A stretch of DNA of 64,000 nucleotides. It comes from Periplaneta americana. Taxonomy: Eukaryota; Arthropoda; Insecta; Blattodea; Blattidae. Each line of letters opens with the position of its first letter. Position 1 is the first letter of the stretch. Of this stretch, positions 1 through 64,000 are shown in pieces. Location: contig NC_091119.1 in the NCBI RefSeq assembly GCF_040183065.1, positions 104,522,263-104,586,262 on the forward strand, in the 5' to 3' direction. The notes beneath the pieces are model-generated. The model had not been told where the DNA came from and did no database searches. It saw only the letters and a list, made by a program, of their open reading frames with translations. The position numbers were made by a program, and so were the translations under genes.

Positions 1-1671
1 TGGATTCACGTGGCAATGACGTGGTAAAAAACATTTAGCAATAATGTAAGCATCCTGCTTTTCTGGTAAATAATTTTATTAAACAGAAAGCGGTTGAATG
101 TCGAAATTATATACGTAACAGCACGAAAGGTTTAATAACCTAACGCGTTACAGAGGGACAATGTAGCTGTGCTCTTGCGCACTTCCTCCTTTCCCATCTA
201 GTCTTGCTCCCGACTTGCTTCTACCGTCACTGAACGCACGGCTGCCACATCTTGTCACATTGTTATTTTGTTACCGATCTATTATGAAATTACGGCCAAT
301 CCGTCAATGTTAGGCAACTAACCAATATATTGCACAATTGTTGGTATGTTACGCTACAGAATTCCCCAACATCACCTCTTCAATGTCTCTGATTTCCTCT
401 GAATACGCATTCCAAAAATGAAGTAAAAATTCTGCTTTTCTCAAAACCTTCCACAAAAGAATTCAATGATATTAGACTTTATCTTTAGCTCAATGATTCT
501 TCTTTCAAAAGAGATCTATTTAGTCCCCTTCCACTCTATATATGCTATAGAGGACCTGCGCGCCATCCGAGAATATAATGCCAACAGGTGGACCATCGAG
601 TCTGAGCTCTGACAGAACCAGGTCTCCCTCTCAGATGAGCACTTCATAAGCATCAGGGCCCGGAGCTCCAAGACCTTCCTATATCGCCACCGTAAATCCG
701 TGCTATTCCCATCACTTCACCTCAGCCAGTTTCAAATACTTCAGATGATAAATAAAATGAGAGGAAGTAGAGAATTGGTGGAATTATAGTTGAGATATGG
801 GAATATTGTGAGATATATCCTCTTTTTCCACCACAAATTTAATCTCGATCTGATTGTGGATCGAAGCCGGGCCGCCTGGATGGTGGAGCAGAACTCTAAT
901 GCTTATCCACAGACACGGCAACAAAGTGTGAGTTCAATGTAAAAACATTTAGCAATAATGTAAGCATCCTGCTCTTCTGGTAAATAATTTTATTAATAGA
1001 TAAGTGGAGGGAAATCATTATTATCCCAGCCTTGTGCAATCAGGAAGAAGTTCGCAGCACAGCTCGTATGCAATGCAAGTTGGACGTGGAGCAAAGAGGT
1101 TGTAATTCAAAACTTGTAAATGCAATAAATTTCTTCCTCTCCTTTTCCTCAGTAAACGTGTAGACTGCTACTAAAACAGATACTAATGACCTAGTCTATA
1201 AACTGGAAATTAAGCCAGGTGACCGCAGTGGATGATCAGGTCCGCGATGCTGATCAGTTTTATTTCCTGAAATTCTTCGGGACACAACATATATTCCCGA
1301 GGTATCGATTGATGCCTGAAGTTGCTTAAACCTGAACAATTCCGGAAAATTTGGGAAATACCTGTGATAACACAACATCCACCTCACATTTCATACCTGT
1401 TGCATAATCAATAAGGCCCAATATATCTGTGCAGATGTTTATTGAAAAGGCTGTGTCCCGTGAGAAGTCCTTTACCTTTCGTAAGATTTTCCTTCAAAAA
1501 ATGCGGTCATTATATACTCCCGAAATTAAACAAGGTCTTTCGTAATACCCTACATAAAGCCTTAAGGACAACATCGACGATTCAGTAATTGAACTAAGCA
1601 TTGAAATTGTTACTGACCTTAATACTAAAATTTGTCAATGAATTTTACACTGCAATGCTCTTTTAACTCAC
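1..1671. other. Region downstream of GR-1, probable intron
   Basis: No supported gene. About 1250-1671 is similar to about 6745-7142, so the GR-1/GR-2 duplication carried roughly 400 bp of downstream sequence. I read the minus strand here for a C-terminal receptor exon (TYxxxxxQF) and found none. A short minus-strand open stretch at 1196-1387 is not preserved in the matching segment near 6745-6850, so I do not call it an exon. Confidence 0.4.
27..996. repeat. 56-bp direct repeat, copies 914 bp apart
   Basis: The copies lie at 27-82 and 941-996 and differ at one base. Both end in an AT-rich stretch and the sequence beyond them does not match. They could be a segmental duplication or remains of terminal repeats. 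The element type is unknown. Confidence 0.6.
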
Positions 1672-2530
1672 CTCGGTTGAAGTGATCCCACAACAGTAAA
1701 TGATATACAGGGGTTTTAGCACGTACATCACCATCCATGTTATAAACATAAGTGCCTTCTTAACGTAATCAGTTCTCGATATAGAGAGAAACGATAGGAA
1801 GTACAGATTTTACACTACAATAGCAAAGGAAGTGGTAAAATTAACTAGAACTTGGTATGAGTATAATTTGTTGATATGTTCTGAGAGTCGGCACTGATAG
1901 TTCCAGCGATTCAGAAGACTAAGAACACTTATTTTAGACACTGTTCTGGTCCCAGACTTGTTTCTGAACTTTGTTTCTGAATTAAGATGAAGTATGTCTG
2001 TGTTGATATTAGCGAACTCTTGTTTTATCACCAACAAGAAAGAGAGAAACTGAAACTCAGGTATGGCCAGTGAAATCTCGCAGAATAGGTTAAGAGCGAT
2101 AAAATCATTCATCTAAATTATGCTCATATGTCATAAACAAAAGATAGGATGCAAAGAGGAACAGTAGATCTGTCGGTATGAATAGCAGTGATGTCATTGT
2201 GACGCGCTGATGTCTGAACACCAGCAAACTGTTCAGCATGTTGACAATACTACCGAGATGCATGTAATTCAGGAATACGATAGACACGTACGTAACAAAG
2301 AAAAGCGATATCTGTGCATATCCAATTACTTTGGAAAATAAAAATTGTAAGTGATAGAAGTTGAAAATTGTGTCCATTAGTAATACAACGGCATTGCTCA
2401 ACACCACGAAACCACTTAATGTAGACCATGGACGAGACAGTGTCCACTCTTCATGTTGTACATTCTTGTACGGGAATAAGCACAAGATTCTAGAAAATCT
2501 GAATACTAACAACACTAAGGTATTTGTCAT
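1672..2530 (-). pseudogene. GR-1: gustatory receptor long exon, pseudogene
   Basis: This is a duplicate of GR-2 (7143-8003) over the whole exon and both flanks. The start at 2530 matches the GR-2 start (both begin MTNTLVLLVF). A 2-bp deletion near 2105-2120 shifts the frame and brings a TGA in frame. A second lesion near 1805-1810 turns a serine codon of GR-2 into TAA. The exon is 859 bp against 861 bp in GR-2, which fits the 2-bp loss. The splice donor GTGAGT is still present at 1666-1671. The protein would have been a multi-membrane chemoreceptor of the insect 7tm_7 family. Two independent lesions make it a pseudogene unless they are assembly errors. Family assignment rests on GR-2 and on its place in the array. 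Confidence 0.8.
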
Positions 2531-3372
2531 CGTAAGTTGGGAAGAGTTATTATATGTAGTTTGGGCGATGTAACTTCTGTGAGTCTTTGCCTACTGCATG
2601 CTTTTGCGTCAAACTTAGGATAATTAATATTTTCTTTCATTATATTTGCTTACTAACTCTCTTTATTGTGTTTTATCTGGAATTAATCTAAATAAGTAGG
2701 TATACAATGTATAATATATTCATAAATTTGAAGTGGATTATGGAATAATCAACTAATGAACGCACACAAAATATTATAGTAAAAGCAATACAAACAGAAA
2801 ACGTCTTATCTTAATAACATAATTATTTTAAGTGAAATTTGTTTTGTAATATTATTCTTATTTTACTAAATGTTTTGCTATGTTTTCTTAACATTTTTCA
2901 TGAAGTTGGACGTAGAGCATAAAGATGTATGGGGGACGTATTTTTAGGTATATGAATTTAAACATAGGTAATAGATTTTCCTGTTGTCAGCGAGAATATT
3001 CAGGATCAATAAGACGAGATTATGGCGAAAAGGAAGCAACAATAATAAATGATAAATTGACAAAAGGTTCATATAATATCCACGACACTTTGAATATATT
3101 TTTGCTTCATTGTTTTGTATTATCTTGTTATTTTTGATTGTTAGAAATAAGAGTTTTTATTTTATTCGTTTATGTGAAAATAGACTCAAATTTCAGCAGA
3201 ATTAATGCAAGGAAGAAGATGCTGATTATGAAACGAAATTTATATACATTTATTTGAGAAAAGAAAACTGTCCAGAACAATGGAAGCAGTACATATTTGT
3301 ACACAACTTTCAGAATGGGGAACTAGAGATGGGTAAAAAATAACACAACAGTTATTTTGGAACTGTTCCGGT

Positions 3373-3644
3373 CTCGGAACTGTTGCAAAAATGAACAGTA
3401 GGTCGGAACCTCCTGTTCCGAAATAACAGTGTTCCGACTCCGAGCTGCTCACTTGCCCAGCTGTTGCGGGCTCGCAGTACCGCGTTGCACAGGGTATGTT
3501 CCGACTCTCTCGGAACTGTTGCAAAAATGAACAGTAGGTCGGGACCTCCTGTTCCGAAATAACAGTGTTCCGACTCCGAGCTGCTCACTTGCCCAGCTGT
3601 TGCGGGCTCGCAGTACCGCGTTGCACAAGGTATGTTCCGACTCC
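3373..3644. repeat. 136-bp tandem duplication, two copies
   Basis: Copies 3373-3508 and 3509-3644 are nearly identical and lie inside the hAT element. The unit repeats the string gttccga and its complement several times, so it can fold on itself. Confidence 0.8.
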
Positions 3645-4311
3645 GAGATAACAGTCGGAACGTCGGAGCTTGTTCCGATGAACCGACAGCTGCAGTTACA
3701 CTGTTCTCGTTGTTCTTTATGTTATACTTGGAACTTCGTTGGATGAAGTTGGTACTTGAAACTCTCACGTGGTTGGAGGGGGGCGCATGGAAATTGAAAT
3801 CCTTGCGGTGGCGCGAACTTTAATATCAACATTTGTAAGACTGGCCAATCATCTGTAATGTTATAGTAAGTATTTAATAATCTGTAATATTCATTCCCGC
3901 TTTATGGTTTATTTCACCATTAGTTGACTAATTCTGTTTTATAAACATTCTACAAAGTCATAAAGTACGCATACTATTATTAATTCATTGATCAGCTGAT
4001 TCTATACAAAGGTTAAAGTCGTAAATGGTAATGAGTGGTTTAGTTACAATGTCTGTATGTCGTTTGTTGAGGTTAAGTCTGACAAGCACAAGTTTTTGTG
4101 CTATCTTCTCTGTTATCAAAGAACGACAAAAATATTGTAGCATTATTTGTTGGAAACTACCCATATAAGTACTGATTTGGAGAGCGAGGTTTAATGCGAA
4201 GTTTAAATTACACTTTGGTAAAGATGCGATTCCAACATTTTACTAACCCACTGCGGGGTTTCCAGGTTTCAGTACTGCCAATATATATCTTTTTTATTTA
4301 TGAAATTGTAA

Positions 4312-4312
<1 letters not shown>

Positions 4313-4362
<50 letters not shown>
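4313..4362. repeat. ATT microsatellite
   Basis: About 50 bp of uninterrupted ATT repeats inside the hAT element. Confidence 0.95.
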
Positions 4363-4364
<2 letters not shown>

Positions 4365-6451
4365 ACTGCATTAAGAAAAGTAAAAATAAAAATTAATGAT
4401 TTGTTTTTTTTATTATGTAATAGAGAGAAGAGAAATTACATACCATATGTTTTAAATGTTATGTTATTTTTTTTAGTTGGCTACCATGTCTTTATAACTT
4501 TATGTACGAAAACAAAGTGTTGTATTCTGTCCTTGTAGTCAACAGCTGTTTAATTACTAACATTAAGCTTTTGAGTTCTGTCCGCATGCACAGCAATTTT
4601 CCAAAATCGATTCGAATGTGCATTGCAGTGCCATCTATAGATAAGAATGTGTACTATGTCATGCCTATGAGTGCTCCAGTGTGAGCAGCATGGTAAAGAG
4701 GGAGGGTACTGTACCGTTCGTTTGAACGACTCAACGACACCGACTCATCACCACTGGTGACTGTTATTTCGGAACTGTTATTTGGAACATAGTATTTTTT
4801 CGGAACCGGAACAGTCGGAACTGTTCCGGGAAAAGAACAACTTCGCCCATCACTATGGGGAACATACTATCTGTAGTAACTTTCGAGGAATATCACTTTT
4901 GTTGACGTCGTAGAAAATTTTGTCCGATATTATTTTGAGAAGAATAACTCCATATGTAGATTAAATTATAGGGAATCATCAGTGAGGTGTAAGGCGCATT
5001 ACATCGACTAGTGATCAGAGTTTCTGTATTCGACAGATATTGGAGAAAAAAATTAGAGTATAAGGGTATAGTACATCAATTATTTATAGATTTCAAAAGA
5101 CATATGATTCGGTTTAGAGAGGAATTTTATATAATTTTCTTATTAAATTTGGTATTCCCAAGAAACTAGTTCGATTAATTAAAATGTGTCTCAGTGAAAC
5201 TTACAGCAGAGTCCGTATAGGCCAGTTTCTGTCGGATGCTTTTCTAATTCACTGCGGACTAAAGCAAGGAGATGCACTATCACTTTTACTTTTTCACTTT
5301 GCTCTATAATATGACATTAGGAAAATCCAGGATAACAGAGAGGGTTTGGAATTGAACGGGTTACATCACCTGTTTGTCTTTTCCGATGACGTGAATATGT
5401 TAGGAGAAAATCCACAAATTACTAAGGAAAATACGGAAATTTTACTTGAAGCAAGTAAAGAGATAGCTTTGAAAGTGAATCCCGAAAAGATAAAGACCTA
5501 TGATTATGTTTCATAACCAGAACACAGAACATAGTACAAAATGGAAATATAAAAATTGTAAATTTATCCTTTGAAAAGATAGAAAAATTCAAATATCTGG
5601 AAGAAACAGAAACAAATATAAATTACACTCGGGAAGGAAATTAAAAGCATAATAAATAGGGAAAATGCCTGTTATTATTCGGTTGATAAGCTTTTGTCAT
5701 CCAGTCCTCTCTCAAAAATTCTGAAAGTTAGACTTTATAAAACAGTTATATTACCGGTTGTTCTCTATTGTTGTGAAACTTGAACTCTCACTTTGAGAGA
5801 GGAAGAGAGGTTAAGGTTATTTGAGAATAAGGTGCTTAGGATAATATTTGACGAGAAGTCACAGGAGAATGGAGAAAGTTACACAACGCGGAACTGCACG
5901 TATTGTATTTATTACCTGGACATAATTAGAAACATTAAATCTAGAAGCTTGAGATGGGCAGGGCATATCGCACGTATAACCGAATCCAGAAATGCATACA
6001 GAGTGTTTGTTGGGAGGCCGGTGGAAAAGATACCTTTGGAGTGGGCGTGAAGTAGATGGGAGGATAATATTAAAATGGATTTGAAGGAGGTGGGATATGA
6101 TGATAGAGACTGGAATAATCTTCCTCAGGATAGGGAACGATGGCGGGCTTATTTGAGGGCGGCAATGAAACTAAGGGTTCGCTAAAAGTCATAAGTAAGT
6201 AAGTAAATGAAAATAGACAAGTTTCATTTTCACTCTGTTTAAGAAAGTCACGAATTCACGCTGGTTGTGACTGTCTTACGTCCATGAGAAAACAATATTA
6301 ACAAAGTGAATATATTTTAAGTATACCGCCTTGCACATAAATAACGCTTTTTCATTTTGAGTTGACCCCTATTATTGACAGTATCCGATTATAAACGATA
6401 ACGCTAGATTTTTTTATTATATAACGTTTTCATTCACTTACAAGTACAGTA

Positions 6452-6649
6452 CGATTATTTAGTCCTGACAGTCGCCGGAGATGTGCACGTGGGACGGGCG
6501 AGTCCATTTAGTTACGCCAAGGGGTGTTTGGTTTATTCACTCGCTTGTCTTTACCGACTGCTCGCCCTTATCTCTACTCCGGAACTCTCCCCTCTCCTCC
6601 GATTAGTTCCCCTCTTTCGCGTCGCTGAGCTGTCAGGACTAAATAATCG
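6452..6649. mobile_element. MITE-like element with 20-bp perfect inverted ends
   Basis: CGATTATTTAGTCCTGACAG at 6452-6471 is exactly complementary to 6630-6649. The 158-bp interior is GC-richer than its surroundings and has no coding sequence I can support. I cannot see a clear target duplication, so the superfamily is open. Confidence 0.7.
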
Positions 6650-7142
6650 GTCTGTAGATTACATTACAGTTGAAAGATGGCAGTAAGCATATGCTTTGAC
6701 ATTTGCAGCATATAGCGGCTGCTTCAGCTCCGAATCCTACTGGGTTTTATTTCCTGAAAATCTTCGGGATACAACATACATATTTCTAGACGTATCGATG
6801 CCTGATATGGCTTAAACCCGAACAATTCAGTAAAATGTGATAACTCAACATCCATCCCACATTTCCTACAAGTTGGGTAATCAATAAGGACCTGTGTAGA
6901 TGCGTATGTAGATGCATAATCAAATGTCTGTGTTCTGTCAGAGGTCCGGTTGCCCTTCTTAAGATTTTCCCTTAAAAATTTCGGCCATTATATGTTCTCG
7001 AAGTTTCGACAAGACCTTTGCTAACACTCCACATAAAGTCTTAACGACAACACCGTAATTGAATTAACTATTGAACTTAACACTAATCTTAATGCAAACA
7101 CTTGTCAATGAAATGTTATAGTCCGATGCTCTCTTAACTCAC
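6650..7142. other. Intron side of GR-2, duplicated with GR-1
   Basis: From about 6745 the sequence parallels 1250-1671 beside GR-1. It holds the GTGAGT donor of GR-2 at 7137-7142. No C-terminal receptor exon was found. Confidence 0.5.
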
Positions 7143-8003
7143 CTCGACTGAAGTGATCCCACAGTAGTAAATGGTGAATAGAGGTTTTAGCATGTACGTC
7201 ATCATCCACATGACAATCATAAGTGACCCTTTAGCATAATCTGTTTTCGACGTGGAGAGAATAGATAGGAAGTACAAGTTTGACACAACCGTAGCAAAGG
7301 AAGTGGCAAAACTAACTAGAATTTGATGAGAGTATAATTTGTTGATACGTTCTGAGAGTCGGCACAGATAGCTCCAGCGATTCAGAAGACTAACAACACC
7401 CATTTTAGATACTGTTCTGTTCCCAAACTTTTTTTTATATTTTGTTTCTGATTGAAGGTGCAGTAGGTCTGCGTTGATATTGGCGAATTCTTGTTTTATC
7501 ACCAACAAGAAAGATAGAAACTGAAATTCAGGTATGGCCAGCGAAATCTCACAGAATAAGTATATGAGAGAAAAATACACTCCATCTGAGTTATACGCAT
7601 CTGTCATGAAGAACACATAGGATGCAAGGAGGAACAGGAGATCTATCAGTATGAATAGCAGTGATGTCAGGTTCATGCGCTGATTTCCGAACACCAACAA
7701 ACTGTTCAGCATGTTGACAATTCTACCGAGATGCATGTAATTCAGAGATACGATAGACACATACCCAATGCGCACAAGCGACATCTCTACGTACGCGATA
7801 ACTTTGGACAAGAAAAATTTTAAGTCATAGTATATGAAAATTGTGTCCATTAGCAATACAACTGCAATGCTGAACACCACCAAACAACTTAACACAGACC
7901 ATGGACGAGACAGTTTCCACTCTTCATGTTGTACATTCTTGTACGGGAATAAGCACAAGATTCTAGAAATTCTGAACACTAACAACACTAAAGTATTTGT
8001 CAT
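7143..8003 (-). CDS. GR-2: gustatory receptor, long N-terminal exon
   Basis: This exon encodes 287 residues of an insect gustatory receptor (7tm_7 family, a ligand-gated cation channel subunit of sensory neurons). Hydrophobic segments lie at roughly residues 37-58, 66-88, 113-132, 143-170, 225-250 and 262-281. A polar stretch with LLNRW and RINKLYS between the fourth and fifth segments is typical of the long intracellular loop of these receptors. The frame is open to the codon GAG (SVE) followed by GTGAGT, a strong phase-0 donor at 7137-7142. The translation beyond it (a single S and stop) is intron. The last membrane segment with TYxxxxxQF is missing and must come from downstream exons that I could not find. 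GR-1 is its broken duplicate. The start is supported by GR-1. No ligand can be inferred. Confidence 0.85.
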
Positions 8004-8404
8004 CGTAACTTTGGAAGAGTTTTAAGATGTAGTTCGGACGACGTAAGTTATGTGAATCTTTGTCTACTACATACGAGTACTTTTGCGTCATACTTAGGAT
8101 AATTAATATTTTCTTTCATTATATTTGCTTACTAACTCTTTTTATTGTGTTTTTATCTGGGATTAATGTAAAATAATAGGTCTACAATGTCCAATAAATT
8201 CATAAATTTGACGTCGATAATGGATTATTCAGCTAAGATACGTACACAAGAGATTATAGTGAAAGCAATATGAAAACAAAACATAAACACATAAAAACAT
8301 AATTATTTTAAGTGAAATTTGTATTCTAATATAATCCTTGTTTTCCTAAATGTATTACTGTGTTTTCTTAACACATTTCAGGAAGAACTTTAAAATGGAC
8401 ATAG
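8004..8404. other. Upstream region of GR-2, duplicated with GR-1
   Basis: This parallels 2531-2910 upstream of GR-1, including a long identical AT-rich stretch (aggataattaatattttctt). Homology stops at 8412 and resumes at 12759, which delimits the hAT stack inserted between. It presumably contains the promoter, but I see no element I can name. Confidence 0.55.
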
Positions 8405-8412
8405 TCCTAGAG

Positions 8413-8594
8413 CAGTGGTCGTCAGCACTCGCTCAAATGTGCAACGGATATGCGGTGCCATCCCGTGTGCACCGTCGTGCAGCAGGAAGAGGTAGAGAGC
8501 ATACCCGCTAGCAGCTACGAGTGCACCGTGGTGCACTGTGTTCTCTGCGGGTAATAGACTCTAGCCCCAGAGTGCTCTGCGGTAACGACCCCTG
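8413..8594. mobile_element. hAT MITE A, first of three stacked elements
   Basis: The left end reads CAGTGGTCGTCAGCACTC and the right end, read inward, CAGGGGTCGTTACCGC. An 8-bp duplication, tcctagag, lies at 8405-8412 and 8595-8602. It is 182 bp with no coding potential. Confidence 0.8.
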
Positions 8595-8602
8595 TCCTAG
8601 AG

Positions 8603-10205
8603 CATACATCGGCAAAATGTATCTCCCGATTACATCAACAGAACGCAACAAGTTCTGCTCTCAAATGGAAAGGGTGAAAGGTGGGTGAGTACGCTTCCCC
8701 CTACCACAGTATTTAATGTGCAGTGCTGGACTGTAAACTCAGAAGTACAACTTTGAACACAGTGGTTATTATTGATATGTTTTAATTCAGCTACTTCGTC
8801 ACTTTTCACAAATTTCGCTGAACAATGACTGATGAAACATAACAGAACAAAGCCGGGAGAGTAATTCAAAGAGAAATGGTATTTGAGTAACTGATCAGTC
8901 AGGAGTAAAATTACATATGGCTAATTTTAACTGTGACATGAGATGCTCATCTGTAAGACGTGTTCTTCTTTTTGGTTTTGCAATGTTCATTTTGTAAAAA
9001 AACTGTTCGCATATAATATAATGTTGAGCCAGACATGACTGTGAGTTTGGCTGCATGAGACCTAAGATTATAGTATTTTAATTCGTTTAGCAATTTGAAA
9101 ATATTAACACCTTCCATATCTTTATATTAATTTTCCGAAAACATGTTGTTTAAAAATATATAATTTCCTCTTGTAATTCTTGCATTGACTTCATTATTTT
9201 TAAACCACGTAATTGAAAATCAGTTTCAATTATTTTAAATTGAAGGAGTCTTTTATTATGAAAATCTATTTATAGTCCATTCAAGAGGTTAATGTAATAT
9301 AGCCTAGGCCTAGTAATTTTATATCTTATGTGCAGTATTGCTAAATGAGTGTAAGCGAGGACAATTAAACATGTTCTTTTGTGATAAATCATGCTTTCAT
9401 AGTCTATAAGTAAAATAAAAGAATTGCTGCTGCCGTACATATGAACTATATTTTTATTATGCCCCTGAAGCTACCGATTTAATTTGTTGAGGCGTTCTGA
9501 AATTTCGGCGAAGAATGCCAATTTTCGTCCCCCAACTAAGGAATTTCTATGTCCTATTAACAGTTAATTATTTATTAACATATTGAAATCCTAGACCAAC
9601 GAAATATATTTCAAACATAGGCGACATTTACCGGCGCTAAAAATTATTGTTATATGGAAATATATTACTGCACCTTTTCCTTCGTAAAAGCAGAAATTAT
9701 TTTCCGCGTGTCAAAAATCCGAAGAACCATTTTTTCAAGGCTAATCCACCTTACAGCTCTATAATATATATGGCAAATCTGGCATTCTTCCCCCATATAC
9801 TGGTGGAGTTTTCAGAATTGCGGATGTTTTAATGACTGATTTTATTTGGTTTATAATGTCAACAACCAATTCCGTAACATTTTTCATGCTTGTTGTTTTG
9901 CTTCTTAGTCTCCCTTGTTGAATTAGGCCTATACTGGAAGAACGTTATGTTACAATCAATGTTTAATTGTGAAATTACATGATTATAATTATATAGCCTA
10001 ATTATAACAATAATTGATATATATTTTACAAGGATCGATATTCTGACAGAAATTCACGTTTCCGTGGGATTTTCAATGGTCTTGATAATGACGTGATACT
10101 ACGAAGTCAAGCCATCAGCAAGTCCGTTGTGGTGGGGTATAGTCTTTACTACTCCGCTTCATTTGTTTCGTTTTCGGCTCGTGATTCACAAAATGCCGAC
10201 GTATG
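8603..10205 (-). mobile_element. hAT element B with transposase remnant
   Basis: The left end CATACATCGGCA and the inward-read right end CATACGTCGGCA match at 11 of 12 bases. The flanking 8-mers are tcctagag (8595-8602) and tcctggag (10206-10213). About 8840-9100 on the minus strand encodes a decayed hAT C-terminal dimerisation region: CEQFFYKMN, then RTRLTDEHLMSQLKLA. This resembles the GTF2IRD2-like and zinc-finger-BED hAT transposases, which have CEQ..S.M and R..L.DEHL at this point. A frameshift separates it from an upstream GSTLYYM stretch. The other ~1.1 kb is AT-rich and too decayed to read. Confidence 0.75.
8840..9100 (-). pseudogene. hAT transposase C-terminal fragment
   Basis: The minus strand near 9020-8905 reads ICEQFFYKMNIAKPKRR followed by TRLTDEHLMSQLKLAICNF and a stop. 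CEQ(F/L)F and DEHL are hallmarks of the hAT dimerisation domain. No DDE catalytic core is recognisable. This is the only coding trace in element B and gives it its orientation. Confidence 0.7.
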
Positions 10206-10989
10206 TCCTGGAGCAGTGATGTCAAAGCAAGCGCATTTTTCTGACCTTGACATCGTGAGCGGGCATCAAGCGCTAGATATGAAAGGAGGACGGATTATCT
10301 ATATGAATAAGCAGCCTGTTGAATTAAGAATACATTGGTGCACAAACTTCAAGTGGAACGTGGAATTTTATGTCGTTATTTTTATATGGCTTTATTCTGT
10401 TCGATATTATATAATTATATTGTCTATAAAACAAAAGTACTAACACCAATTTCTTAATAATGCAGTTCTGTTTAAAAATTAATATAAGGAGTTAAGAAGG
10501 AATATTCGCATAAACCCCATAGTAGTACAACTATACTGTACTAAGTGAATGAAACACATCTTTTGTGAAGAAAGTGATATCCTAGAGAAAGAGTCTAAGT
10601 ATGACATAATAAGTTGAAATTAATATTGCTGGTATATTTGGACTTATAAACGCAATCAATAAACTAATCAAAATAATATTATAGGACAAAGCAAAGTTAC
10701 CTAGATATATGTTTTAACTGTAACTAACATTACATAACAAAACTCTTATCGCTTTATGCTTTTAAGTTGATATTGGTGCGCAACTTCCTATCATCAGAAT
10801 ATTAAATTGTTTTCTCGAATTCTGATGAAGCTATAGAGTTGACGTTTTACCAAAACATGGGCACATATTTTTTTGTTTATGATGTAATAATAGGTGCTTT
10901 CTTAATTCATTTCCTTACAAACATTTTCCATGCGAATGTTTTCAAAATCCATTTTGAATCTTGCGTACACTACTTTTAACACTTGAATA

Positions 10990-11702
10990 TAAGTAATTGA
11001 TTAACTAGCGGACTTACTCGTGTTAATTATGTAAGTCTGTGCGGCTTACAGCTGTTTCGGTGCTTCATCACACCATCCTCAGAGTCTACTAGATCTCGGC
11101 GTCATCTCGAACTTCTCTGCCTGTTGTGTGGGTGCGTTTGATTGTTGAAAGGTGTTGAAAAGTGGAGTCAAATAGTGTTTGTGTACTGAAATTGATCTGT
11201 GTGTTGAGAATTTGATCAGGGCGTGTTTTAGTGTGTCTGTATATTTCATATTGTTCTAGTGTGTTGAGTTTTTGGTTTTTGGGTTGTATTTGTAGGATTT
11301 CCATGTCCGCATTTATGTTATTGTATGTATGGTTAGCATTGGTTATGTAATCGGCGTATGTAGATGTATTGTGTCCTCTGGTTATTGCTTTAATGTGTTC
11401 TTTGTAGCGTGTTTGAAATGATCTGCCTGTCTGTCCAATGTAGAACCTGTCGCAACTATTACATGTGAGTTTGTATACACCTGTGTGGTCGTATTTATTT
11501 GTTAGTGTTGTTTGTGTGTTAAGATGTCTTTGTAGTGTGTTTTCTGTTCTGTATGCTTTGTTGTATTTCTGCTTTCTGAATGAAGATGCGATCTTATGTG
11601 TGCTTTTGTTTTCATATGTTAGTGTGATGTATTTCTTTGTGTTCTTGTGTTTGTGTTGTGTTTTGCGTCTTTTGTGTTTGTTAAGTTTTTGTTTTGTCTT
11701 TC
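10990..11702 (-). mobile_element. Penelope-like retroelement fragment, arm 1 (GIY-YIG)
   Basis: The minus strand encodes the C-terminal part of a Penelope-like element. The GIY-YIG endonuclease core is GVYKLTCNSC then FYIGQTGRSFQTRYKEH, followed by a basic, Asn/Thr-rich tail ending near 11089. No reverse-transcriptase part is present, so the copy is 5'-truncated at the centre of the palindrome. The frame is open from about 11895 to 11089 only because it reads through the loop and into arm 2 before entering arm 1. The outer 100 bp (10990-11090) are non-coding and match arm 2. Confidence 0.85.
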
Positions 11703-11719
11703 TTATGATGTTGTCTATC

Positions 11720-12314
11720 ACAAGAAAGACAAAACAAAAACTTAACAAACACAAAAACACGCAAAACACAACACAAACACAAGAACACAAGAAATACATC
11801 ACACTAACATATGAAAACAAAAGCACACATAAGATCGCATCTTCATTCAGTAAGCAGAAATACAACATATACATATGGCAGATCATTCCAAACACGCTAC
11901 AAAGAACACATTAAAGCAATAGCCAGAGGATACAATACATCTACATACGCCGATCACATAACCAATGCTAACCATACATACAATAACATAAATGCGGACA
12001 TGGAAATCCTACACATACAACCCAAAAACCAAAAACTCAACACACTAGAACAATATAAAATATACAGACACACTAAAACACACCCTGATCAAATTCTCAA
12101 CACACAGATCAATTTCAGTACACAAACACTATTTGACTCCACTTTTCAACACCTTTCAACAATCAAACGCACCCACACAACAGGCAGAGAAGTTCGAGAT
12201 GACGCCGAGATCTAGTAGACTCTGAGGATGGTGTGATGAAGCACCGAAACAGCTGTAAGCCGCACAGACTTACATAATTAACACGAGTAAGTCCGCTAGT
12301 TAATCAATTACTTA
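11720..12314 (+). mobile_element. Penelope-like fragment, arm 2, endonuclease core deleted
   Basis: This is a near-identical inverted copy of arm 1, separated by a 17-bp loop (11703-11719). Relative to arm 1 it lacks about 118 bp that encode the GVY...YIG core, so the endonuclease cannot be functional. The remaining reading frame (RYKEHIKAIARG and the tail) stays open to 12215. The 3' end at 12314 mirrors 10990. Confidence 0.85.
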
Positions 12315-12758
12315 GTTTCAAAAATTTCAATATACAATCTTCAGTAATACGTATTTATGATATATTAGATTTACGAAAATACTGTTTCAGTACCTGTAAG
12401 GTTACTAAATAAACATATCTGAAAATTTCACTTTTCTGTAAAAATGTTTAGCAAATATCCCTTTTGAATAAAAAAGCAAACTTGTGAAAAATGAGATAAA
12501 AATTAAAACTTACATTCTTTTAATGCACTTAAATTTCTCAGACAAATCTAAAAATTAACATGGATACAGTTTTAATAAATTATCTTTAATTTATCCATTG
12601 AATCAGTGCTGGCCATCCTTATATACAGCTCAACCAAGCGGCATATATTGTCTCACTCGTCTATCTCTTTCCTTTCCGCTGTAAAGCGCTCATGCTCTCC
12701 TGAGCTCTAAAGCGCGCGCTTGCGCCTATGGACATCAGTTGACACGACTGTCCTAGAG

Positions 12759-12976
12759 TATAAAAGATGTATGAGGGACGTATTTTTATTTAAGTACGAA
12801 CATGAACATAGATAATAGGTTTAAGGAGACAACTAGGCCAAGAAATAAATGGAGTAGAGTTGCAAATTCCTTTGCCCCTTACGCGTATGTTAACTGTTTC
12901 AATTTCAACATACCTTGGATAAATTTCCAACTACAATCAAGAAACTTCTGTCAGACCTATAGAATGTGAAGTATAA
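12759..12976. other. Continuation of the GR-2 upstream region
   Basis: From 12759 the sequence (taaaagatgtatgagggacg) matches the GR-1 upstream region near 2920, so this is where GR-2 flanking DNA resumes after the hAT stack. Confidence 0.6.
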
Positions 12977-13495
12977 GGCCGGGTGCACACAGAATCAGAC
13001 GCGGCGCGACGGTCGCGAGCAGACACAAGGAGACACGAAGAGACAACATCGAATGACTGCTTGAAGTTCGTCGCGAGGAGACTGTCTGATAGCTGCAGTG
13101 TACTGCGCATGCGTTAGTAGTGGCTATGATTGCACGCTTTCATTATCTACAAAAAATACTATTGTTGTGTAGTGCACATTATTCATAATGGAGTTCGATG
13201 CGGATAAATTAGTTGATTTAGTACAGGAAAGATACATTCTGTACAATCTTTGAAACAATATCACGAGAATAATATGGTTTCTGAAAATACTGTATATGAA
13301 AAATTGCAAATGAGATGAAAGCACCAGGTGAATAATAATTTATAATAATAACACTGCGTAACAAATGTTAACATATTTTTTGCGTTAGGCATGTGATATA
13401 TGTTTTCTATATAAGTTGAGCTTCCTGAATACGAATATGACAATAAAAACAGTTGTTGGTTACGGTTTTTGAGAAATTTTGGAATTTATATCTAT

Positions 13496-14460
13496 TCAAA
13501 ATATTGTTTTATATAATGACAATAAGGCTAAATATTCACTGTTCAGAAGATTACAGCTTTGTTTTTCTGCATTTTCTTTACACTGGGCATCAGGTACATA
13601 ACGAGCTAAAGTCCAACAATAGTCTGCTAGCATATTGGTACTCCATTGTCCTTGGTATCTTTCTTCCATAGTTGAAATTTCTTGATGGAAGCGCTCATCA
13701 TGCTCATCATTGAAATCGCACAATTCTCGGGAAAAAAAGTCAAGATGAGAGTGAAGGAAGTGAATTTTCAGGGAAATTTTACAACCCTTAGTTTAATACG
13801 CCAACAGTACATTTTTCACTAGTTCTTCATAGTTCTCACTTCTACAGTTATCCAGAAAATTAATTCAACCTTCTTGAATGTTATCCAGAGGGCTGTCTCT
13901 TTTCCTTGCAACAAAGATTCGAAGTGATTGTCCTTCATTATTTCTCTAATTTGTGGTCCATTGAGAACTCCCTCTTTTATTTTTGAATCACTAATAGCAG
14001 GAAATGTTACGGAATGCGCGCTGGTCCGAGTCCTCATGGGGGAAGAAATTTTCTCATGAAATTTCGGCCAGTGTATGGGACCGGTGCCCACCTAGCATCG
14101 TGATGCACTTGGGGAGCTACAATAGGTTGCGAAAGCCAGATATAACGACTGGGGGGGATCATCGTGCTAACCACACGATACCTCCATTCTAGTTGGATGA
14201 TCGTCCACCTCTGTTTTGGCATGTGGACGTGAGGCCAGCAGCCGGCTGGTCGATCTGGGCTCTTCACGGGGTGTAGCGCCACGGATTATTAATAGCAGGA
14301 AATTTTTCCTGGATATTTTTAAATGCTTCAGTTTTATAATTTATCCCTTTAACAAAATTCTTCATTAACCCTAACTTAGTGTGTAAAAGGGGTAAAATTA
14401 CTTCGCTTTGAGGTACAAGGGGTTAATGTATAATATTTTTCTTCCTTGCTCTAGTGATTG
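13496..14460 (-). pseudogene. Decayed protein of the 12977-15861 element, family unnamed
   Basis: Read 5' to 3' on the minus strand in shifting frames: VILPLLHTKLGLMKNFVKG, then FKNIQEKFPAI, then a SINE insertion (14006-14289). It continues with KIKEGVLNGPQIREIMKD, TALWITFKKV, ENYEELVKNVLLAY, KIHFLHSHLDFF, DEHDERFHQEISTMEERYQG and MLADYCWTLARYVPDA. I recognise this string of motifs from a protein family scattered in many copies through arthropod and cnidarian genomes, but I know no established name or activity for it. At least two frameshifts and the SINE disrupt it. The order of the motifs is intact, so this is one decayed gene and not several. Confidence 0.7.
14006..14289. mobile_element. 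SINE-like retroposon, family S3, copy 1
   Basis: It is bounded by a perfect 14-bp duplication taatagcaggaaat (13992-14005 and 14290-14303). It shares the whole body, inverted, with 17638-17896. The end near 14289 carries a short ATT run, which may be the 3' tail. It interrupts the decayed protein of the surrounding element. Small open frames on both strands here are not genes. Confidence 0.85.
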
Positions 14461-14494
14461 TCGTTTTATTTTATAATGCATATCTCGAGCGCGA

Positions 14495-14753
14495 GTCCAC
14501 ACCTGTGGAGTAACGGTCAGCGCGTCTGGCCGCGAAACTAGGTGGCCCGGGTTCGAATCCCGATCGGCGCAAGTTACCTGGTTGAGGTTTTTTCCGGGGT
14601 TTTCCCTCAACCCAATACGAGCAAATGCTGGGTAACTTTTGGTGCTGGACCCCGGACTCATTTCACCGGCATTAACACCTTCATTTCATTCAGACGCTAA
14701 ATAACCTAGATGTTGAAAAGCGTCGTAAAATAACCCAATAAAATAAAAATAAA
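14495..14753 (+). mobile_element. tRNA-derived SINE, family S1, copy 1
   Basis: A tRNA-like head has a B box gggttcgaatcccg at about 14548. The 3' end is an A-rich tail, aataaaataaaaataaa. A 15-bp duplication with one mismatch (atatctcgagcgcga / atatctcgagagcga) lies at 14480-14494 and 14754-14768. A second copy is at 33925-34157 on the other strand. Confidence 0.9.
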
Positions 14754-14899
14754 ATATCTCGAGAGCGACTGTCCAATTCCTACAGACAGCAGCAAAATTT
14801 TGTATAGCCTAATTGCATTCCAAAAAGCAATGGTACAACCTTGAACTCCGCACATATAAACCATTCGCACTTTGAATATTATCATTAAAGCATACTTTA

Positions 14900-15240
14900 A
14901 AGAAATACACGTCTTACACAGAATACTAACACCACGTAAATCTCCTGCTAAACTGAAGCGATTTCATACGGCGAACCTCTTTCTCCCCCTCCAAATGGAA
15001 CCGAAAAGGGCAATAAAACAATTTACGCTGTAGAAGTGATTTTGACATGGTGATATATTGCAAAATATAAAGTACAGTAATGTAATTAAAGCTCACAGTG
15101 AAAGAAATACACATCTCAAGTAAAATCAGGTACACTCAAGTGAATTCATACCGCGAACCTGTTTCACTCCCTCGAAATAGACTCGTAGAAGGGCAATAAA
15201 ATAATTTCCCTTTCTACAAGTGCTTATAACATGGTGCCCT
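14900..15240. repeat. Degenerate tandem repeat, two units
   Basis: Units near 14905-15060 and 15100-15240 share agaaatacac, cgcgaacct (cggcgaacct in the first unit) and gggcaataaaa in the same order. They lie inside the TIR element and may be its upstream region. Confidence 0.55.
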
Positions 15241-16186
15241 ACTTATAGTAATATTGTTTCCACATAATGGGTCTTCACATTTGTAAAACACAATAGTTAC
15301 ACACGAAATACGGTGATTTTTTAAATAAAATGCGTAGAAAATTAATTATATTGTGCATCTCGAAAACCCGAAGTGATGGAACATTTTGCTTGTTATTTAT
15401 GAATTCAGGAGGTCGAAATTAGTAAGAATTTGTTAGTTTTATGTCTGGCGCAAAATGACTGTTGACCAGTGTAATTTGTAGTAAGCCTAAATCTCTGCTC
15501 TATACTATCACTCATTATTGATTTAATATTTTATTTTTCTTTATTGTGAGTCGTGAAGTAGTCATAAACATAAAAAATGACGTTTGTGCAGTACATTTTA
15601 ATTTTAAGACTCTTTCAATCGTATAGAATTTTAGGAGCTTGCGTCCTTAGGAAATAATAAGCAAATACAATAGAATTTTTCATATAGACAGTCCTCTATT
15701 ATTGACGCCGTTTTCTAGCCTAGGCCAGTTTTCCAATCACACAGCCAGCAAATCAGTTGTCGCGAGCAGACAGTTTTAAGCTGTCGCGAGGCATTATAAA
15801 GCAAAACGTAGCGTCGCGCAGCGCCGTGTCGCGTCGCGTCTGATTCTGTGTGCACTCGGCCCAAGGCTATAAAGTAACTAACAGAGTTAAACTTCATGTA
15901 AGTGATAAACGAATCAAACAAGTAAGAGGAGCTAAGAGGCAATTGCTTATGCTAAGAATGGGATTTAGTTTTTGCAAATGGATTATCTGTTATCTATATT
16001 CGACAATAATTGTGAGTATGGACTCCACCACTGAGAGTCAAGTGAATCTCATCTGTCAACATTATTCGAGATAATAATCCTGGCTCAATTTACATTTGAA
16101 CTAATACTTCGACAGTTTTACTTTCCCTTGTATTACTGATTCACATTCCAAGGCGGTGTAAGGGAGGATATTACTCCATAGCCGTA

Positions 16187-16906
16187 TACAGGGTGATTAA
16201 TAAGTCATTGTGGCAAACTTCGTGGGTGTAATGTAGATGTAAAAATAAGAGTAAAATGTTATATAGCACATTTTCTGAAATTGGTTTATTTCAGAGTTAT
16301 GCAGCAGAGTAGGGATCACAAGTTCAAAATAAACAAAACAAAATTAATTCTTCCCAGAGTTCAACTAAACAAAGGGAAACTCATTCCGCACAATTTCAAA
16401 CCCATTTTCAATTCGCTACTGTTGTTCCACTAAGTTCGAAATTTCAGTACCATAAACGACGTCTTGAGACGACTCCGAAGGTAGAAGTCCAGAGAGTTAA
16501 GGTCTGGTGATCTAGCTGGTCAAGCAACTGGTCATGCAAGACCTATCCACTCATCGGGATATGCAACATTGAGTTACGCCTTTGCTTCACGACTGAAATG
16601 AGGAGGAGCAACATCGTGCATAAGCCATAAGGTGGTTCATGTATTGAGTAAGACATTCTCATGAAGCAGACATCTTCATGTTCCAAAAACTGTTGGTACA
16701 CTCAGCAGTCAGGCGCGGTGGTAGAACATGCGGTCCTATTAACTAATTCTCCACCATACTGGTTCATGTTTTTAATACATTATTCGTCATAATTCTGAAA
16801 TAAAGCAAGTTCAGAAAAAGTGCTATAGCCTATAACATTTTACTTTTATTTTTACCTCTACATTATACCCTCGAAGTTTGTACAGTGGCCTATCAATCAC
16901 TCTGTA
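16187..16906 (-). mobile_element. Decayed Tc1/mariner-type element with long inverted ends
   Basis: The left end (from acagggtgattaataag) and the inward-read right end (acagagtgattgatagg) match with interruptions for about 120 bp, flanked by TA on both sides. On the minus strand near 16520-16470 a fragment reads SPDLNSLDFYL, corresponding to the YSPDLxPxDFxLW motif around the third catalytic Asp of Tc1/mariner-type transposases. Frameshifts prevent reading a longer protein. Confidence 0.75.
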
Positions 16907-17623
16907 TATCGACCAACAGTAAACAGGAACGTATTTTGGATCTCCATGGTTATGTGGTTAGCACGACACAAGACCACCATTGGGACAAAACAGGACAACA
17001 CATGGCAAGGCATATACAGTCAGTCCTATGACGGGATATAAATCTCTTCTGTGAGCTAACACACATAATAATCAGCTTCCTTCAACTCTGATGTCTTTTG
17101 AAGTTCACAAGAATACATTTTCATAAGTTTGCGTAGAACATCCCAAACAGTGTTGTATGGCATTTGCATTTGCTTAACACATTAGCATTGCTGACTAACA
17201 ACGAATTTTCTGTAACTTCGTTTTGGCTCTCAGGAAGAACCTCTGCAACCTGAATATGAGAAATACTTGGTCTTCCAAATTCAATGTTATAATGAGGACT
17301 ACTGTCTTCAAACCTTTATAGTACATTATGCAACGAGCCTATAATTATAGTAATTAAGACGCGAGTATATTCGTTTATGAAACGAGCGCAAGCGAGTTTC
17401 GTAATTTTCATACGAGCGTCTTAATTACCATTATAGGTAAGTTTCATACGACTTTTTATGCTCGACCATATTTCTAACTTGAAATTATTCACAAGTATTC
17501 ATTTTATTCGTATCTGACTGAAGAGCGGAAGTGACCTTGTGCATAGCTCGTAAATTGTGAGATGTGCGCAGACGCGAAAGTATTGATTTTTTCCGAGGAA
17601 CAATAATGTCATTGACCTTGATA
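16907..17623. other. No gene; imperfect palindrome near 17339-17433
   Basis: An imperfect palindrome at 17339-17433 (tagtaattaagacgcgagta against tacgagcgtcttaattacca) flanks the string gaaacgagcgcaagcgag. The string ttttatgctcgaccat at about 17455 reappears inverted near 18192, so 17450-18208 may be a foldback element disrupted by the SINE at 17638. No coding sequence supported. Confidence 0.4.
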
Positions 17624-17637
17624 TAATCTAGAGAATA

Positions 17638-17896
17638 TAATAATAATCCGTGGCGCTACAGCCCGTGAAGGATCTAGGCCGACCAGCCGACTGCTGGCCT
17701 CACGCCCACATGCTGAAGCAGAGGTGGACGATCATCCAACAGAATGGAGGTATCATGTGGTTAGCACGATGATCCCCCCAGCCGTTATAGCTGGTATTCG
17801 CAATCGGATTTCGCTACCTATAGTAGCTCCCCAAGTGCATCACGATGCTGGGTGGGCACCGGTCCCATACACTGGTCGAAATTTCATGAGAAAATG
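17638..17896. mobile_element. SINE-like retroposon, family S3, copy 2
   Basis: A perfect 14-bp duplication taatctagagaata lies at 17624-17637 and 17897-17910. The body is the inverted match of 14006-14289. Confidence 0.85.
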
Positions 17897-17910
17897 TAAT
17901 CTAGAGAATA

Positions 17911-18672
17911 ACATGAACTAATTTTAATATAACCTGGAAATTGATTTAGAATTGAAAAACGAGATGACAAATTGAATTTATTTGAATATTATTTACAATT
18001 AACGCTAATTATTATAGTAACAGAACATAACCTTCTGCGACAGTATTGGATTTCCAGCCTCCGTGACGTTTCCCTCGTCTTTCGATTGCATATCCGAGAG
18101 TAATCGAAAACCTGAACTTTAATGAATAGGTGTACTTTAATGACATGCATTAAAGGACTGCTACCAGGTGTATAATTACTACATTTCGGCATGGTCGAGC
18201 ATAAAATATTAAATCACGTAGTAAGAGCCGTCTATCAGATGCATTTTTATCCGTAACATTCTTAATCAGGGAATTATGTTCCTAAACATTTATAATAATA
18301 ATTCACCAAACAAATTTTGTTTGAGGATTTAAAACCCTTTTCTCGAACTAAGAATATGTAACAAACGAGCTAAATATCTACCAATCATCTGTTCATTTTT
18401 CAAAGCATCATAACAATGGAAGCAATTATTTGAGCACGAGATAACTTAATCTTATTCTTCCCATATTCCAATAATATAAAGTTTATTAATTTTAATAAGT
18501 ATCTTATCGGATGCCAACATGTCTATAAAGATTCGTTTTACTTGATGGCTCAATTTATTTAGGAATTATATTAATAATCAACTAGGAGAATATCTTAGTT
18601 ACTTTACAATAGCCTTATATAAACTGGCGTTCAGCGTACACAAAAATATTTGCCTCTCACTAGAATGCTTAC
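17911..18672. other. AT-rich downstream/intron region of GR-3
   Basis: No gene supported. It holds the GTAAGC donor of GR-3 (18667-18672). Read for a C-terminal receptor exon on the minus strand without success. Confidence 0.4.
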
Positions 18673-19599
18673 CTCTTGAGCAGTAGAGGCGCAGACCCAC
18701 AATATTATACACAGTGAGGCAGCACCTACCAGGAACAAGAAGGAGACGCCCACGTCCATTTGAACACTGTAGATGAAGCACTCTAACTGCAGAACACGTC
18801 GTGCCCCGTAGTACGCATAAATCATCAGTGATGCAAACTTGTACAGTAGGGACAACAACAGCTGACAACATAGTGTTGACATCACCTGGTCACAGACATT
18901 GCACAGACTGCCGTGGTACGTCTTCAAACAAACCAGCAACTCGAAGTTTGTACGTCCGTTTCTGGTGTTAACGACAGTGGAACGATTTGATAAAGCGAGG
19001 GATATTGTACGAAATCTCTGTTTAAACAAAAAGACCAAATTTATATACAGCAAGTCCACTAGTGTAATGGCTGTTGTAGAGAAATGATCTGCACCTGAAG
19101 ATAGACAAGTGGTGGAAGTGAATGGAAAGGAAATGAAATGAAATATCAGAACGAATGAAGACAGTAATAATAAAACAAAAACTTGAAAAACAACATATAC
19201 ACGAGTTCTTCCATAAAGCAAACTCATATCGATTTCCATATTATCAAGTTTTGACAAAATATTAATTACTTTAATGAGCTTATCTGAAGTCAATAAACAA
19301 AAGAAGGAACATATTATTGACGTCACTATGGCGAAGGCGTATATGCCAGCGTGCATCGAAACGTCGAAAATTCCAGCATTTCCTGCTAGCAGGAGTTGAT
19401 GAAATAGCAAACACTTCAGTACCAGCAGCGTCAGCAGGAAAAGAAAACTATAGAATTTGAATATCTTAGATGTCGCTAGTTGACGACCACCAATGCTTCC
19501 TACAATTTTGAAAGGCAAGAGACCATAAAACTTTGCAACGTAGATGAGAGGTGTAATTGCAGAGAAGAAATCGATTTCTTTATTTACACCTCTACCCAT
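18673..19599 (-). CDS. GR-3: gustatory receptor, long N-terminal exon
   Basis: 309 codons, open from ATG at 19599 to a phase-0 donor GTAAGC after STAQE. It belongs with GR-4 and GR-5: all share TPLIYVAKF near residue 16, a GG(R/K)xLATSK motif near residue 38, KxYHGSLCNVC near residue 230 and GAASLCIILWVC near the exon end (FWIC in GR-4). Hydrophobic segments lie at about 46-70, 82-102, 133-160, 170-195, 240-265 and 282-303. That makes six of the seven membrane segments of an insect gustatory receptor (7tm_7). The TM7 segment and its TYxxxxxQF motif are absent. The cysteine-rich GSLCNVCDQV before the fifth segment is conserved across the subfamily. An overlapping frame at 18599-18871 is a shadow. 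Expected role is sensing of taste compounds at the dendritic membrane. Ligand unknown. Confidence 0.88.
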
Positions 19600-20413
19600 A
19601 GTGATAGTTACGAATTTGTAAATTAGAAAAGTTCCTTCCTGCGATTTTAGAACCGTCTGTGACTTCTGTATAAAATGTTTTCAGTGGGTTTTATTGAACG
19701 TTATTAAACTGAATGGACATACTGATGTGATATTGATGAAAAGTGTGAAGGAAACATGTCATGACGTGTATTGGAATGCTCAAAAATTATATACGGCGAG
19801 TCTTTACATATCTCCTGTAAAATTGGTGTGCCACATAAAGACACGTAATTCATCATTTTCAGTGATACGAAACCTTTACTACTGATAACGAAGTGTTCTG
19901 AACGCAACAATAAATATACCAGGCCTAATAGCAGCGAGCATACAATGGCAGATATTCGTCTTGTTCTATACTATAGAGCACTTGCATGACATGCATAAAT
20001 AAATGAGTCTGCGAGTACATTGTCAGGTAGCTTATTATGACGAGCAGTGATCTATCGTCTTTTCCAATAATAGCACGACACTGCTATCAATCCCACAATC
20101 CGAGGGCTCATGACAGTAGTGGAGAGTTTGTTATTAATTTCATTGTTGACAGTGAAAGTAAGCATTGCAGTATAGTGAAAGGTGTTACTGGAATATCTGT
20201 TATAAGTCATTTCTAATACCATTTTGTAGTCGTCACACTCTCTAATAAAATTACTCTTGACAATCCGTGTGGTGCATCCCCGTGCGTTGAGAACTGACTC
20301 TCTGGACCGGTGGTGCCGAAACTTTTTGAAGGAGTGAACCATTTTTCTGTAGAGACGTTTGTTTAAGACTTCCCACTTCCGTACTTGTTTCATGCTCCAT
20401 AGTCCTCTTTACT
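19600..20413. other. Upstream region of GR-3
   Basis: No other gene. Parts parallel the upstream regions of GR-4 and GR-5 (the block near 19755-19803, and a segment near 20000-20075 matching 29640-29745). Short minus-strand frames here (19704-19910, 20052-20393) have no support. Confidence 0.45.
19755..19803 (-). promoter_or_regulatory. Conserved upstream block of GR-3
   Basis: It lies about 155-205 bp before the GR-3 start. It shares aaacatgtca, attggaatgct and aaattatatacggcgag with the blocks of GR-4 and GR-5. It could be a promoter element or simply recent duplication. Confidence 0.35.
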
Positions 20414-20421
20414 GTCTACAT

Positions 20422-20586
20422 CAGAGCTGGGCAGCAAGAGCGGATTCTACTCTCTCACGGGGAGCCATATGATTTCTCTTCATCCCCTTTCTTCCCCGCC
20501 GAACACCGCGCAGCGTTGATTCTGTAACGGATGAATATTAAGCGTCCCCGTTTAGAGACTAGTTCCGCTCCCGATGCCCAGCTCTG
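20422..20586. mobile_element. hAT MITE, 165 bp
   Basis: Ends CAGAGCTGGGCA and its near-complement TGCCCAGCTCTG, with a perfect 8-bp duplication gtctacat at 20414-20421 and 20587-20594. No coding sequence. Confidence 0.9.
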
Positions 20587-20736
20587 GTCTACATACACGT
20601 ATACAGAGTGTAAGGAGTATAAGTACCATTATTTCAATCTTAAGCAAGTTGCAGAGGAAGTCGGTTCGCTTTGTGCAAGTCAGGGGATAGTAACGTGTAG
20701 TAGAGGCGTTGACCTGTGTTAAACTGATGAATAAGT

Positions 20737-21171
20737 GTGCGTAATAGTGAAATGGAGGACAGTGCAGTAAAACAAGACCTAATGGAATTGAAGGAGAGCA
20801 TGGCAGAGCTAGGGAAGAAGATGGAAGAAACTCAACTGGAAAACGAAATTCTGAAAAGCAAATGGGATCAATTTGAGGAGGAAAAGAGGAGAAAAAACTT
20901 GTTATTTTTCTGTATAGAAGAAAAAGATAGAGAACAGAGTATAGATACATATGAGAAGATAATAGGAGTGTGTTGGGAGTGTTTTGGTATGGACGTGAGC
21001 GATGGACAAGTACAGGAAGCATTTAGAGTAGGAAAGAAGCAAATACAAAATTCAGAACAAGTTAGGCCAATATTAGTAAAATTTAAGAGTGTGGTTACGA
21101 AGGAGAGGATTATGAAGAATAGAAGGATGCTAGGGAACACAACGATCAGAATAGATAACGACTGGAGCTAA
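20737..21171 (+). CDS. LINE ORF1-like protein, premature stop
   Basis: The frame opens with MRNSEMED. An N-terminal coiled-coil-like stretch (VKQDLMELKESMAELGKKM, heptad leucines) leads into an RRM-like RNA-binding domain beginning RRKNLLFFCIEE. That domain includes VCWECFG, VQEAFRVGKK and RPILVKFKS, the usual order in LINE ORF1 nucleic-acid-binding proteins. The frame stops at DNDWS where the second copy reads NDLSYEVRG, so the stop (Tyr to TAA) is secondary. Homology continues past it (EVRSRRRVLIRFL). It would bind the element RNA. It is not a host gene. Confidence 0.7.
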   Translation: MRNSEMEDSAVKQDLMELKESMAELGKKMEETQLENEILKSKWDQFEEEKRRKNLLFFCIEEKDREQSIDTYEKIIGVCWECFGMDVSDGQVQEAFRVGKKQIQNSEQVRPILVKFKSVVTKERIMKNRRMLGNTTIRIDNDWS

Positions 21172-22037
21172 GAAGTGAGAAGTAGAAGAAGAGTTTTAAT
21201 CCGTTTTTTAAAGCAGCACGAAAAAATTGACAATTCGCGAAACTTATCAAGGACAAAATTAAGATAAAAAAATTTGGTTTTTAGTGTAGAGGAGTGCTTA
21301 GTAACGTTAAAGGAGCCGATTGTAGGCTCAGAATAAAAGGAAAGGAACAGAAAATTTTTGAAAGAAAAAATCAAGAATATCGTATCTAAAGGCGAGGTTA
21401 GTGACACAAGTGTGGTGAATGTACGCGAGACATATGCAAACATGTCAAACTCAGTGACAATTTCCGGAAAGCAGGCAGTGACGTCAACTGAAAGAAACAG
21501 GAGTGACGCGAACTGGCATTTAACAAGCTCAGCAGAACAAGACCTCAATGTAAGCGAATGAAAATGGTGGACATCAGATGGGAGCAATTCCGAAGCGGGT
21601 GAAGGAACTAAGATCTAAATCCAGGCTGACGAGAAGTAGAGTAACGCAAGTAGGAGATAGTTCAGGGAGCAGTGATGAAGGAAGAGGGGAAAACAAGGTG
21701 AAAAAACAGAATGACTTAAGGAAATGGTGTGGAGGGGAAATAAATCGTGAGAAAAGAAAACTAAGAGCTAAAAAGTAGCAATGTGGAAAAGTGAGTAGTG
21801 AAAAGTGCAAATAGTTAGAGATGTAGAGTGAGGGAAAATGTGTCATACAGGAGGGGGGGTTATAGTATTTTTGATATAATGATGAATTAGGACTAAAATA
21901 GTGGAAGAATTTATGACAGGCAAGAAAAGACTAGTGGAATAATTGCAATAATAAATTAAAAAAAGAAAGTAACGTCCTAAATGACTTGTATACTAATAAT
22001 GTGAAGTGCCGCCTCGCCAAGAGGTATATTGCTTAGA

Positions 22038-22269
22038 ATAGAATATTATGTTTTATTTAACGACGCTCGCAACTTCAGAGGTTATATCAGCGTCGCCGGA
22101 TGTGCCGGAATTTAGTCCCGCAGGAGTTCTTTTAGATGCCAGTAAATCTACTGACATGAGCCTGTCGCATTTAAGCACACTTAATTGCCAACGACCTGGC
22201 CCGGGATCGAACCCACAACCTTGGGCATAGAAGGCTAGCGCTATACCAACTTGCCAACCAGGTCGACTA
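22038..22269 (-). mobile_element. tRNA-derived SINE, family S2, copy 1
   Basis: A perfect 13-bp duplication tatattgcttaga lies at 22025-22037 and 22270-22282. On the minus strand a tRNA-like head has a B box ggttcgatcccgg near 22205-22217. The 3' end (low coordinate) reads through gttgcgagcgtcgttaaata. It sits inside the ORF1-only element and is younger than it. The second copy is at 60984-61201. Confidence 0.88.
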
Positions 22270-22327
22270 TATATTGCTTAGAGACGACTATATACATTCA
22301 TACATTCATTCATAAGTACCATTATTT

Positions 22328-23589
22328 TAACTGATGATTGTTCATGTCATAAAGAAAAAAAAATATCCTTACAATTTTTTTCTAATTGCAATTTTTAACT
22401 AATTATTAAAGTTTAAAATAATAGACATTTTGCAACGTTCCTGGATGGGGAGGAGGGGGTTTAGAGTTACACAGTACAGCTCAAGCGGGTACAGACATAC
22501 CGGTACAAAATACATGCTCCGTTCTAATGCAGGAGCGGACCATGACAATACTGTTGTTTACATCAAACAAGCAGCAAATACAAACTTTAAATCTCATTAA
22601 TCGAACATTCTGGTAAATTTACATTTTACGTAACAATATTACTCCATTTTTATTGTACGTCTAAAAATAAACAGTAATGGTTTTCTGCACAAAATCACAC
22701 GAACTTTTTTTCTAATGCAACATTTTAATCTCTCCCGCTTCCAGAAAGCAGTATCATTTTTAAACAAATTTCTGGTTATGTGATTTTCGAAACGGGGTAA
22801 AAGACTTCTAGTTTCTAATAATCGTTGAGAAACTGCTACAAAAGTTCGCCGGTTAGGTAACCTTCTTTGAGGAAAACGTTGACGGTACATCCTTATTGTC
22901 TCACTTGAATTACGACGACTTCCTCCATAAATTAATAACATATAATATTCCTAATCTGTGAATGACATTGTAAGTTGTTTATCGTATACCCTGTACTAAA
23001 CTGGCATCCGCTCGGCAGTATACCTATGGACAGGGAGCTTGGCTTGAACTCAGCTTGCTCGTACTTACGTCTGTGCAGAGTACTGTCTGCTGAACGTTGT
23101 CACGTCTGTCACGCCAGAATATTAACAAATTTAAGCATACGATGAAAGAGTAATGGAACGGTACATTAAAAAAAATAATATATATAAATTTAAGCATGCT
23201 TTTTTATTTAATTTCACGAAAACTTAACAGAACACACAAATATTTATTTAAACTAATATTAACTCTTAGCTAGATATACCTACTGACGTAATTGATTTCG
23301 AATTTTTACTAACGATATAAGCAGTATAACGCAAATAAAATAAGAAAAGAAATATATTTTTTTTCTGGGAAAACCATCAAGTTTTGACCCTATGTTGCAT
23401 GGACATTTTTTGATTCTGTAGACCGTCCCCGACGACTGTGAAAAGGACGGTACTTATACCCCTTATAGCCTGTATATACTGAAACTTTTGCATTTTTTTA
23501 TGTTTCTTAATTAGTCCTTGAAGATATTACGCGGTTAAAGTAATTAAAATTTGAAACCTATCTCTCTATTTATCACTATTATTGTTCTT
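22328..23589. other. No supported gene
   Basis: AT-rich with scattered short frames. The minus-strand frame at 22639-22941 has no family resemblance that I recognise. Confidence 0.4.
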
Positions 23590-24330
23590 ATTTCTTGTTT
23601 TCCTTTAAGTGCCATACTTTTTGAATTTCTTGTGGAGAATTTTAGCAGAGATTGGCTGCTCTTTAAAGTCCACTTGGTCGTCAGTGAAGAGAATTGTGTT
23701 TAAAACGTTTATATTTAATTTAACATTTCCTTGACGTTTATCCTGTCGTTGTGATGTATGCAACAGAGAGAGAAAGAACTGGCCACCCTAACCCATTATC
23801 TCCTGGTTTAATTGCCTCAAGATTATTGGTGTAATTTATGAGGGTTAGACCTGTCTTCGGACAGTTGATTAGACAACAACATCCTGTCATTCTCTCATAT
23901 TTTCATCTATCTAGTCAAAATCTTATTTAACATTCATGTTAGTTTTCACTTTTCCTGAAAATATTTTCTCATAGACCCACCAGTCAATTTTATACAGTAG
24001 GCCTATAAGTTGATTAATACAAATTTTGAACTGCTCTGATTAACTGATTTGGAAATTATTTCGTTTACATTGTTCAATAGTTTACTTCTTAACGCGCAAT
24101 CAAAAGCTTTATCTTAACCAATGTATAATAACAGATGTTCTAAATTAAAATTAATTCGCATTTCATTGCTTAATTGTCAACACACAGGATCTTCGTCTCT
24201 AAATCCATTTTGAACTGCTAACAATAAGGCTTGCACTATAGTATTATTACTTATAGTTATAAAACTGATCATTTTAACAGACTTAGAACTTTGTTTAAAC
24301 TCCGATGGTATTCTCTTGGAGGTTAAATTT
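23590..24330 (-). mobile_element. Decayed LINE reverse-transcriptase fragment
   Basis: The minus strand shows DKAFDCALRSKLLNNV near 24110-24060, matching the (F/Y)xKAFDxVxRxxLW block of LINE reverse transcriptases. Near 23700-23610 it shows ILFTDDQVDF, matching the catalytic FADDQV block. Stops separate them. The family differs from the RTE copies in this window. Confidence 0.6.
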
Positions 24331-24589
24331 TACCTGTACATAGAACAAGGCATCAATATCAAGTTAACGTTCGCCATATTAATAATTTTAGTGGTACGCC
24401 TAACACCCGTAAAACACGCTGCGCCGTGAGTACAAATCCCAGCGCAATTTTTTCGTTCCATACCTGAATCTGCAATGCGTTAAACATATTACGACTAGTA
24501 TTGTGCGTATTTAATTCAGCAGCACTTTACATGTCTTCCTTTGTGGCGATTTCGTTATGCTGAATATTTAATCGACTATTCCAGTGTTA

Positions 24590-25919
24590 GTACCTGTCTA
24601 AAAAGTATCCGACCTTAATTTTTCCCGCGTAAAGTTGTGATTCTAAGGCGGCGCCACTGTGCATGGTGGAAGGAGGAACTGTAATGCGCATGCTTGAATT
24701 TTTTCACCGCATTCGCTTGTGCCAGTCACTGGCTGGTGGTCGCCAAGTAAGGTGCTGTTCTAGGTGTTTGTCGGATTTAGTTTTCTCGCAAGATGACTGA
24801 ACGAATTGAGCAAAGATACTGCATCAAATTTTGTCAAAAGCTTGGTGATTCTCAAAGTCAAACAATTCGTAAGATTCAGCAGGTGTTTGGGGAAGATGCG
24901 ATGGGTGTAACACAAATTAAGGAGTGGTTCAACCGATTCAAAGATGGCCGCACATCAGCGGAGAGTGAGCAGCGTTGTGGCAGGCCCCAAACTGCTCGGA
25001 GTGCATCTGTTGTTGAGAGGGTGCGAAATTTGGTGATGGCAGATCGTCGTTTGACCGTGCGGGAGATTGCCGAAGAGGTTGGAGTGAGTAAAGATTCTGC
25101 ACATGCAATTTTGCGTGATGATTTGAACATGAACCGAGTGGCTGCGAAATTCTTGCCCAAGTTGTTGTCCCCGGAACAAAAGGACCTCCGTCGTGACGTT
25201 GCACAGGACCTTCTGGACACCGCCAACACTGATCCTGGGTTTCTGAACACCGTGATAACTGGAGATGAGTCATGGGTGTACGGGTACGACCCAGGAACAA
25301 AAAGACAGTCGTCGCAATGGAAGCATCCCGAGTCTCCAAGGCCGAAGAAAGCGCGGCAGGTGCGAAGCAAAATCAAGGTGATGCTGACTGTTTTCTTTGA
25401 TGTCCGTGGAATTGTGCATCACGAATACGCACCGGAAGGACAAATGGTGACAAAGGAGTACTATCACGATGTTCTCCGGCGACTCCGTGATGCAGTTCGG
25501 CGCAAAAGACCAGACATGTGGACGGCGAACAACTGGCACTTGCATCACGACAACGCCCCCGCACATTCATCCCAATTGATACACACTTTCTTGGCCAAAC
25601 ATGGAATTACAACCGTTCACCAACCTCCCTACTCTCCAGACCTGGCTCCTTGCGACTTCTGGTTGTTTCCAAAATTGAAGACACCACTGAAAGGATCCCA
25701 TTTTGAGAGTAGAGAAGAGATAATGCGGAATGCGACGACGGAGCTGAACACCATTCCAAAAGAAGACTTCCAGAGGTGTTTCCGGCAGTGGAAGGATCGG
25801 TGGGCTAAGTGTGTGCAAGCACAAGGGGCCTACTTTGAAGGGGATTAGGGTCCCAACCCCGTCAGGTATTTGAAATATTTTTTCTGGCTAAAGGTCGGAT
25901 ACTTTTTAGACAGACCTCG
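24590..25919 (+). mobile_element. mariner element with intact transposase
   Basis: Inverted ends share TGTCTAAAAAGTATCCGACC. TA flanks lie at 24588-24589 or 24591-24592 and at 25920-25921. The left end seems to lack about two bases compared with the right (which reads CGAGGTC before the shared part), so that terminus is slightly damaged. It contains one uninterrupted transposase gene and looks like a recent arrival. Confidence 0.92.
24793..25848 (+). CDS. mariner transposase (DD34D)
   Basis: 351 residues, the usual mariner length. The N-terminal half carries two helix-turn-helix regions (about residues 6-55 and 85-112, the second including LTVREIAEEVGVS) for binding the inverted ends. The catalytic triad is Asp158 (TGDES), Asp253 (HHDNAPAH) and Asp288 (YSPDLAPCDFWLF), with 34 residues between the last two, which defines the DD34D mariner group. 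The linker motif FLPKLLSPEQK precedes the catalytic domain. The start is the first Met after the 5' untranslated ~200 bp. No stop or frameshift is visible, and all three acidic residues are present. It catalyses cut-and-paste transposition at TA. Activity cannot be judged from one copy. Confidence 0.95.
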   Translation: MTERIEQRYCIKFCQKLGDSQSQTIRKIQQVFGEDAMGVTQIKEWFNRFKDGRTSAESEQRCGRPQTARSASVVERVRNLVMADRRLTVREIAEEVGVSKDSAHAILRDDLNMNRVAAKFLPKLLSPEQKDLRRDVAQDLLDTANTDPGFLNTVITGDESWVYGYDPGTKRQSSQWKHPESPRPKKARQVRSKIKVMLTVFFDVRGIVHHEYAPEGQMVTKEYYHDVLRRLRDAVRRKRPDMWTANNWHLHHDNAPAHSSQLIHTFLAKHGITTVHQPPYSPDLAPCDFWLFPKLKTPLKGSHFESREEIMRNATTELNTIPKEDFQRCFRQWKDRWAKCVQAQGAYFEGD

Positions 25920-25921
25920 TA

Positions 25922-26195
25922 CAAATAATTTAACCATTTTTTTTTGCTTTAAGTTAGTTAGATTTCTGTGTCTGTTGCCATATCGGAAATTTACCTTCCA
26001 ACTGTATCATTTTTGACAATGGGGATGAGGTTTCCATTCTACTTTCAGCAAACTGATCTAAAACTTCATTATGAGTAGCCGTCAAGAAAGGTTTAATAAA
26101 CTCTTCGATAACGGAATACGGATTTTTATACACTGCACGAAAGGTAAATTTAGTTATTTCTTCATGCATTCATAGTTTTATTAGTTGATATATGT
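25922..26195 (-). other. Unidentified open stretch
   Basis: A minus-strand frame at 25954-26169 (starting MHEEITKFTF) is fully open for 71 residues. It has no motif I recognise and no flanking splice sites I would trust. It may be a transposon or exon fragment. Confidence 0.2.
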
Positions 26196-26208
26196 ATATA
26201 GTCATTCA

Positions 26209-27556
26209 GTGTCCGCCGAGTTAGCTCTGTGGTAGCATGTCTGCCTGCAGACTAACCGGCAAGGGTTCAATTCTCGGGAGTAGGAAAGATGGCGGTGCAC
26301 AACTTCTAATCACTAGATTGTGCACCAATATGTCTGGGTTAAATCCCAAATCTCATATACTTACTTACTTACTTACTTACAAATGGCTTTTAAGGAACCC
26401 GAAGGTTCATTGCCGCCCTCACATAAGCCCGCCATCGGTCCCTATCCTGTGCAAGATTAAGCCAGTCTCTATCATCATACCCCACCTCCCTCAAATCCAT
26501 TTTAATATTATCCTCCCATCTACGTCTCGGCCTCCCTAAAGGTCTTTTTCCCTCCGGTCTCCCAACTAACACTCTATATGCATTTCTGGATTCGCTCATA
26601 CGTGCTACATGCCCTGCCCATCTCAAACGTCTGGATTTCAAGTTCCTAATTATGTCAGGTGAAGAATACAATGCGTGCAGTTCTGTGTTGTGTAACTTTC
26701 TCCATTCTCCTGTAACTTCATCCCGCTTAGCCCCAAATATTTTCCTAAGCACCTTATTCTCAAACACCCTTAACCTATGTTCCTCTCTCAGAGTGAGAGT
26801 CCAAGTTTCACAGCCATATAGAAGAACCGGTAATATAACTGTTTTATAAATTCTAACTTTCAGATTTTTGGACAGCAGACTGGATGATAAGAGCTTCTCA
26901 ACCGAATAATAACACGCATTTCCCATATTTATTCTGCGTTTAATTTCCTCCCGAGTGTCATTTATATTTGTTACTGTTGCTCCAAGATATTTGAATTTTT
27001 CCACCTCTTCGAAGGATAAATCTCCAATATTTATATTTCCATTTCGTACAATACTCCCGTCACGAGACATAATCATATACTTTGTCTTTTCGGGATTTAC
27101 TTCCAAACCGATCGCTTTACTTGCTTCAAGTAAAATTTCCGTGTTTTCCCTAACCGTTTGTGTATTTTCTCCTAACATATTCACGTCATCTGCATAGACA
27201 AGAAGCTGATGTAGCCCGTTCAATTCCAAACCCTGCCTGTTATCCTGAACTTTCCTAATGGCATATTCTAAAGCGAAGTTAAAAAGTAAGGTGATAGTGC
27301 ATCTCCCTGCTTTAGCCCGCAGTGAATTGGAAAAGCATCAGATAGAAACTGACCTATACGGATCCCAAATCTCATATGCCTGGGTTAAATCCCAAATCTC
27401 TACGCAGTGCATATGAAGAGAAGGCATATGTCATTGTTGATAGTGATTCGTCCGTCGGATGGGGACGTTAAGCCTGGCGGCCCTCTTGGTACTATTCGAC
27501 AGGAGTAGGCTACGTGCCGGCACCGGGTTTCTCCCTTCATCTTCATCTTCATCATC

Positions 27557-27587
<31 letters not shown>

Positions 27588-27794
27588 CTCATTCCCGACA
27601 CTACACTTACAAGAACACTTACATATTCACTCACCCTAGTACACGATATAAACTTTTCACAGATGCACATCATGTACAGCGTGACCCGCCGAAGTGGTGT
27701 ACAACTAGAACATGGGTCACAGTTCTGCCATCTATCCGCAGCATGCGGAACCCCAATCACGCAAGTGAAGTGGGTGGGCATTGGATACACACAC
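26209..27794 (+). mobile_element. tRNA-derived retroposon, family S4, split by an RTE fragment
   Basis: A 13-bp duplication atatagtcattca lies at 26196-26208 and 27795-27807. The head contains an A box (gttagctctgtggtagc) and a B box (gggttcaattc), so it is tRNA-derived. The body resumes at 27378 after the RTE insertion and continues to an ACACACAT end. Without the insertion it is about 570 bp, long for a SINE. It includes a TCATCA-type microsatellite near 27535-27590, whose antisense gives poly-Met and poly-Asp frames that are not genes. Confidence 0.8.
26359..27361 (-). mobile_element. RTE LINE fragment, 5'-truncated
   Basis: A perfect 16-bp duplication atcccaaatctcatat lies at 26343-26358 and 27362-27377. 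The 3' tail is an AAGT repeat on the minus strand (ACTT at 26358-26380). The single frame 27229-26390 encodes the second half of the reverse transcriptase: palm motif VYADDVNML, then [17 protein letters not shown] and the C-terminal [18 protein letters not shown]. It is open for 279 residues and so is the best-preserved RTE fragment here. It cannot move by itself because it lacks the 5' half. Confidence 0.92.
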
Positions 27795-27807
27795 ATATAG
27801 TCATTCA

Positions 27808-28277
27808 AACTGAAATAATATGAAAATATCCATTTCTTACATAAAGGTTTCTGTCACCGTCAATGGTTTCTTTCTAATGTAAAACACTGGCCCAACGAGG
27901 GGTTGAAATAAATGCCTATTTCCTGGAATTAGTTTGCTATGCTTATATTTATGTACCATCATAAAGTCCCCTAACAGATATTTTAATGTACTATTTGCTT
28001 TGGTGTTTTCAGTTTGTTTTCTCTGTATGTAATAACTTGCACAACGAAAGGTTGAAGTGTCCTAACAGAAAAATGTTTCGATACTTCAATATACATAAAT
28101 GTAAGCATGAAGTTTACATTTGGGGTTCCTCTTTGCTTATATTTCTGTCCGTAACTTATCTTTCTGTAAGTTCGCAAACTTAAAGATATGTAACACATTT
28201 CTGTTAAAATTAATAAATTTTAAATATAACTTAATCTAACGTACACAGACAATCGTGCTTATGTGTAAAATGCTCAC
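27808..28277. other. Downstream/intron region of GR-4
   Basis: AT-rich. Contains the GTGAGC donor of GR-4 at 28272-28277. The open stretch at 27983-28198 has no recognised similarity. Confidence 0.4.
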
Positions 28278-29210
28278 CTCTACGGCCGTGGAGGAGCAGA
28301 TCCAGAACATGATACATAGTGAGGCAGCATCTATCAGAAACGTGAAATACACAGCCGCGTTCATTTGACCAATGGAGGTGCAGCGCTCGTACTGCAGAAC
28401 ACGTCGAGCCTCGTAGTACGAAGACATCATCAGGTGTGCAAACTTGTACATAATAGACCACACCAACTGATAACATAGTGTTGACATTACCTGATCACAG
28501 ACATTGCACAGACTGCCGTGGTACGCCTTCAGACAAAATAACAACTCGAAATTCGAACGTGCGTTTGTGTTATTAATGACAGTGGAATAATCTGACAAAA
28601 CGATAGATACTCTACGAAACCTCTCTTTTAACAAATAAACCAAGTTTATAAACAGCAAGTCCATTTGATAAATAGCTGTTGTTAAGAAATAATCTGTAAA
28701 CAAAGATAAACAGGTGAAGAAATTGAGTGGTATGAAAGTCAAATAAAAAATCACAAGGAATGAAGACAGTAAAAGTAAAATAAAAACTTGAACAGTTACA
28801 GATATGCGAGTTTTTCTATACAGCACACTCATATCAATTTCCTCAATTTCCATGTTATCAAGTTTTGCCAAATTATTGATTACTTCAAAAATCTTGTCAG
28901 AAGTCAGTAAAGTAAATGAGGAGGACACTAATGACGTCAGTGTACCGAAAGCGTACATGCAATTTTGAATCAAATGAACAAAAATATTCTGGTTTTCTAT
29001 CAGCTGTTCACGAGTTAGAAAACACTTCGCCGTTAGTAGTGTCATCTGGAAAACGAAACTGCGGAACTTGAACATCTTAGATGTCGCTAGTCGACGACCA
29101 CCAATGCCTCCTACAATTCTGAACGGTAAGAAACCATGAAACTTGGCAACATAGATAAGAGGTGTAACTGCAGTGTAGAAGTCCATTTCTTTTGCTATCC
29201 TTCTATGCAT
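28278..29210 (-). CDS. GR-4: gustatory receptor, long N-terminal exon
   Basis: 311 codons from ATG at 29210 to the phase-0 donor GTGAGC after STAVE. It is a close paralog of GR-3 and GR-5 with the same landmarks in the same order: TPLIYVAKFHG, GGRRLATSKMFKF, LLTSDKIFEVINNLAKLDN near residue 110, KAYHGSLCNVCDQV and DAASLCIMFWIC. Compared with GR-3 it has two extra residues near the conserved NMEIDMS segment (NMEIEEIDMS). Six hydrophobic segments fit the first six membrane helices of a 7tm_7 receptor. The last helix is not in this exon. No defect is visible. The upstream 450 bp parallel those of GR-5, so the duplication unit is at least exon plus promoter. Confidence 0.9.
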
Positions 29211-29380
29211 AATGACAAAAATAGTAAGTTACGTATAAATAAACTAGAAGAATCGCTCTCTAATTTTTATAAAGTTTATGAGATGTGGGTAAAACGTTTG
29301 AAGCTTTTTTCGAGAGAAAAATTCTTGAACCTTACTAAACGCAGGAAATGTACAAAGTGATCTGCTATAGACGGTAAAAT

Positions 29381-29452
29381 TGATGTAAAAATGTCAAATG
29401 TGTTTTAGTGGAATGCTTACAAATTACATACCGCGAGACTAGACAGGCCTAT
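29381..29452 (-). promoter_or_regulatory. Conserved upstream block of GR-4
   Basis: It lies about 170-240 bp before the start. It matches the GR-5 block over about 70 bp (gcttacaaattacatacc and agactagacaggcct), with a weaker match to GR-3. It is either a promoter element or recent duplication. Confidence 0.4.
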
Positions 29453-32400
29453 ATTTTAAGTATGACAGATGTACCTTAATTGAAGTATCGTAAATTATTC
29501 ATCGCAGTAAGCGATAGGGGAAATTTATTTAAATAGACAACTGTAAATGAAACAATGAATATACTGCTAACAGGCAGTTATATGGAAATGATTGACGTTA
29601 ATGGTGAAGATCACGTAGAGAACTTATGGCGTAAATAAATGGAATGAATGGAATGACTCTGCGAGTAATTTCTTGTTCGTATTTTCTTTAAAAGAATGCA
29701 AGTAAATTATTATGATGAGCATGAATCCAGCGTATTCCCCCAATAATAATATTCGGCTGTTTTGTCCCTCTATGTGTAATATCTGCCTAGAATAACTAGA
29801 TGAATTTTTGTAGGTACATCGCAATGAAAGATATTTGTTGTGTTTGTCGACCAAACTATTCGTGGGCACATGACAGTATCTTCAAGATTATCAATTTAAT
29901 ACATTTATTTATGGAAATGAATTAAAGCTTTCCATTATGAGCAGTTTGATGTGATATGATAACTCTGCTTAGGCCGTTCAAATACCTTTTCTGTGCATTA
30001 CACTCCGCAATTAGAATGTTTCAAATCTGTTTCTGGTAAACCTCAGTTAATTCTTAGTTACTTAACTCATCTTATAAATTTAACTGCAGTGATATCTTTC
30101 ATAAGTTTCGGGAATGTTAAATGCAGATTTATCAGCGCTTGTAACTAACAGTTAAAGTAACTTCATGTTTAGTATCTCTTGTCGTTTATAGATGTCTCCA
30201 CTAGTACTTTGTTAACGACTTTTAGTTATTTGTAGTTACTTTTGTATGCAGAAGTTTTCAGTAGTAATATGACTGATGGGTACATTGTGAGCTCTGTACT
30301 AATGGTTGCGAGGCTTTTTAACTAAAGAACCGTGTGATAAAAGATAACGTACATGTATACTTTCACCTCAATCGTAATATGATTAAAATAACAATAATTG
30401 TTGATGTCTGGCGTGATCATCGAGAAAATAATACTACTGGAGAGGGTTAGATGAACTTCCGCTATAAAACTGCAACTATAGTCAGCTGTGGTGGCTCTGG
30501 GAGCCATATTCATAGGCATTTAAAAATACTTTATATTCGTCCATAGGAATGCTTTCATTTAAATGTTGAAATGGACATTTCGGGGCCCGATATATCATTA
30601 GATTTGGTAAAGAACACAAGAATAAAATATTCTTTGACTGATGAGATAGAATCTGAAGTTGATGAGGAAAATAAACTTGAGATATTCGAAATTGTTTTTA
30701 CAAACATACAATTAGGCCTACCCTAATATATAATAGAAAGTAGAACATTTACCGATGGTTACGTAAACAAAACGTTATTTTTTTTAACTATACGGATAAT
30801 TTAGTAAATTAATTTATTTTAGTCTACATTATTATTTAATATCAGTTACGGTATTACAGTAATGAGTAGCGCCCTGTGTCGGTATTTGTTCGAATCAGTA
30901 CTAACAGCCAGGTAACTACAGACCGAGGCACAATTACCAGTTGAAGCACAGATGACTGTAACGATGACGATAACTATTGTTTCGAAAACTCATTTCAAAC
31001 ATATCAGCATGTTAAATCGTAGATAACTATGTATGTGCAGGAACCGCCTGTGCACCGCAAATTCTACTTTGACCTAACGGTATTCGAAACCGGGTTATCC
31101 GCGTGGAAAGTCCGACGTTCTAGCCATTCGGATAGCGATGAACCATATACTTTTTATGTAGTACGAATATATGATTTTGCTGTCGACTTAAACAGTTTAA
31201 ACCAGTTGTTAATAACCAACTATGCCGTTAAGTATTGTCGAGAAATTTATTATTAAGAAATAGTATTTTGCGGTGATGAATGAGACGATTCTCCACGATT
31301 TATGTGACATTTGCTTATATTTGAAAAAAAAATCGAATTCAACTGGAACAGGTAATAACTCCAAGCGAAAATGAAGTCAATATGAGCTTAGAATTCCTAG
31401 TTCTCTCGATAGTTAAAGTCTATGCCTGTTTTCTCGCTTAAAACTTAATTAAGGTGATTGGTTTTTAGAAACCAAATGCAATTTTGATATCCAAGACTGG
31501 ATAATTTCTGATGAAGACATTTTTATCAATATTCTAAGAAATTTTTCAGTATTTTAATTATTTCTTTATTTAATGAGTATGTTCTCGAACTGCTAAATTT
31601 AAGCACAGTCTTCGACTTATTAATAAGTTTTATCACAATACTATAACTTAATTAAAAAATCATTTCAAAGCTTAAAGTATTATAAGTATGTTAGGCCTAT
31701 TGTTATTTTACGTAAAACATAATCACCCCTGTGTCGGGCAAACAGTGTGTTTCATATGCCCCTTTTTTCCATTTCTACATTTAACCATATTATTGATTAT
31801 AAATTATTTGAAATCATTCAGGTCTTAATATATGTCATTTATTAATTAAGTTACAGTACTTATTTCCTTTCCAAAGCTGCTCTCTTAATTTTGATTTCTT
31901 TTCCGAGATTTACTATTAGGTGTATTATATTTTAAATAGATGAGGCTCACAGACATTCAAGTCCTATTTTAAAGGAAGAAGGCATTCAGCACTAGTGTAT
32001 ATTGAAGTGTGTACGGTCTCAAGCGCGCGGAGAGGCAGATTGTTCTGCGCTCGGGTTACCTTTCTTCCCCTAATACAACGCACCGAAAGAGGGGTAGCGG
32101 TGTAAAGATTGTCCATGCATAGGTTAAGTAGACCAGCGATGTACAGAAAAAGAAGGAATTCATGCGCGTATAACCGAAATGATATTGAGTTAGAAGGTTA
32201 AGTTTGTGTTTTCATTTACAATCATAATTTTTTTTCTGAGTTTGTGTTCAACGTGATATTCAGTTATGGTGCGAGTAATTATACAAAGAGCAGACCTCAT
32301 AATAATTAATGTAATACAAATTTAAGTCGCTGACATTAAAGGCAAAACATAATTTTGGGTTGTAGATTTCCGGGCATTCGACGAGTCGTCATTGGTTAAC

Positions 32401-32754
32401 CCATAAACACCGGCCGCGGAAGCCTAAGTCAGCACTTAAAACATAACTTTGTTAAAGAGCAACTACGTATATTCCAAGCTAATAAATATTGTACAAAAAT
32501 AAGTTACACAATTACATCGTCGTTTCTCATTACTGGACTGTGCAAACGTGCGTTTTTACTAGGAAACAAGAGGCTGCATATGCGCTTACTGTTTTGGTTT
32601 GTTTTGTTCAACTGCTATTTTCTGTGATTGGTTGGTAGCGTTGTCGTTTGCGTGCATCATTATGACTATTTTTTTAATTTTACGGTGAAGTTATATTTCT
32701 GTTAATTTTTTAGTTTGAAATTTATTAATAGCGACGTAGAAAAATACAGAAGTA
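29453..32754. other. Gene-free interval upstream of GR-4
   Basis: About 29640-29880 still parallels 37755-38115 upstream of GR-5. Beyond that the sequence is AT-rich. A 52-codon plus-strand frame at about 30570-30728 (MDISGPDISLDL...) is acidic and unrecognised. No mobile element with clear ends was found. Confidence 0.4.
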
Positions 32755-33178
32755 CAGTAGAGCGTCTCGGTTAGGCACAGTGAAAACGTAAACAAAGTGC
32801 AGGTAACGTGTAGGGGAGGACGAGCCGTACGATAAACATGAGGGATGCACAAGGTTTTAGTTACAACATTTATGACGGAGCATTAAGTGAAATTATATTT
32901 TCCAAAAATACACAAATTGCATAACGTTATCATATACACATTTTAACAAACAAGCAATTGTAACGTTCAAATAATTCAATATAATAAATCAAATTTTGCT
33001 ACTTACATGATGTTGCTTTCAAGCAGCATTTTTACTGTCATGAATTACATTTTCTGTAAGACTAACATAATATCATCGTCTTATGGCCGAATTAACAAAA
33101 CTACAGTTTATTGTACAAATCAAGCTTTCAGGTATAACTCCCTGCAACGTTGATTTGAATAATTTCGAGGGAAAAATT

Positions 33179-33254
33179 GTTCCGGGGCCGGGTATCGAAC
33201 CCGGGGCCTTTGGTTAAATGTACCAATGCTCTACCAACTGAGCTACCCGGGAAC
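33179..33254 (-). other. tRNA-like sequence (module 1)
   Basis: The minus strand has gtagctcagttggtagagc (D-arm/A box) and gggttcgatacccgg (T-arm/B box), and ends that can pair as a seven-base stem with one mismatch. The anticodon loop lacks the expected U before the anticodon, so I treat it as tRNA-derived and not a working tRNA gene. Confidence 0.6.
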
Positions 33255-33626
33255 TCTACCAGACACCGATCCAACTTTTCTCTCTATATCCACAGACCTC
33301 AAAGTGGGCTGACAACCGCCAAGCAACCAACATTGAGTGCACACTAACTCTGTGTGACTTAAATTGTGGTTTTCTGTTAACGAACAGTGACGTGTATTAT
33401 GCAAATCAAGCTTTCAAGCTTTACCCTCGAAATTATTCAAATCAACTTTACAGGGAGTTATACCTGAAAGCTTGATTTGTATAATACACGTCACTGTTCG
33501 TTAACAGAAAACCACAATTTAAGTCACACAGAGTTAGTGTGCACTCACTGTTGGTTGCTTGATGGTTGTCAGCCCACTTTGAGGTCTGTGGATATAGAGG
33601 GAAAAGTTGGAACGGTGTCTGGCAGA

Positions 33627-33702
33627 GTTCCCGGCTAGCTCAGTTGGTAGAGCTTTGGTACGTTTAACCATAGGTCCCGGGTTCGATACCCGGCTCTGGA
33701 AC
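33627..33702 (+). other. tRNA-like sequence (module 2)
   Basis: Inverted partner of 33179-33254. A box ctagctcagttggtagagc and B box gggttcgatacccgg. The same non-canonical anticodon loop. Confidence 0.6.
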
Positions 33703-33721
33703 AATTTTTCCCTCGAAATTA

Positions 33722-33821
33722 TACAGTATATTGGTCTGAACTGTATCTGAATAAATTGAACTTTGAGAAAGGATAATTATGTTTAGGAAATAACGTTGTC
33801 ACTTCAGACCAATATACTGTA
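33722..33821. mobile_element. 100-bp MITE in the right arm
   Basis: ACAGTATATTGGTCTGAA at the left and its complement at the right, with TA at each end. It is absent from the left arm of the palindrome, so it inserted after the arms formed. Confidence 0.75.
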
Positions 33822-33924
33822 GTTTTGTTAGTTCGGCCACAGAAGACGGTGATATGATGTTAGTCATACAGAAAATGCAATTCATGACCGTAAAAATGCT
33901 GCTTGAAAGCAACATCATATAAGT

Positions 33925-34157
33925 TTTTTGGGTTGTTTTACGACGCTGTATCAACAACTCAGGTTATTTAGCGTCTGAATGAAATGAAGGTGAAAATCCC
34001 CGTGAAATGAGTCCAGGGTCCAGCACCGAAAGTTACCCAGAATTTGCTCATGTTGGGTTGAGGGAAAACCCCAGATGAACCTCAACTAGGTAACTTCGAA
34101 CCTGGGCCACCTGGTTTCGCGGCCAGACGCGCTGACCGTTACTCCACAGGTGTGGAC
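33925..34157 (-). mobile_element. tRNA-derived SINE, family S1, copy 2
   Basis: A perfect 14-bp duplication aacatcatataagt lies at 33911-33924 and 34158-34171. Same family as 14495-14753, opposite strand, with the head near 34157. Absent from the left arm. Confidence 0.9.
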
Positions 34158-34589
34158 AACATCATATAAGTAGCAAAATTTGATTTGTTATATCGAATTA
34201 TTTCAACGTTACAATTTTATTGCTTGTTTGTTAAAATGTGTATACGATAACGTTATGCAATTTGTATTCTTTTGTTTTGTGTGGTTTTGGAAAATGTAAT
34301 TTAAATTAATGCTCCGTCATAAAATAATGTTGCAACTAAAACCTTGTGCATCCTTCGTGTTTATCGTACGGCTCGTCCATCCCCTACACGTTATCTGCAC
34401 TTTGTTTACGTTTTCACTGTGCCTAAACGAGACGCTCTACTGTAGTTTCTTTGGGTCTAACTGGCTCATTATATGGGAAACGATCATGTTTACAATTCTG
34501 ATAGTAAGGAACGGAAAAAAAATTGGGGTTCTACAGCGATATAATACCCACATCGAATTATCTTCCTCTAAAATTCAAATATAACTTTT

Positions 34590-34980
34590 GCGACGGCTAC
34601 GTGGTCTAGACTATCAGCCTTTCATACACGCGGTGCGGGTTCGAGTCCCGGTTATGCATTGGATTTTTTATTCAGAACTCCTGAGTGACATTTGATGTGG
34701 AGAAGATCGAAATTGTAACTTGTTTCGGGATTCTTCCGTTCGTCTATGTTGGACAACAATATAATTCTGTTCGATCTCCATATTCTCCGACAGCTGGCTG
34801 GCGATGCAAGGAGGAGGCTAATCTAGAGACGAGTGGAGTTGCTTGCTCGAAGTCTGAGTATGCAGCGAACCTTAGTGTAATCAGCTAGTGAGGTTTGGAG
34901 TCAGCGTAAAAGTTCTCTGAGATAGATGTAACGCTAGGACACGTAGTCCTTCTTAAGGTGAGAAAATAAAGATATTTTAA
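34590..34980 (+). mobile_element. Possible SINE with tRNA-like head
   Basis: The B box cgggttcgagtcccgg at about 34637 and an A-box-like gtggtctagac precede about 300 bp that end near an A-rich stretch (gagaaaataaag). I could not find a target duplication, so the 3' limit is a guess. Confidence 0.45.
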
Positions 34981-35489
34981 ATTGTGCGAATACAGAAACT
35001 GGGATATTTACTCTCCGTGACCTCAGAACAATTTATGTCTTATGATAATTTTTAGCTTATTTATCAATAAGAATTTCCCTTACGTTGTTTCTGGTACAAG
35101 AAAATCAAACCACCGAGATGATATTGATGATAAAATGTGCAGCGAACAGATCACGTGACTTCATGTCAAATAGGCTACCTACAAATTACTGTACTATACC
35201 GCAACATTTGATATATTAGGAATACAACAGCTGATCTGTATTGGAGTTTAAAAGACCATTTATAATAGATATAGGTTTTGTATCAGAGATAGAAAAGATC
35301 TAAAAGCAGCAATAAAAGTTGGCATAGCAATTTCTACAAAATAATAGATATCCAATTCGTCAATACCAGAATAAACTTATGACAAAAATAAATCAAATGT
35401 GTCTGTACAGTCTTGTTGAAATGTCTTGAAATGGAGCTAGGAGTTTATAAACAACCAGCAGTGATCCAAGCACCTGAATCTAGTAATTT

Positions 35490-35535
<46 letters not shown>

Positions 35536-36445
35536 GTGTGCGCGTGTCTGCGTGTGCGTATGTGTATTTTTTATTTATTAACAATAGCACGCTCCATTAC
35601 AGTATAATTAGTAATACTACATGCGTAATGCGGCCATTTTTTTTTCCAATCAGATAACAATATTAACAATACAATGTATTATTAAGTGATTTGGCTTGAT
35701 AGAATTTTTTGTTATCGTTCTGATTATGAGAGTGCATTTAATTCTGCTTTATATTTTTTTTTTTTTTAGAATTCTAAAGTTTATATTTAATGCTTTTTAA
35801 TTGTTCTAAGAAGATGCATTATTATTTAATTGAGAAAAAATAATGTTATTTTTTACAAAAAGTACTTTCAGCCTTCTAATTATTGTAGTTATACGCTGTA
35901 TGTTGTTGCTTTTGATTATACCGACATGTAAATGCCTGGATATCTCAATGTGATCGTCTGCCTATTATAACCTACATCTGTCCGCCCACAAAGAGTGCGA
36001 AACAAATTGTAAGGCATTCCTCAAGACGTAAGAACTTTGCGTACTGCCTACAGCGTCAGGAGTTAAGTAGCAATATATAATTCCCTTTTTCCCTAACCGG
36101 TTGTGCAGGACTCTAGTGAATACACTCTTAGACGTGATAAATTTAAAGTATTAGGGCCGTATTCACAGATATTCTTAGCGCGGGTTTCCGGTGGATGATC
36201 AGCGAACTAACGCTTTTCGTATTCATATACCAGAGTTAGCAATATGATATGAATCCCGTACATGTAACCAGCCGATAGTCGGGGCTAGTTTAGCACGCTC
36301 GTAACGCGGGTTAGCGAAATGTCTATGAATAGCATCCTTAAAGTTCAATTTCTAACTGAAATTAACAAACTAATGTCAGAAAAGTACAACATGTTAAATA
36401 AAATCTGGCGTTCAACGGACACAGACAGACGTACTAAATGCTCAC
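34981..36445. other. Gene-free interval downstream of GR-5
   Basis: AT-rich. Holds a TG microsatellite (35491-35560) and the GTGAGC donor of GR-5 (36440-36445). No C-terminal receptor exon seen. Confidence 0.4.
35491..35560. repeat. TG microsatellite
   Basis: Nearly pure TG for about 40 bp, then interrupted by CG steps. Confidence 0.95.
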
Positions 36446-37372
36446 CTCTTCAGCCGTAGAGACGCAGACCCATAATATGATACACAGTGAGGCAGCACCT
36501 ACGAGGAACATGAAGCAGATTGTCGCATCCAGTTGAACACTAGAGATGCAGCACTCGTCCTGCAGAACACGTCGAGCACCGTAATACACAGTGGCCATCA
36601 GGATTGCAAAATTGTACATAATAGACCACAGCAGTTGACAACATAGTGCTGACTTTACCTCATTACAGACATCACACAGGCTACCGTGGTACGCCTTCAA
36701 ACAAACCAACAACTCGAAATTCGAACGTCGCTTGGTGGTATTAATAACTGTAGAATAGTCTGACAAAGCGACGTAGATTATACGAAACCTCTGTTTTAAC
36801 AAGGAGACGAAGTTTATAAACAGCAAGGCCACTTGATAAATGACAGCCGCAATGAAATAATCTGTAGCAAACAGTATGCAGTTGGCGACATTGAACGAGG
36901 TGCCTGCCATATAAAATGCCACATACAAAGAAGACAGTAAAAATAAAATAAAAACTTGAACAACTACACATACGCGAGTTTTTTTATACAACACAGTCAT
37001 ATCAGTTGCCATGGCATCAAGATTTGCCAAATTATTAATTGCTTCAATAATCTTGTCGGAAGTCAGTAAGCTAAATAAGGATGACGCTAATGACATCACT
37101 GTGCCAAAAATGTTCATATTTTTTTCCACCGATTGTACAAACGTGTTCTGATTTTCTATCCGCAGGTGTTCATGAACTAGAAAACACTTCACCGTGAGTT
37201 GTGTCATCTGTAAAAGTAAACTATAGATCTTGAACATCTTAGATGTCGCTAGTTGACGACCACCAATGCCTCCTACAATTCTGAACGGCAAGAGACCATG
37301 GAACTTGGCAACGTAAATAAGAGGTGTAACTCCAGAGTAGAAATCGATTCCTTTTGCTGCGTTTCTATGCAT
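36446..37372 (-). CDS. GR-5: gustatory receptor, long N-terminal exon
   Basis: 309 codons from ATG at 37372 to the phase-0 donor GTGAGC after STAEE. It is the closest paralog of GR-4, with TPLIYVAKFHGLLPF, GGRQLATSKMFK, LLTSDKIIEAINNLANLD, KAYHGSLCDVCNEV and GAASLCIILWVC in the same order. Six hydrophobic segments. The exon stops just before the expected TM7. The cysteines of the HGSLCxVC motif are kept in GR-3, GR-4 and GR-5. No stop or frameshift. Expected in the dendritic membrane of taste neurons. Ligand unknown. An overlapping minus-strand frame at 36741-36971 is a shadow. Confidence 0.9.
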
Positions 37373-37521
37373 ACTGACAAAAATATTAAGTTACGAACAA
37401 GTAAATAAACTACAAGAATTACTATAACCAATTTTTAATAAGTTTTTGTGAATTATGTGAAACGTTGGAAGCTTTTCTTCGAAGAATACATTTCTTACTA
37501 AACACATATTGATCATACAAT

Positions 37522-37592
37522 TGATGTAAACATGTCAAGTGTGTTTACGTGGAATACTTACAAATTACATACCGGAGACTAGACAGGCCTGT
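37522..37592 (-). promoter_or_regulatory. Conserved upstream block of GR-5
   Basis: About 150-220 bp before the start. Strong match to the GR-4 block (cttacaaattacatacc, gagactagacaggcct) and partial match to GR-3. Confidence 0.4.
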
Positions 37593-38938
37593 ATTTCTAG
37601 TATAACTGATGCATTATAATGGAAATAAATTATTAACTGCAGTTATCGATACAAAATTTATTTATACGGTAGCTCTAAAGGAAACAATAAGTATGCAAAT
37701 AGCAGTCAGTTGTAAATGACATTCATAATCATCACGAAATAGCAAACTTTTGACGTGGATGAATGGAATGACTCTTGTAGTGGTACTTTCTAGTTTAAAT
37801 ATTCTTTGAAAGAATGAATGTATATTATTGTGATATGCATCGATTAAGCGTATTCCCCCAATATTAACGGCCCAACTACTTTGTGTATGTATGTGTGTAT
37901 GTATGACATATGCCTAGAATAGCTGGGTGACTTTCGTACATACCTCAAGGAAGGATAATAATTTATTTATTTATTTATTTATTTAAATTTAAATATACAG
38001 AATAAAGAATATAATTACAAAACAAACAAGAGAAATAGAAATAAAATAATACAAGCAATATAAAAAGAATGTTATGTTTGTCAACCATACCATCCGTGGG
38101 TACATGATTGTAGCCTAAAGATCATTAATTTTTTATTATATTTACTGGTAGGAATGAAAGGAGGTTTTCCAATATGATGAAAGAGATACGAGAATGCCTT
38201 TTTTACGCTGATCAAACACCATCTTTGTATATCTGAACATCTCTACACAATTAATTTGTCTCTAATTTTGTTCTGATTCTTAGGTTGCCATAAACACCTG
38301 TCCAAGTACTTGTGCGGTTGTTTTATTAACCACAATCATAACATTTTATTCTAGTAAATATGATGCAATGAACTTCAGTGATTATAATAATAAAATGTTT
38401 ATATTTTCTGTTTGTACAAGAAGTGCATTGTTAGTCACACAAATGTGTATATTTTTCCGTCAGAGTTAAAATTCAGGCAAATATAAAGGAAATTCATTGT
38501 GAAACAAAAAGATATTTCCGTTATTTTTTCCCACCTCTCCACCAATGTGCGTGCTGTTGATCACCATATACTGTAGTTACCAAAATTTGGGCAAACCGGA
38601 AGCGCTATAGCAGGAAAACTTTACAAAATTACTGTTCTGGCTTCATTATCGCGGACTTGTAATTAAGAACAAAAAATGTTAGCATTGCAAGATCTCCATA
38701 TAATATGACAACATTAAAGGACGTATATATTAAATGTCACGTCACAAACTTTAATGATTATATGCAAAAACACAGCAGATTGTAATTGTAAAATTATAAA
38801 AATACAGACGCTCACACTGAATTAGGGATCATGATTAACTGTCATATTAAATGGGATAAACGAATTAAAGTAATTTCAAATAAACCCAGAACAATACCGA
38901 ACAAATCATATTAAATAAAAGGAAATATGCAATATAAC
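37593..38938. other. Upstream region of GR-5 with an ATTT-tailed insertion
   Basis: 37755-37940 and 38070-38115 parallel the GR-4 upstream region. Between them about 130 bp, beginning with an ATTT repeat at 37955-37985 followed by A-rich sequence, is absent from GR-4. It is probably the 3' end of a minus-strand retroelement. No gene. Confidence 0.45.
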
Positions 38939-38952
38939 ATAATGTGTACTGC

Positions 38953-41028
38953 GCAGTCAGCAACTAGATTTCAAGCCGAGTGGACGTACTGTCGTGCGAG
39001 GAATTGCAGAATCAACATAGAGAGAGCGATGCTCTAAGCTAAAGTAAAAAGAGTCGTCGGGCAACAGGAACAGCAGTAGACGAAAGAAAATGGGTGTGGA
39101 TTTATAAGTGTATAGATTAAAAATTGGAATGTTTAGCATAAGAACAGTTAAAGAAGAGAGAAGACGGGAGAGTGGGGAGAAGAAAGAACTAAAATGGGCG
39201 ATTGGAGCAGTCATAGTGATGATATTAATAATTGGAGGAATTGAAGTGAATCCGGGACCAAAGAGTGTGAAGAACGAAGATACAAATTTGAAGAAAAACA
39301 TGGAGAATAACAACAAAAGAATTGAAGAGCTACAACAGTTAAATAGCTAGTTGGAAAAGAAGATTAGTGATTTAGAAGATAGCCAGAGGAAGAAGAATTT
39401 GTTAATTTTCGGTATAAATGAGGACGAAAGAGAGTATGGAGAGGAAACTTACAATGCAGTCCGGAGAGTGTGTTGGGAGCTTTTCGAAGTAGATATAGAT
39501 GGCCATATAGAAGAAGTTTATAGAGTGGGGAAGGGAAAATTTCGGCCAATCTTGCTGAATTTTCAAAATTTAAGGACAAAAGAAATGATTATGAACAGAG
39601 TGAAAAATGCGAGGGGAACAAAATTGCGCTTTGTAAATGACCTTAGTTACGAAGTAAGAGGAAGAAAAAAATTATTGTTACCATATCTGAAAACAGCGAG
39701 AAGTAAAGGACATTTTGTGATCATGATTGATGATAAATTTAAAATCAATGATTAAGTGTACGTTCTCGAATACTGTGAAAAGAATTGTGACAAACCAGAG
39801 TTTTGGACTGAAATCGAGCAAAGCCAGGTGAATCAAGGCGCAGTGAAACGGAGGTTCAATGAACGTGAAAATATGCGTACGTCAAGGCAGCACGCTAGGA
39901 AGAATGATAAAATGCAAACGACACAAAACTTCAATATCAATGAAACGAGAGATGTACAATGTCGATATCTGAAGCCTACTTAGAGTACGAAACAGCTGAC
40001 CAGAATAAACCAAGGAGGAAAACAAAACGTGAGGCAGATACAAAATACTGCGGACGAAGGATTAGGGAAACAGCTGGAAGTGGCTGAGGTCAGGAGCATT
40101 GACAAGACTAATTGAGGAAATGCAAGAGAAGACATGATAAGAACGGGTAAAGGAACGAAGCGACTACCAGATATCAGTGATTGTGAGGACAGAATAGATA
40201 GGGCTTTGGAGAGGTTATTAGCGAAGAAGAAGAGTGCTAAAAAGTGAGTGCAAGAAAGTTAGGAGTGGCAAAAGTGTAAGAAAAGGAACAGAGAAGAAAG
40301 TGTTAAGTGTAAGAAGATAGTGTAATAGTATAATAAAATAAGACTATCAAACAATGAATACAAGAGAATTAAAGTGAAAAAAAATCTGAACAAATGAGAA
40401 GTGGAATGAGAGAGAAATTGCAAGTGTAATTAAGTGAATTAGATATTTCATGTTTTTCAATGTTATGGGTTGGGAGTAGTATCAGGGGTACTATAACTGT
40501 AGGAGTATTATAGAAATAAATATATGGAAAGAGATAATAAAATAGGAAATTTAGGAGGGAATCGAAGAGAAAGGGATCAATACATAAATAGAGGATAGAA
40601 AAAAATAAATGATGTAAGTGTTGTAAAATAGAGTAAATGGAAAAGTCAGCAAGTAATGTAGGAGAAAATAGCTGGAAAATAATGATTAAGAGTAGGTAAG
40701 ATTTGAGGGTAGAGAAGAAAATAAATAAATAATGCAAATTATTAAGGAAGGAATATGCAATATTTAATAGGTGAGCGAGAAATGGAAGGGAGACAGCCTA
40801 GGTAGGAGGGAGAGAATAGAAGAGGATAGAGAGGGAAGGACATAGAGCAATTCAGTCTTAACAGAACATTACAAAGTAATCAAGAAATACTCGGCAAAGA
40901 ATACATTAAAAGAAAAGAGTTGTATGTATTAAAGAGATGGTGGATCGAAAAACAGAAATGTGAAGGTCCACCATAACTGTGAATTGACTGACAAATAAAT
41001 ATAGGCCTATATCAAATAAATATATCAA
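38953..41028 (+). mobile_element. ORF1-only LINE-like element, copy 2, with 2A-like motif
   Basis: A perfect 14-bp duplication ataatgtgtactgc lies at 38939-38952 and 41029-41042. The element is about 2.08 kb, ends in an AAATAAATAT-type tail and carries one ORF1-type gene (39108-39983 with secondary stops). The following kilobase is purine-rich and non-coding. No reverse transcriptase is present although both ends are intact, so the missing ORF2 is not simple 5' truncation. Confidence 0.75.
39108..39983 (+). pseudogene. LINE ORF1-like protein with N-terminal 2A-like motif
   Basis: Starting at 39108 the frame reads a basic N-terminus, then a hydrophobic run (WAIGAVIVMILII) directly followed by GGIEVNPGP at about 39235-39261. 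This matches the ribosome-skipping 2A consensus (D/G)xExNPGP. A coiled-coil-like stretch follows (NNNKRIEELQQLNS). An in-frame TAG stands at 39348. Then comes the RRM-like domain: RKKNLLIFGINEDE, VCWELFEVD, IEEVYRVGKG and RPILLNFQN. A TAA at 39753 separates it from a further open stretch to 39983. Known LINE elements in trypanosomes and sea urchins carry such 2A motifs ahead of their proteins. In this copy the stops make it non-functional. Confidence 0.7.
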
Positions 41029-41042
41029 ATAATGTGTACTGC

Positions 41043-41349
41043 ATTATCACTAAGCAGAATCAACGATGAGATATTGAATTCAGGCTTGGGGAAATATTAT
41101 TTATAAAGTTTATCTATATCGTGTACTTATAATAAAAATAAATATTGTAAAATTTAGTACTTCAAATACAACCAAGATAAATATAAAACTGATCATGACC
41201 TACGAGTATATAACTACTGCAACACATTATCACCAAATAAGCGATATTATTATTGTAGCGGTTTAATGATAAATTATTTATATTCAGAAGAATTTAAATA
41301 ATGAACACAACAGAACAGGCACATTCTATCCTCAACAGTAATAAATAAT
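41043..41349. other. No supported feature
   Basis: AT-rich interval between the ORF1-only element and the 68-bp palindromes. Confidence 0.4.
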
Positions 41350-41417
41350 TGAGCCGTTCAGAGCAGAAGTGGTGTAAGTCAATTTTGACTTACACCACTT
41401 TTGCTCTGAACGGCTCA
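41350..41417. repeat. 68-bp near-perfect palindrome, copy 1
   Basis: tgagccgttcagagc pairs with gctctgaacggctca across the full length with one mismatch in the arms. The centre is the AT-rich gtcaattttgac. Confidence 0.95.
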
Positions 41418-41578
41418 TATAAACTAGGCTAATGATTCGGTCGTTATTATACAAATTTAAATGACATGAGTATATATTTTGCCTGTAAATGTATATACGA
41501 AGAACAGAGAGATTGAGAGAGAGAGAGAGAAAAAAAAACAAAGAGAAAGTAGGAATTGTATTTTGTATATTATTTATT

Positions 41579-41646
41579 TGAGCCGTTCAGAGCAAAAGTG
41601 GTGTAAGTCAAAATTGACTTACACCACTTCTGCGCTGAACGGCTCA
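41579..41646. repeat. 68-bp near-perfect palindrome, copy 2
   Basis: It is the reverse complement of copy 1 apart from one base (gcgctg for gctctg). It could form the same hairpin. The 161 bp between the copies contain a GA microsatellite (41511-41530). Confidence 0.95.
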
Positions 41647-41878
41647 ATTATGGAAACGGTCTCTAAATTACAAAGTGCTTTCGATTTTTAATTCAATTCC
41701 AAACGTAGTAATTAAAAAAAATTGATACTTTGGTTAAAAAAATTTTCGTAGAGAAATAAATTGTTACGTAATGTACTCATAATTAAATAAATTGAAGAAA
41801 TTAGTTACCTATATTGTTTAAGCAAATGTTTATAAATTATATATTATTGGTGTATCTAAACTTATGATAATTTGATTA

Positions 41879-41971
41879 CATACATACATGCATGCATGCA
41901 TGCATACATACATACATACATACATACATACATACATACATACATACATACATACATACATACATACATAC
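41879..41971. repeat. ACAT/GCAT microsatellite, left part
   Basis: Tetranucleotide run interrupted at 41972 by the solo LTR and resuming at 42744. Confidence 0.95.
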
Positions 41972-42743
41972 TGTGGCTTTTAATTCAACAATAATGTTAC
42001 TTTTATTCGCAACAATAATGACTTTCTATTTCTGAATTTAAACACTCACGTCAACAATGGGTATTCCACTCCACACAGCAACACAGTATTCGTTGTTGCA
42101 CTCCACAGACGACAATGACAATTCACTTGGATTATTGAGAACAACAATGTACTTCTAATCTCAACTAATGTTCACAAAGCACTATTTACAAAACAAAACT
42201 GTCAGTTCTCAGTTCACAGTTCGTTTGCCTTGGCTAGTTCTTCTAGCTCATTCATTCAAGTTCACAGTATATCGAACCCAAGACTTCCAGAGACAGTCCA
42301 CTGAACTTCGAACTCAAGACTTCCGGATGCGTTGCTTCCGCCTAAACTCTGCCACAGTTACTGAAGTTCACTCACTTCGAACCCCGATCTCGATGGCTGG
42401 CTTCACAATAACTGACTGACTGGTGTTCTGAACTGCTCGCGCTTTTATTACTACATTACACGTTCTCGTCTCTTCGATCCTCGAAGTTTCTGTTTCCAGA
42501 AATTTCTACGGATGCCGAGAGGATGGCGCTTATGGAGACTTCTCCGGATTTCTCCGCTCAGTTGCAGTTGCTTTTCTTCCCCCTCTCTGCCGCAGCCCAG
42601 CGTTTCGTCGTTTTTTCCCTCTCTCTTCTCCGCACCGCGCCCGCCGATTTTCGTCTCTCCTCTCCGCCGCCTTCCTTCCACCCTTCTGCCGGACGCGTGC
42701 TCGACTCACGAGGCAGCGAGAACTTTCCAGCACGGTTGCCACA
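41972..42743 (-). mobile_element. Solo LTR of a retrotransposon
   Basis: It begins TGTGGC and ends GCCACA, with a 4-bp duplication atac (41968-41971 and 42744-42747). On the minus strand a TATA-like taataaaagcgcgagcag lies near 42440, followed by an AGTCAGTCAGTT initiator-like sequence. An AATAAA signal lies near the far end (about 42005). No internal gag-pol region remains, so it is a recombination product. The 4-bp duplication fits Gypsy or BEL. Open frames over 42451-42934 are artefacts of GC-rich LTR and microsatellite. Confidence 0.8.
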
Positions 42744-42880
42744 ATACATACATACATACATACATACATACATACATACATACATACATACATACATACA
42801 TACATACATACATACATACATACGTGCATACATATGTACATACATACACACATACATACATACATACATACATACTTAAC
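42744..42880. repeat. ACAT microsatellite, right part
   Basis: Continuation of the run at 41879-41971. Gives spurious HTYI / MYVC frames on both strands. Confidence 0.95.
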
Positions 42881-42944
42881 ATTACATTACATTACATACT
42901 TGAATATATTTGTTTATCCCTTGCGGGTACTTAACCAGCAGCGT

Positions 42945-43443
42945 ATTCCGAATCTCACCGAACCGGTGGACATCAATGACGTCACGCTGCAGTGAAATAG
43001 GAACAAAAGTGCTGGAAGGTTCAATGGCCATCATGGTGGCTGTACAAATTGTTGTATGTGCTACGGTAGCAGGATTTTGCGAAATTTCCATACTGTCATC
43101 TCGTTCAAAGAGAAGAGAGAACATAAACAATTTATTTCTTTAACCAGTAGTAATAACTGGTTCGTTGACATGTTCGTTCATAAGCCATTAACATATTTTT
43201 TACGTTATGCTCATTACAAACAATACAGCAGAACACACTACCATGACAACAGTATACGATGTCATCCGTCTGCTAATTCCCGCCCTATACAAGAACCAAT
43301 CAGATTCACTGATGGCGGCTGATGGAGACTGCCACCACCTCTGCAAGCTGATGGAACCGGTGGAGCATCAGTAACGTCATCGTTGAAATTCGGAACACCG
43401 TGATGCCATCAGATTGCTCAGCGCTGAGATACGGAATACGCTC
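42945..43443. mobile_element. Possible foldback element
   Basis: gcgtattccgaatctca at the left and tgagatacggaatacgc at the right are complementary with one mismatch. Inside, accggtgga...atca.t.acgtca occurs twice in direct orientation (near 42960 and 43350). Open frames on both strands near 42882-43143 have no recognised similarity. Confidence 0.45.
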
Positions 43444-45784
43444 TACGTCATTAATCAAAACGTCTCCATCCAGATGTTACAATACGTAACTGTAGGTATT
43501 TTTGCCGCCGTAGCGTTACTTCAGCGCATCATGGGAGGCGACCAACATAATACTGCATAATGATTTATAGAAAACGAAATTTCCATATAGAACGGGAATA
43601 TGCCGCGAAAACCTACCATAAACTGCTACATTTTCCTCGAAATCCGCTTAGAACTACCGAAACTGAAACCCGAGTTTTCAGCGTGGAAATCCATGCGGCT
43701 AACGGTGAATTAAGAGGATAAAAATACATCTCCTTCATTGTTCGTAAAGTAATTTAAAATTCCAAGATGTGACATATTTTGGTGTTTTCAAATTATATTG
43801 TATAGATAGATTACGTAATTAACTTTAAACAAATTTCAGAGATATATATTATTTCGTATATTACAACGAGTTGTCAATATTAGAAGCAATTTACTATTTA
43901 CGAAAAAGTTTTCAAAAGTAGTATAAATGTGCAAAAGCATTAGTCGCTTTTAAACAGATGTAATATTACATCACTATGAAAGCAAAACGTCGGAGACAAA
44001 TTAATGTTCTATGGAACATCCTCGCAAATAAAAGTGCAAAAAATGCAGATAGACCCTAGGAATTGTTATGACAAGCAATCTACTCTGATTGAATGGTCTT
44101 CTATTTTTGCTAATAAATTATTACAAGGACGATATAATTAAAAGTGTACATTCTGGAATGTAAACAGATATGACGTCAGTCGCTTACCAAATGTCGTAAG
44201 AAATTCCATTAAAAATTTCCATTATTTCACGGCTAAGAATCTGTGTCCTCTCTTGTTTTATTTTAAAGTCACATGTTTCATTTACTTTTATTAAGATGAC
44301 GAAATTTGGTGAGGCCTTTTAATGAATATAAACATCTCCAAAATGAGTATAGAGGATTATGCTAGATTACGATAAAGTAGTCCGAACAGCTACTGAGAAG
44401 GAAGTCGTGGGCCAACAAGGAACGCAGTTTCACGGGGCTTATTGATGTCTCATCACCTCTCTCTAGGTCTAGGGGATAAGTTAAGTGGAAGGCCTGTGCC
44501 CGAGGATGAGTATGAAGATCTCGATATCATAATGACGAAGGAAGAAGCATCCCTCTTTCAGGTTAGTTGACCTATAAATATAGGACTTGATTGCAGACTT
44601 TAAGATGACAATCACATCACCAGTTACACTCTGTACAAAATTGTTACAATATTTTAAAATATTAAAAACATTAAATACAGTTCGAAAGTATAGAAAATGA
44701 AACTATATACTTATCTGTAATAATAATCAAGCATAGTTTAAGAGAAATAATGCCAAAATTTTAATAATTATATTCACGATTTTTAATTTGTTATCTAACA
44801 CTATATCAACTACGAGTTATCTACCGTCCGTAGAGATACTAGGTCAAAGATGCATGCATGCATCAGATGACCGATATCCAATCCAAATCAGCTGACTACA
44901 CTAAAGTTCACTGTGTATCCAGGTTTCGAGGAGGCTACTCCCCCTCGTCCCTCGTTCAGCCCCTTTCATCGAGGAATGCTGTGGAGATGTAAAGAAATGG
45001 AGATCGGACGGTATGATATTAATATCGAACGTGCCTCTATGCTAGTACTGTACTTTCCAGTCAAGAATCTCAGGCCTTACTCGAATTTGAACCTGGGTAG
45101 ATAACGAAAAATGTCGCAAAAACTTTTTGTAATACGTTATTATCTAGAACACATTTAAATTGCACTCGTCACAAAAATCCTTGTTTTGGACATGAAAAAG
45201 TCGTCTTTCGAGACAATCAGCTGTTTATGATCTTAAGTTTAGCCATATCCTGGACAAGAGAAAGTTACAATGCTCAAGTCTGAGATTGTTTGAGCTCATT
45301 GCATTAATACTGGCATTTAAATAAAATGAAACAGGTAACTTACTGTAATAATGAATCTTGTAGATTCAAAATCCGGTATATCCACTTTCACAAACTGAAG
45401 GATTTTTACAGTAACTGGTGGCAAATGGAGGGAGTTTTCAACCTAATACTGATTTTTAAAAAACCTTTTAATTTACATTTAGTGCTCTTTTAATTAAGGC
45501 TATATAAATCATTATAATTCATTATTTGAAAGCAATATGTGGGCGTAACTCAATTATTAACACATTGGTTTTTAGGGGGTTTTGAATCTAGGGGATTCAA
45601 ATTATCTTATAATTTATTATGATATGCCTGGACCGCAGTGAATGGTAGACGGAATAAATATGATATATTTATGCCCATCCAACATCATTACTGCGTTATT
45701 GCGATGTACCGAAATACATATGATATTTCCATGCAGGAATTCTGCGTTATCGTATGATGAAGGATCAGTAGAGCGGAGAAAAAT
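43444..45784. other. Mostly unidentified interval
   Basis: No gene supported with confidence. A plus-strand stretch at about 44442-44562 reads LMSHHLSLGLGDKLSGRP then VPEDEYEDLDIIMTKEEAS and ends at CAG|GTTAGT. It has exon-like composition and a plausible donor. The short repeat-like region 45610-45784 leads into a tRNA-like sequence. Confidence 0.3.
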
Positions 45785-45859
45785 TCTCTCCGGCACCGGG
45801 ATTCGATCCCGGGTTTTCAGCTCTACGTGCTGACGCTCTATCCACTAAGCCACACGTAA
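45785..45859 (-). other. tRNA-like sequence
   Basis: The minus strand has gtggcttagtggatagagc (A box) and gggatcgaatcccgg (B box). The ends do not form a good acceptor stem, so it is probably the head of a retroposon or satellite unit and not a tRNA gene. Confidence 0.5.
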
Positions 45860-45997
45860 TGTTAGGTTAAGCATTTTTTTTTGTCTCTCCCGGTTTGTTA
45901 GAAAGCGGAAATGCCATTATTCAGGTCATCAGAATCTCAAATAAATGCAATCATTTCCAATTTTCTTCTCTTGGAACTTTACCATTAATAGTATTTC

Positions 45998-47236
45998 TTT
46001 AACATTTATCCTTTGAAGAGGTGGAAAAATTCAAATATCTTGTAGCAACAGTAATAAATATAAATGACACTCGGGAGGAAATTAAACGCAGAATAAATAT
46101 GGGAAATGCCTGCTATTATTCGGTTGAGAAGCTTTTGTCATCTAGTCTTACTTACTTACTGGCTTTTAAGGAACCCGGAGGTTCATTGCCGCCCTCACAT
46201 AAGCCGCCATTGGTCCCTATCCTGAGCAAGATTAATCCATTCCCTGCCATCATATCCCACCTCCCTCAAATCCATTTTAATATTATCCTCCCATCTACGT
46301 CTCGGCCTCCCCAAAGGTCTTATTCCCTCCGGCCTCCCAACTAACACTCTATATGCATTTCTGGATTCGCCCATACGTGCTACATACCCTGCTCATCTCA
46401 AACGTCTGGATTTAATGTTCCTAATTATGTCAGGTGAAGAATACAATGAGTGCAGTTCTGTGATGTGTAACTTTCTCCATTCTCCTATAACTTCATCCCT
46501 CTTAGCCCCAAATATTTTCTTAAGCACCTTATTCTAAAATACCCTTAACCTATGTTCCTCTCTCAAAGTAAGAGTCCAATTTTCACAACCATAAAGAACA
46601 ACAGGTAATATAACTATTTTATAAATTCTAACTTTAAGATTTGTTGACAGCAGACTGGATGATAAAAGCTTCTCAATCGAATAATAACAGGTATATCCCA
46701 TATTTATTCTGCGTTTAATTTCCTCTTTGTCATCTAGTCTGCAGTAAAAAAATTTGAAAGTTAGAATTTATAACATAGTTATATTACCGGTTGTTTGTAT
46801 GGTTGTGAAACTTGGACTCTCACTTTGAGAGAGGAACAGAGATTAAGGATGTTTGAGAATAAGGTTCTTAGGAAAATATTTGGGGCTAAGAGGGATGAAG
46901 TTAGAGGAGAATGGAGAGAGTTACACAACACAGAACTGCACGAATTTTATTCTTCACCTGGCATAATTAGAACATTAAATCCAGACGTTTGAGTTGGTCA
47001 GGGCATGTAGCACGTATGGGCGAATCCAAAAATGCATATAGAGTGTTAGTTGGGAGGCCGGAGGGAATAAGACCTTTGGGGAGGCCGAGAAGTAGATGGG
47101 AGGATAATATTAAAATGGATTTGAGGGAGGTGGGATATGATGGCAGGGACTGGATTAATCTTGCTCAGGATAGGTACTGATGGCGGGCTTGTGTGAGGGC
47201 GGCAATGAACCTTCGGGTTCCTTGAAAGACATAAGT
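45998..47236 (+). mobile_element. RTE LINE fragment with a second RTE nested inside
   Basis: The outer copy is plus strand: [10 protein letters not shown]-type sequence from about 46000 to 46148, resuming at 46741 and continuing to GRPEGIRPLGRPRSRWED and the AAGT tail at about 47225-47236. The interruption is a minus-strand RTE fragment. Flanks tatttctttaac on the left and tattttttaac on the right may be the outer target duplication. Decayed. Confidence 0.85.
46149..46725 (-). mobile_element. Nested RTE 3' fragment
   Basis: A perfect 15-bp duplication tttgtcatctagtct lies at 46134-46148 and 46726-46740. The TTAC tail sits at its low-coordinate end, so it is minus strand, 577 bp, 5'-truncated. 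Younger than the RTE it interrupts. Confidence 0.92.
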
Positions 47237-47470
47237 AAGTAAGTATGTATTTTTTAACAATGCTTTCAACTGTAGAAGTTATTTAGAGTTGAAATTCAAT
47301 ATGGGCGAGAGATGATCAGTAAGTTTTGTCTGGAGTCTTCTTTCAGCGGTAGGACTGTGTTCCTGTGGAGGCACATGTGCCTGTTAAGGTATATGGCGTG
47401 CTTAAAACTTTTATGCTGCAGAATGTCTCATATACGAATAATTTCCTAGAAATGTGGGAAAAAAACTCAC

Positions 47471-48328
47471 CTCTTCACTACACGAAATGCAGGAAAGCAA
47501 CAGGCAGAAGTATCTCGTCATGAAGAAACAAGTAGATAGTAATGGCGTGTACGATGTGCCCAGAGTGTCCAATGCCACGAGGCACGTTACAACGCTGTAT
47601 AGATCATGGGTGATTCCGATGAAAGTGATGGCAGTGTTCAGGAGGACCAGTGGCGAGTAAACGGAATTCGCCAAGAAAGCGAGCTCACAGAGGGCGTCGT
47701 GCTGAAGCATCAAGGCTTCCAAGCAGTCCCGCGGACAGATTGGTCCTGACAGACGGGAGTTGGCATCGGCGAAAGTACTTCTTAGCAAGGGCAGGGCGGC
47801 GCAGAACTGAATCTCCACCACAAAGGTGGAGATGGGCACGAAGACGCACGCGAAGCAGAAGGGCAGAAACGATATACTGAAGTGATCGCAACAGTACGAT
47901 ATAGAGAACGAACCAAGACCTACGAGGTAGGCGATCAACTGCACGCTCAATACCTTCGTGACGAGTTTGCTGTGTCTTAAGTCGAAAACCTGTCCAGTAC
48001 AGCGCAAGTACTTTTCCTTTTTGTACACACATTCGAACAAAACCGTAAATCGCGCTAACACATAAAGACTGAAAACAAGAGCGGATATGATTGTGTGCAA
48101 TACACGGCCAAGTTTCATCAAGTCCAGAAACCATCTCGTCAGACTTACAAGTGACGTCGTCATGGAAACAATCGTGAACCCAAACGTGTAAAAAATGGAT
48201 AATTTCGATTCACGCATCTGGATCGAATAGTTTTCATTGCGTATCGAGAAAGGAACAAATACGCAAACTTTGCACGCAAAAAATATGCACATTATCATCG
48301 AGTGCCCACGTTCGTTCATCATCTTCAA
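47471..48328 (-). CDS. GR-6: divergent gustatory receptor, long exon
   Basis: 286 codons from ATG at 48328 to the phase-0 donor GTGAGT (47465-47470) after SCSEE. Overall sequence differs strongly from the other units. Length, six hydrophobic stretches (about residues 10-25, 48-65, 78-98, 125-160, 228-250 and 258-280), the exon end at a Glu before a phase-0 donor, and orientation place it in the array. LMLQHDALCELAFLANSVYS near residue 205 corresponds to the L..h..LC....hN..hS loop motif just before the fifth helix of insect gustatory receptors. TM7 is not included. Start is the first Met. A second Met three codons later would also serve. Frames at 47685-48134 are shadows. Confidence 0.8.
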
Positions 48329-48656
48329 AACAGAAACAATTATGTGGAACTTTCAGCTAGGAAGCACATTACTGGACCATTTATTTTATTTAGTTCCCCC
48401 GTAAGCACCTAACCAACGAAAAATAAAAAGGTTCCTATTTTATTGAAGCATTTGTAGATTACTATCAGAATGCGAATACTCTATACAGTTCAATTTATTT
48501 CCCAACTCATCACGTTGATTGTATTATGCGGCAATAACAACATGTTATTCGTTATTAAATTGAATAGAATTGCATGGTTGGACGCTCACTTTGTTTGAAA
48601 TGTAGAATTTTTAAAGTCATGTTGCAACATTTTTACGCAACTGAAACTTAGTGATA

Positions 48657-48692
<36 letters not shown>

Positions 48693-48966
48693 CTGATCGT
48701 GAGTAAGACAATATAACTTTTAAGCAAATAACTTAAAAATATTGGCTTTCCGAATTCAAATTCTAGACATAATGATGAATGAATCATTAATTTCATTACG
48801 AATGGGAAAATATACGGTGGTAATTCTGGCACAATACAAAAGGGAAGAAACACAATTTACACAAAACAAATTACAAAACACATAACAATGAACACAACTA
48901 AATACTAAACAATAAAACAAAACACAAAATAGTACACTAATAAAAAAATAAATCGGAACAATTACA
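48329..48966. other. Intergenic, with a 28-bp poly-A run
   Basis: The A run is at 48661-48688. It could be the tail of an old retroposon, but the adjacent sequence is unrecognised. No gene. Confidence 0.4.
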
Positions 48967-48989
48967 AAACAATAATTCAATTTGAAAAG

Positions 48990-49200
48990 CCGGCCCGGAT
49001 GGCTCAAGCGGTAGGGGCACGGCATGTCCCTATCGCTTGGTCCGAAGGGTTGTGGGTTCGAGTCCCGCCTCGGGCATGGGTGTTGTGATTGTATTAGTAT
49101 AAGTAAAAAACAAAGGAACCAAAGGTAAAACAAACAGAAAACAAAAATAGATAACTTTGGAAAACGGCCTCTGGCCGGTCGAAATTAAAAAAAAAACAAT
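48990..49200 (+). mobile_element. tRNA-derived SINE, family S5
   Basis: The head (from gcccggatggctcaagc, about 48993) has a good A box and a B box gggttcgagtcccgc near 49052. The spacing between them is long, as in a Leu/Ser-type tRNA. The body ends in an A-rich stretch near 49185-49200. The string aaaacaataa occurs near 48967 and 49190 and may be the target duplication. Confidence 0.6.
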
Positions 49201-49674
49201 AAGATAAATACAAACGCATTAGAAAATCACAATATAAACACGACTCACAAAACAAATACGAAATCACAACAAAAATACTTTAGAACCCATTAAATAAGCC
49301 TTTACACAAGCTACAGAAATATTATTAAACTCTTTACGCGATATTTACAACGCACAGAATTTTTAATCAATTTTAACACTTATGAAACCCCTTATCACTT
49401 CAAATACTCACACTGCGCTTATTTATTTCTAAAACACTTTTCAAGACTAGATAATTCCAATAAACACAAACGAAGATGCAATACAGAAAACACAATGGGA
49501 TCGCATGGCTATGGTGAAATAACATAATGAAACTCTAAAGTGATGATTAAATGTTCATTACACATTCATATTTACATAAAATATACGTTACGTATAAGGT
49601 GTGTGCAAAGTTTCATAACAATTCGTTAGCATGCAAGTTATTAATTTTGTCCAGCTATATTTGCGGTTTTGCAC
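49201..49674. other. No supported feature
   Basis: AT-rich, rich in ACAAAAC runs. No gene. Confidence 0.4.
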
Positions 49675-49890
49675 ACTGTGCGACGTGGTCCGGACGGTAA
49701 ACGCGTTTGCCTGATATGCTCGGACGTAGGATTCATTCCCCCCTGGACTGATTACATGGTTGGGTTTTTTCCTACAGCTAATCCTATTGGAATATACGAT
49801 ATTATATCATGAAATACCATTTTCCTCTTACCAATCCTATCAACGTGATATAATTCTTACTTGGAACAGAGTCGTTAAATAACAAACTAA
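49675..49890 (+). mobile_element. Degenerate tRNA-derived SINE, family S6
   Basis: A head near 49683 with ggtccggacggtaaacg and a degraded B box ggattcattccc. The end carries gtcgttaaataac, as in the other SINE families of this window. No target duplication found. Confidence 0.5.
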
Positions 49891-50055
49891 AAATCAAAAT
49901 TTATGTTCAGAAATTCTATTTATCGATATCAATACTTCATAGTCACGTGGTTGAATAACGTTATCCAAGATACTAAGAAATCGCAAAACAAAAGGAACAA
50001 TAATATTCTCCACCATGCTGCAGGGGTTTCTTTCATAAAAATTAACTTCTCTTAC

Positions 50056-53000
50056 TTACAAATGGCTTTTAAGGAACTCGCAGGTTCATTGCCGCCCTCA
50101 CATAAGCCCGCCATTAGTCCCTATTCTCTGCAAGATTAATCCAGTCTCTATCATCATATCCCACCTCCCTCAGATCCACTTTAATATTATCTTTCCATCT
50201 ACGTCTCGGTCTCCCCAAAGGTCTTTTTCCCTCCGGTCTCCCAACTAACACTCTATATGCATTTTTGGATTCGCCCATACGTGCTACAAGCCCTGCCCAT
50301 TTTAAACGTCTGGATTTAATGTTCGTAATTATGTCAGGTGAAGAATGCAATGCGTGCAGTTCTCTGTTATGTAACTTTCTCCATTCTCCTGTAACTTCAT
50401 CTCTCTTAGCCCCAAATAATTTCCTAAGAAACATATTCTCAAACACCCTTAATCTATATTCCTCTCTCAAAGTGAGAGTCCAAATTTCACTACCATACAG
50501 AACAACAGGTAATATAACTGTTCTATAAATTTTAACTTTCAGATTTATTGACAGCAAACTAGATAACAAAAGGTTCTCAACCGAATATTAACAAGCATTT
50601 CCCATATTTATTCTGCGTTTAATTTCCTCCCGAGTATCATTTATATTTGTTACTGTTGCTCCAAGATATTTGAATTTTTCCACCTCTTCGAAAGATAAAT
50701 CTCCAATTTTTGTATTGACGTTTCGTAGAATATTCTGGTCACGAGACATAATCATATACTTCGTCTTTTCGGGGTTTACTTCCAAACCTATGGCTTTACT
50801 TGCTTCAAGTAAAGTTTCCGTGTTTTCCCTAATCGTTTGTGGATTTTCTCCTAACATATTGACGTCATCCGCATAGACAAGAAGCTGATGTAACCCGTTC
50901 AATTCCAAACCCTCTCTGTTATCTTGAACTTTTCTAATGGCATATTCTAGCGACGTTAAAAAGTAAAGGTGATAATGCATCTCCTTGCTTTAGCGAGCAG
51001 TGAATTGGGAAGCATCAGACAAAAGCTGGCCTATACTGTCTCTGATGTAAATTTCATAGAGACACATTTTAATTATTCGAATTAGTTTCTTGGGAATACC
51101 AAATGCAATAAGAATATTATATAAAATTCTCTCTTAATAACGTCATGTGCCTTTTTGAAATCTATGAATAAATGATGTACTGCACGCTTACACTCCCATT
51201 TTTTCTCCAACATCTGTGGAATAGGCCTACAAAAAATCTGATCAATAGTCGATCTATTACGCCTAAAACCACACTGATGATCCCCAATAATTTCGTCTAC
51301 ATACGGAGTTAATGTTCTCAAAAGAATATTGCACAAAATTTTGTAAGACGTCAACAAAAGTGATATTTCTCGAAAGTTACTACAGTTAGTCTTGTCCCCC
51401 TTCTTAAAAATAGGTACAATTATGGTCACCTTCCATTGTTCTGGTACAATTTCCTTTCCCCAAATAGCAAGTAGAAGCTTATAAATTTTGCAAGAAAATG
51501 CGCTTCCACCCTTTTGTATTAATTCTACTAGAATTTGATAGATAGCTACCTGGAGACTTGTACGTTTTCAGATTTTCTATCGTAATTTCGACTTCAGAAA
51601 GTGTGGGTTCGGATACAAATGGCTTAGCAGTTTGTGTTTTAATTTCGTCCCTATGTACATTTAGTATTTGCCCAAAATAGTTCTTCCATCTTTTCAAGAT
51701 TGAATGTGAGTCTGCAAGCAAGTCACCATTCTCATCCTTGATCACGTTTACCCTTGCCTGATATCCGTTCTTAAATTCCTTTTTAAATCTCAAATATTTT
51801 TATTCTCACTATTTGTTTCTACCTCATTCAGTTTTTCCTTCAAGTAATCTCTCTTTTTATTCCTAAGTGTACGACTTGCTTTCCGTCTGTCATTGAAATA
51901 ATTATCCCTATTCGCCTCAACTGGATCCTGTAAGAATTTCAATTTTGCCTGTTTCCTTCTTTCTACTACCGTGCAGCAATCTTCATCAAACCACGGTTTC
52001 TTTCTCTTGGTTTCATAATAATCTATCCTCTGCCCAGCTGCAATTTTGATACTATCTCTGATATTTTCCCATACGCTATTATCATTTAAGTCTTTCTCAA
52101 CTTCGTCGGACCTTTCTAAAGTGGCATACCTATTTGAAATTTCGACCTGATAATGTTGCTTAGCTTCTTCGTCCTTTAATTTCAGGATATGAAATCTAGG
52201 CCTACTAGTATTAACTTGTTGCTCTACTCACTTGGTTCCTGATGGTCTTTCTCTCAATTCTCCAATTACCAAATAATTGTCAGAATTACAGTCTGCCCTC
52301 CTGAAAGTTCGAATGTCTGCTATACTAGAATGTCTTCGTTTATCTATCAAGATGTGATCTATTTGGTTGTATGTCAATCCATCTGGATAAGTCCAAGCAT
52401 GTTTATGTATATCCTTATGGGGAAATATTGTACTTTTGACAATTAAATTTTTTGAAGTCGCAAAATTGACTAACCTACCTCCATTGTCATTACTAGACAC
52501 GAGTAGGCTCCTTTTCCAATAGTTGCTTCACAAATATCCTTCCGTCCTACTTCAGCGTTGAAATCCCCTAATAAAATTTTCATGTGATACCTAGATAACT
52601 GATCAAAAGTGTGTTCCAATTCCTCGTAGAAGCTATCCTTTATATTGGCATCTTTCTGTTCTGCAGGGGCGGGGGTGAGCATTTTTAACTATGATATCGC
52701 ACTATCTACCCTTAAGTACTAAATACGATCACCTGTCACTGATAAATTCGACCTTTTTTTACTGCCGATTTTATTCTTTTATGAAATTGGTGATCAGTGT
52801 TTCCTTCCCCATAATACAACATGCAATCTCCTATTTGTGATATGCCATTCCCATATAACCTAACCTCTTGTATTCCCACGAAGTCTATTCTATATCTAGC
52901 TATATCTTTTGCTACTAATGTTACCCTTCCTGTTCTATAAAGACTAGTTACTTTCCAAGTTCCAAATCTCATGACATTATTCCTTTGCTATGGTCGTGCC

Positions 53001-53236
53001 AAAGAATCAGTTCCATTCCGAGGCTTATTGTATGGATTCTTAACAAGCTGCTTTTTACGGTGATGGGTTGTTAGCCCTTCGCCCAACTCCCAAACTGGAG
53101 GACCACCCCTTATCGGCTGTTCACGACTGCATATTCTATATATTCGCAGCTACCTTCTGGAGGCCGTCTCCTTTATCCGGAACCTGAGGACGCGCTATGC
53201 CGTGGTGTTAGGGACCCACAATACATGGAATCCACT
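50056..53236 (-). mobile_element. Nearly full-length RTE LINE, decayed
   Basis: It includes a 5' region (about 53000-53236), apurinic-like endonuclease, reverse transcriptase and 3' AAGT tail (50056-50062), about 3.2 kb in all. The string acttctc at both outer flanks (near 50048 and 53236) may be a short target duplication. The coding region is broken into at least seven frames, so it is dead. It is the reference copy for the other RTE fragments here. Confidence 0.85.
50114..52972 (-). pseudogene. RTE endonuclease/reverse transcriptase remains
   Basis: In order on the minus strand: endonuclease start (MRFGTWKVTSLYRTGR, VGIQEVRLYG) at 52972; ILLGDFNAEVG near 52580; NQIDHILIDKRRHSS and CNSDNYLV near 52370-52270. 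Reverse transcriptase follows with [46 protein letters not shown] (catalytic Asp pair kept) and the C-terminal [15 protein letters not shown]. The endonuclease SDH motif reads SDN, so the catalytic His is lost in addition to the frameshifts. The order is that of RTE-clade elements, which have endonuclease and reverse transcriptase in one protein. Confidence 0.85.
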
Positions 53237-53508
53237 TCTCAGTTTTCTGAATTTTTTCTCCGTTTTAGAGTAATTATTTAATCAGAATTCAACTAGTGTT
53301 ATAAATGGAAGATAGCTTATATGAAATGACAACGGAAGGAATTGACAAGAAAGAGAGTAACTACGATTCCCTAAAAGGAACTTACTATTGATTCCTAATT
53401 TATTCTTGGAAAAAAAAAATAATATGTGCGAAGACTTTCATATATAAACAATACGTATAATTATGTGGAATACTATGTGATAAATGTGACAATAACGTGA
53501 TGAATTAC

Positions 53509-54531
53509 CTGGTACTGCGCCGCGTGGCAGGAAGAAACCAGCAAAATAGTCTTGAGCAGAAAGTACACCGTCCATGGGACACCGAAAAACCACCAGCTAC
53601 AGCTACAGTTCCATTCATGGTTGCACGTGATGAAAAGGGACAACACGTAGTAACTGTTGCATAACAGGCAAATGAAATTATATGTCAAGTTCGCCACCAG
53701 GTTGAGCGAGAATATCTGGTTCAACTCGTTTGAGACCTCGCACAGATGCAAGTGGCGCATTTCGAGAAGCCTCAGTCTTCCTAGCAGTTGAGTATCTGGC
53801 AGTGTTTTGTGTGCAGAATTATGATCGGTGTACACTATTGAACTGAAGTGATTTTCTGTAACTGTTTCTTTGTTATATCGGTTGATAGAACACTCGCTAA
53901 CTCCTATTGGTGTAAATTCAGCCTCGAAACACATCGCGTCTTCTTCATTATTCTTCTTGAAGAGCAATTCCAATTCATTGTTGAGCTGAACAAAGTGATT
54001 CTCAACAATCCTGACGAGAATTTCGAACTGACATTCCACTGCACCGCTCGTTATCTCCATTGTGTAGTTTGACATAAGGAATACAAAGTCATAGGCAGAT
54101 CTGATCCATACGATAAAATCTGTTATGTAGAGTCCGGAGAGTAATGCGAGAATGGCGTACTGGATCCCGCTGTTCACATCGACCAGAATCTCCAATATGG
54201 TCTTCCGCAGCGTTTTTCTCTGTGTGAAGTACAAAAAAATTGCCGATATGTACATTCCAAAGGTGATGACTGACTGGACGATGCTGATGGAGTTCGTGAA
54301 AGGGGAGGCAAATCCGTACACCCGGTCTTCCTTGATGAGGTTTATAAGTTGTAAACTTGCAACGAATGTCATTACAGTAATGCTGTACAGTGCTGAAAAC
54401 TTCGATACGTTTGGTGATTTTATTTCTGGTATCGTCAATGGAGCGAAGCCAAAAATATATAAGATAAGGAATAGGAATCTCATATTATAATCGTTGATAC
54501 AAAATGTATTCAAACCCTTAAAATCTGACAC
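53509..54531 (-). CDS. GR-7: divergent gustatory receptor, longest exon
   Basis: 341 codons from ATG at 54531 to the phase-0 donor GTAATT (53503-53508) after HAAQYQ. It has about six hydrophobic segments (roughly residues 18-35, 48-66, 80-102, 124-142, 279-302 and 310-330). A long hydrophilic loop between the fourth and fifth segments carries NNELELLFKKNNEED. After it comes LLGRLRLLEMRHLHLCEVSNEL, followed by NQIFSLNLVANL. This L..h..LC.....N..hs..h loop is characteristic of insect gustatory receptors, and here it is the clearest in the window. About 30 residues longer than GR-3 to GR-5, mostly in the loop. The GTAATT donor is weaker than the others. TM7 not included. Opposite-strand frames (53848-54072, 54152-54490) are shadows. 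Confidence 0.85.
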
Positions 54532-56381
54532 GAAAATATAGCTGTCTGCGTATTTAAAGTGAGTCGTTTATACTTATATAAGCAACTTTGAAAGCACCTA
54601 TTGCATAGAAATTAATATTGAGTTATCTACTTACATACATGTATTATTTTGGTTAAAATCAGTTCAATTATGTAATTTCCGTTAATTACATACTGTCACT
54701 GCACTCAGTACACATCAATTGTTGCTTGACATCCTACATTCAGTAAATAATACTACAATTCTTACACTTTATCAGACTAGAAAAATTGAATTGTCATAAA
54801 AATTACGCATGAAAGTGTTGTTATTCTTCGGTTCAGGTGGTAACTCAATTATATCGGATCAAATTTGGAAGAACAAACTGAAATGTTACTCTCAATAAGA
54901 AAGATAAGTTTCGTCTTCCTTCACTGGCGTTCGTCCAGCGTTGTCTTGAATGTTAACTTTCCGCCAAAATGATTACATGACCAGAATATTCCACTAGTTG
55001 AGTATATTTAATGTTGATTAATAATTCCCGCAGCGTTGAATATGAAACGTGTCAAAAGGACGAATATCTGAATTATATGATGATAATATGTATCAAACAT
55101 ATGATCATGAACTAGAGAACTGAATAAAATTACACACAAACAATGACACTCAAACTCGATTCTCAACACGACTCTGGATGTTTTCTTATAATGCTACATA
55201 GAGTCGCATTCCATTGGTTGTATGGGTTATCCCTTTTACTTTCATTATCTACTTGGAAGCGTTCATAAAACCAAATTGTTCTCAAGACTTGTCGACTCTC
55301 TGATCACGTCACTTGCACGTCACTGTTTTTTGTCGTAAAATAGAGAATTGAACTGTTTACGAACACTAAGTATTATGTCGATATGTCGTTCGCTGTCAAG
55401 CACTTAGGAAAACAAATAAATTCGTATTTTTATCAGATTGTAAATGTTTTCCGTTATTAGTTAATAAAATAAAATTACTTAATTGAATAAAGGAGTTATC
55501 CTTGCCATAAAATAAAACTAATTAACCGAATAAGTTTAATAATGCCTGCCATGGCTTACTCCACGAGTGATTATGACTTATTCAACGTAGCTTTTAAACG
55601 ACGATCGTGGATTTGAGTCCCATATAGTGTCATCGGTAATGAGCTGTTGTGAATCTAATGTCCTGTGACTCATGCAGTATAACAATTGGGTTGTATTCGA
55701 AAAGAATTGATTACTCTATGTACTTAAATGAGAAGGAATTAATTACAGCAATTTTTACTATGATTCTAATGGATTGAAGGAAATATTTCGGTTATTGTTT
55801 CATAAACATTATCATTAGTTACAGTTTAAAATAAATATGAATCGCAGTTGCTTCAATCACATTTTCGCCAGTTTTCGTTTATTTATTTTTTCTTCACATA
55901 TTAAGATGACTCATTTTGTGTTAAAAAGCCATCAGTCCCTTTGCAGACTGTCCATCATCGCTGATTTGTGGTGGACAAAGCCAAGGTTGTGAGGGTATCT
56001 CAGTGGATCTGCACTTTCACTTCATTATTCCACCAATATTCCATGTTTTTACATTTAATTATCAATATTACTTTCTACTTCTAAAAAAAATAGGGCACTA
56101 CTTGTGTTTGCGTGACGCCAAATCGATCGTCCGTCATGGTGGGTTTTCCTTGCTCTTTGTACAAAAATATTGGCAGATGGCAGTCGTGGTGGATTTTAGA
56201 CTCAGAAGTGTGAAAGAAGAACCGGAGCCTCGTCTGACAAAGACATTGTACATGTAGGTCAGTAAAATACTACAGATACGATATCGGAGATATGGTCTAC
56301 GGATTTCGTAACTGTAGAGGAATACGTACTGTGGCGGACGGTGCAGACGGATTAGCCGGCCAGCACAATTCTCACGCAATA
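54532..56381. other. Upstream of GR-7; no other gene
   Basis: AT-rich. Read for a C-terminal receptor exon of GR-8 without success. The plus-strand frame at 56003-56257 has no recognised similarity. Confidence 0.4.
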
Positions 56382-56398
56382 ATAATAATAATAATAAT

Positions 56399-56439
<41 letters not shown>

Positions 56440-56734
56440 TTTTATTTTCGCTGGCAGAGTTAAGGCCATAAGGCCTTCTCTTCCACTCAACCAGCCTTAA
56501 TCAATACAATACATAAATTTAAATTACAAATATTTACACTAGACTTAAAAGGTTCTCCAGCAATATTCTTCACTACACATTTATTTAAATTTAGATAAAT
56601 CTATAAGGTAAAGTAGTAACTTAATTTATGAGCTAATTTAATTCAATTAATTATAATTAATTTAATATTTGAGATAGCTAGTAAAATGATGAAAATTAAT
56701 TTAATATAAGCTTACTAGGACTATGTTACAGGGA

Positions 56735-56770
<36 letters not shown>

Positions 56771-57205
56771 TTCTATTTCTATAATGAGAATATTAATGTA
56801 ATTGCCATTAGAGGTTTTGTAAATCTATTTAGAGGAATTAATTATAATAATAATAATAAGAATGGACAGATGTTAGTTTCATTATAAGTAACAAATATTA
56901 ATCAGCAATTAATCTGTTAAGTAAGAATTTATGTAATTTTGACCTAAATGAAGTTATTGTCCAACAACCCCTTATATCACTCGGAAGGGAGTTCCAATTT
57001 CTAGCAACTGAAACTGTATAGGATGAAGAATATAAAGATGTCTTGTGGTAGGGTATACTGAGTAAATTGTTATGATGAGATCTTGTACTTAGCTGATGAT
57101 ATGCGGATAAATTTTGAAAACGAGAAGCCAAATACGCAATTCTTTCCATCATGCGCAGGAAGCCTACTTGGGCTAACGTACTTACTGATTCCCCATGTAC
57201 TTCTT
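56382..57205 (-). mobile_element. LINE 3' fragment (Jockey/CR1-like)
   Basis: The minus strand ends in an ATT-type tail (56382-56438). Near 57100-56900 it encodes the C-terminus of a Jockey/CR1-like reverse transcriptase: RSHHNNLLSIPYHKTSLY, VARNWNSLPSDIR and FRSKLHKFLL. This R..N..L..P..RT..Y and WN.LP.. block is the usual end of such proteins. 5'-truncated against an ATC microsatellite. A TA-repeat microsatellite lies at 56736-56766. Confidence 0.75.
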
Positions 57206-57210
57206 CCTCT

Positions 57211-57256
<46 letters not shown>
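57206..57256. repeat. ATC microsatellite
   Basis: About 45 bp of ATC repeats. Source of spurious poly-Met, poly-Ser and poly-Ile frames. Confidence 0.95.
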
Positions 57257-57951
57257 CTATCATCAACTTAAATTTCCATTCCGTCTCTAGAATATTTCAA
57301 GATTTGGCTTCTGAAATCATTGTACCATTGTTAACAGCTATTCCTCACCCTTCCCTGTGGCGTTTTGAGTTTGTTAGTTAAAATTAGAATGGAGAATTCA
57401 TCTCTCAATCCTTCAACACAACAGTGTCCGTGCTAATGTTGCCCAGTACCCAGGGTGAGATTCACGTCTGCAAGTAACCACACTGGGATATGGACCGACT
57501 GTTTTTACAGATTACATTAATTTGGTCACCAATTAACTTCTCAATGGCTACAGAGCGTATCTCAAATGTGGCACAGTATCTAAATTTATTTAATGTACCT
57601 ACTTCGCCTTCAACGACGGCGGACCTAAGGCTTCTCGACATAGCTGAAGCCAATATTCAAAATCGAAGGGAGCAGCCCACTAATCTCCAGGACACTCCGG
57701 CTATGAAAAATCCTTATAGTTCTTCTGCAAACAGGTTGGGCACCATGTGTTCTTCTTATTGTGAACATAAATACTTGTCTAATTTTATCCAGTACTTGCC
57801 TAAATTTTAAATCACGTCCAATTAAGTCTTTAATTATTAATGCATAATTAATATGCATATCTTTGAGAAACAAAACATCTTCTGGAATTTATTAAAGAAA
57901 ATCAAATCCTCATTCTTGTCTACAAAGCATCGTACTACATCTAAGAATATA
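57257..57951. other. Unidentified interval with open frames on both strands
   Basis: A plus-strand frame (57490-57810) and minus-strand frames (57462-57653, 57625-57873) overlap. None has motifs I recognise. Base composition is higher in GC than the surroundings, so this may be a decayed exon or transposon fragment. Confidence 0.25.
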
Positions 57952-58187
57952 GGATAAAGTTGCCTAATTCCGTGATACTCCTAATTCCGTGATAGGTCTT
58001 TTCACTGAATGTCACCGGGTTGGGTATCTTGCTAGGAAGTTCACCGATGTCTCAAAAGTAGGCGAAATATGTAATCTTTCGAGGGAGATGTCTGTCGCTA
58101 TGGTCGAACGGCAAAGCTTTGACTGACATTCCATTTTTAAAAAGTATCACGGGATTAGGGGTATCACATAAATAGGCAACTTTATCC
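57952..58187. mobile_element. 236-bp MITE, TA-flanked
   Basis: Inverted ends from GGATAAAGTTGCCTA match for about 43 bp with several mismatches. TA lies at 57950-57951 and 58188-58189. Probably a Tc1/mariner-type non-autonomous element. The phrase ctaattccgtgata occurs twice in the left end. Confidence 0.85.
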
Positions 58188-58949
58188 TACTAAATTTGCA
58201 TGAATTGATTACACATTTTTAACATTGCATATACATAAAGAGAATTAAAACTTCTCGAAACGTCCATTTTGTTTCGTTTTCAAACTCCCGATGAAAATTT
58301 ATGTGACTACATTGAAGATGTTCAACTCTCAGTGCAGAAGATGTCTCAAAATCAAATAGATTAATTCTACAATCGTTCGATTCCTTACTTTTTCTTTCGA
58401 TATTCTTTGCTTAATGCCTGCCGATCAATACCCGAGATTTTTCTCGCGAGTTATGTCAGAAATCGGACGAGTGGTCCTGAACGAGTTCTTTTTGATGAGT
58501 TTTGGATTTCACTTTCATGCGTGACTCCACTATGGGTAATTTAATTCTCTGAATTATTCAAAATATATTATTCCTCTTTCTGATCTGGCTCAACAGTTGG
58601 TTAGGCATTTCTCTCAGTTTATAGGGCTACATCTCTATTTCATAATGTATTACGGGAGTTGGAATGTATTTATCCCCGGGGGAATATGCCTAACATTGTT
58701 ATTTGTTATAGCTGTTACAGCTTTTATCGTTCTATATAAACCTTCGTCAAGCTACATTCTGTGGTGAGAAGTAATCATTTTAATTTATATTATTGTTATT
58801 TCGTTTCGTTTCATATGTTGCATTCTATAACTCTTATATAAACAATTTCAGAAGTAAAATATTACACAGTACTAGTATATAATATATTATAAGTATTACA
58901 ACTTAATTTACAAGCATAAATAGTTCATTTGTTGAGTGGAAGGTGTTAA
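58188..58949. other. No supported feature
   Basis: AT-rich, no gene. May include more 3' sequence of the LINE at 58950-60110. Confidence 0.35.
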
Positions 58950-60110
58950 TATGGTTAAAGGTGTTTAATAAAATTGTGTTCTAAACTTTTTCTCTTGGCT
59001 CTATAGAATATCTAGACAATGCAGTGCACTGAAGACTGTAGTCAATTTTTATAACACCTTAGACCAACAGAGGATAAACACAGATAAAATTTATATCTTG
59101 TATTAAAATTTAAAAAAAATGTTCTTATCAGTAGATAAAACATACTCTGAGAAAAATATAAACTGAGAAAGTACGGTCAATATTTGTACAATTTAGAAAA
59201 CCATTCTGTAGCATGACCTTTTGTAAACTCCTATCATTCTAAGGGATTTATTTTGTAAATAAAAAAAAAATATATGTTTATCTCCAGATGAGTCAGCCAA
59301 AAATATTATTCCATATTTGATTACAGAACGGAAGTATGCAAAGTATGTTACTTAAGAATGTTTATATTGACAATAGAGGATAGGATGTCAATGAATAAAA
59401 GACAATCCTCACATAAGGAACATGTTTTACAGTTCAACTGACTAACCAGTTCCAAACCAAAATAAAGTTTTGTGCACTAAATTTCATTACACTTGTTTTA
59501 CCAATATAAATGCTAGTTTATTTGCACTAAACCAATAATGTTCTACTTCTACAATAAACTGTTTAGCCTTTATTAATCAGGTAATCTTTCAGTACTTTGA
59601 TTTTTATTGTATTTGTAAAGTTAATATTAATTGTAATTATAATCGTAATTGTATTCTTAATAATGTAGTTGTAATCCCCTGGTAGAGGGGAATAGAAGGC
59701 CTGATGGCCTTATCTCTACCAGGTTAAATAAATAAATAATAAATAATGTATTTGCTATAGCTCTGTATAATAATTGTTTGTAAAGTGATCGTATTGTTTA
59801 CTTGAAATAAACACGCTTGCATTATCTGTAAATAAAATTACCTGGGATGAATTATTTAAGGCTAATGCTAAATTAATAACAATAACATAAGCTAGTAACA
59901 AAAATGGATAAAATTTATTCCTTGAGAATTCCATGTTTAATATTTTATGTAATTATATATAGTTTTTCTCGTGTGTAAGTAAGATCTAAAGCTACCTAAG
60001 GTCTCATCTTTAATACCATACAACGTTAAATTGCTTACCAATGTAGTATGATCCACAAAGTCAGATGCTTCAATCAATTCATAAAATATTCCTCCCGGCA
60101 TTTAATTTAG
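58950..60110 (-). mobile_element. Decayed Jockey/CR1-like LINE
   Basis: The minus strand has EASDFVDHTTLVSNLTLYGI near 60070-60015 (the xFDxVxHxxLxxKLxxYGI block of reverse transcriptase). Then comes VILFTDNASV near 59840 (the FADDTSV catalytic block with one Asp changed). YFRSVIKYGIIFLADSS near 59340 matches the FxSxMxYGIIFWG block typical of Jockey-type elements. Many stops. Confidence 0.7.
59560..59760 (+). mobile_element. LINE 3' end on the plus strand
   Basis: ctggtagaggggaatagaag followed by gccttatctctaccaggtta and an AAATAAATAAAT tail is a characteristic LINE 3' end. The complementary version occurs near 56450-56490. It lies within the minus-strand LINE relic, so it is a nested insertion. 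Confidence 0.6.
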
Positions 60111-60983
60111 AATTTAAAGAATTCATCAAACAAAAAGCTGCAATCTCTGTTATTTTCTTGAAATAAAAACTGCTTCTAAACTTTAAAATAATATTGGCTT
60201 TCAAGTAACGATTAATCTATTATACATAACCTCCTAAAACACTTTTGAAAATATTGTTAACGGTTATATGAGAGTATAATTAGCTATTTGAATCTCTGAG
60301 AAAATACAGTATTCAATTGACAATCAAATTTACAAAAAGTAATTTAATTATTTTGAACAGGCTTTCAGAAGATTACTTTCTAGGCCTAGTTCATCATACA
60401 AGCTTACAGGAGAATATTTTGTCTTCTAGTGTAGTGGGAATAAATTTGAGTACTGAAAACTAAATGTTAAATATATCTCTTAAATAATAAGTTCCAACAT
60501 CATCTGAATAATTTTTATTAAGTTATGAATGTTAATTATTTATAGGTTGTTAAATGAATTTCTAATGGAATTTGGATCCTCTTCTTTATGATCACTGATT
60601 TTATACCCAGATAATATACTGTGATTTATTACTTGTAATAATATTTTGTGCATATTTTTCTTTTATAAATAACTAATTCAATCATGTCAGTCATATAAGA
60701 ATCTAGGATTTACTATTACGAACTTATAATCCATAAAATTTCGCACCGGTTTAGTGAAGTTTGCTCAAAGGTAAGAGATTACGTATTGCATCCTCAATAA
60801 AATCCTTATTAGTATAAATCCACAGGTATGACTATCTAACATCCCATTGGTTCGGAAGTTGAATCTAGCGAAAATGGTTTATATTAAAAGTTTTTGTTCT
60901 TGGAACGATGCAAATGGTTGCAAAATGTATATAAGCAATTTGAGTAAATCTATGTTGTTCTACGGTTAGAAAATAGTGCTATC
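60111..60983. other. Intergenic downstream of GR-8
   Basis: AT-rich, no gene, no C-terminal receptor exon found. Confidence 0.4.
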
Positions 60984-61201
60984 AATCATCAAATTATGGT
61001 TTATTTAACGACGCTCGCAACTGCAGATGTTATATCAGCGTCGCTGGTGTTCCGAAATTTTGTTCCGCACGAGTTTTTTTATATACCAGTACATCTACTG
61101 ACATTAGAACACTTAAGTGCCATCGATCTGGGTCCGGGATCGAACCCGCAATATCGAGCACAGAAGGCCAGCGCTATACGACTACGCTACCGAGGCCGAC
61201 C
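60984..61201 (-). mobile_element. tRNA-derived SINE, family S2, copy 2
   Basis: Same family as 22038-22269. B box gggttcgatcccgg near 61136-61149 (read on the minus strand). Duplication agtgctatc at 60975-60983 and 61202-61210. It lies only about 70 bp past the donor of GR-8, in the presumed intron. Confidence 0.85.
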
Positions 61202-61277
61202 AGTGCTATCCAATGAGTGCGTGTGTAAGAACGAATTTTTGTTTGAAGTTCAACATATTAACTTCGAAAATACTCAC

Positions 61278-62177
61278 CGTGACACATGTGCAAGAACAGG
61301 ACCATAACAGATGGAACAGAGGCACTACGATCAGCAGTCCAATGCACAGAACGATGCCGTTCACACCATCCCTGTTGATCACTAACGTGCAGTCCACCAT
61401 TCGAGCCACACTATAATGCATGTATATCGTGGAGGAAATAAATTTGAAGGCCATTGAACACAATAAAATGAGCGAGAACTTTTGGGAAAGGGTTTCAACT
61501 GCGTCACACACGCGAGCATTCCGCCTCACCAAATCCATCAGTAGGTGCAAGTGAGTAGAATTCAGCTGTAAGCTGATAGAGAGAAACATATCCTTGAGAA
61601 ACGAGACCAAACTTATGAACAATACGTCGAAGTACAGAATAGTGGTGATGTCAAAGTAATTCATGAGGCTTTCCATTGCCTGAAAACCCTTGTCCATGGA
61701 GATTGAAAAACAAAAGTAGATGAGAACTATGCAAATGACAACATACGAGCCAATTTGGAATGTACAGAACAGCAAATTCCCCTGCAAGGAAGAGTGCATA
61801 TTTATCTCCTGCTGGGAAAGCTCGGCCAAGTTATTGATGACTTCCATTATTTCACCACTTTTGAAGAAACTTAAGACGAACGATATGTAGGATGTAATAC
61901 CAACCAGGTTACGTAGACTCATGTGAGTATAAACTACAAATTTGTTGTCTGTGTGCAATTTGAGCTGGTAAACTTGGGTCACCACCTTGATCTTTAGGGC
62001 CGCGATAACCAGCGGCAATACAAAGCTAAAGAACTTAGCCAGTCTGGACTTCTCCAGTGCGCGATGCCCTACTTCTCCTTTTAGAACAAAGGGCAGAAGA
62101 CCATGAAATTTTGTGATGGAGATGAGTGGAAAAATTGTAGAGTAAAAGTCTCGCTTTCTCGCTTTAAATACAGTCAT
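61278..62177 (-). CDS. GR-8: gustatory receptor, long N-terminal exon
   Basis: 300 codons from ATG at 62177 to the phase-0 donor GTGAGT (61272-61277) after CTCVT. It is a distant member of the GR-3/4/5 group: FPLISITKFHGLLPF near residue 16, then a G..G.RALEKSRLAKF stretch aligning with the GGRxLATSKMFKF of that group, then SGEIMEVINNLAEL aligning with SDKIxExINNLAxLD. Six hydrophobic segments at about 46-68, 82-108, 130-157, 165-188, 232-255 and 270-295. The loop motif RRNARVCDAVETLSQKFS corresponds to HGSLCNVCDQV of the paralogs but keeps only one Cys. The open frame beyond the donor (ending HALIG) is intron plus SINE boundary. TM7 absent. No defect seen. Confidence 0.87.
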
Positions 62178-63774
62178 GCTTCAGGCTATGTGATTCAACT
62201 TGACAATTCTCTGAAAGATCTGATATGCGGAACGAACGGAAATCAAGGAGATGCATGCGAATGTCTTCTAATAAAGTTAAGTGACACGTTCTCAATCAAT
62301 TAATGCTGTTAAAGCTCTTTAAAACTGTACTGCGGGAAGCATACAAGACGACTCGAAACCATTGTTAAGAACCTGTCACGCACTTGCAGTCATGTTCTAA
62401 CAAGAGTTTCATTGAATATTCTAGTATGTGGGTAGTGGCAAATAGTAGCATAATAACATATTATACAAGTTGATTCATGACTACATTGCATAACTTGAGG
62501 GAAAATAACCTCAGATTAATGTGGTAAGGAGATTTTTTATGAAAATGGGCCAAATTCACAGCAGCAGAATTTCACAAAATTAATGTAGCCTATATTATTT
62601 GGGGAAAAACGAAAAGTAGTATAAGTATATTTTATAACATTGAACTAATATAGTCATTGGTTTAAATATTGAGAATCAGTGTCAGTAGACGTTTCAAAAG
62701 TTTCAAGTATCAGATGACACGTAATTATCGCTCGAGTGAATAATTGCACTCTATTAGACCTAATTGAAGTATGTGTTGGGTTATTAGTCCTCCTAGATAC
62801 TTTGTTTTTATGACTTTCAGATTTAACTAAGTGAGTTGCAGACGAGCTTGTTACGGAGTTTTGATTACTTATATGCTATCCCGTACAATATGTTTACCAA
62901 TAGAGTAACTATACTTAAAGACGAGGAACTACTCTGTATATGAAAGTTATAAATTACTGAAATTTATGCAAAGAAGTATAAAAGCATTATTTAATTCTCT
63001 ACAATATAAGTATTAAATGTCAAATGACTCATAAACTAATATTATATTTGCATTCATTATGATTAAAAGCACTGACAGGCGAGAAAATCGCTGGTGGTAT
63101 TTCACAACAGCAGAAGTAGAAACATTTCCACAGAAAAATCGGTACATAAATATACATTTATGTACCCGGCATTACAAAATATATACGCTCTAACGATTGA
63201 AATTTCCTAAGTCACAAGATTATGTGTGGCTACCGAAGTCTCTCACAAAAAGGGTAATGCTTTGATTTCCAGAGTTGAAGTTCGGTTCAAAGGAGTACGA
63301 ATCTCATAAACGAATTTCGGTAACTCGACAACCTTTGAGTATAGAAATTACATTCAAATTAACTGTTCTTACAGTAACATAGTAAATAAACACAAGTTAT
63401 GTACTTCAGTCAGCAATAGGTCTGTATATTAGAGAAAAGGAAAGAAAAACGGAAGCGAAACATGTTCGAAGAATGTTCGAAGGGAGGGAGAGAGCGAGTA
63501 ACCAGAAACAGAAAGTAGTGGCCTATATGAAAAAGAAAGACTTAAGAAAGATAGAAAACTGGAATCGAAAACGCAATGGAGTTAAGCAGAATAACAAATT
63601 GTAGGAGGGGAAGGAAAGAAAATTATAAATTGCAAAATAAAACATTAGGCCTATGGCAGAAAAAACAAGTTAAATATTTGTCTTCTATATAATGTATGAT
63701 TTACAGTTGTAAAGGTCAAGGAGAAACAGCGCCTGTAGCGATTACATGTCGCGTGGGGTATTATCACACTCTAA
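62178..63774. other. Upstream of GR-8; no other gene
   Basis: Mostly AT-rich, with a purine-rich stretch near 63430-63620. No coding sequence or element with clear ends. Confidence 0.4.
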
Positions 63775-63936
63775 TATATACAGTCACGAAGCTTGAGTTG
63801 TGAGGGTACTAGGAACACTAGACTGTGCCGGTACTATTTTGCATTGTCTGTAATGAGGCGATATTAGCGATCCTAGTGGTTGGCAACTATCTATGGATGC
63901 ATATTTACTACGTACTGAGCTTCGTGACTGTATATA
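63775..63936. mobile_element. 162-bp MITE
   Basis: TATATACAGTCACGAAGCT at 63775-63793 is exactly complementary to 63918-63936. TATA-rich ends are consistent with a TA target. No coding sequence. Confidence 0.85.
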
Positions 63937-64000
63937 CTAGACTGTGGTATTATTGTGACAAAATTCACTTCCACAATTGTAAGTTCAATGCAATGAGAAG

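Follow-up and report, generated by a model that had tools for sequence, protein, structure and literature searches.

A probable alternatively spliced gustatory-receptor locus in Periplaneta americana, with many long first exons and one three-exon shared tail

The closest described systems are gustatory-receptor (GR) loci of other insects. In the parts of the literature that deal with Tribolium castaneum TcasGr214, 30 long exons and three shared exons are described (PMC6307266, PMC6720082), and for Blattella germanica BgerGr60 (Gr60a-m) 13 long exons are given, the largest number reported there (PMC6175461). Drosophila Gr39a is described in similar terms, with alternative long N-terminal exons that show lineage-specific gain and loss and three common C-terminal exons, and with four predicted proteins in D. 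melanogaster (PMC3011837, PMC6307266). The locus described here is, as predicted from its DNA sequence, a new and very large case of this known alternative-first-exon type (Gr39a, TcasGr214, BgerGr60), and we put at roughly 0.92 the probability that it is one alternatively spliced GR locus in which many long first exons use one three-exon tail. The Drosophila Gr39a locus is far smaller, and differs further in its four predicted proteins, but shares the long alternative N-terminal exons and the three shared C-terminal exons. As far as it is described, TcasGr214 has an equal layout, again with three constant exons, and differs in belonging to another insect order and in having slightly more long exons than the at least 27 found here. 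BgerGr60 and the other B. germanica genes of this kind (Gr51-94 and Gr418-430) likewise lie in a cockroach genome, BgerGr60 being the smaller locus by its reported exon count (13 against at least 27).

The window, that is, the whole stretch of DNA that was analysed, is 64 kb long (C3:104522263-104586262) and lies within a 3.23-Gb genome; nine-digit numbers below are positions on C3 and smaller ones are positions in the window. A preliminary description had proposed eight minus-strand GR long exons in it, each followed by a phase-0 GT donor. All eight exons and donors were located, the first intron bases being 1671, 7142, 18672, 28277, 36445, 47470, 53508 and 61277, and the start of U8 at 62177 was correct. 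Seven of the exons are intact, but U1 is broken: its halves sit in different frames, with an in-frame TAA at 1810-1812, and the pieces show 71-74% identity to U2. The long exons are as follows (a slash marks the exon/intron boundary of the donor):

1672..2530, minus strand: U1, broken GR long exon, donor GAG/GTGAGT
7143..8003, minus strand: U2, intact GR long exon, 287 aa, donor GAG/GTGAGT
18673..19599, minus strand: U3, intact GR long exon, 309 aa, donor GAG/GTAAGC
28278..29210, minus strand: U4, intact GR long exon, 311 aa, donor GAG/GTGAGC
36446..37372, minus strand: U5, intact GR long exon, 309 aa, donor GAG/GTGAGC, AlphaFold model fits solved GRs
47471..48322, minus strand: U6, intact GR long exon, 284 aa, donor GAG/GTGAGT
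53509..54483, minus strand: U7, intact GR long exon, 325 aa, donor CAG/GTAATT
61278..62177, minus strand: U8, intact GR long exon, 300 aa, donor ACG/GTGAGT

Using a simple donor matrix, the eight donors ranked in the top 0.08-0.73% among 3,711 minus-strand GTs; the weights of this matrix and of the acceptor matrix were general consensus values, not derived from this genome. The donors had been said to occupy equivalent positions. This was borne out when the seven intact exons were aligned with 30 intronless GRs from this genome: all seven terminate in a single column. In these seven units the phase-0 donors fall at the ancestral first of three 3' introns.

The units could also be separate, ordinary GR genes whose own small C-terminal exons had been overlooked in the gaps, since the first search was made by eye and small exons are easily missed. 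A profile that recovered 30 of 30 held-out exon-3 sequences found no C-terminal exon between the units, in agreement with that first search: the minus-strand maximum in the window was 6.4 bits, against 31.0-56.1 bits for the held-out real exons. Detection was incomplete for the other two exons, with held-out sequences scoring above the window maximum in 29/30 cases for exon 4 and 28/30 for exon 2, a point that favours separate genes and was also counted against a shared tail. On the plus strand of the window the exon-3 profile reached at most 10.7 bits, at 62552, where two shuffles gave 9.5 and others 12.7. Neither a regular expression, nor a hand-made profile with spike controls, nor a profile of the 30 intronless GRs found private C-terminal exons; the top window scores of 10.3-11.4 bits (exon 4, exon 3, exons 3+4) compare with 9.5-10.2 for two shuffles and up to 12.7-13.1 for further ones, and none of them resembles a receptor exon with splice sites. 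A weak minus-strand match near 54619-54630 was at background level. Regular expression and profile detected no receptor exon with the GR C-terminal motif TYxxxxxQF in the window, and the sole strict minus-strand occurrence of the motif, at 3451, lies inside a 136-bp tandem repeat and is not receptor-like. A real set 76 kb away was found at once, at 65 bits, and when the genome was searched for the exon-3 peptide, with 150 of 186 candidates scored, none was listed between 104446080 and 104915947. Separate genes are thus, in our judgement, very improbable.

The constant exons had been expected to the left of position 1, and the 100 kb on that side contained exactly one detectable three-exon C-terminal set (C3:104442364-104446233), on the same strand and 76-80 kb from the window:

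C3:104446165-104446233, minus strand: constant exon 2, 69 nt, splice sites, phase 0
C3:104445991-104446080, minus strand: constant exon 3, 90 nt, splice sites, phase 0
C3:104442364-104442516, minus strand: constant exon 4, 153 nt, splice sites, phase 0, encodes TYLVILIQF
Between C3:104456469 and 104515622, minus strand: seven open long exons left of the window
Between C3:104591070 and 104703157, minus strand: twelve long exons right of the window, ten open and two broken

Over a contiguous 224 kb, constant exons 2, 3 and 4 scored 18, 65 and 28 bits, and the best other scores there, shuffles counted, were 12.0, 12.7 and 13.1 bits. A second C-terminal set was not found in the window, the 100 kb to its left, the 60 kb to its right or 10 kb farther right. 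The same 224 kb contain 22 long exons, all upstream of the constant set and on its strand. An array of more than 60 kb had been proposed; its true size is greater, about 261 kb, with no fewer than 27 long exons, of which 24 are open and 3 broken, every one on the minus strand and upstream of the constant set, and the number is a lower bound because units of the U8 and 104456469 types may be missing right of 104656262. The window forms the central part of a presumed single locus that runs well beyond it on both sides. The next exon 3 on C3 among the 150 of 186 candidates scored lies 470 kb to the right. Since C3:104656263-104915947 was covered in pieces only (two of about 1 kb, plus the last 18 bases) and 150 of 186 candidates were scored, a C-terminal set there could have been missed; it would touch only units 104666334, 104686805 and 104702234.

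Taken alone, four of the seven intact window exons (U2, U3, U6 and U7) match Pfam 7tm_7 (PF08395) at E<=1, three of them above the curated cut-off and U6 below it. U4, U5 and U8 alone gave no 7tm_7 match at E<=1, and are assigned to the GRs because they align to other units, U5 also by its fold. The AlphaFold model of U5 has the GR fold, matching BmGr9 (8vc2) and DmGr43a (8jm9) at 15-16% identity, and stops at BmGr9 residue 374 and Gr43a residue 353; both structures extend past it, and in the predicted receptors this C-terminal stretch would be contributed by the constant exons. Searching the PDB by sequence with the single long exons U5 and U7 returned nothing relevant, and viral contigs searched with one query (U5) contained no relatives. 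Within the window the long-exon matches stop at profile position 289-296 of 370 (289-298 in the seven long exons with matches when the flanks are included), and the constant part covers positions 299-369. When U2, U5, U6 and U8 (4 of the 24 open units) were spliced to it in silico, full-length 7tm_7 matches resulted (profile 2/3-369 of 370; E 1.8e-35 to 8.6e-44), with 123-151 bits against a cut-off of 26.6, 90 bits being due to the tail alone. In all window units the reading frame continues 2 to 23 codons beyond the donor and then stops, as might be expected if each long exon were a stand-alone, truncated six-helix protein read slightly into the intron and never joined to a seventh helix. We find this hardly credible, as a self-contained exon would need neither the donor nor the phase that are kept in 8/8 window units, and the tail contributes the remainder of the profile.

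Under the preferred reading, splicing to one shared tail, each of the at least 27 long exons would encode the start of a receptor and its six membrane segments; wherever the exon end was read, a phase-0 donor is retained. A transcript would start at one long exon, presumably from its own promoter, and the donor of that exon would be spliced to C3:104446233, where constant exon 2 has its acceptor. Exons 2, 3 and 4 would then add an identical last 103 residues, comprising the seventh membrane helix and TYLVILIQF. Long exons lying downstream would be skipped, most simply because they are without a 3' splice site of their own. Acceptors near the start codons were no better than random stretches, with one unit in 19 exceeding the 90% null level, although this is a low-power test of whether the long exons are internal cassette exons, as two of the three real acceptors, those of exons 3 and 4, also fell below that level. 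The outcome would be up to 24 receptors with differing S1-S6 parts and a common tail. Exons, phases, splice-site sequences and, within the stretches read, a single constant set are present in the DNA; promoter choice, transcription, splicing itself and a function in taste are what we infer from them. Counted against a shared tail is the 261-kb primary transcript that the farthest unit would need.

A bolder picture, which we hold to be doubtful, has the whole 261 kb transcribed as one unit, with some 24 functional alternative promoters. Its first exons would belong to six or more deeply diverged GR subfamilies (about 20% identity in some pairs), selecting a promoter would amount to selecting a receptor, possibly exclusively in each neuron, and one strongly conserved tail would serve very different ligand-binding parts. 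A single locus with one common tail can hold a sizeable share of an insect's taste repertoire, and therefore gene counts made exon by exon would label its units as fragments or separate genes. The locus also makes it possible to test cleanly how a taste neuron selects one of two dozen promoters distributed over a quarter of a megabase, and how a single constant channel tail functions with S1-S6 parts only about 20% identical.

It is also conceivable, if unlikely, that splicing to the constant exons persists in just a part of the units and that the rest, possibly those farthest away, are relics; because this overlaps with a shared tail for the units that work, the two estimates are not mutually exclusive. 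Three of the 27 units are broken, a further fragment with three stops lies at 104649900-104650160, the primary transcript of the far units would exceed 100 kb, and dN/dS is 0.66 in each of the three U3-U5 pairs. Its upper bounds are nevertheless below 1 in all three (0.89-0.96), which is consistent with some, weak, constraint on the open units; U2 against the two halves of the broken U1 gave 0.65 (upper bound 1.13) and 0.38. Against relics, too, 24 of the 27 units are open and a good donor was present in 22 of the 23 open units in which it was read (unit 104666334 was left out). In the contiguous 224 kb, where the best phase-0 GT close to the exon end was taken, 18 of 19 open units had donor scores of at least 3.8, and four units farther right have GAG/GTGAGT or GAG/GTGAGC. 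The worst donor (CAG/GTATCC, score 1.4) belongs to 104456469, the unit closest to the constant exons, while the farthest units have good ones. The broken units, the weak dN/dS constraint and the poor donor at 104456469 were counted against a shared tail as well.

The long exons change quickly. U3, U4 and U5 are mutually 58-64% identical, and U8 is 25-28% identical to them. At the protein level exon 3 is identical to its counterpart in the next set along the chromosome, though 16 of 90 bases differ, and such an unchanged exon 3 beside fast-changing long exons is expected under a shared tail. U1 and U2 share a block reaching 375 bp upstream and about 420 bp beyond the donor, and in each of the pairs U3/U4, U3/U5 and U4/U5 the shared sequence extends about 0.4-1 kb upstream, with no significant similarity downstream; the duplicated blocks consist of a long exon and upstream DNA, without a C-terminal exon. 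U6 is 80% identical to C3:104462092-104462943, and U7 has relatives at C3:104467903 (76%) and C3:104666334 (52%). The subfamilies are interleaved, with neighbouring U6-U7 types about 107 kb apart, which suggests that blocks of several exons, besides single exons, may have been duplicated inside the locus.

The 100 kb to the left of the window (genome of 3.23 Gb in 91 contigs) were read for the C-terminal exons of gustatory receptors (GRs). A profile scan of this region detected one set, on the minus strand of C3, the contig on which the window spans positions 104522263-104586262:

C3:104446165-104446233, minus strand, constant exon 2 (profile 18 bits; best other score 10.3)
C3:104445991-104446080, minus strand, constant exon 3 (profile 65 bits; best other score 8.8)
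C3:104442364-104442516, minus strand, constant exon 4 (profile 28 bits; best other score 10.2)

Each exon has an AG acceptor, the donors of exons 2 and 3 are GTGAGT and GTAAGA, respectively, all three are phase 0, and a stop codon closes exon 4. The set (C3:104442364-104446233) thus lies left of position 1, where the preliminary description had proposed it.

The C-terminal profile was built from 30 intronless GRs of the same genome, the best 30 of 114 listed matches of a search with 7tm_7 (Pfam PF08395), and every frame of the window was scored. Scores in the window were at background, the highest being 10.3-11.4 bits against 9.5-10.2 in two shuffles of the same run; shuffles in the scan of 224 kb reached up to 13.1 bits. 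In held-out tests, with rows at least 60% identical taken out, 30/30 sequences for exon 3, 29/30 for exon 4 and 28/30 for exon 2 outscored everything on the minus strand of the window, which upholds the observation that no C-terminal exons are seen between the units. A relaxed search of the window for TYxxxxxQF gave 25 minus-strand and 21 plus-strand matches, none resembling a receptor exon. The only strict match (3451, minus strand) lies inside a 136-bp tandem repeat and does not resemble a receptor exon either.

When aligned with the 30 intronless GRs, all seven intact long exons of the window (U2-U8; U1 is broken) ended in a single column, as had been claimed, directly before a stretch read in several rows as ANRTxxLxxKLLL. 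The long exons lack about 70 positions of the 7tm_7 profile, the last helix among them: where they match it, the match ends at position 289-298, and the constant part alone covers 299-369. Splicing U2, U5, U6 and U8 in silico to the constant exons gave in each case one continuous match to 369 (E 1.8e-35 to 8.6e-44), although these models cover four of 24 open units and the shared tail alone contributes 90 bits, much of their score.

Twenty-two long exons were found in a contiguous 224 kb (104422263-104646262), all on the minus strand and upstream of the constant set, with seven left of the window, eight inside and seven right, two of these last being broken. Further right were:

104646516, minus strand, long exon
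104649900, decayed fragment with three stops
104653392, minus strand, long exon
104666334, minus strand, long exon
104686805, minus strand, long exon
104702234, minus strand, long exon

The array, claimed to exceed 60 kb, thus totals at least 27 long exons (24 open) over approximately 261 kb, measured between the stop codon and the distal edge of the outermost unit. Taking the best phase-0 GT near each exon end, donors scored at least 3.8 in 18 of the 19 open units within the contiguous 224 kb, the exception (1.4) being the open unit nearest the constant exons; all four donors read in the five further units were GAG|GTGAGT or GAG|GTGAGC. The profile scan detected no second C-terminal set in the 224 kb or the next 10 kb to the right. 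When the genome was searched for the exon-3 peptide, 150 of 186 candidates were scored and gave 96 matches, among which the next exon 3 rightward is at 104915947, 470 kb off.

In a tree, one branch (support 93/86; 96% of bootstrap trees) separated the 19 open units from the 30 intronless GRs, which are best Pfam matches and not a random sample; several end branches of the tree are long. Most matches of U5 (14/18), U2 (9/11), U6 (2/3), U7 (3/3) and unit 104607107 (10/11) were inside the locus, as were all those above 28% identity. Subfamilies are interleaved, the neighbouring U6-U7 pair recurring about 107 kb apart. The duplicated blocks U1/U2, U3/U4, U3/U5 and U4/U5 comprise a long exon and upstream DNA, with no C-terminal exon; U1/U2 alone also share about 420 bp beyond the donor. 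Pairwise comparison found no significant flank similarity for U3/U8 or U6/U7. dN/dS was 0.66 for U3/U4, U3/U5 and U4/U5 alike; U2 gave 0.65 with one half of U1 and 0.38 with the other. In contrast, constant exon 3 and that of the next set encode the same amino acids despite 16 differences over 90 bases.

We infer transcription, splicing and function of the locus from its sequence. Each long exon would most likely have its own promoter, its donor would be spliced to the acceptor at 104446233, and long exons in between would be passed over for want of acceptors. An acceptor score around the ATG exceeded 90% of the null in one of 19 units, which is weak support because two of three real acceptors also fall under that line. 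S1-S6, the would-be ligand-binding part, would vary, and the last helix, which has a role in the pore in GR and OR structures, would stay constant with its surroundings.

The C3 locus adds a very large example to a known kind: Tribolium Gr214 has three shared 3' exons and 30 long 5' exons (PMC6307266), AglaGr99 codes for as many as 17 proteins (PMC6720082), BgerGr60 has 13 long exons (PMC6175461) and Gr39a three shared exons (PMC3011837). The Periplaneta genome paper gives 522 GRs, and the sole 'splic-' word of its main text deals with orthology methods (PMC5861062).

Other exon-3 copies, at C3:104915947 (minus), C3:100101123, 100253678 and 100402678 (plus) and C12:157897585 (minus), lie in short open frames (61-135 aa), share 93-100% protein identity with the constant exon, and probably mark sister loci of the same layout. 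A long exon at C3:100214893 is 27% identical to U6. Clusters of apparently intronless GRs, each full-length within one open frame, lie at C11:118.1-118.4 Mb, C16:119.2-119.5 Mb and several places on C2.

Inside the array, an open mariner/Mos1-type transposase frame of 355 aa (Transposase_1, HTH_48, DDE_3) occupies window positions 24781-25845 on the plus strand. Related non-LTR retrotransposon copies at 4857-6206, 26366-27362, 46004-47249 and 50051-51567 are about 82-94% identical in aligned pieces, with RVT_1 matches in both frames tested; 46147-47243 is a head-to-head inverted pair. An imperfect 924-bp palindrome (33001-33924, 81% self-complementary) carries one tRNA-Asn-like sequence per arm, at 33179-33252 on the minus strand and 33629-33702 on the plus strand, and may be a tRNA-derived foldback element. 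An inverted repeat at 10983-12321 has 445-bp arms, 98% identical, flanking a central palindrome.
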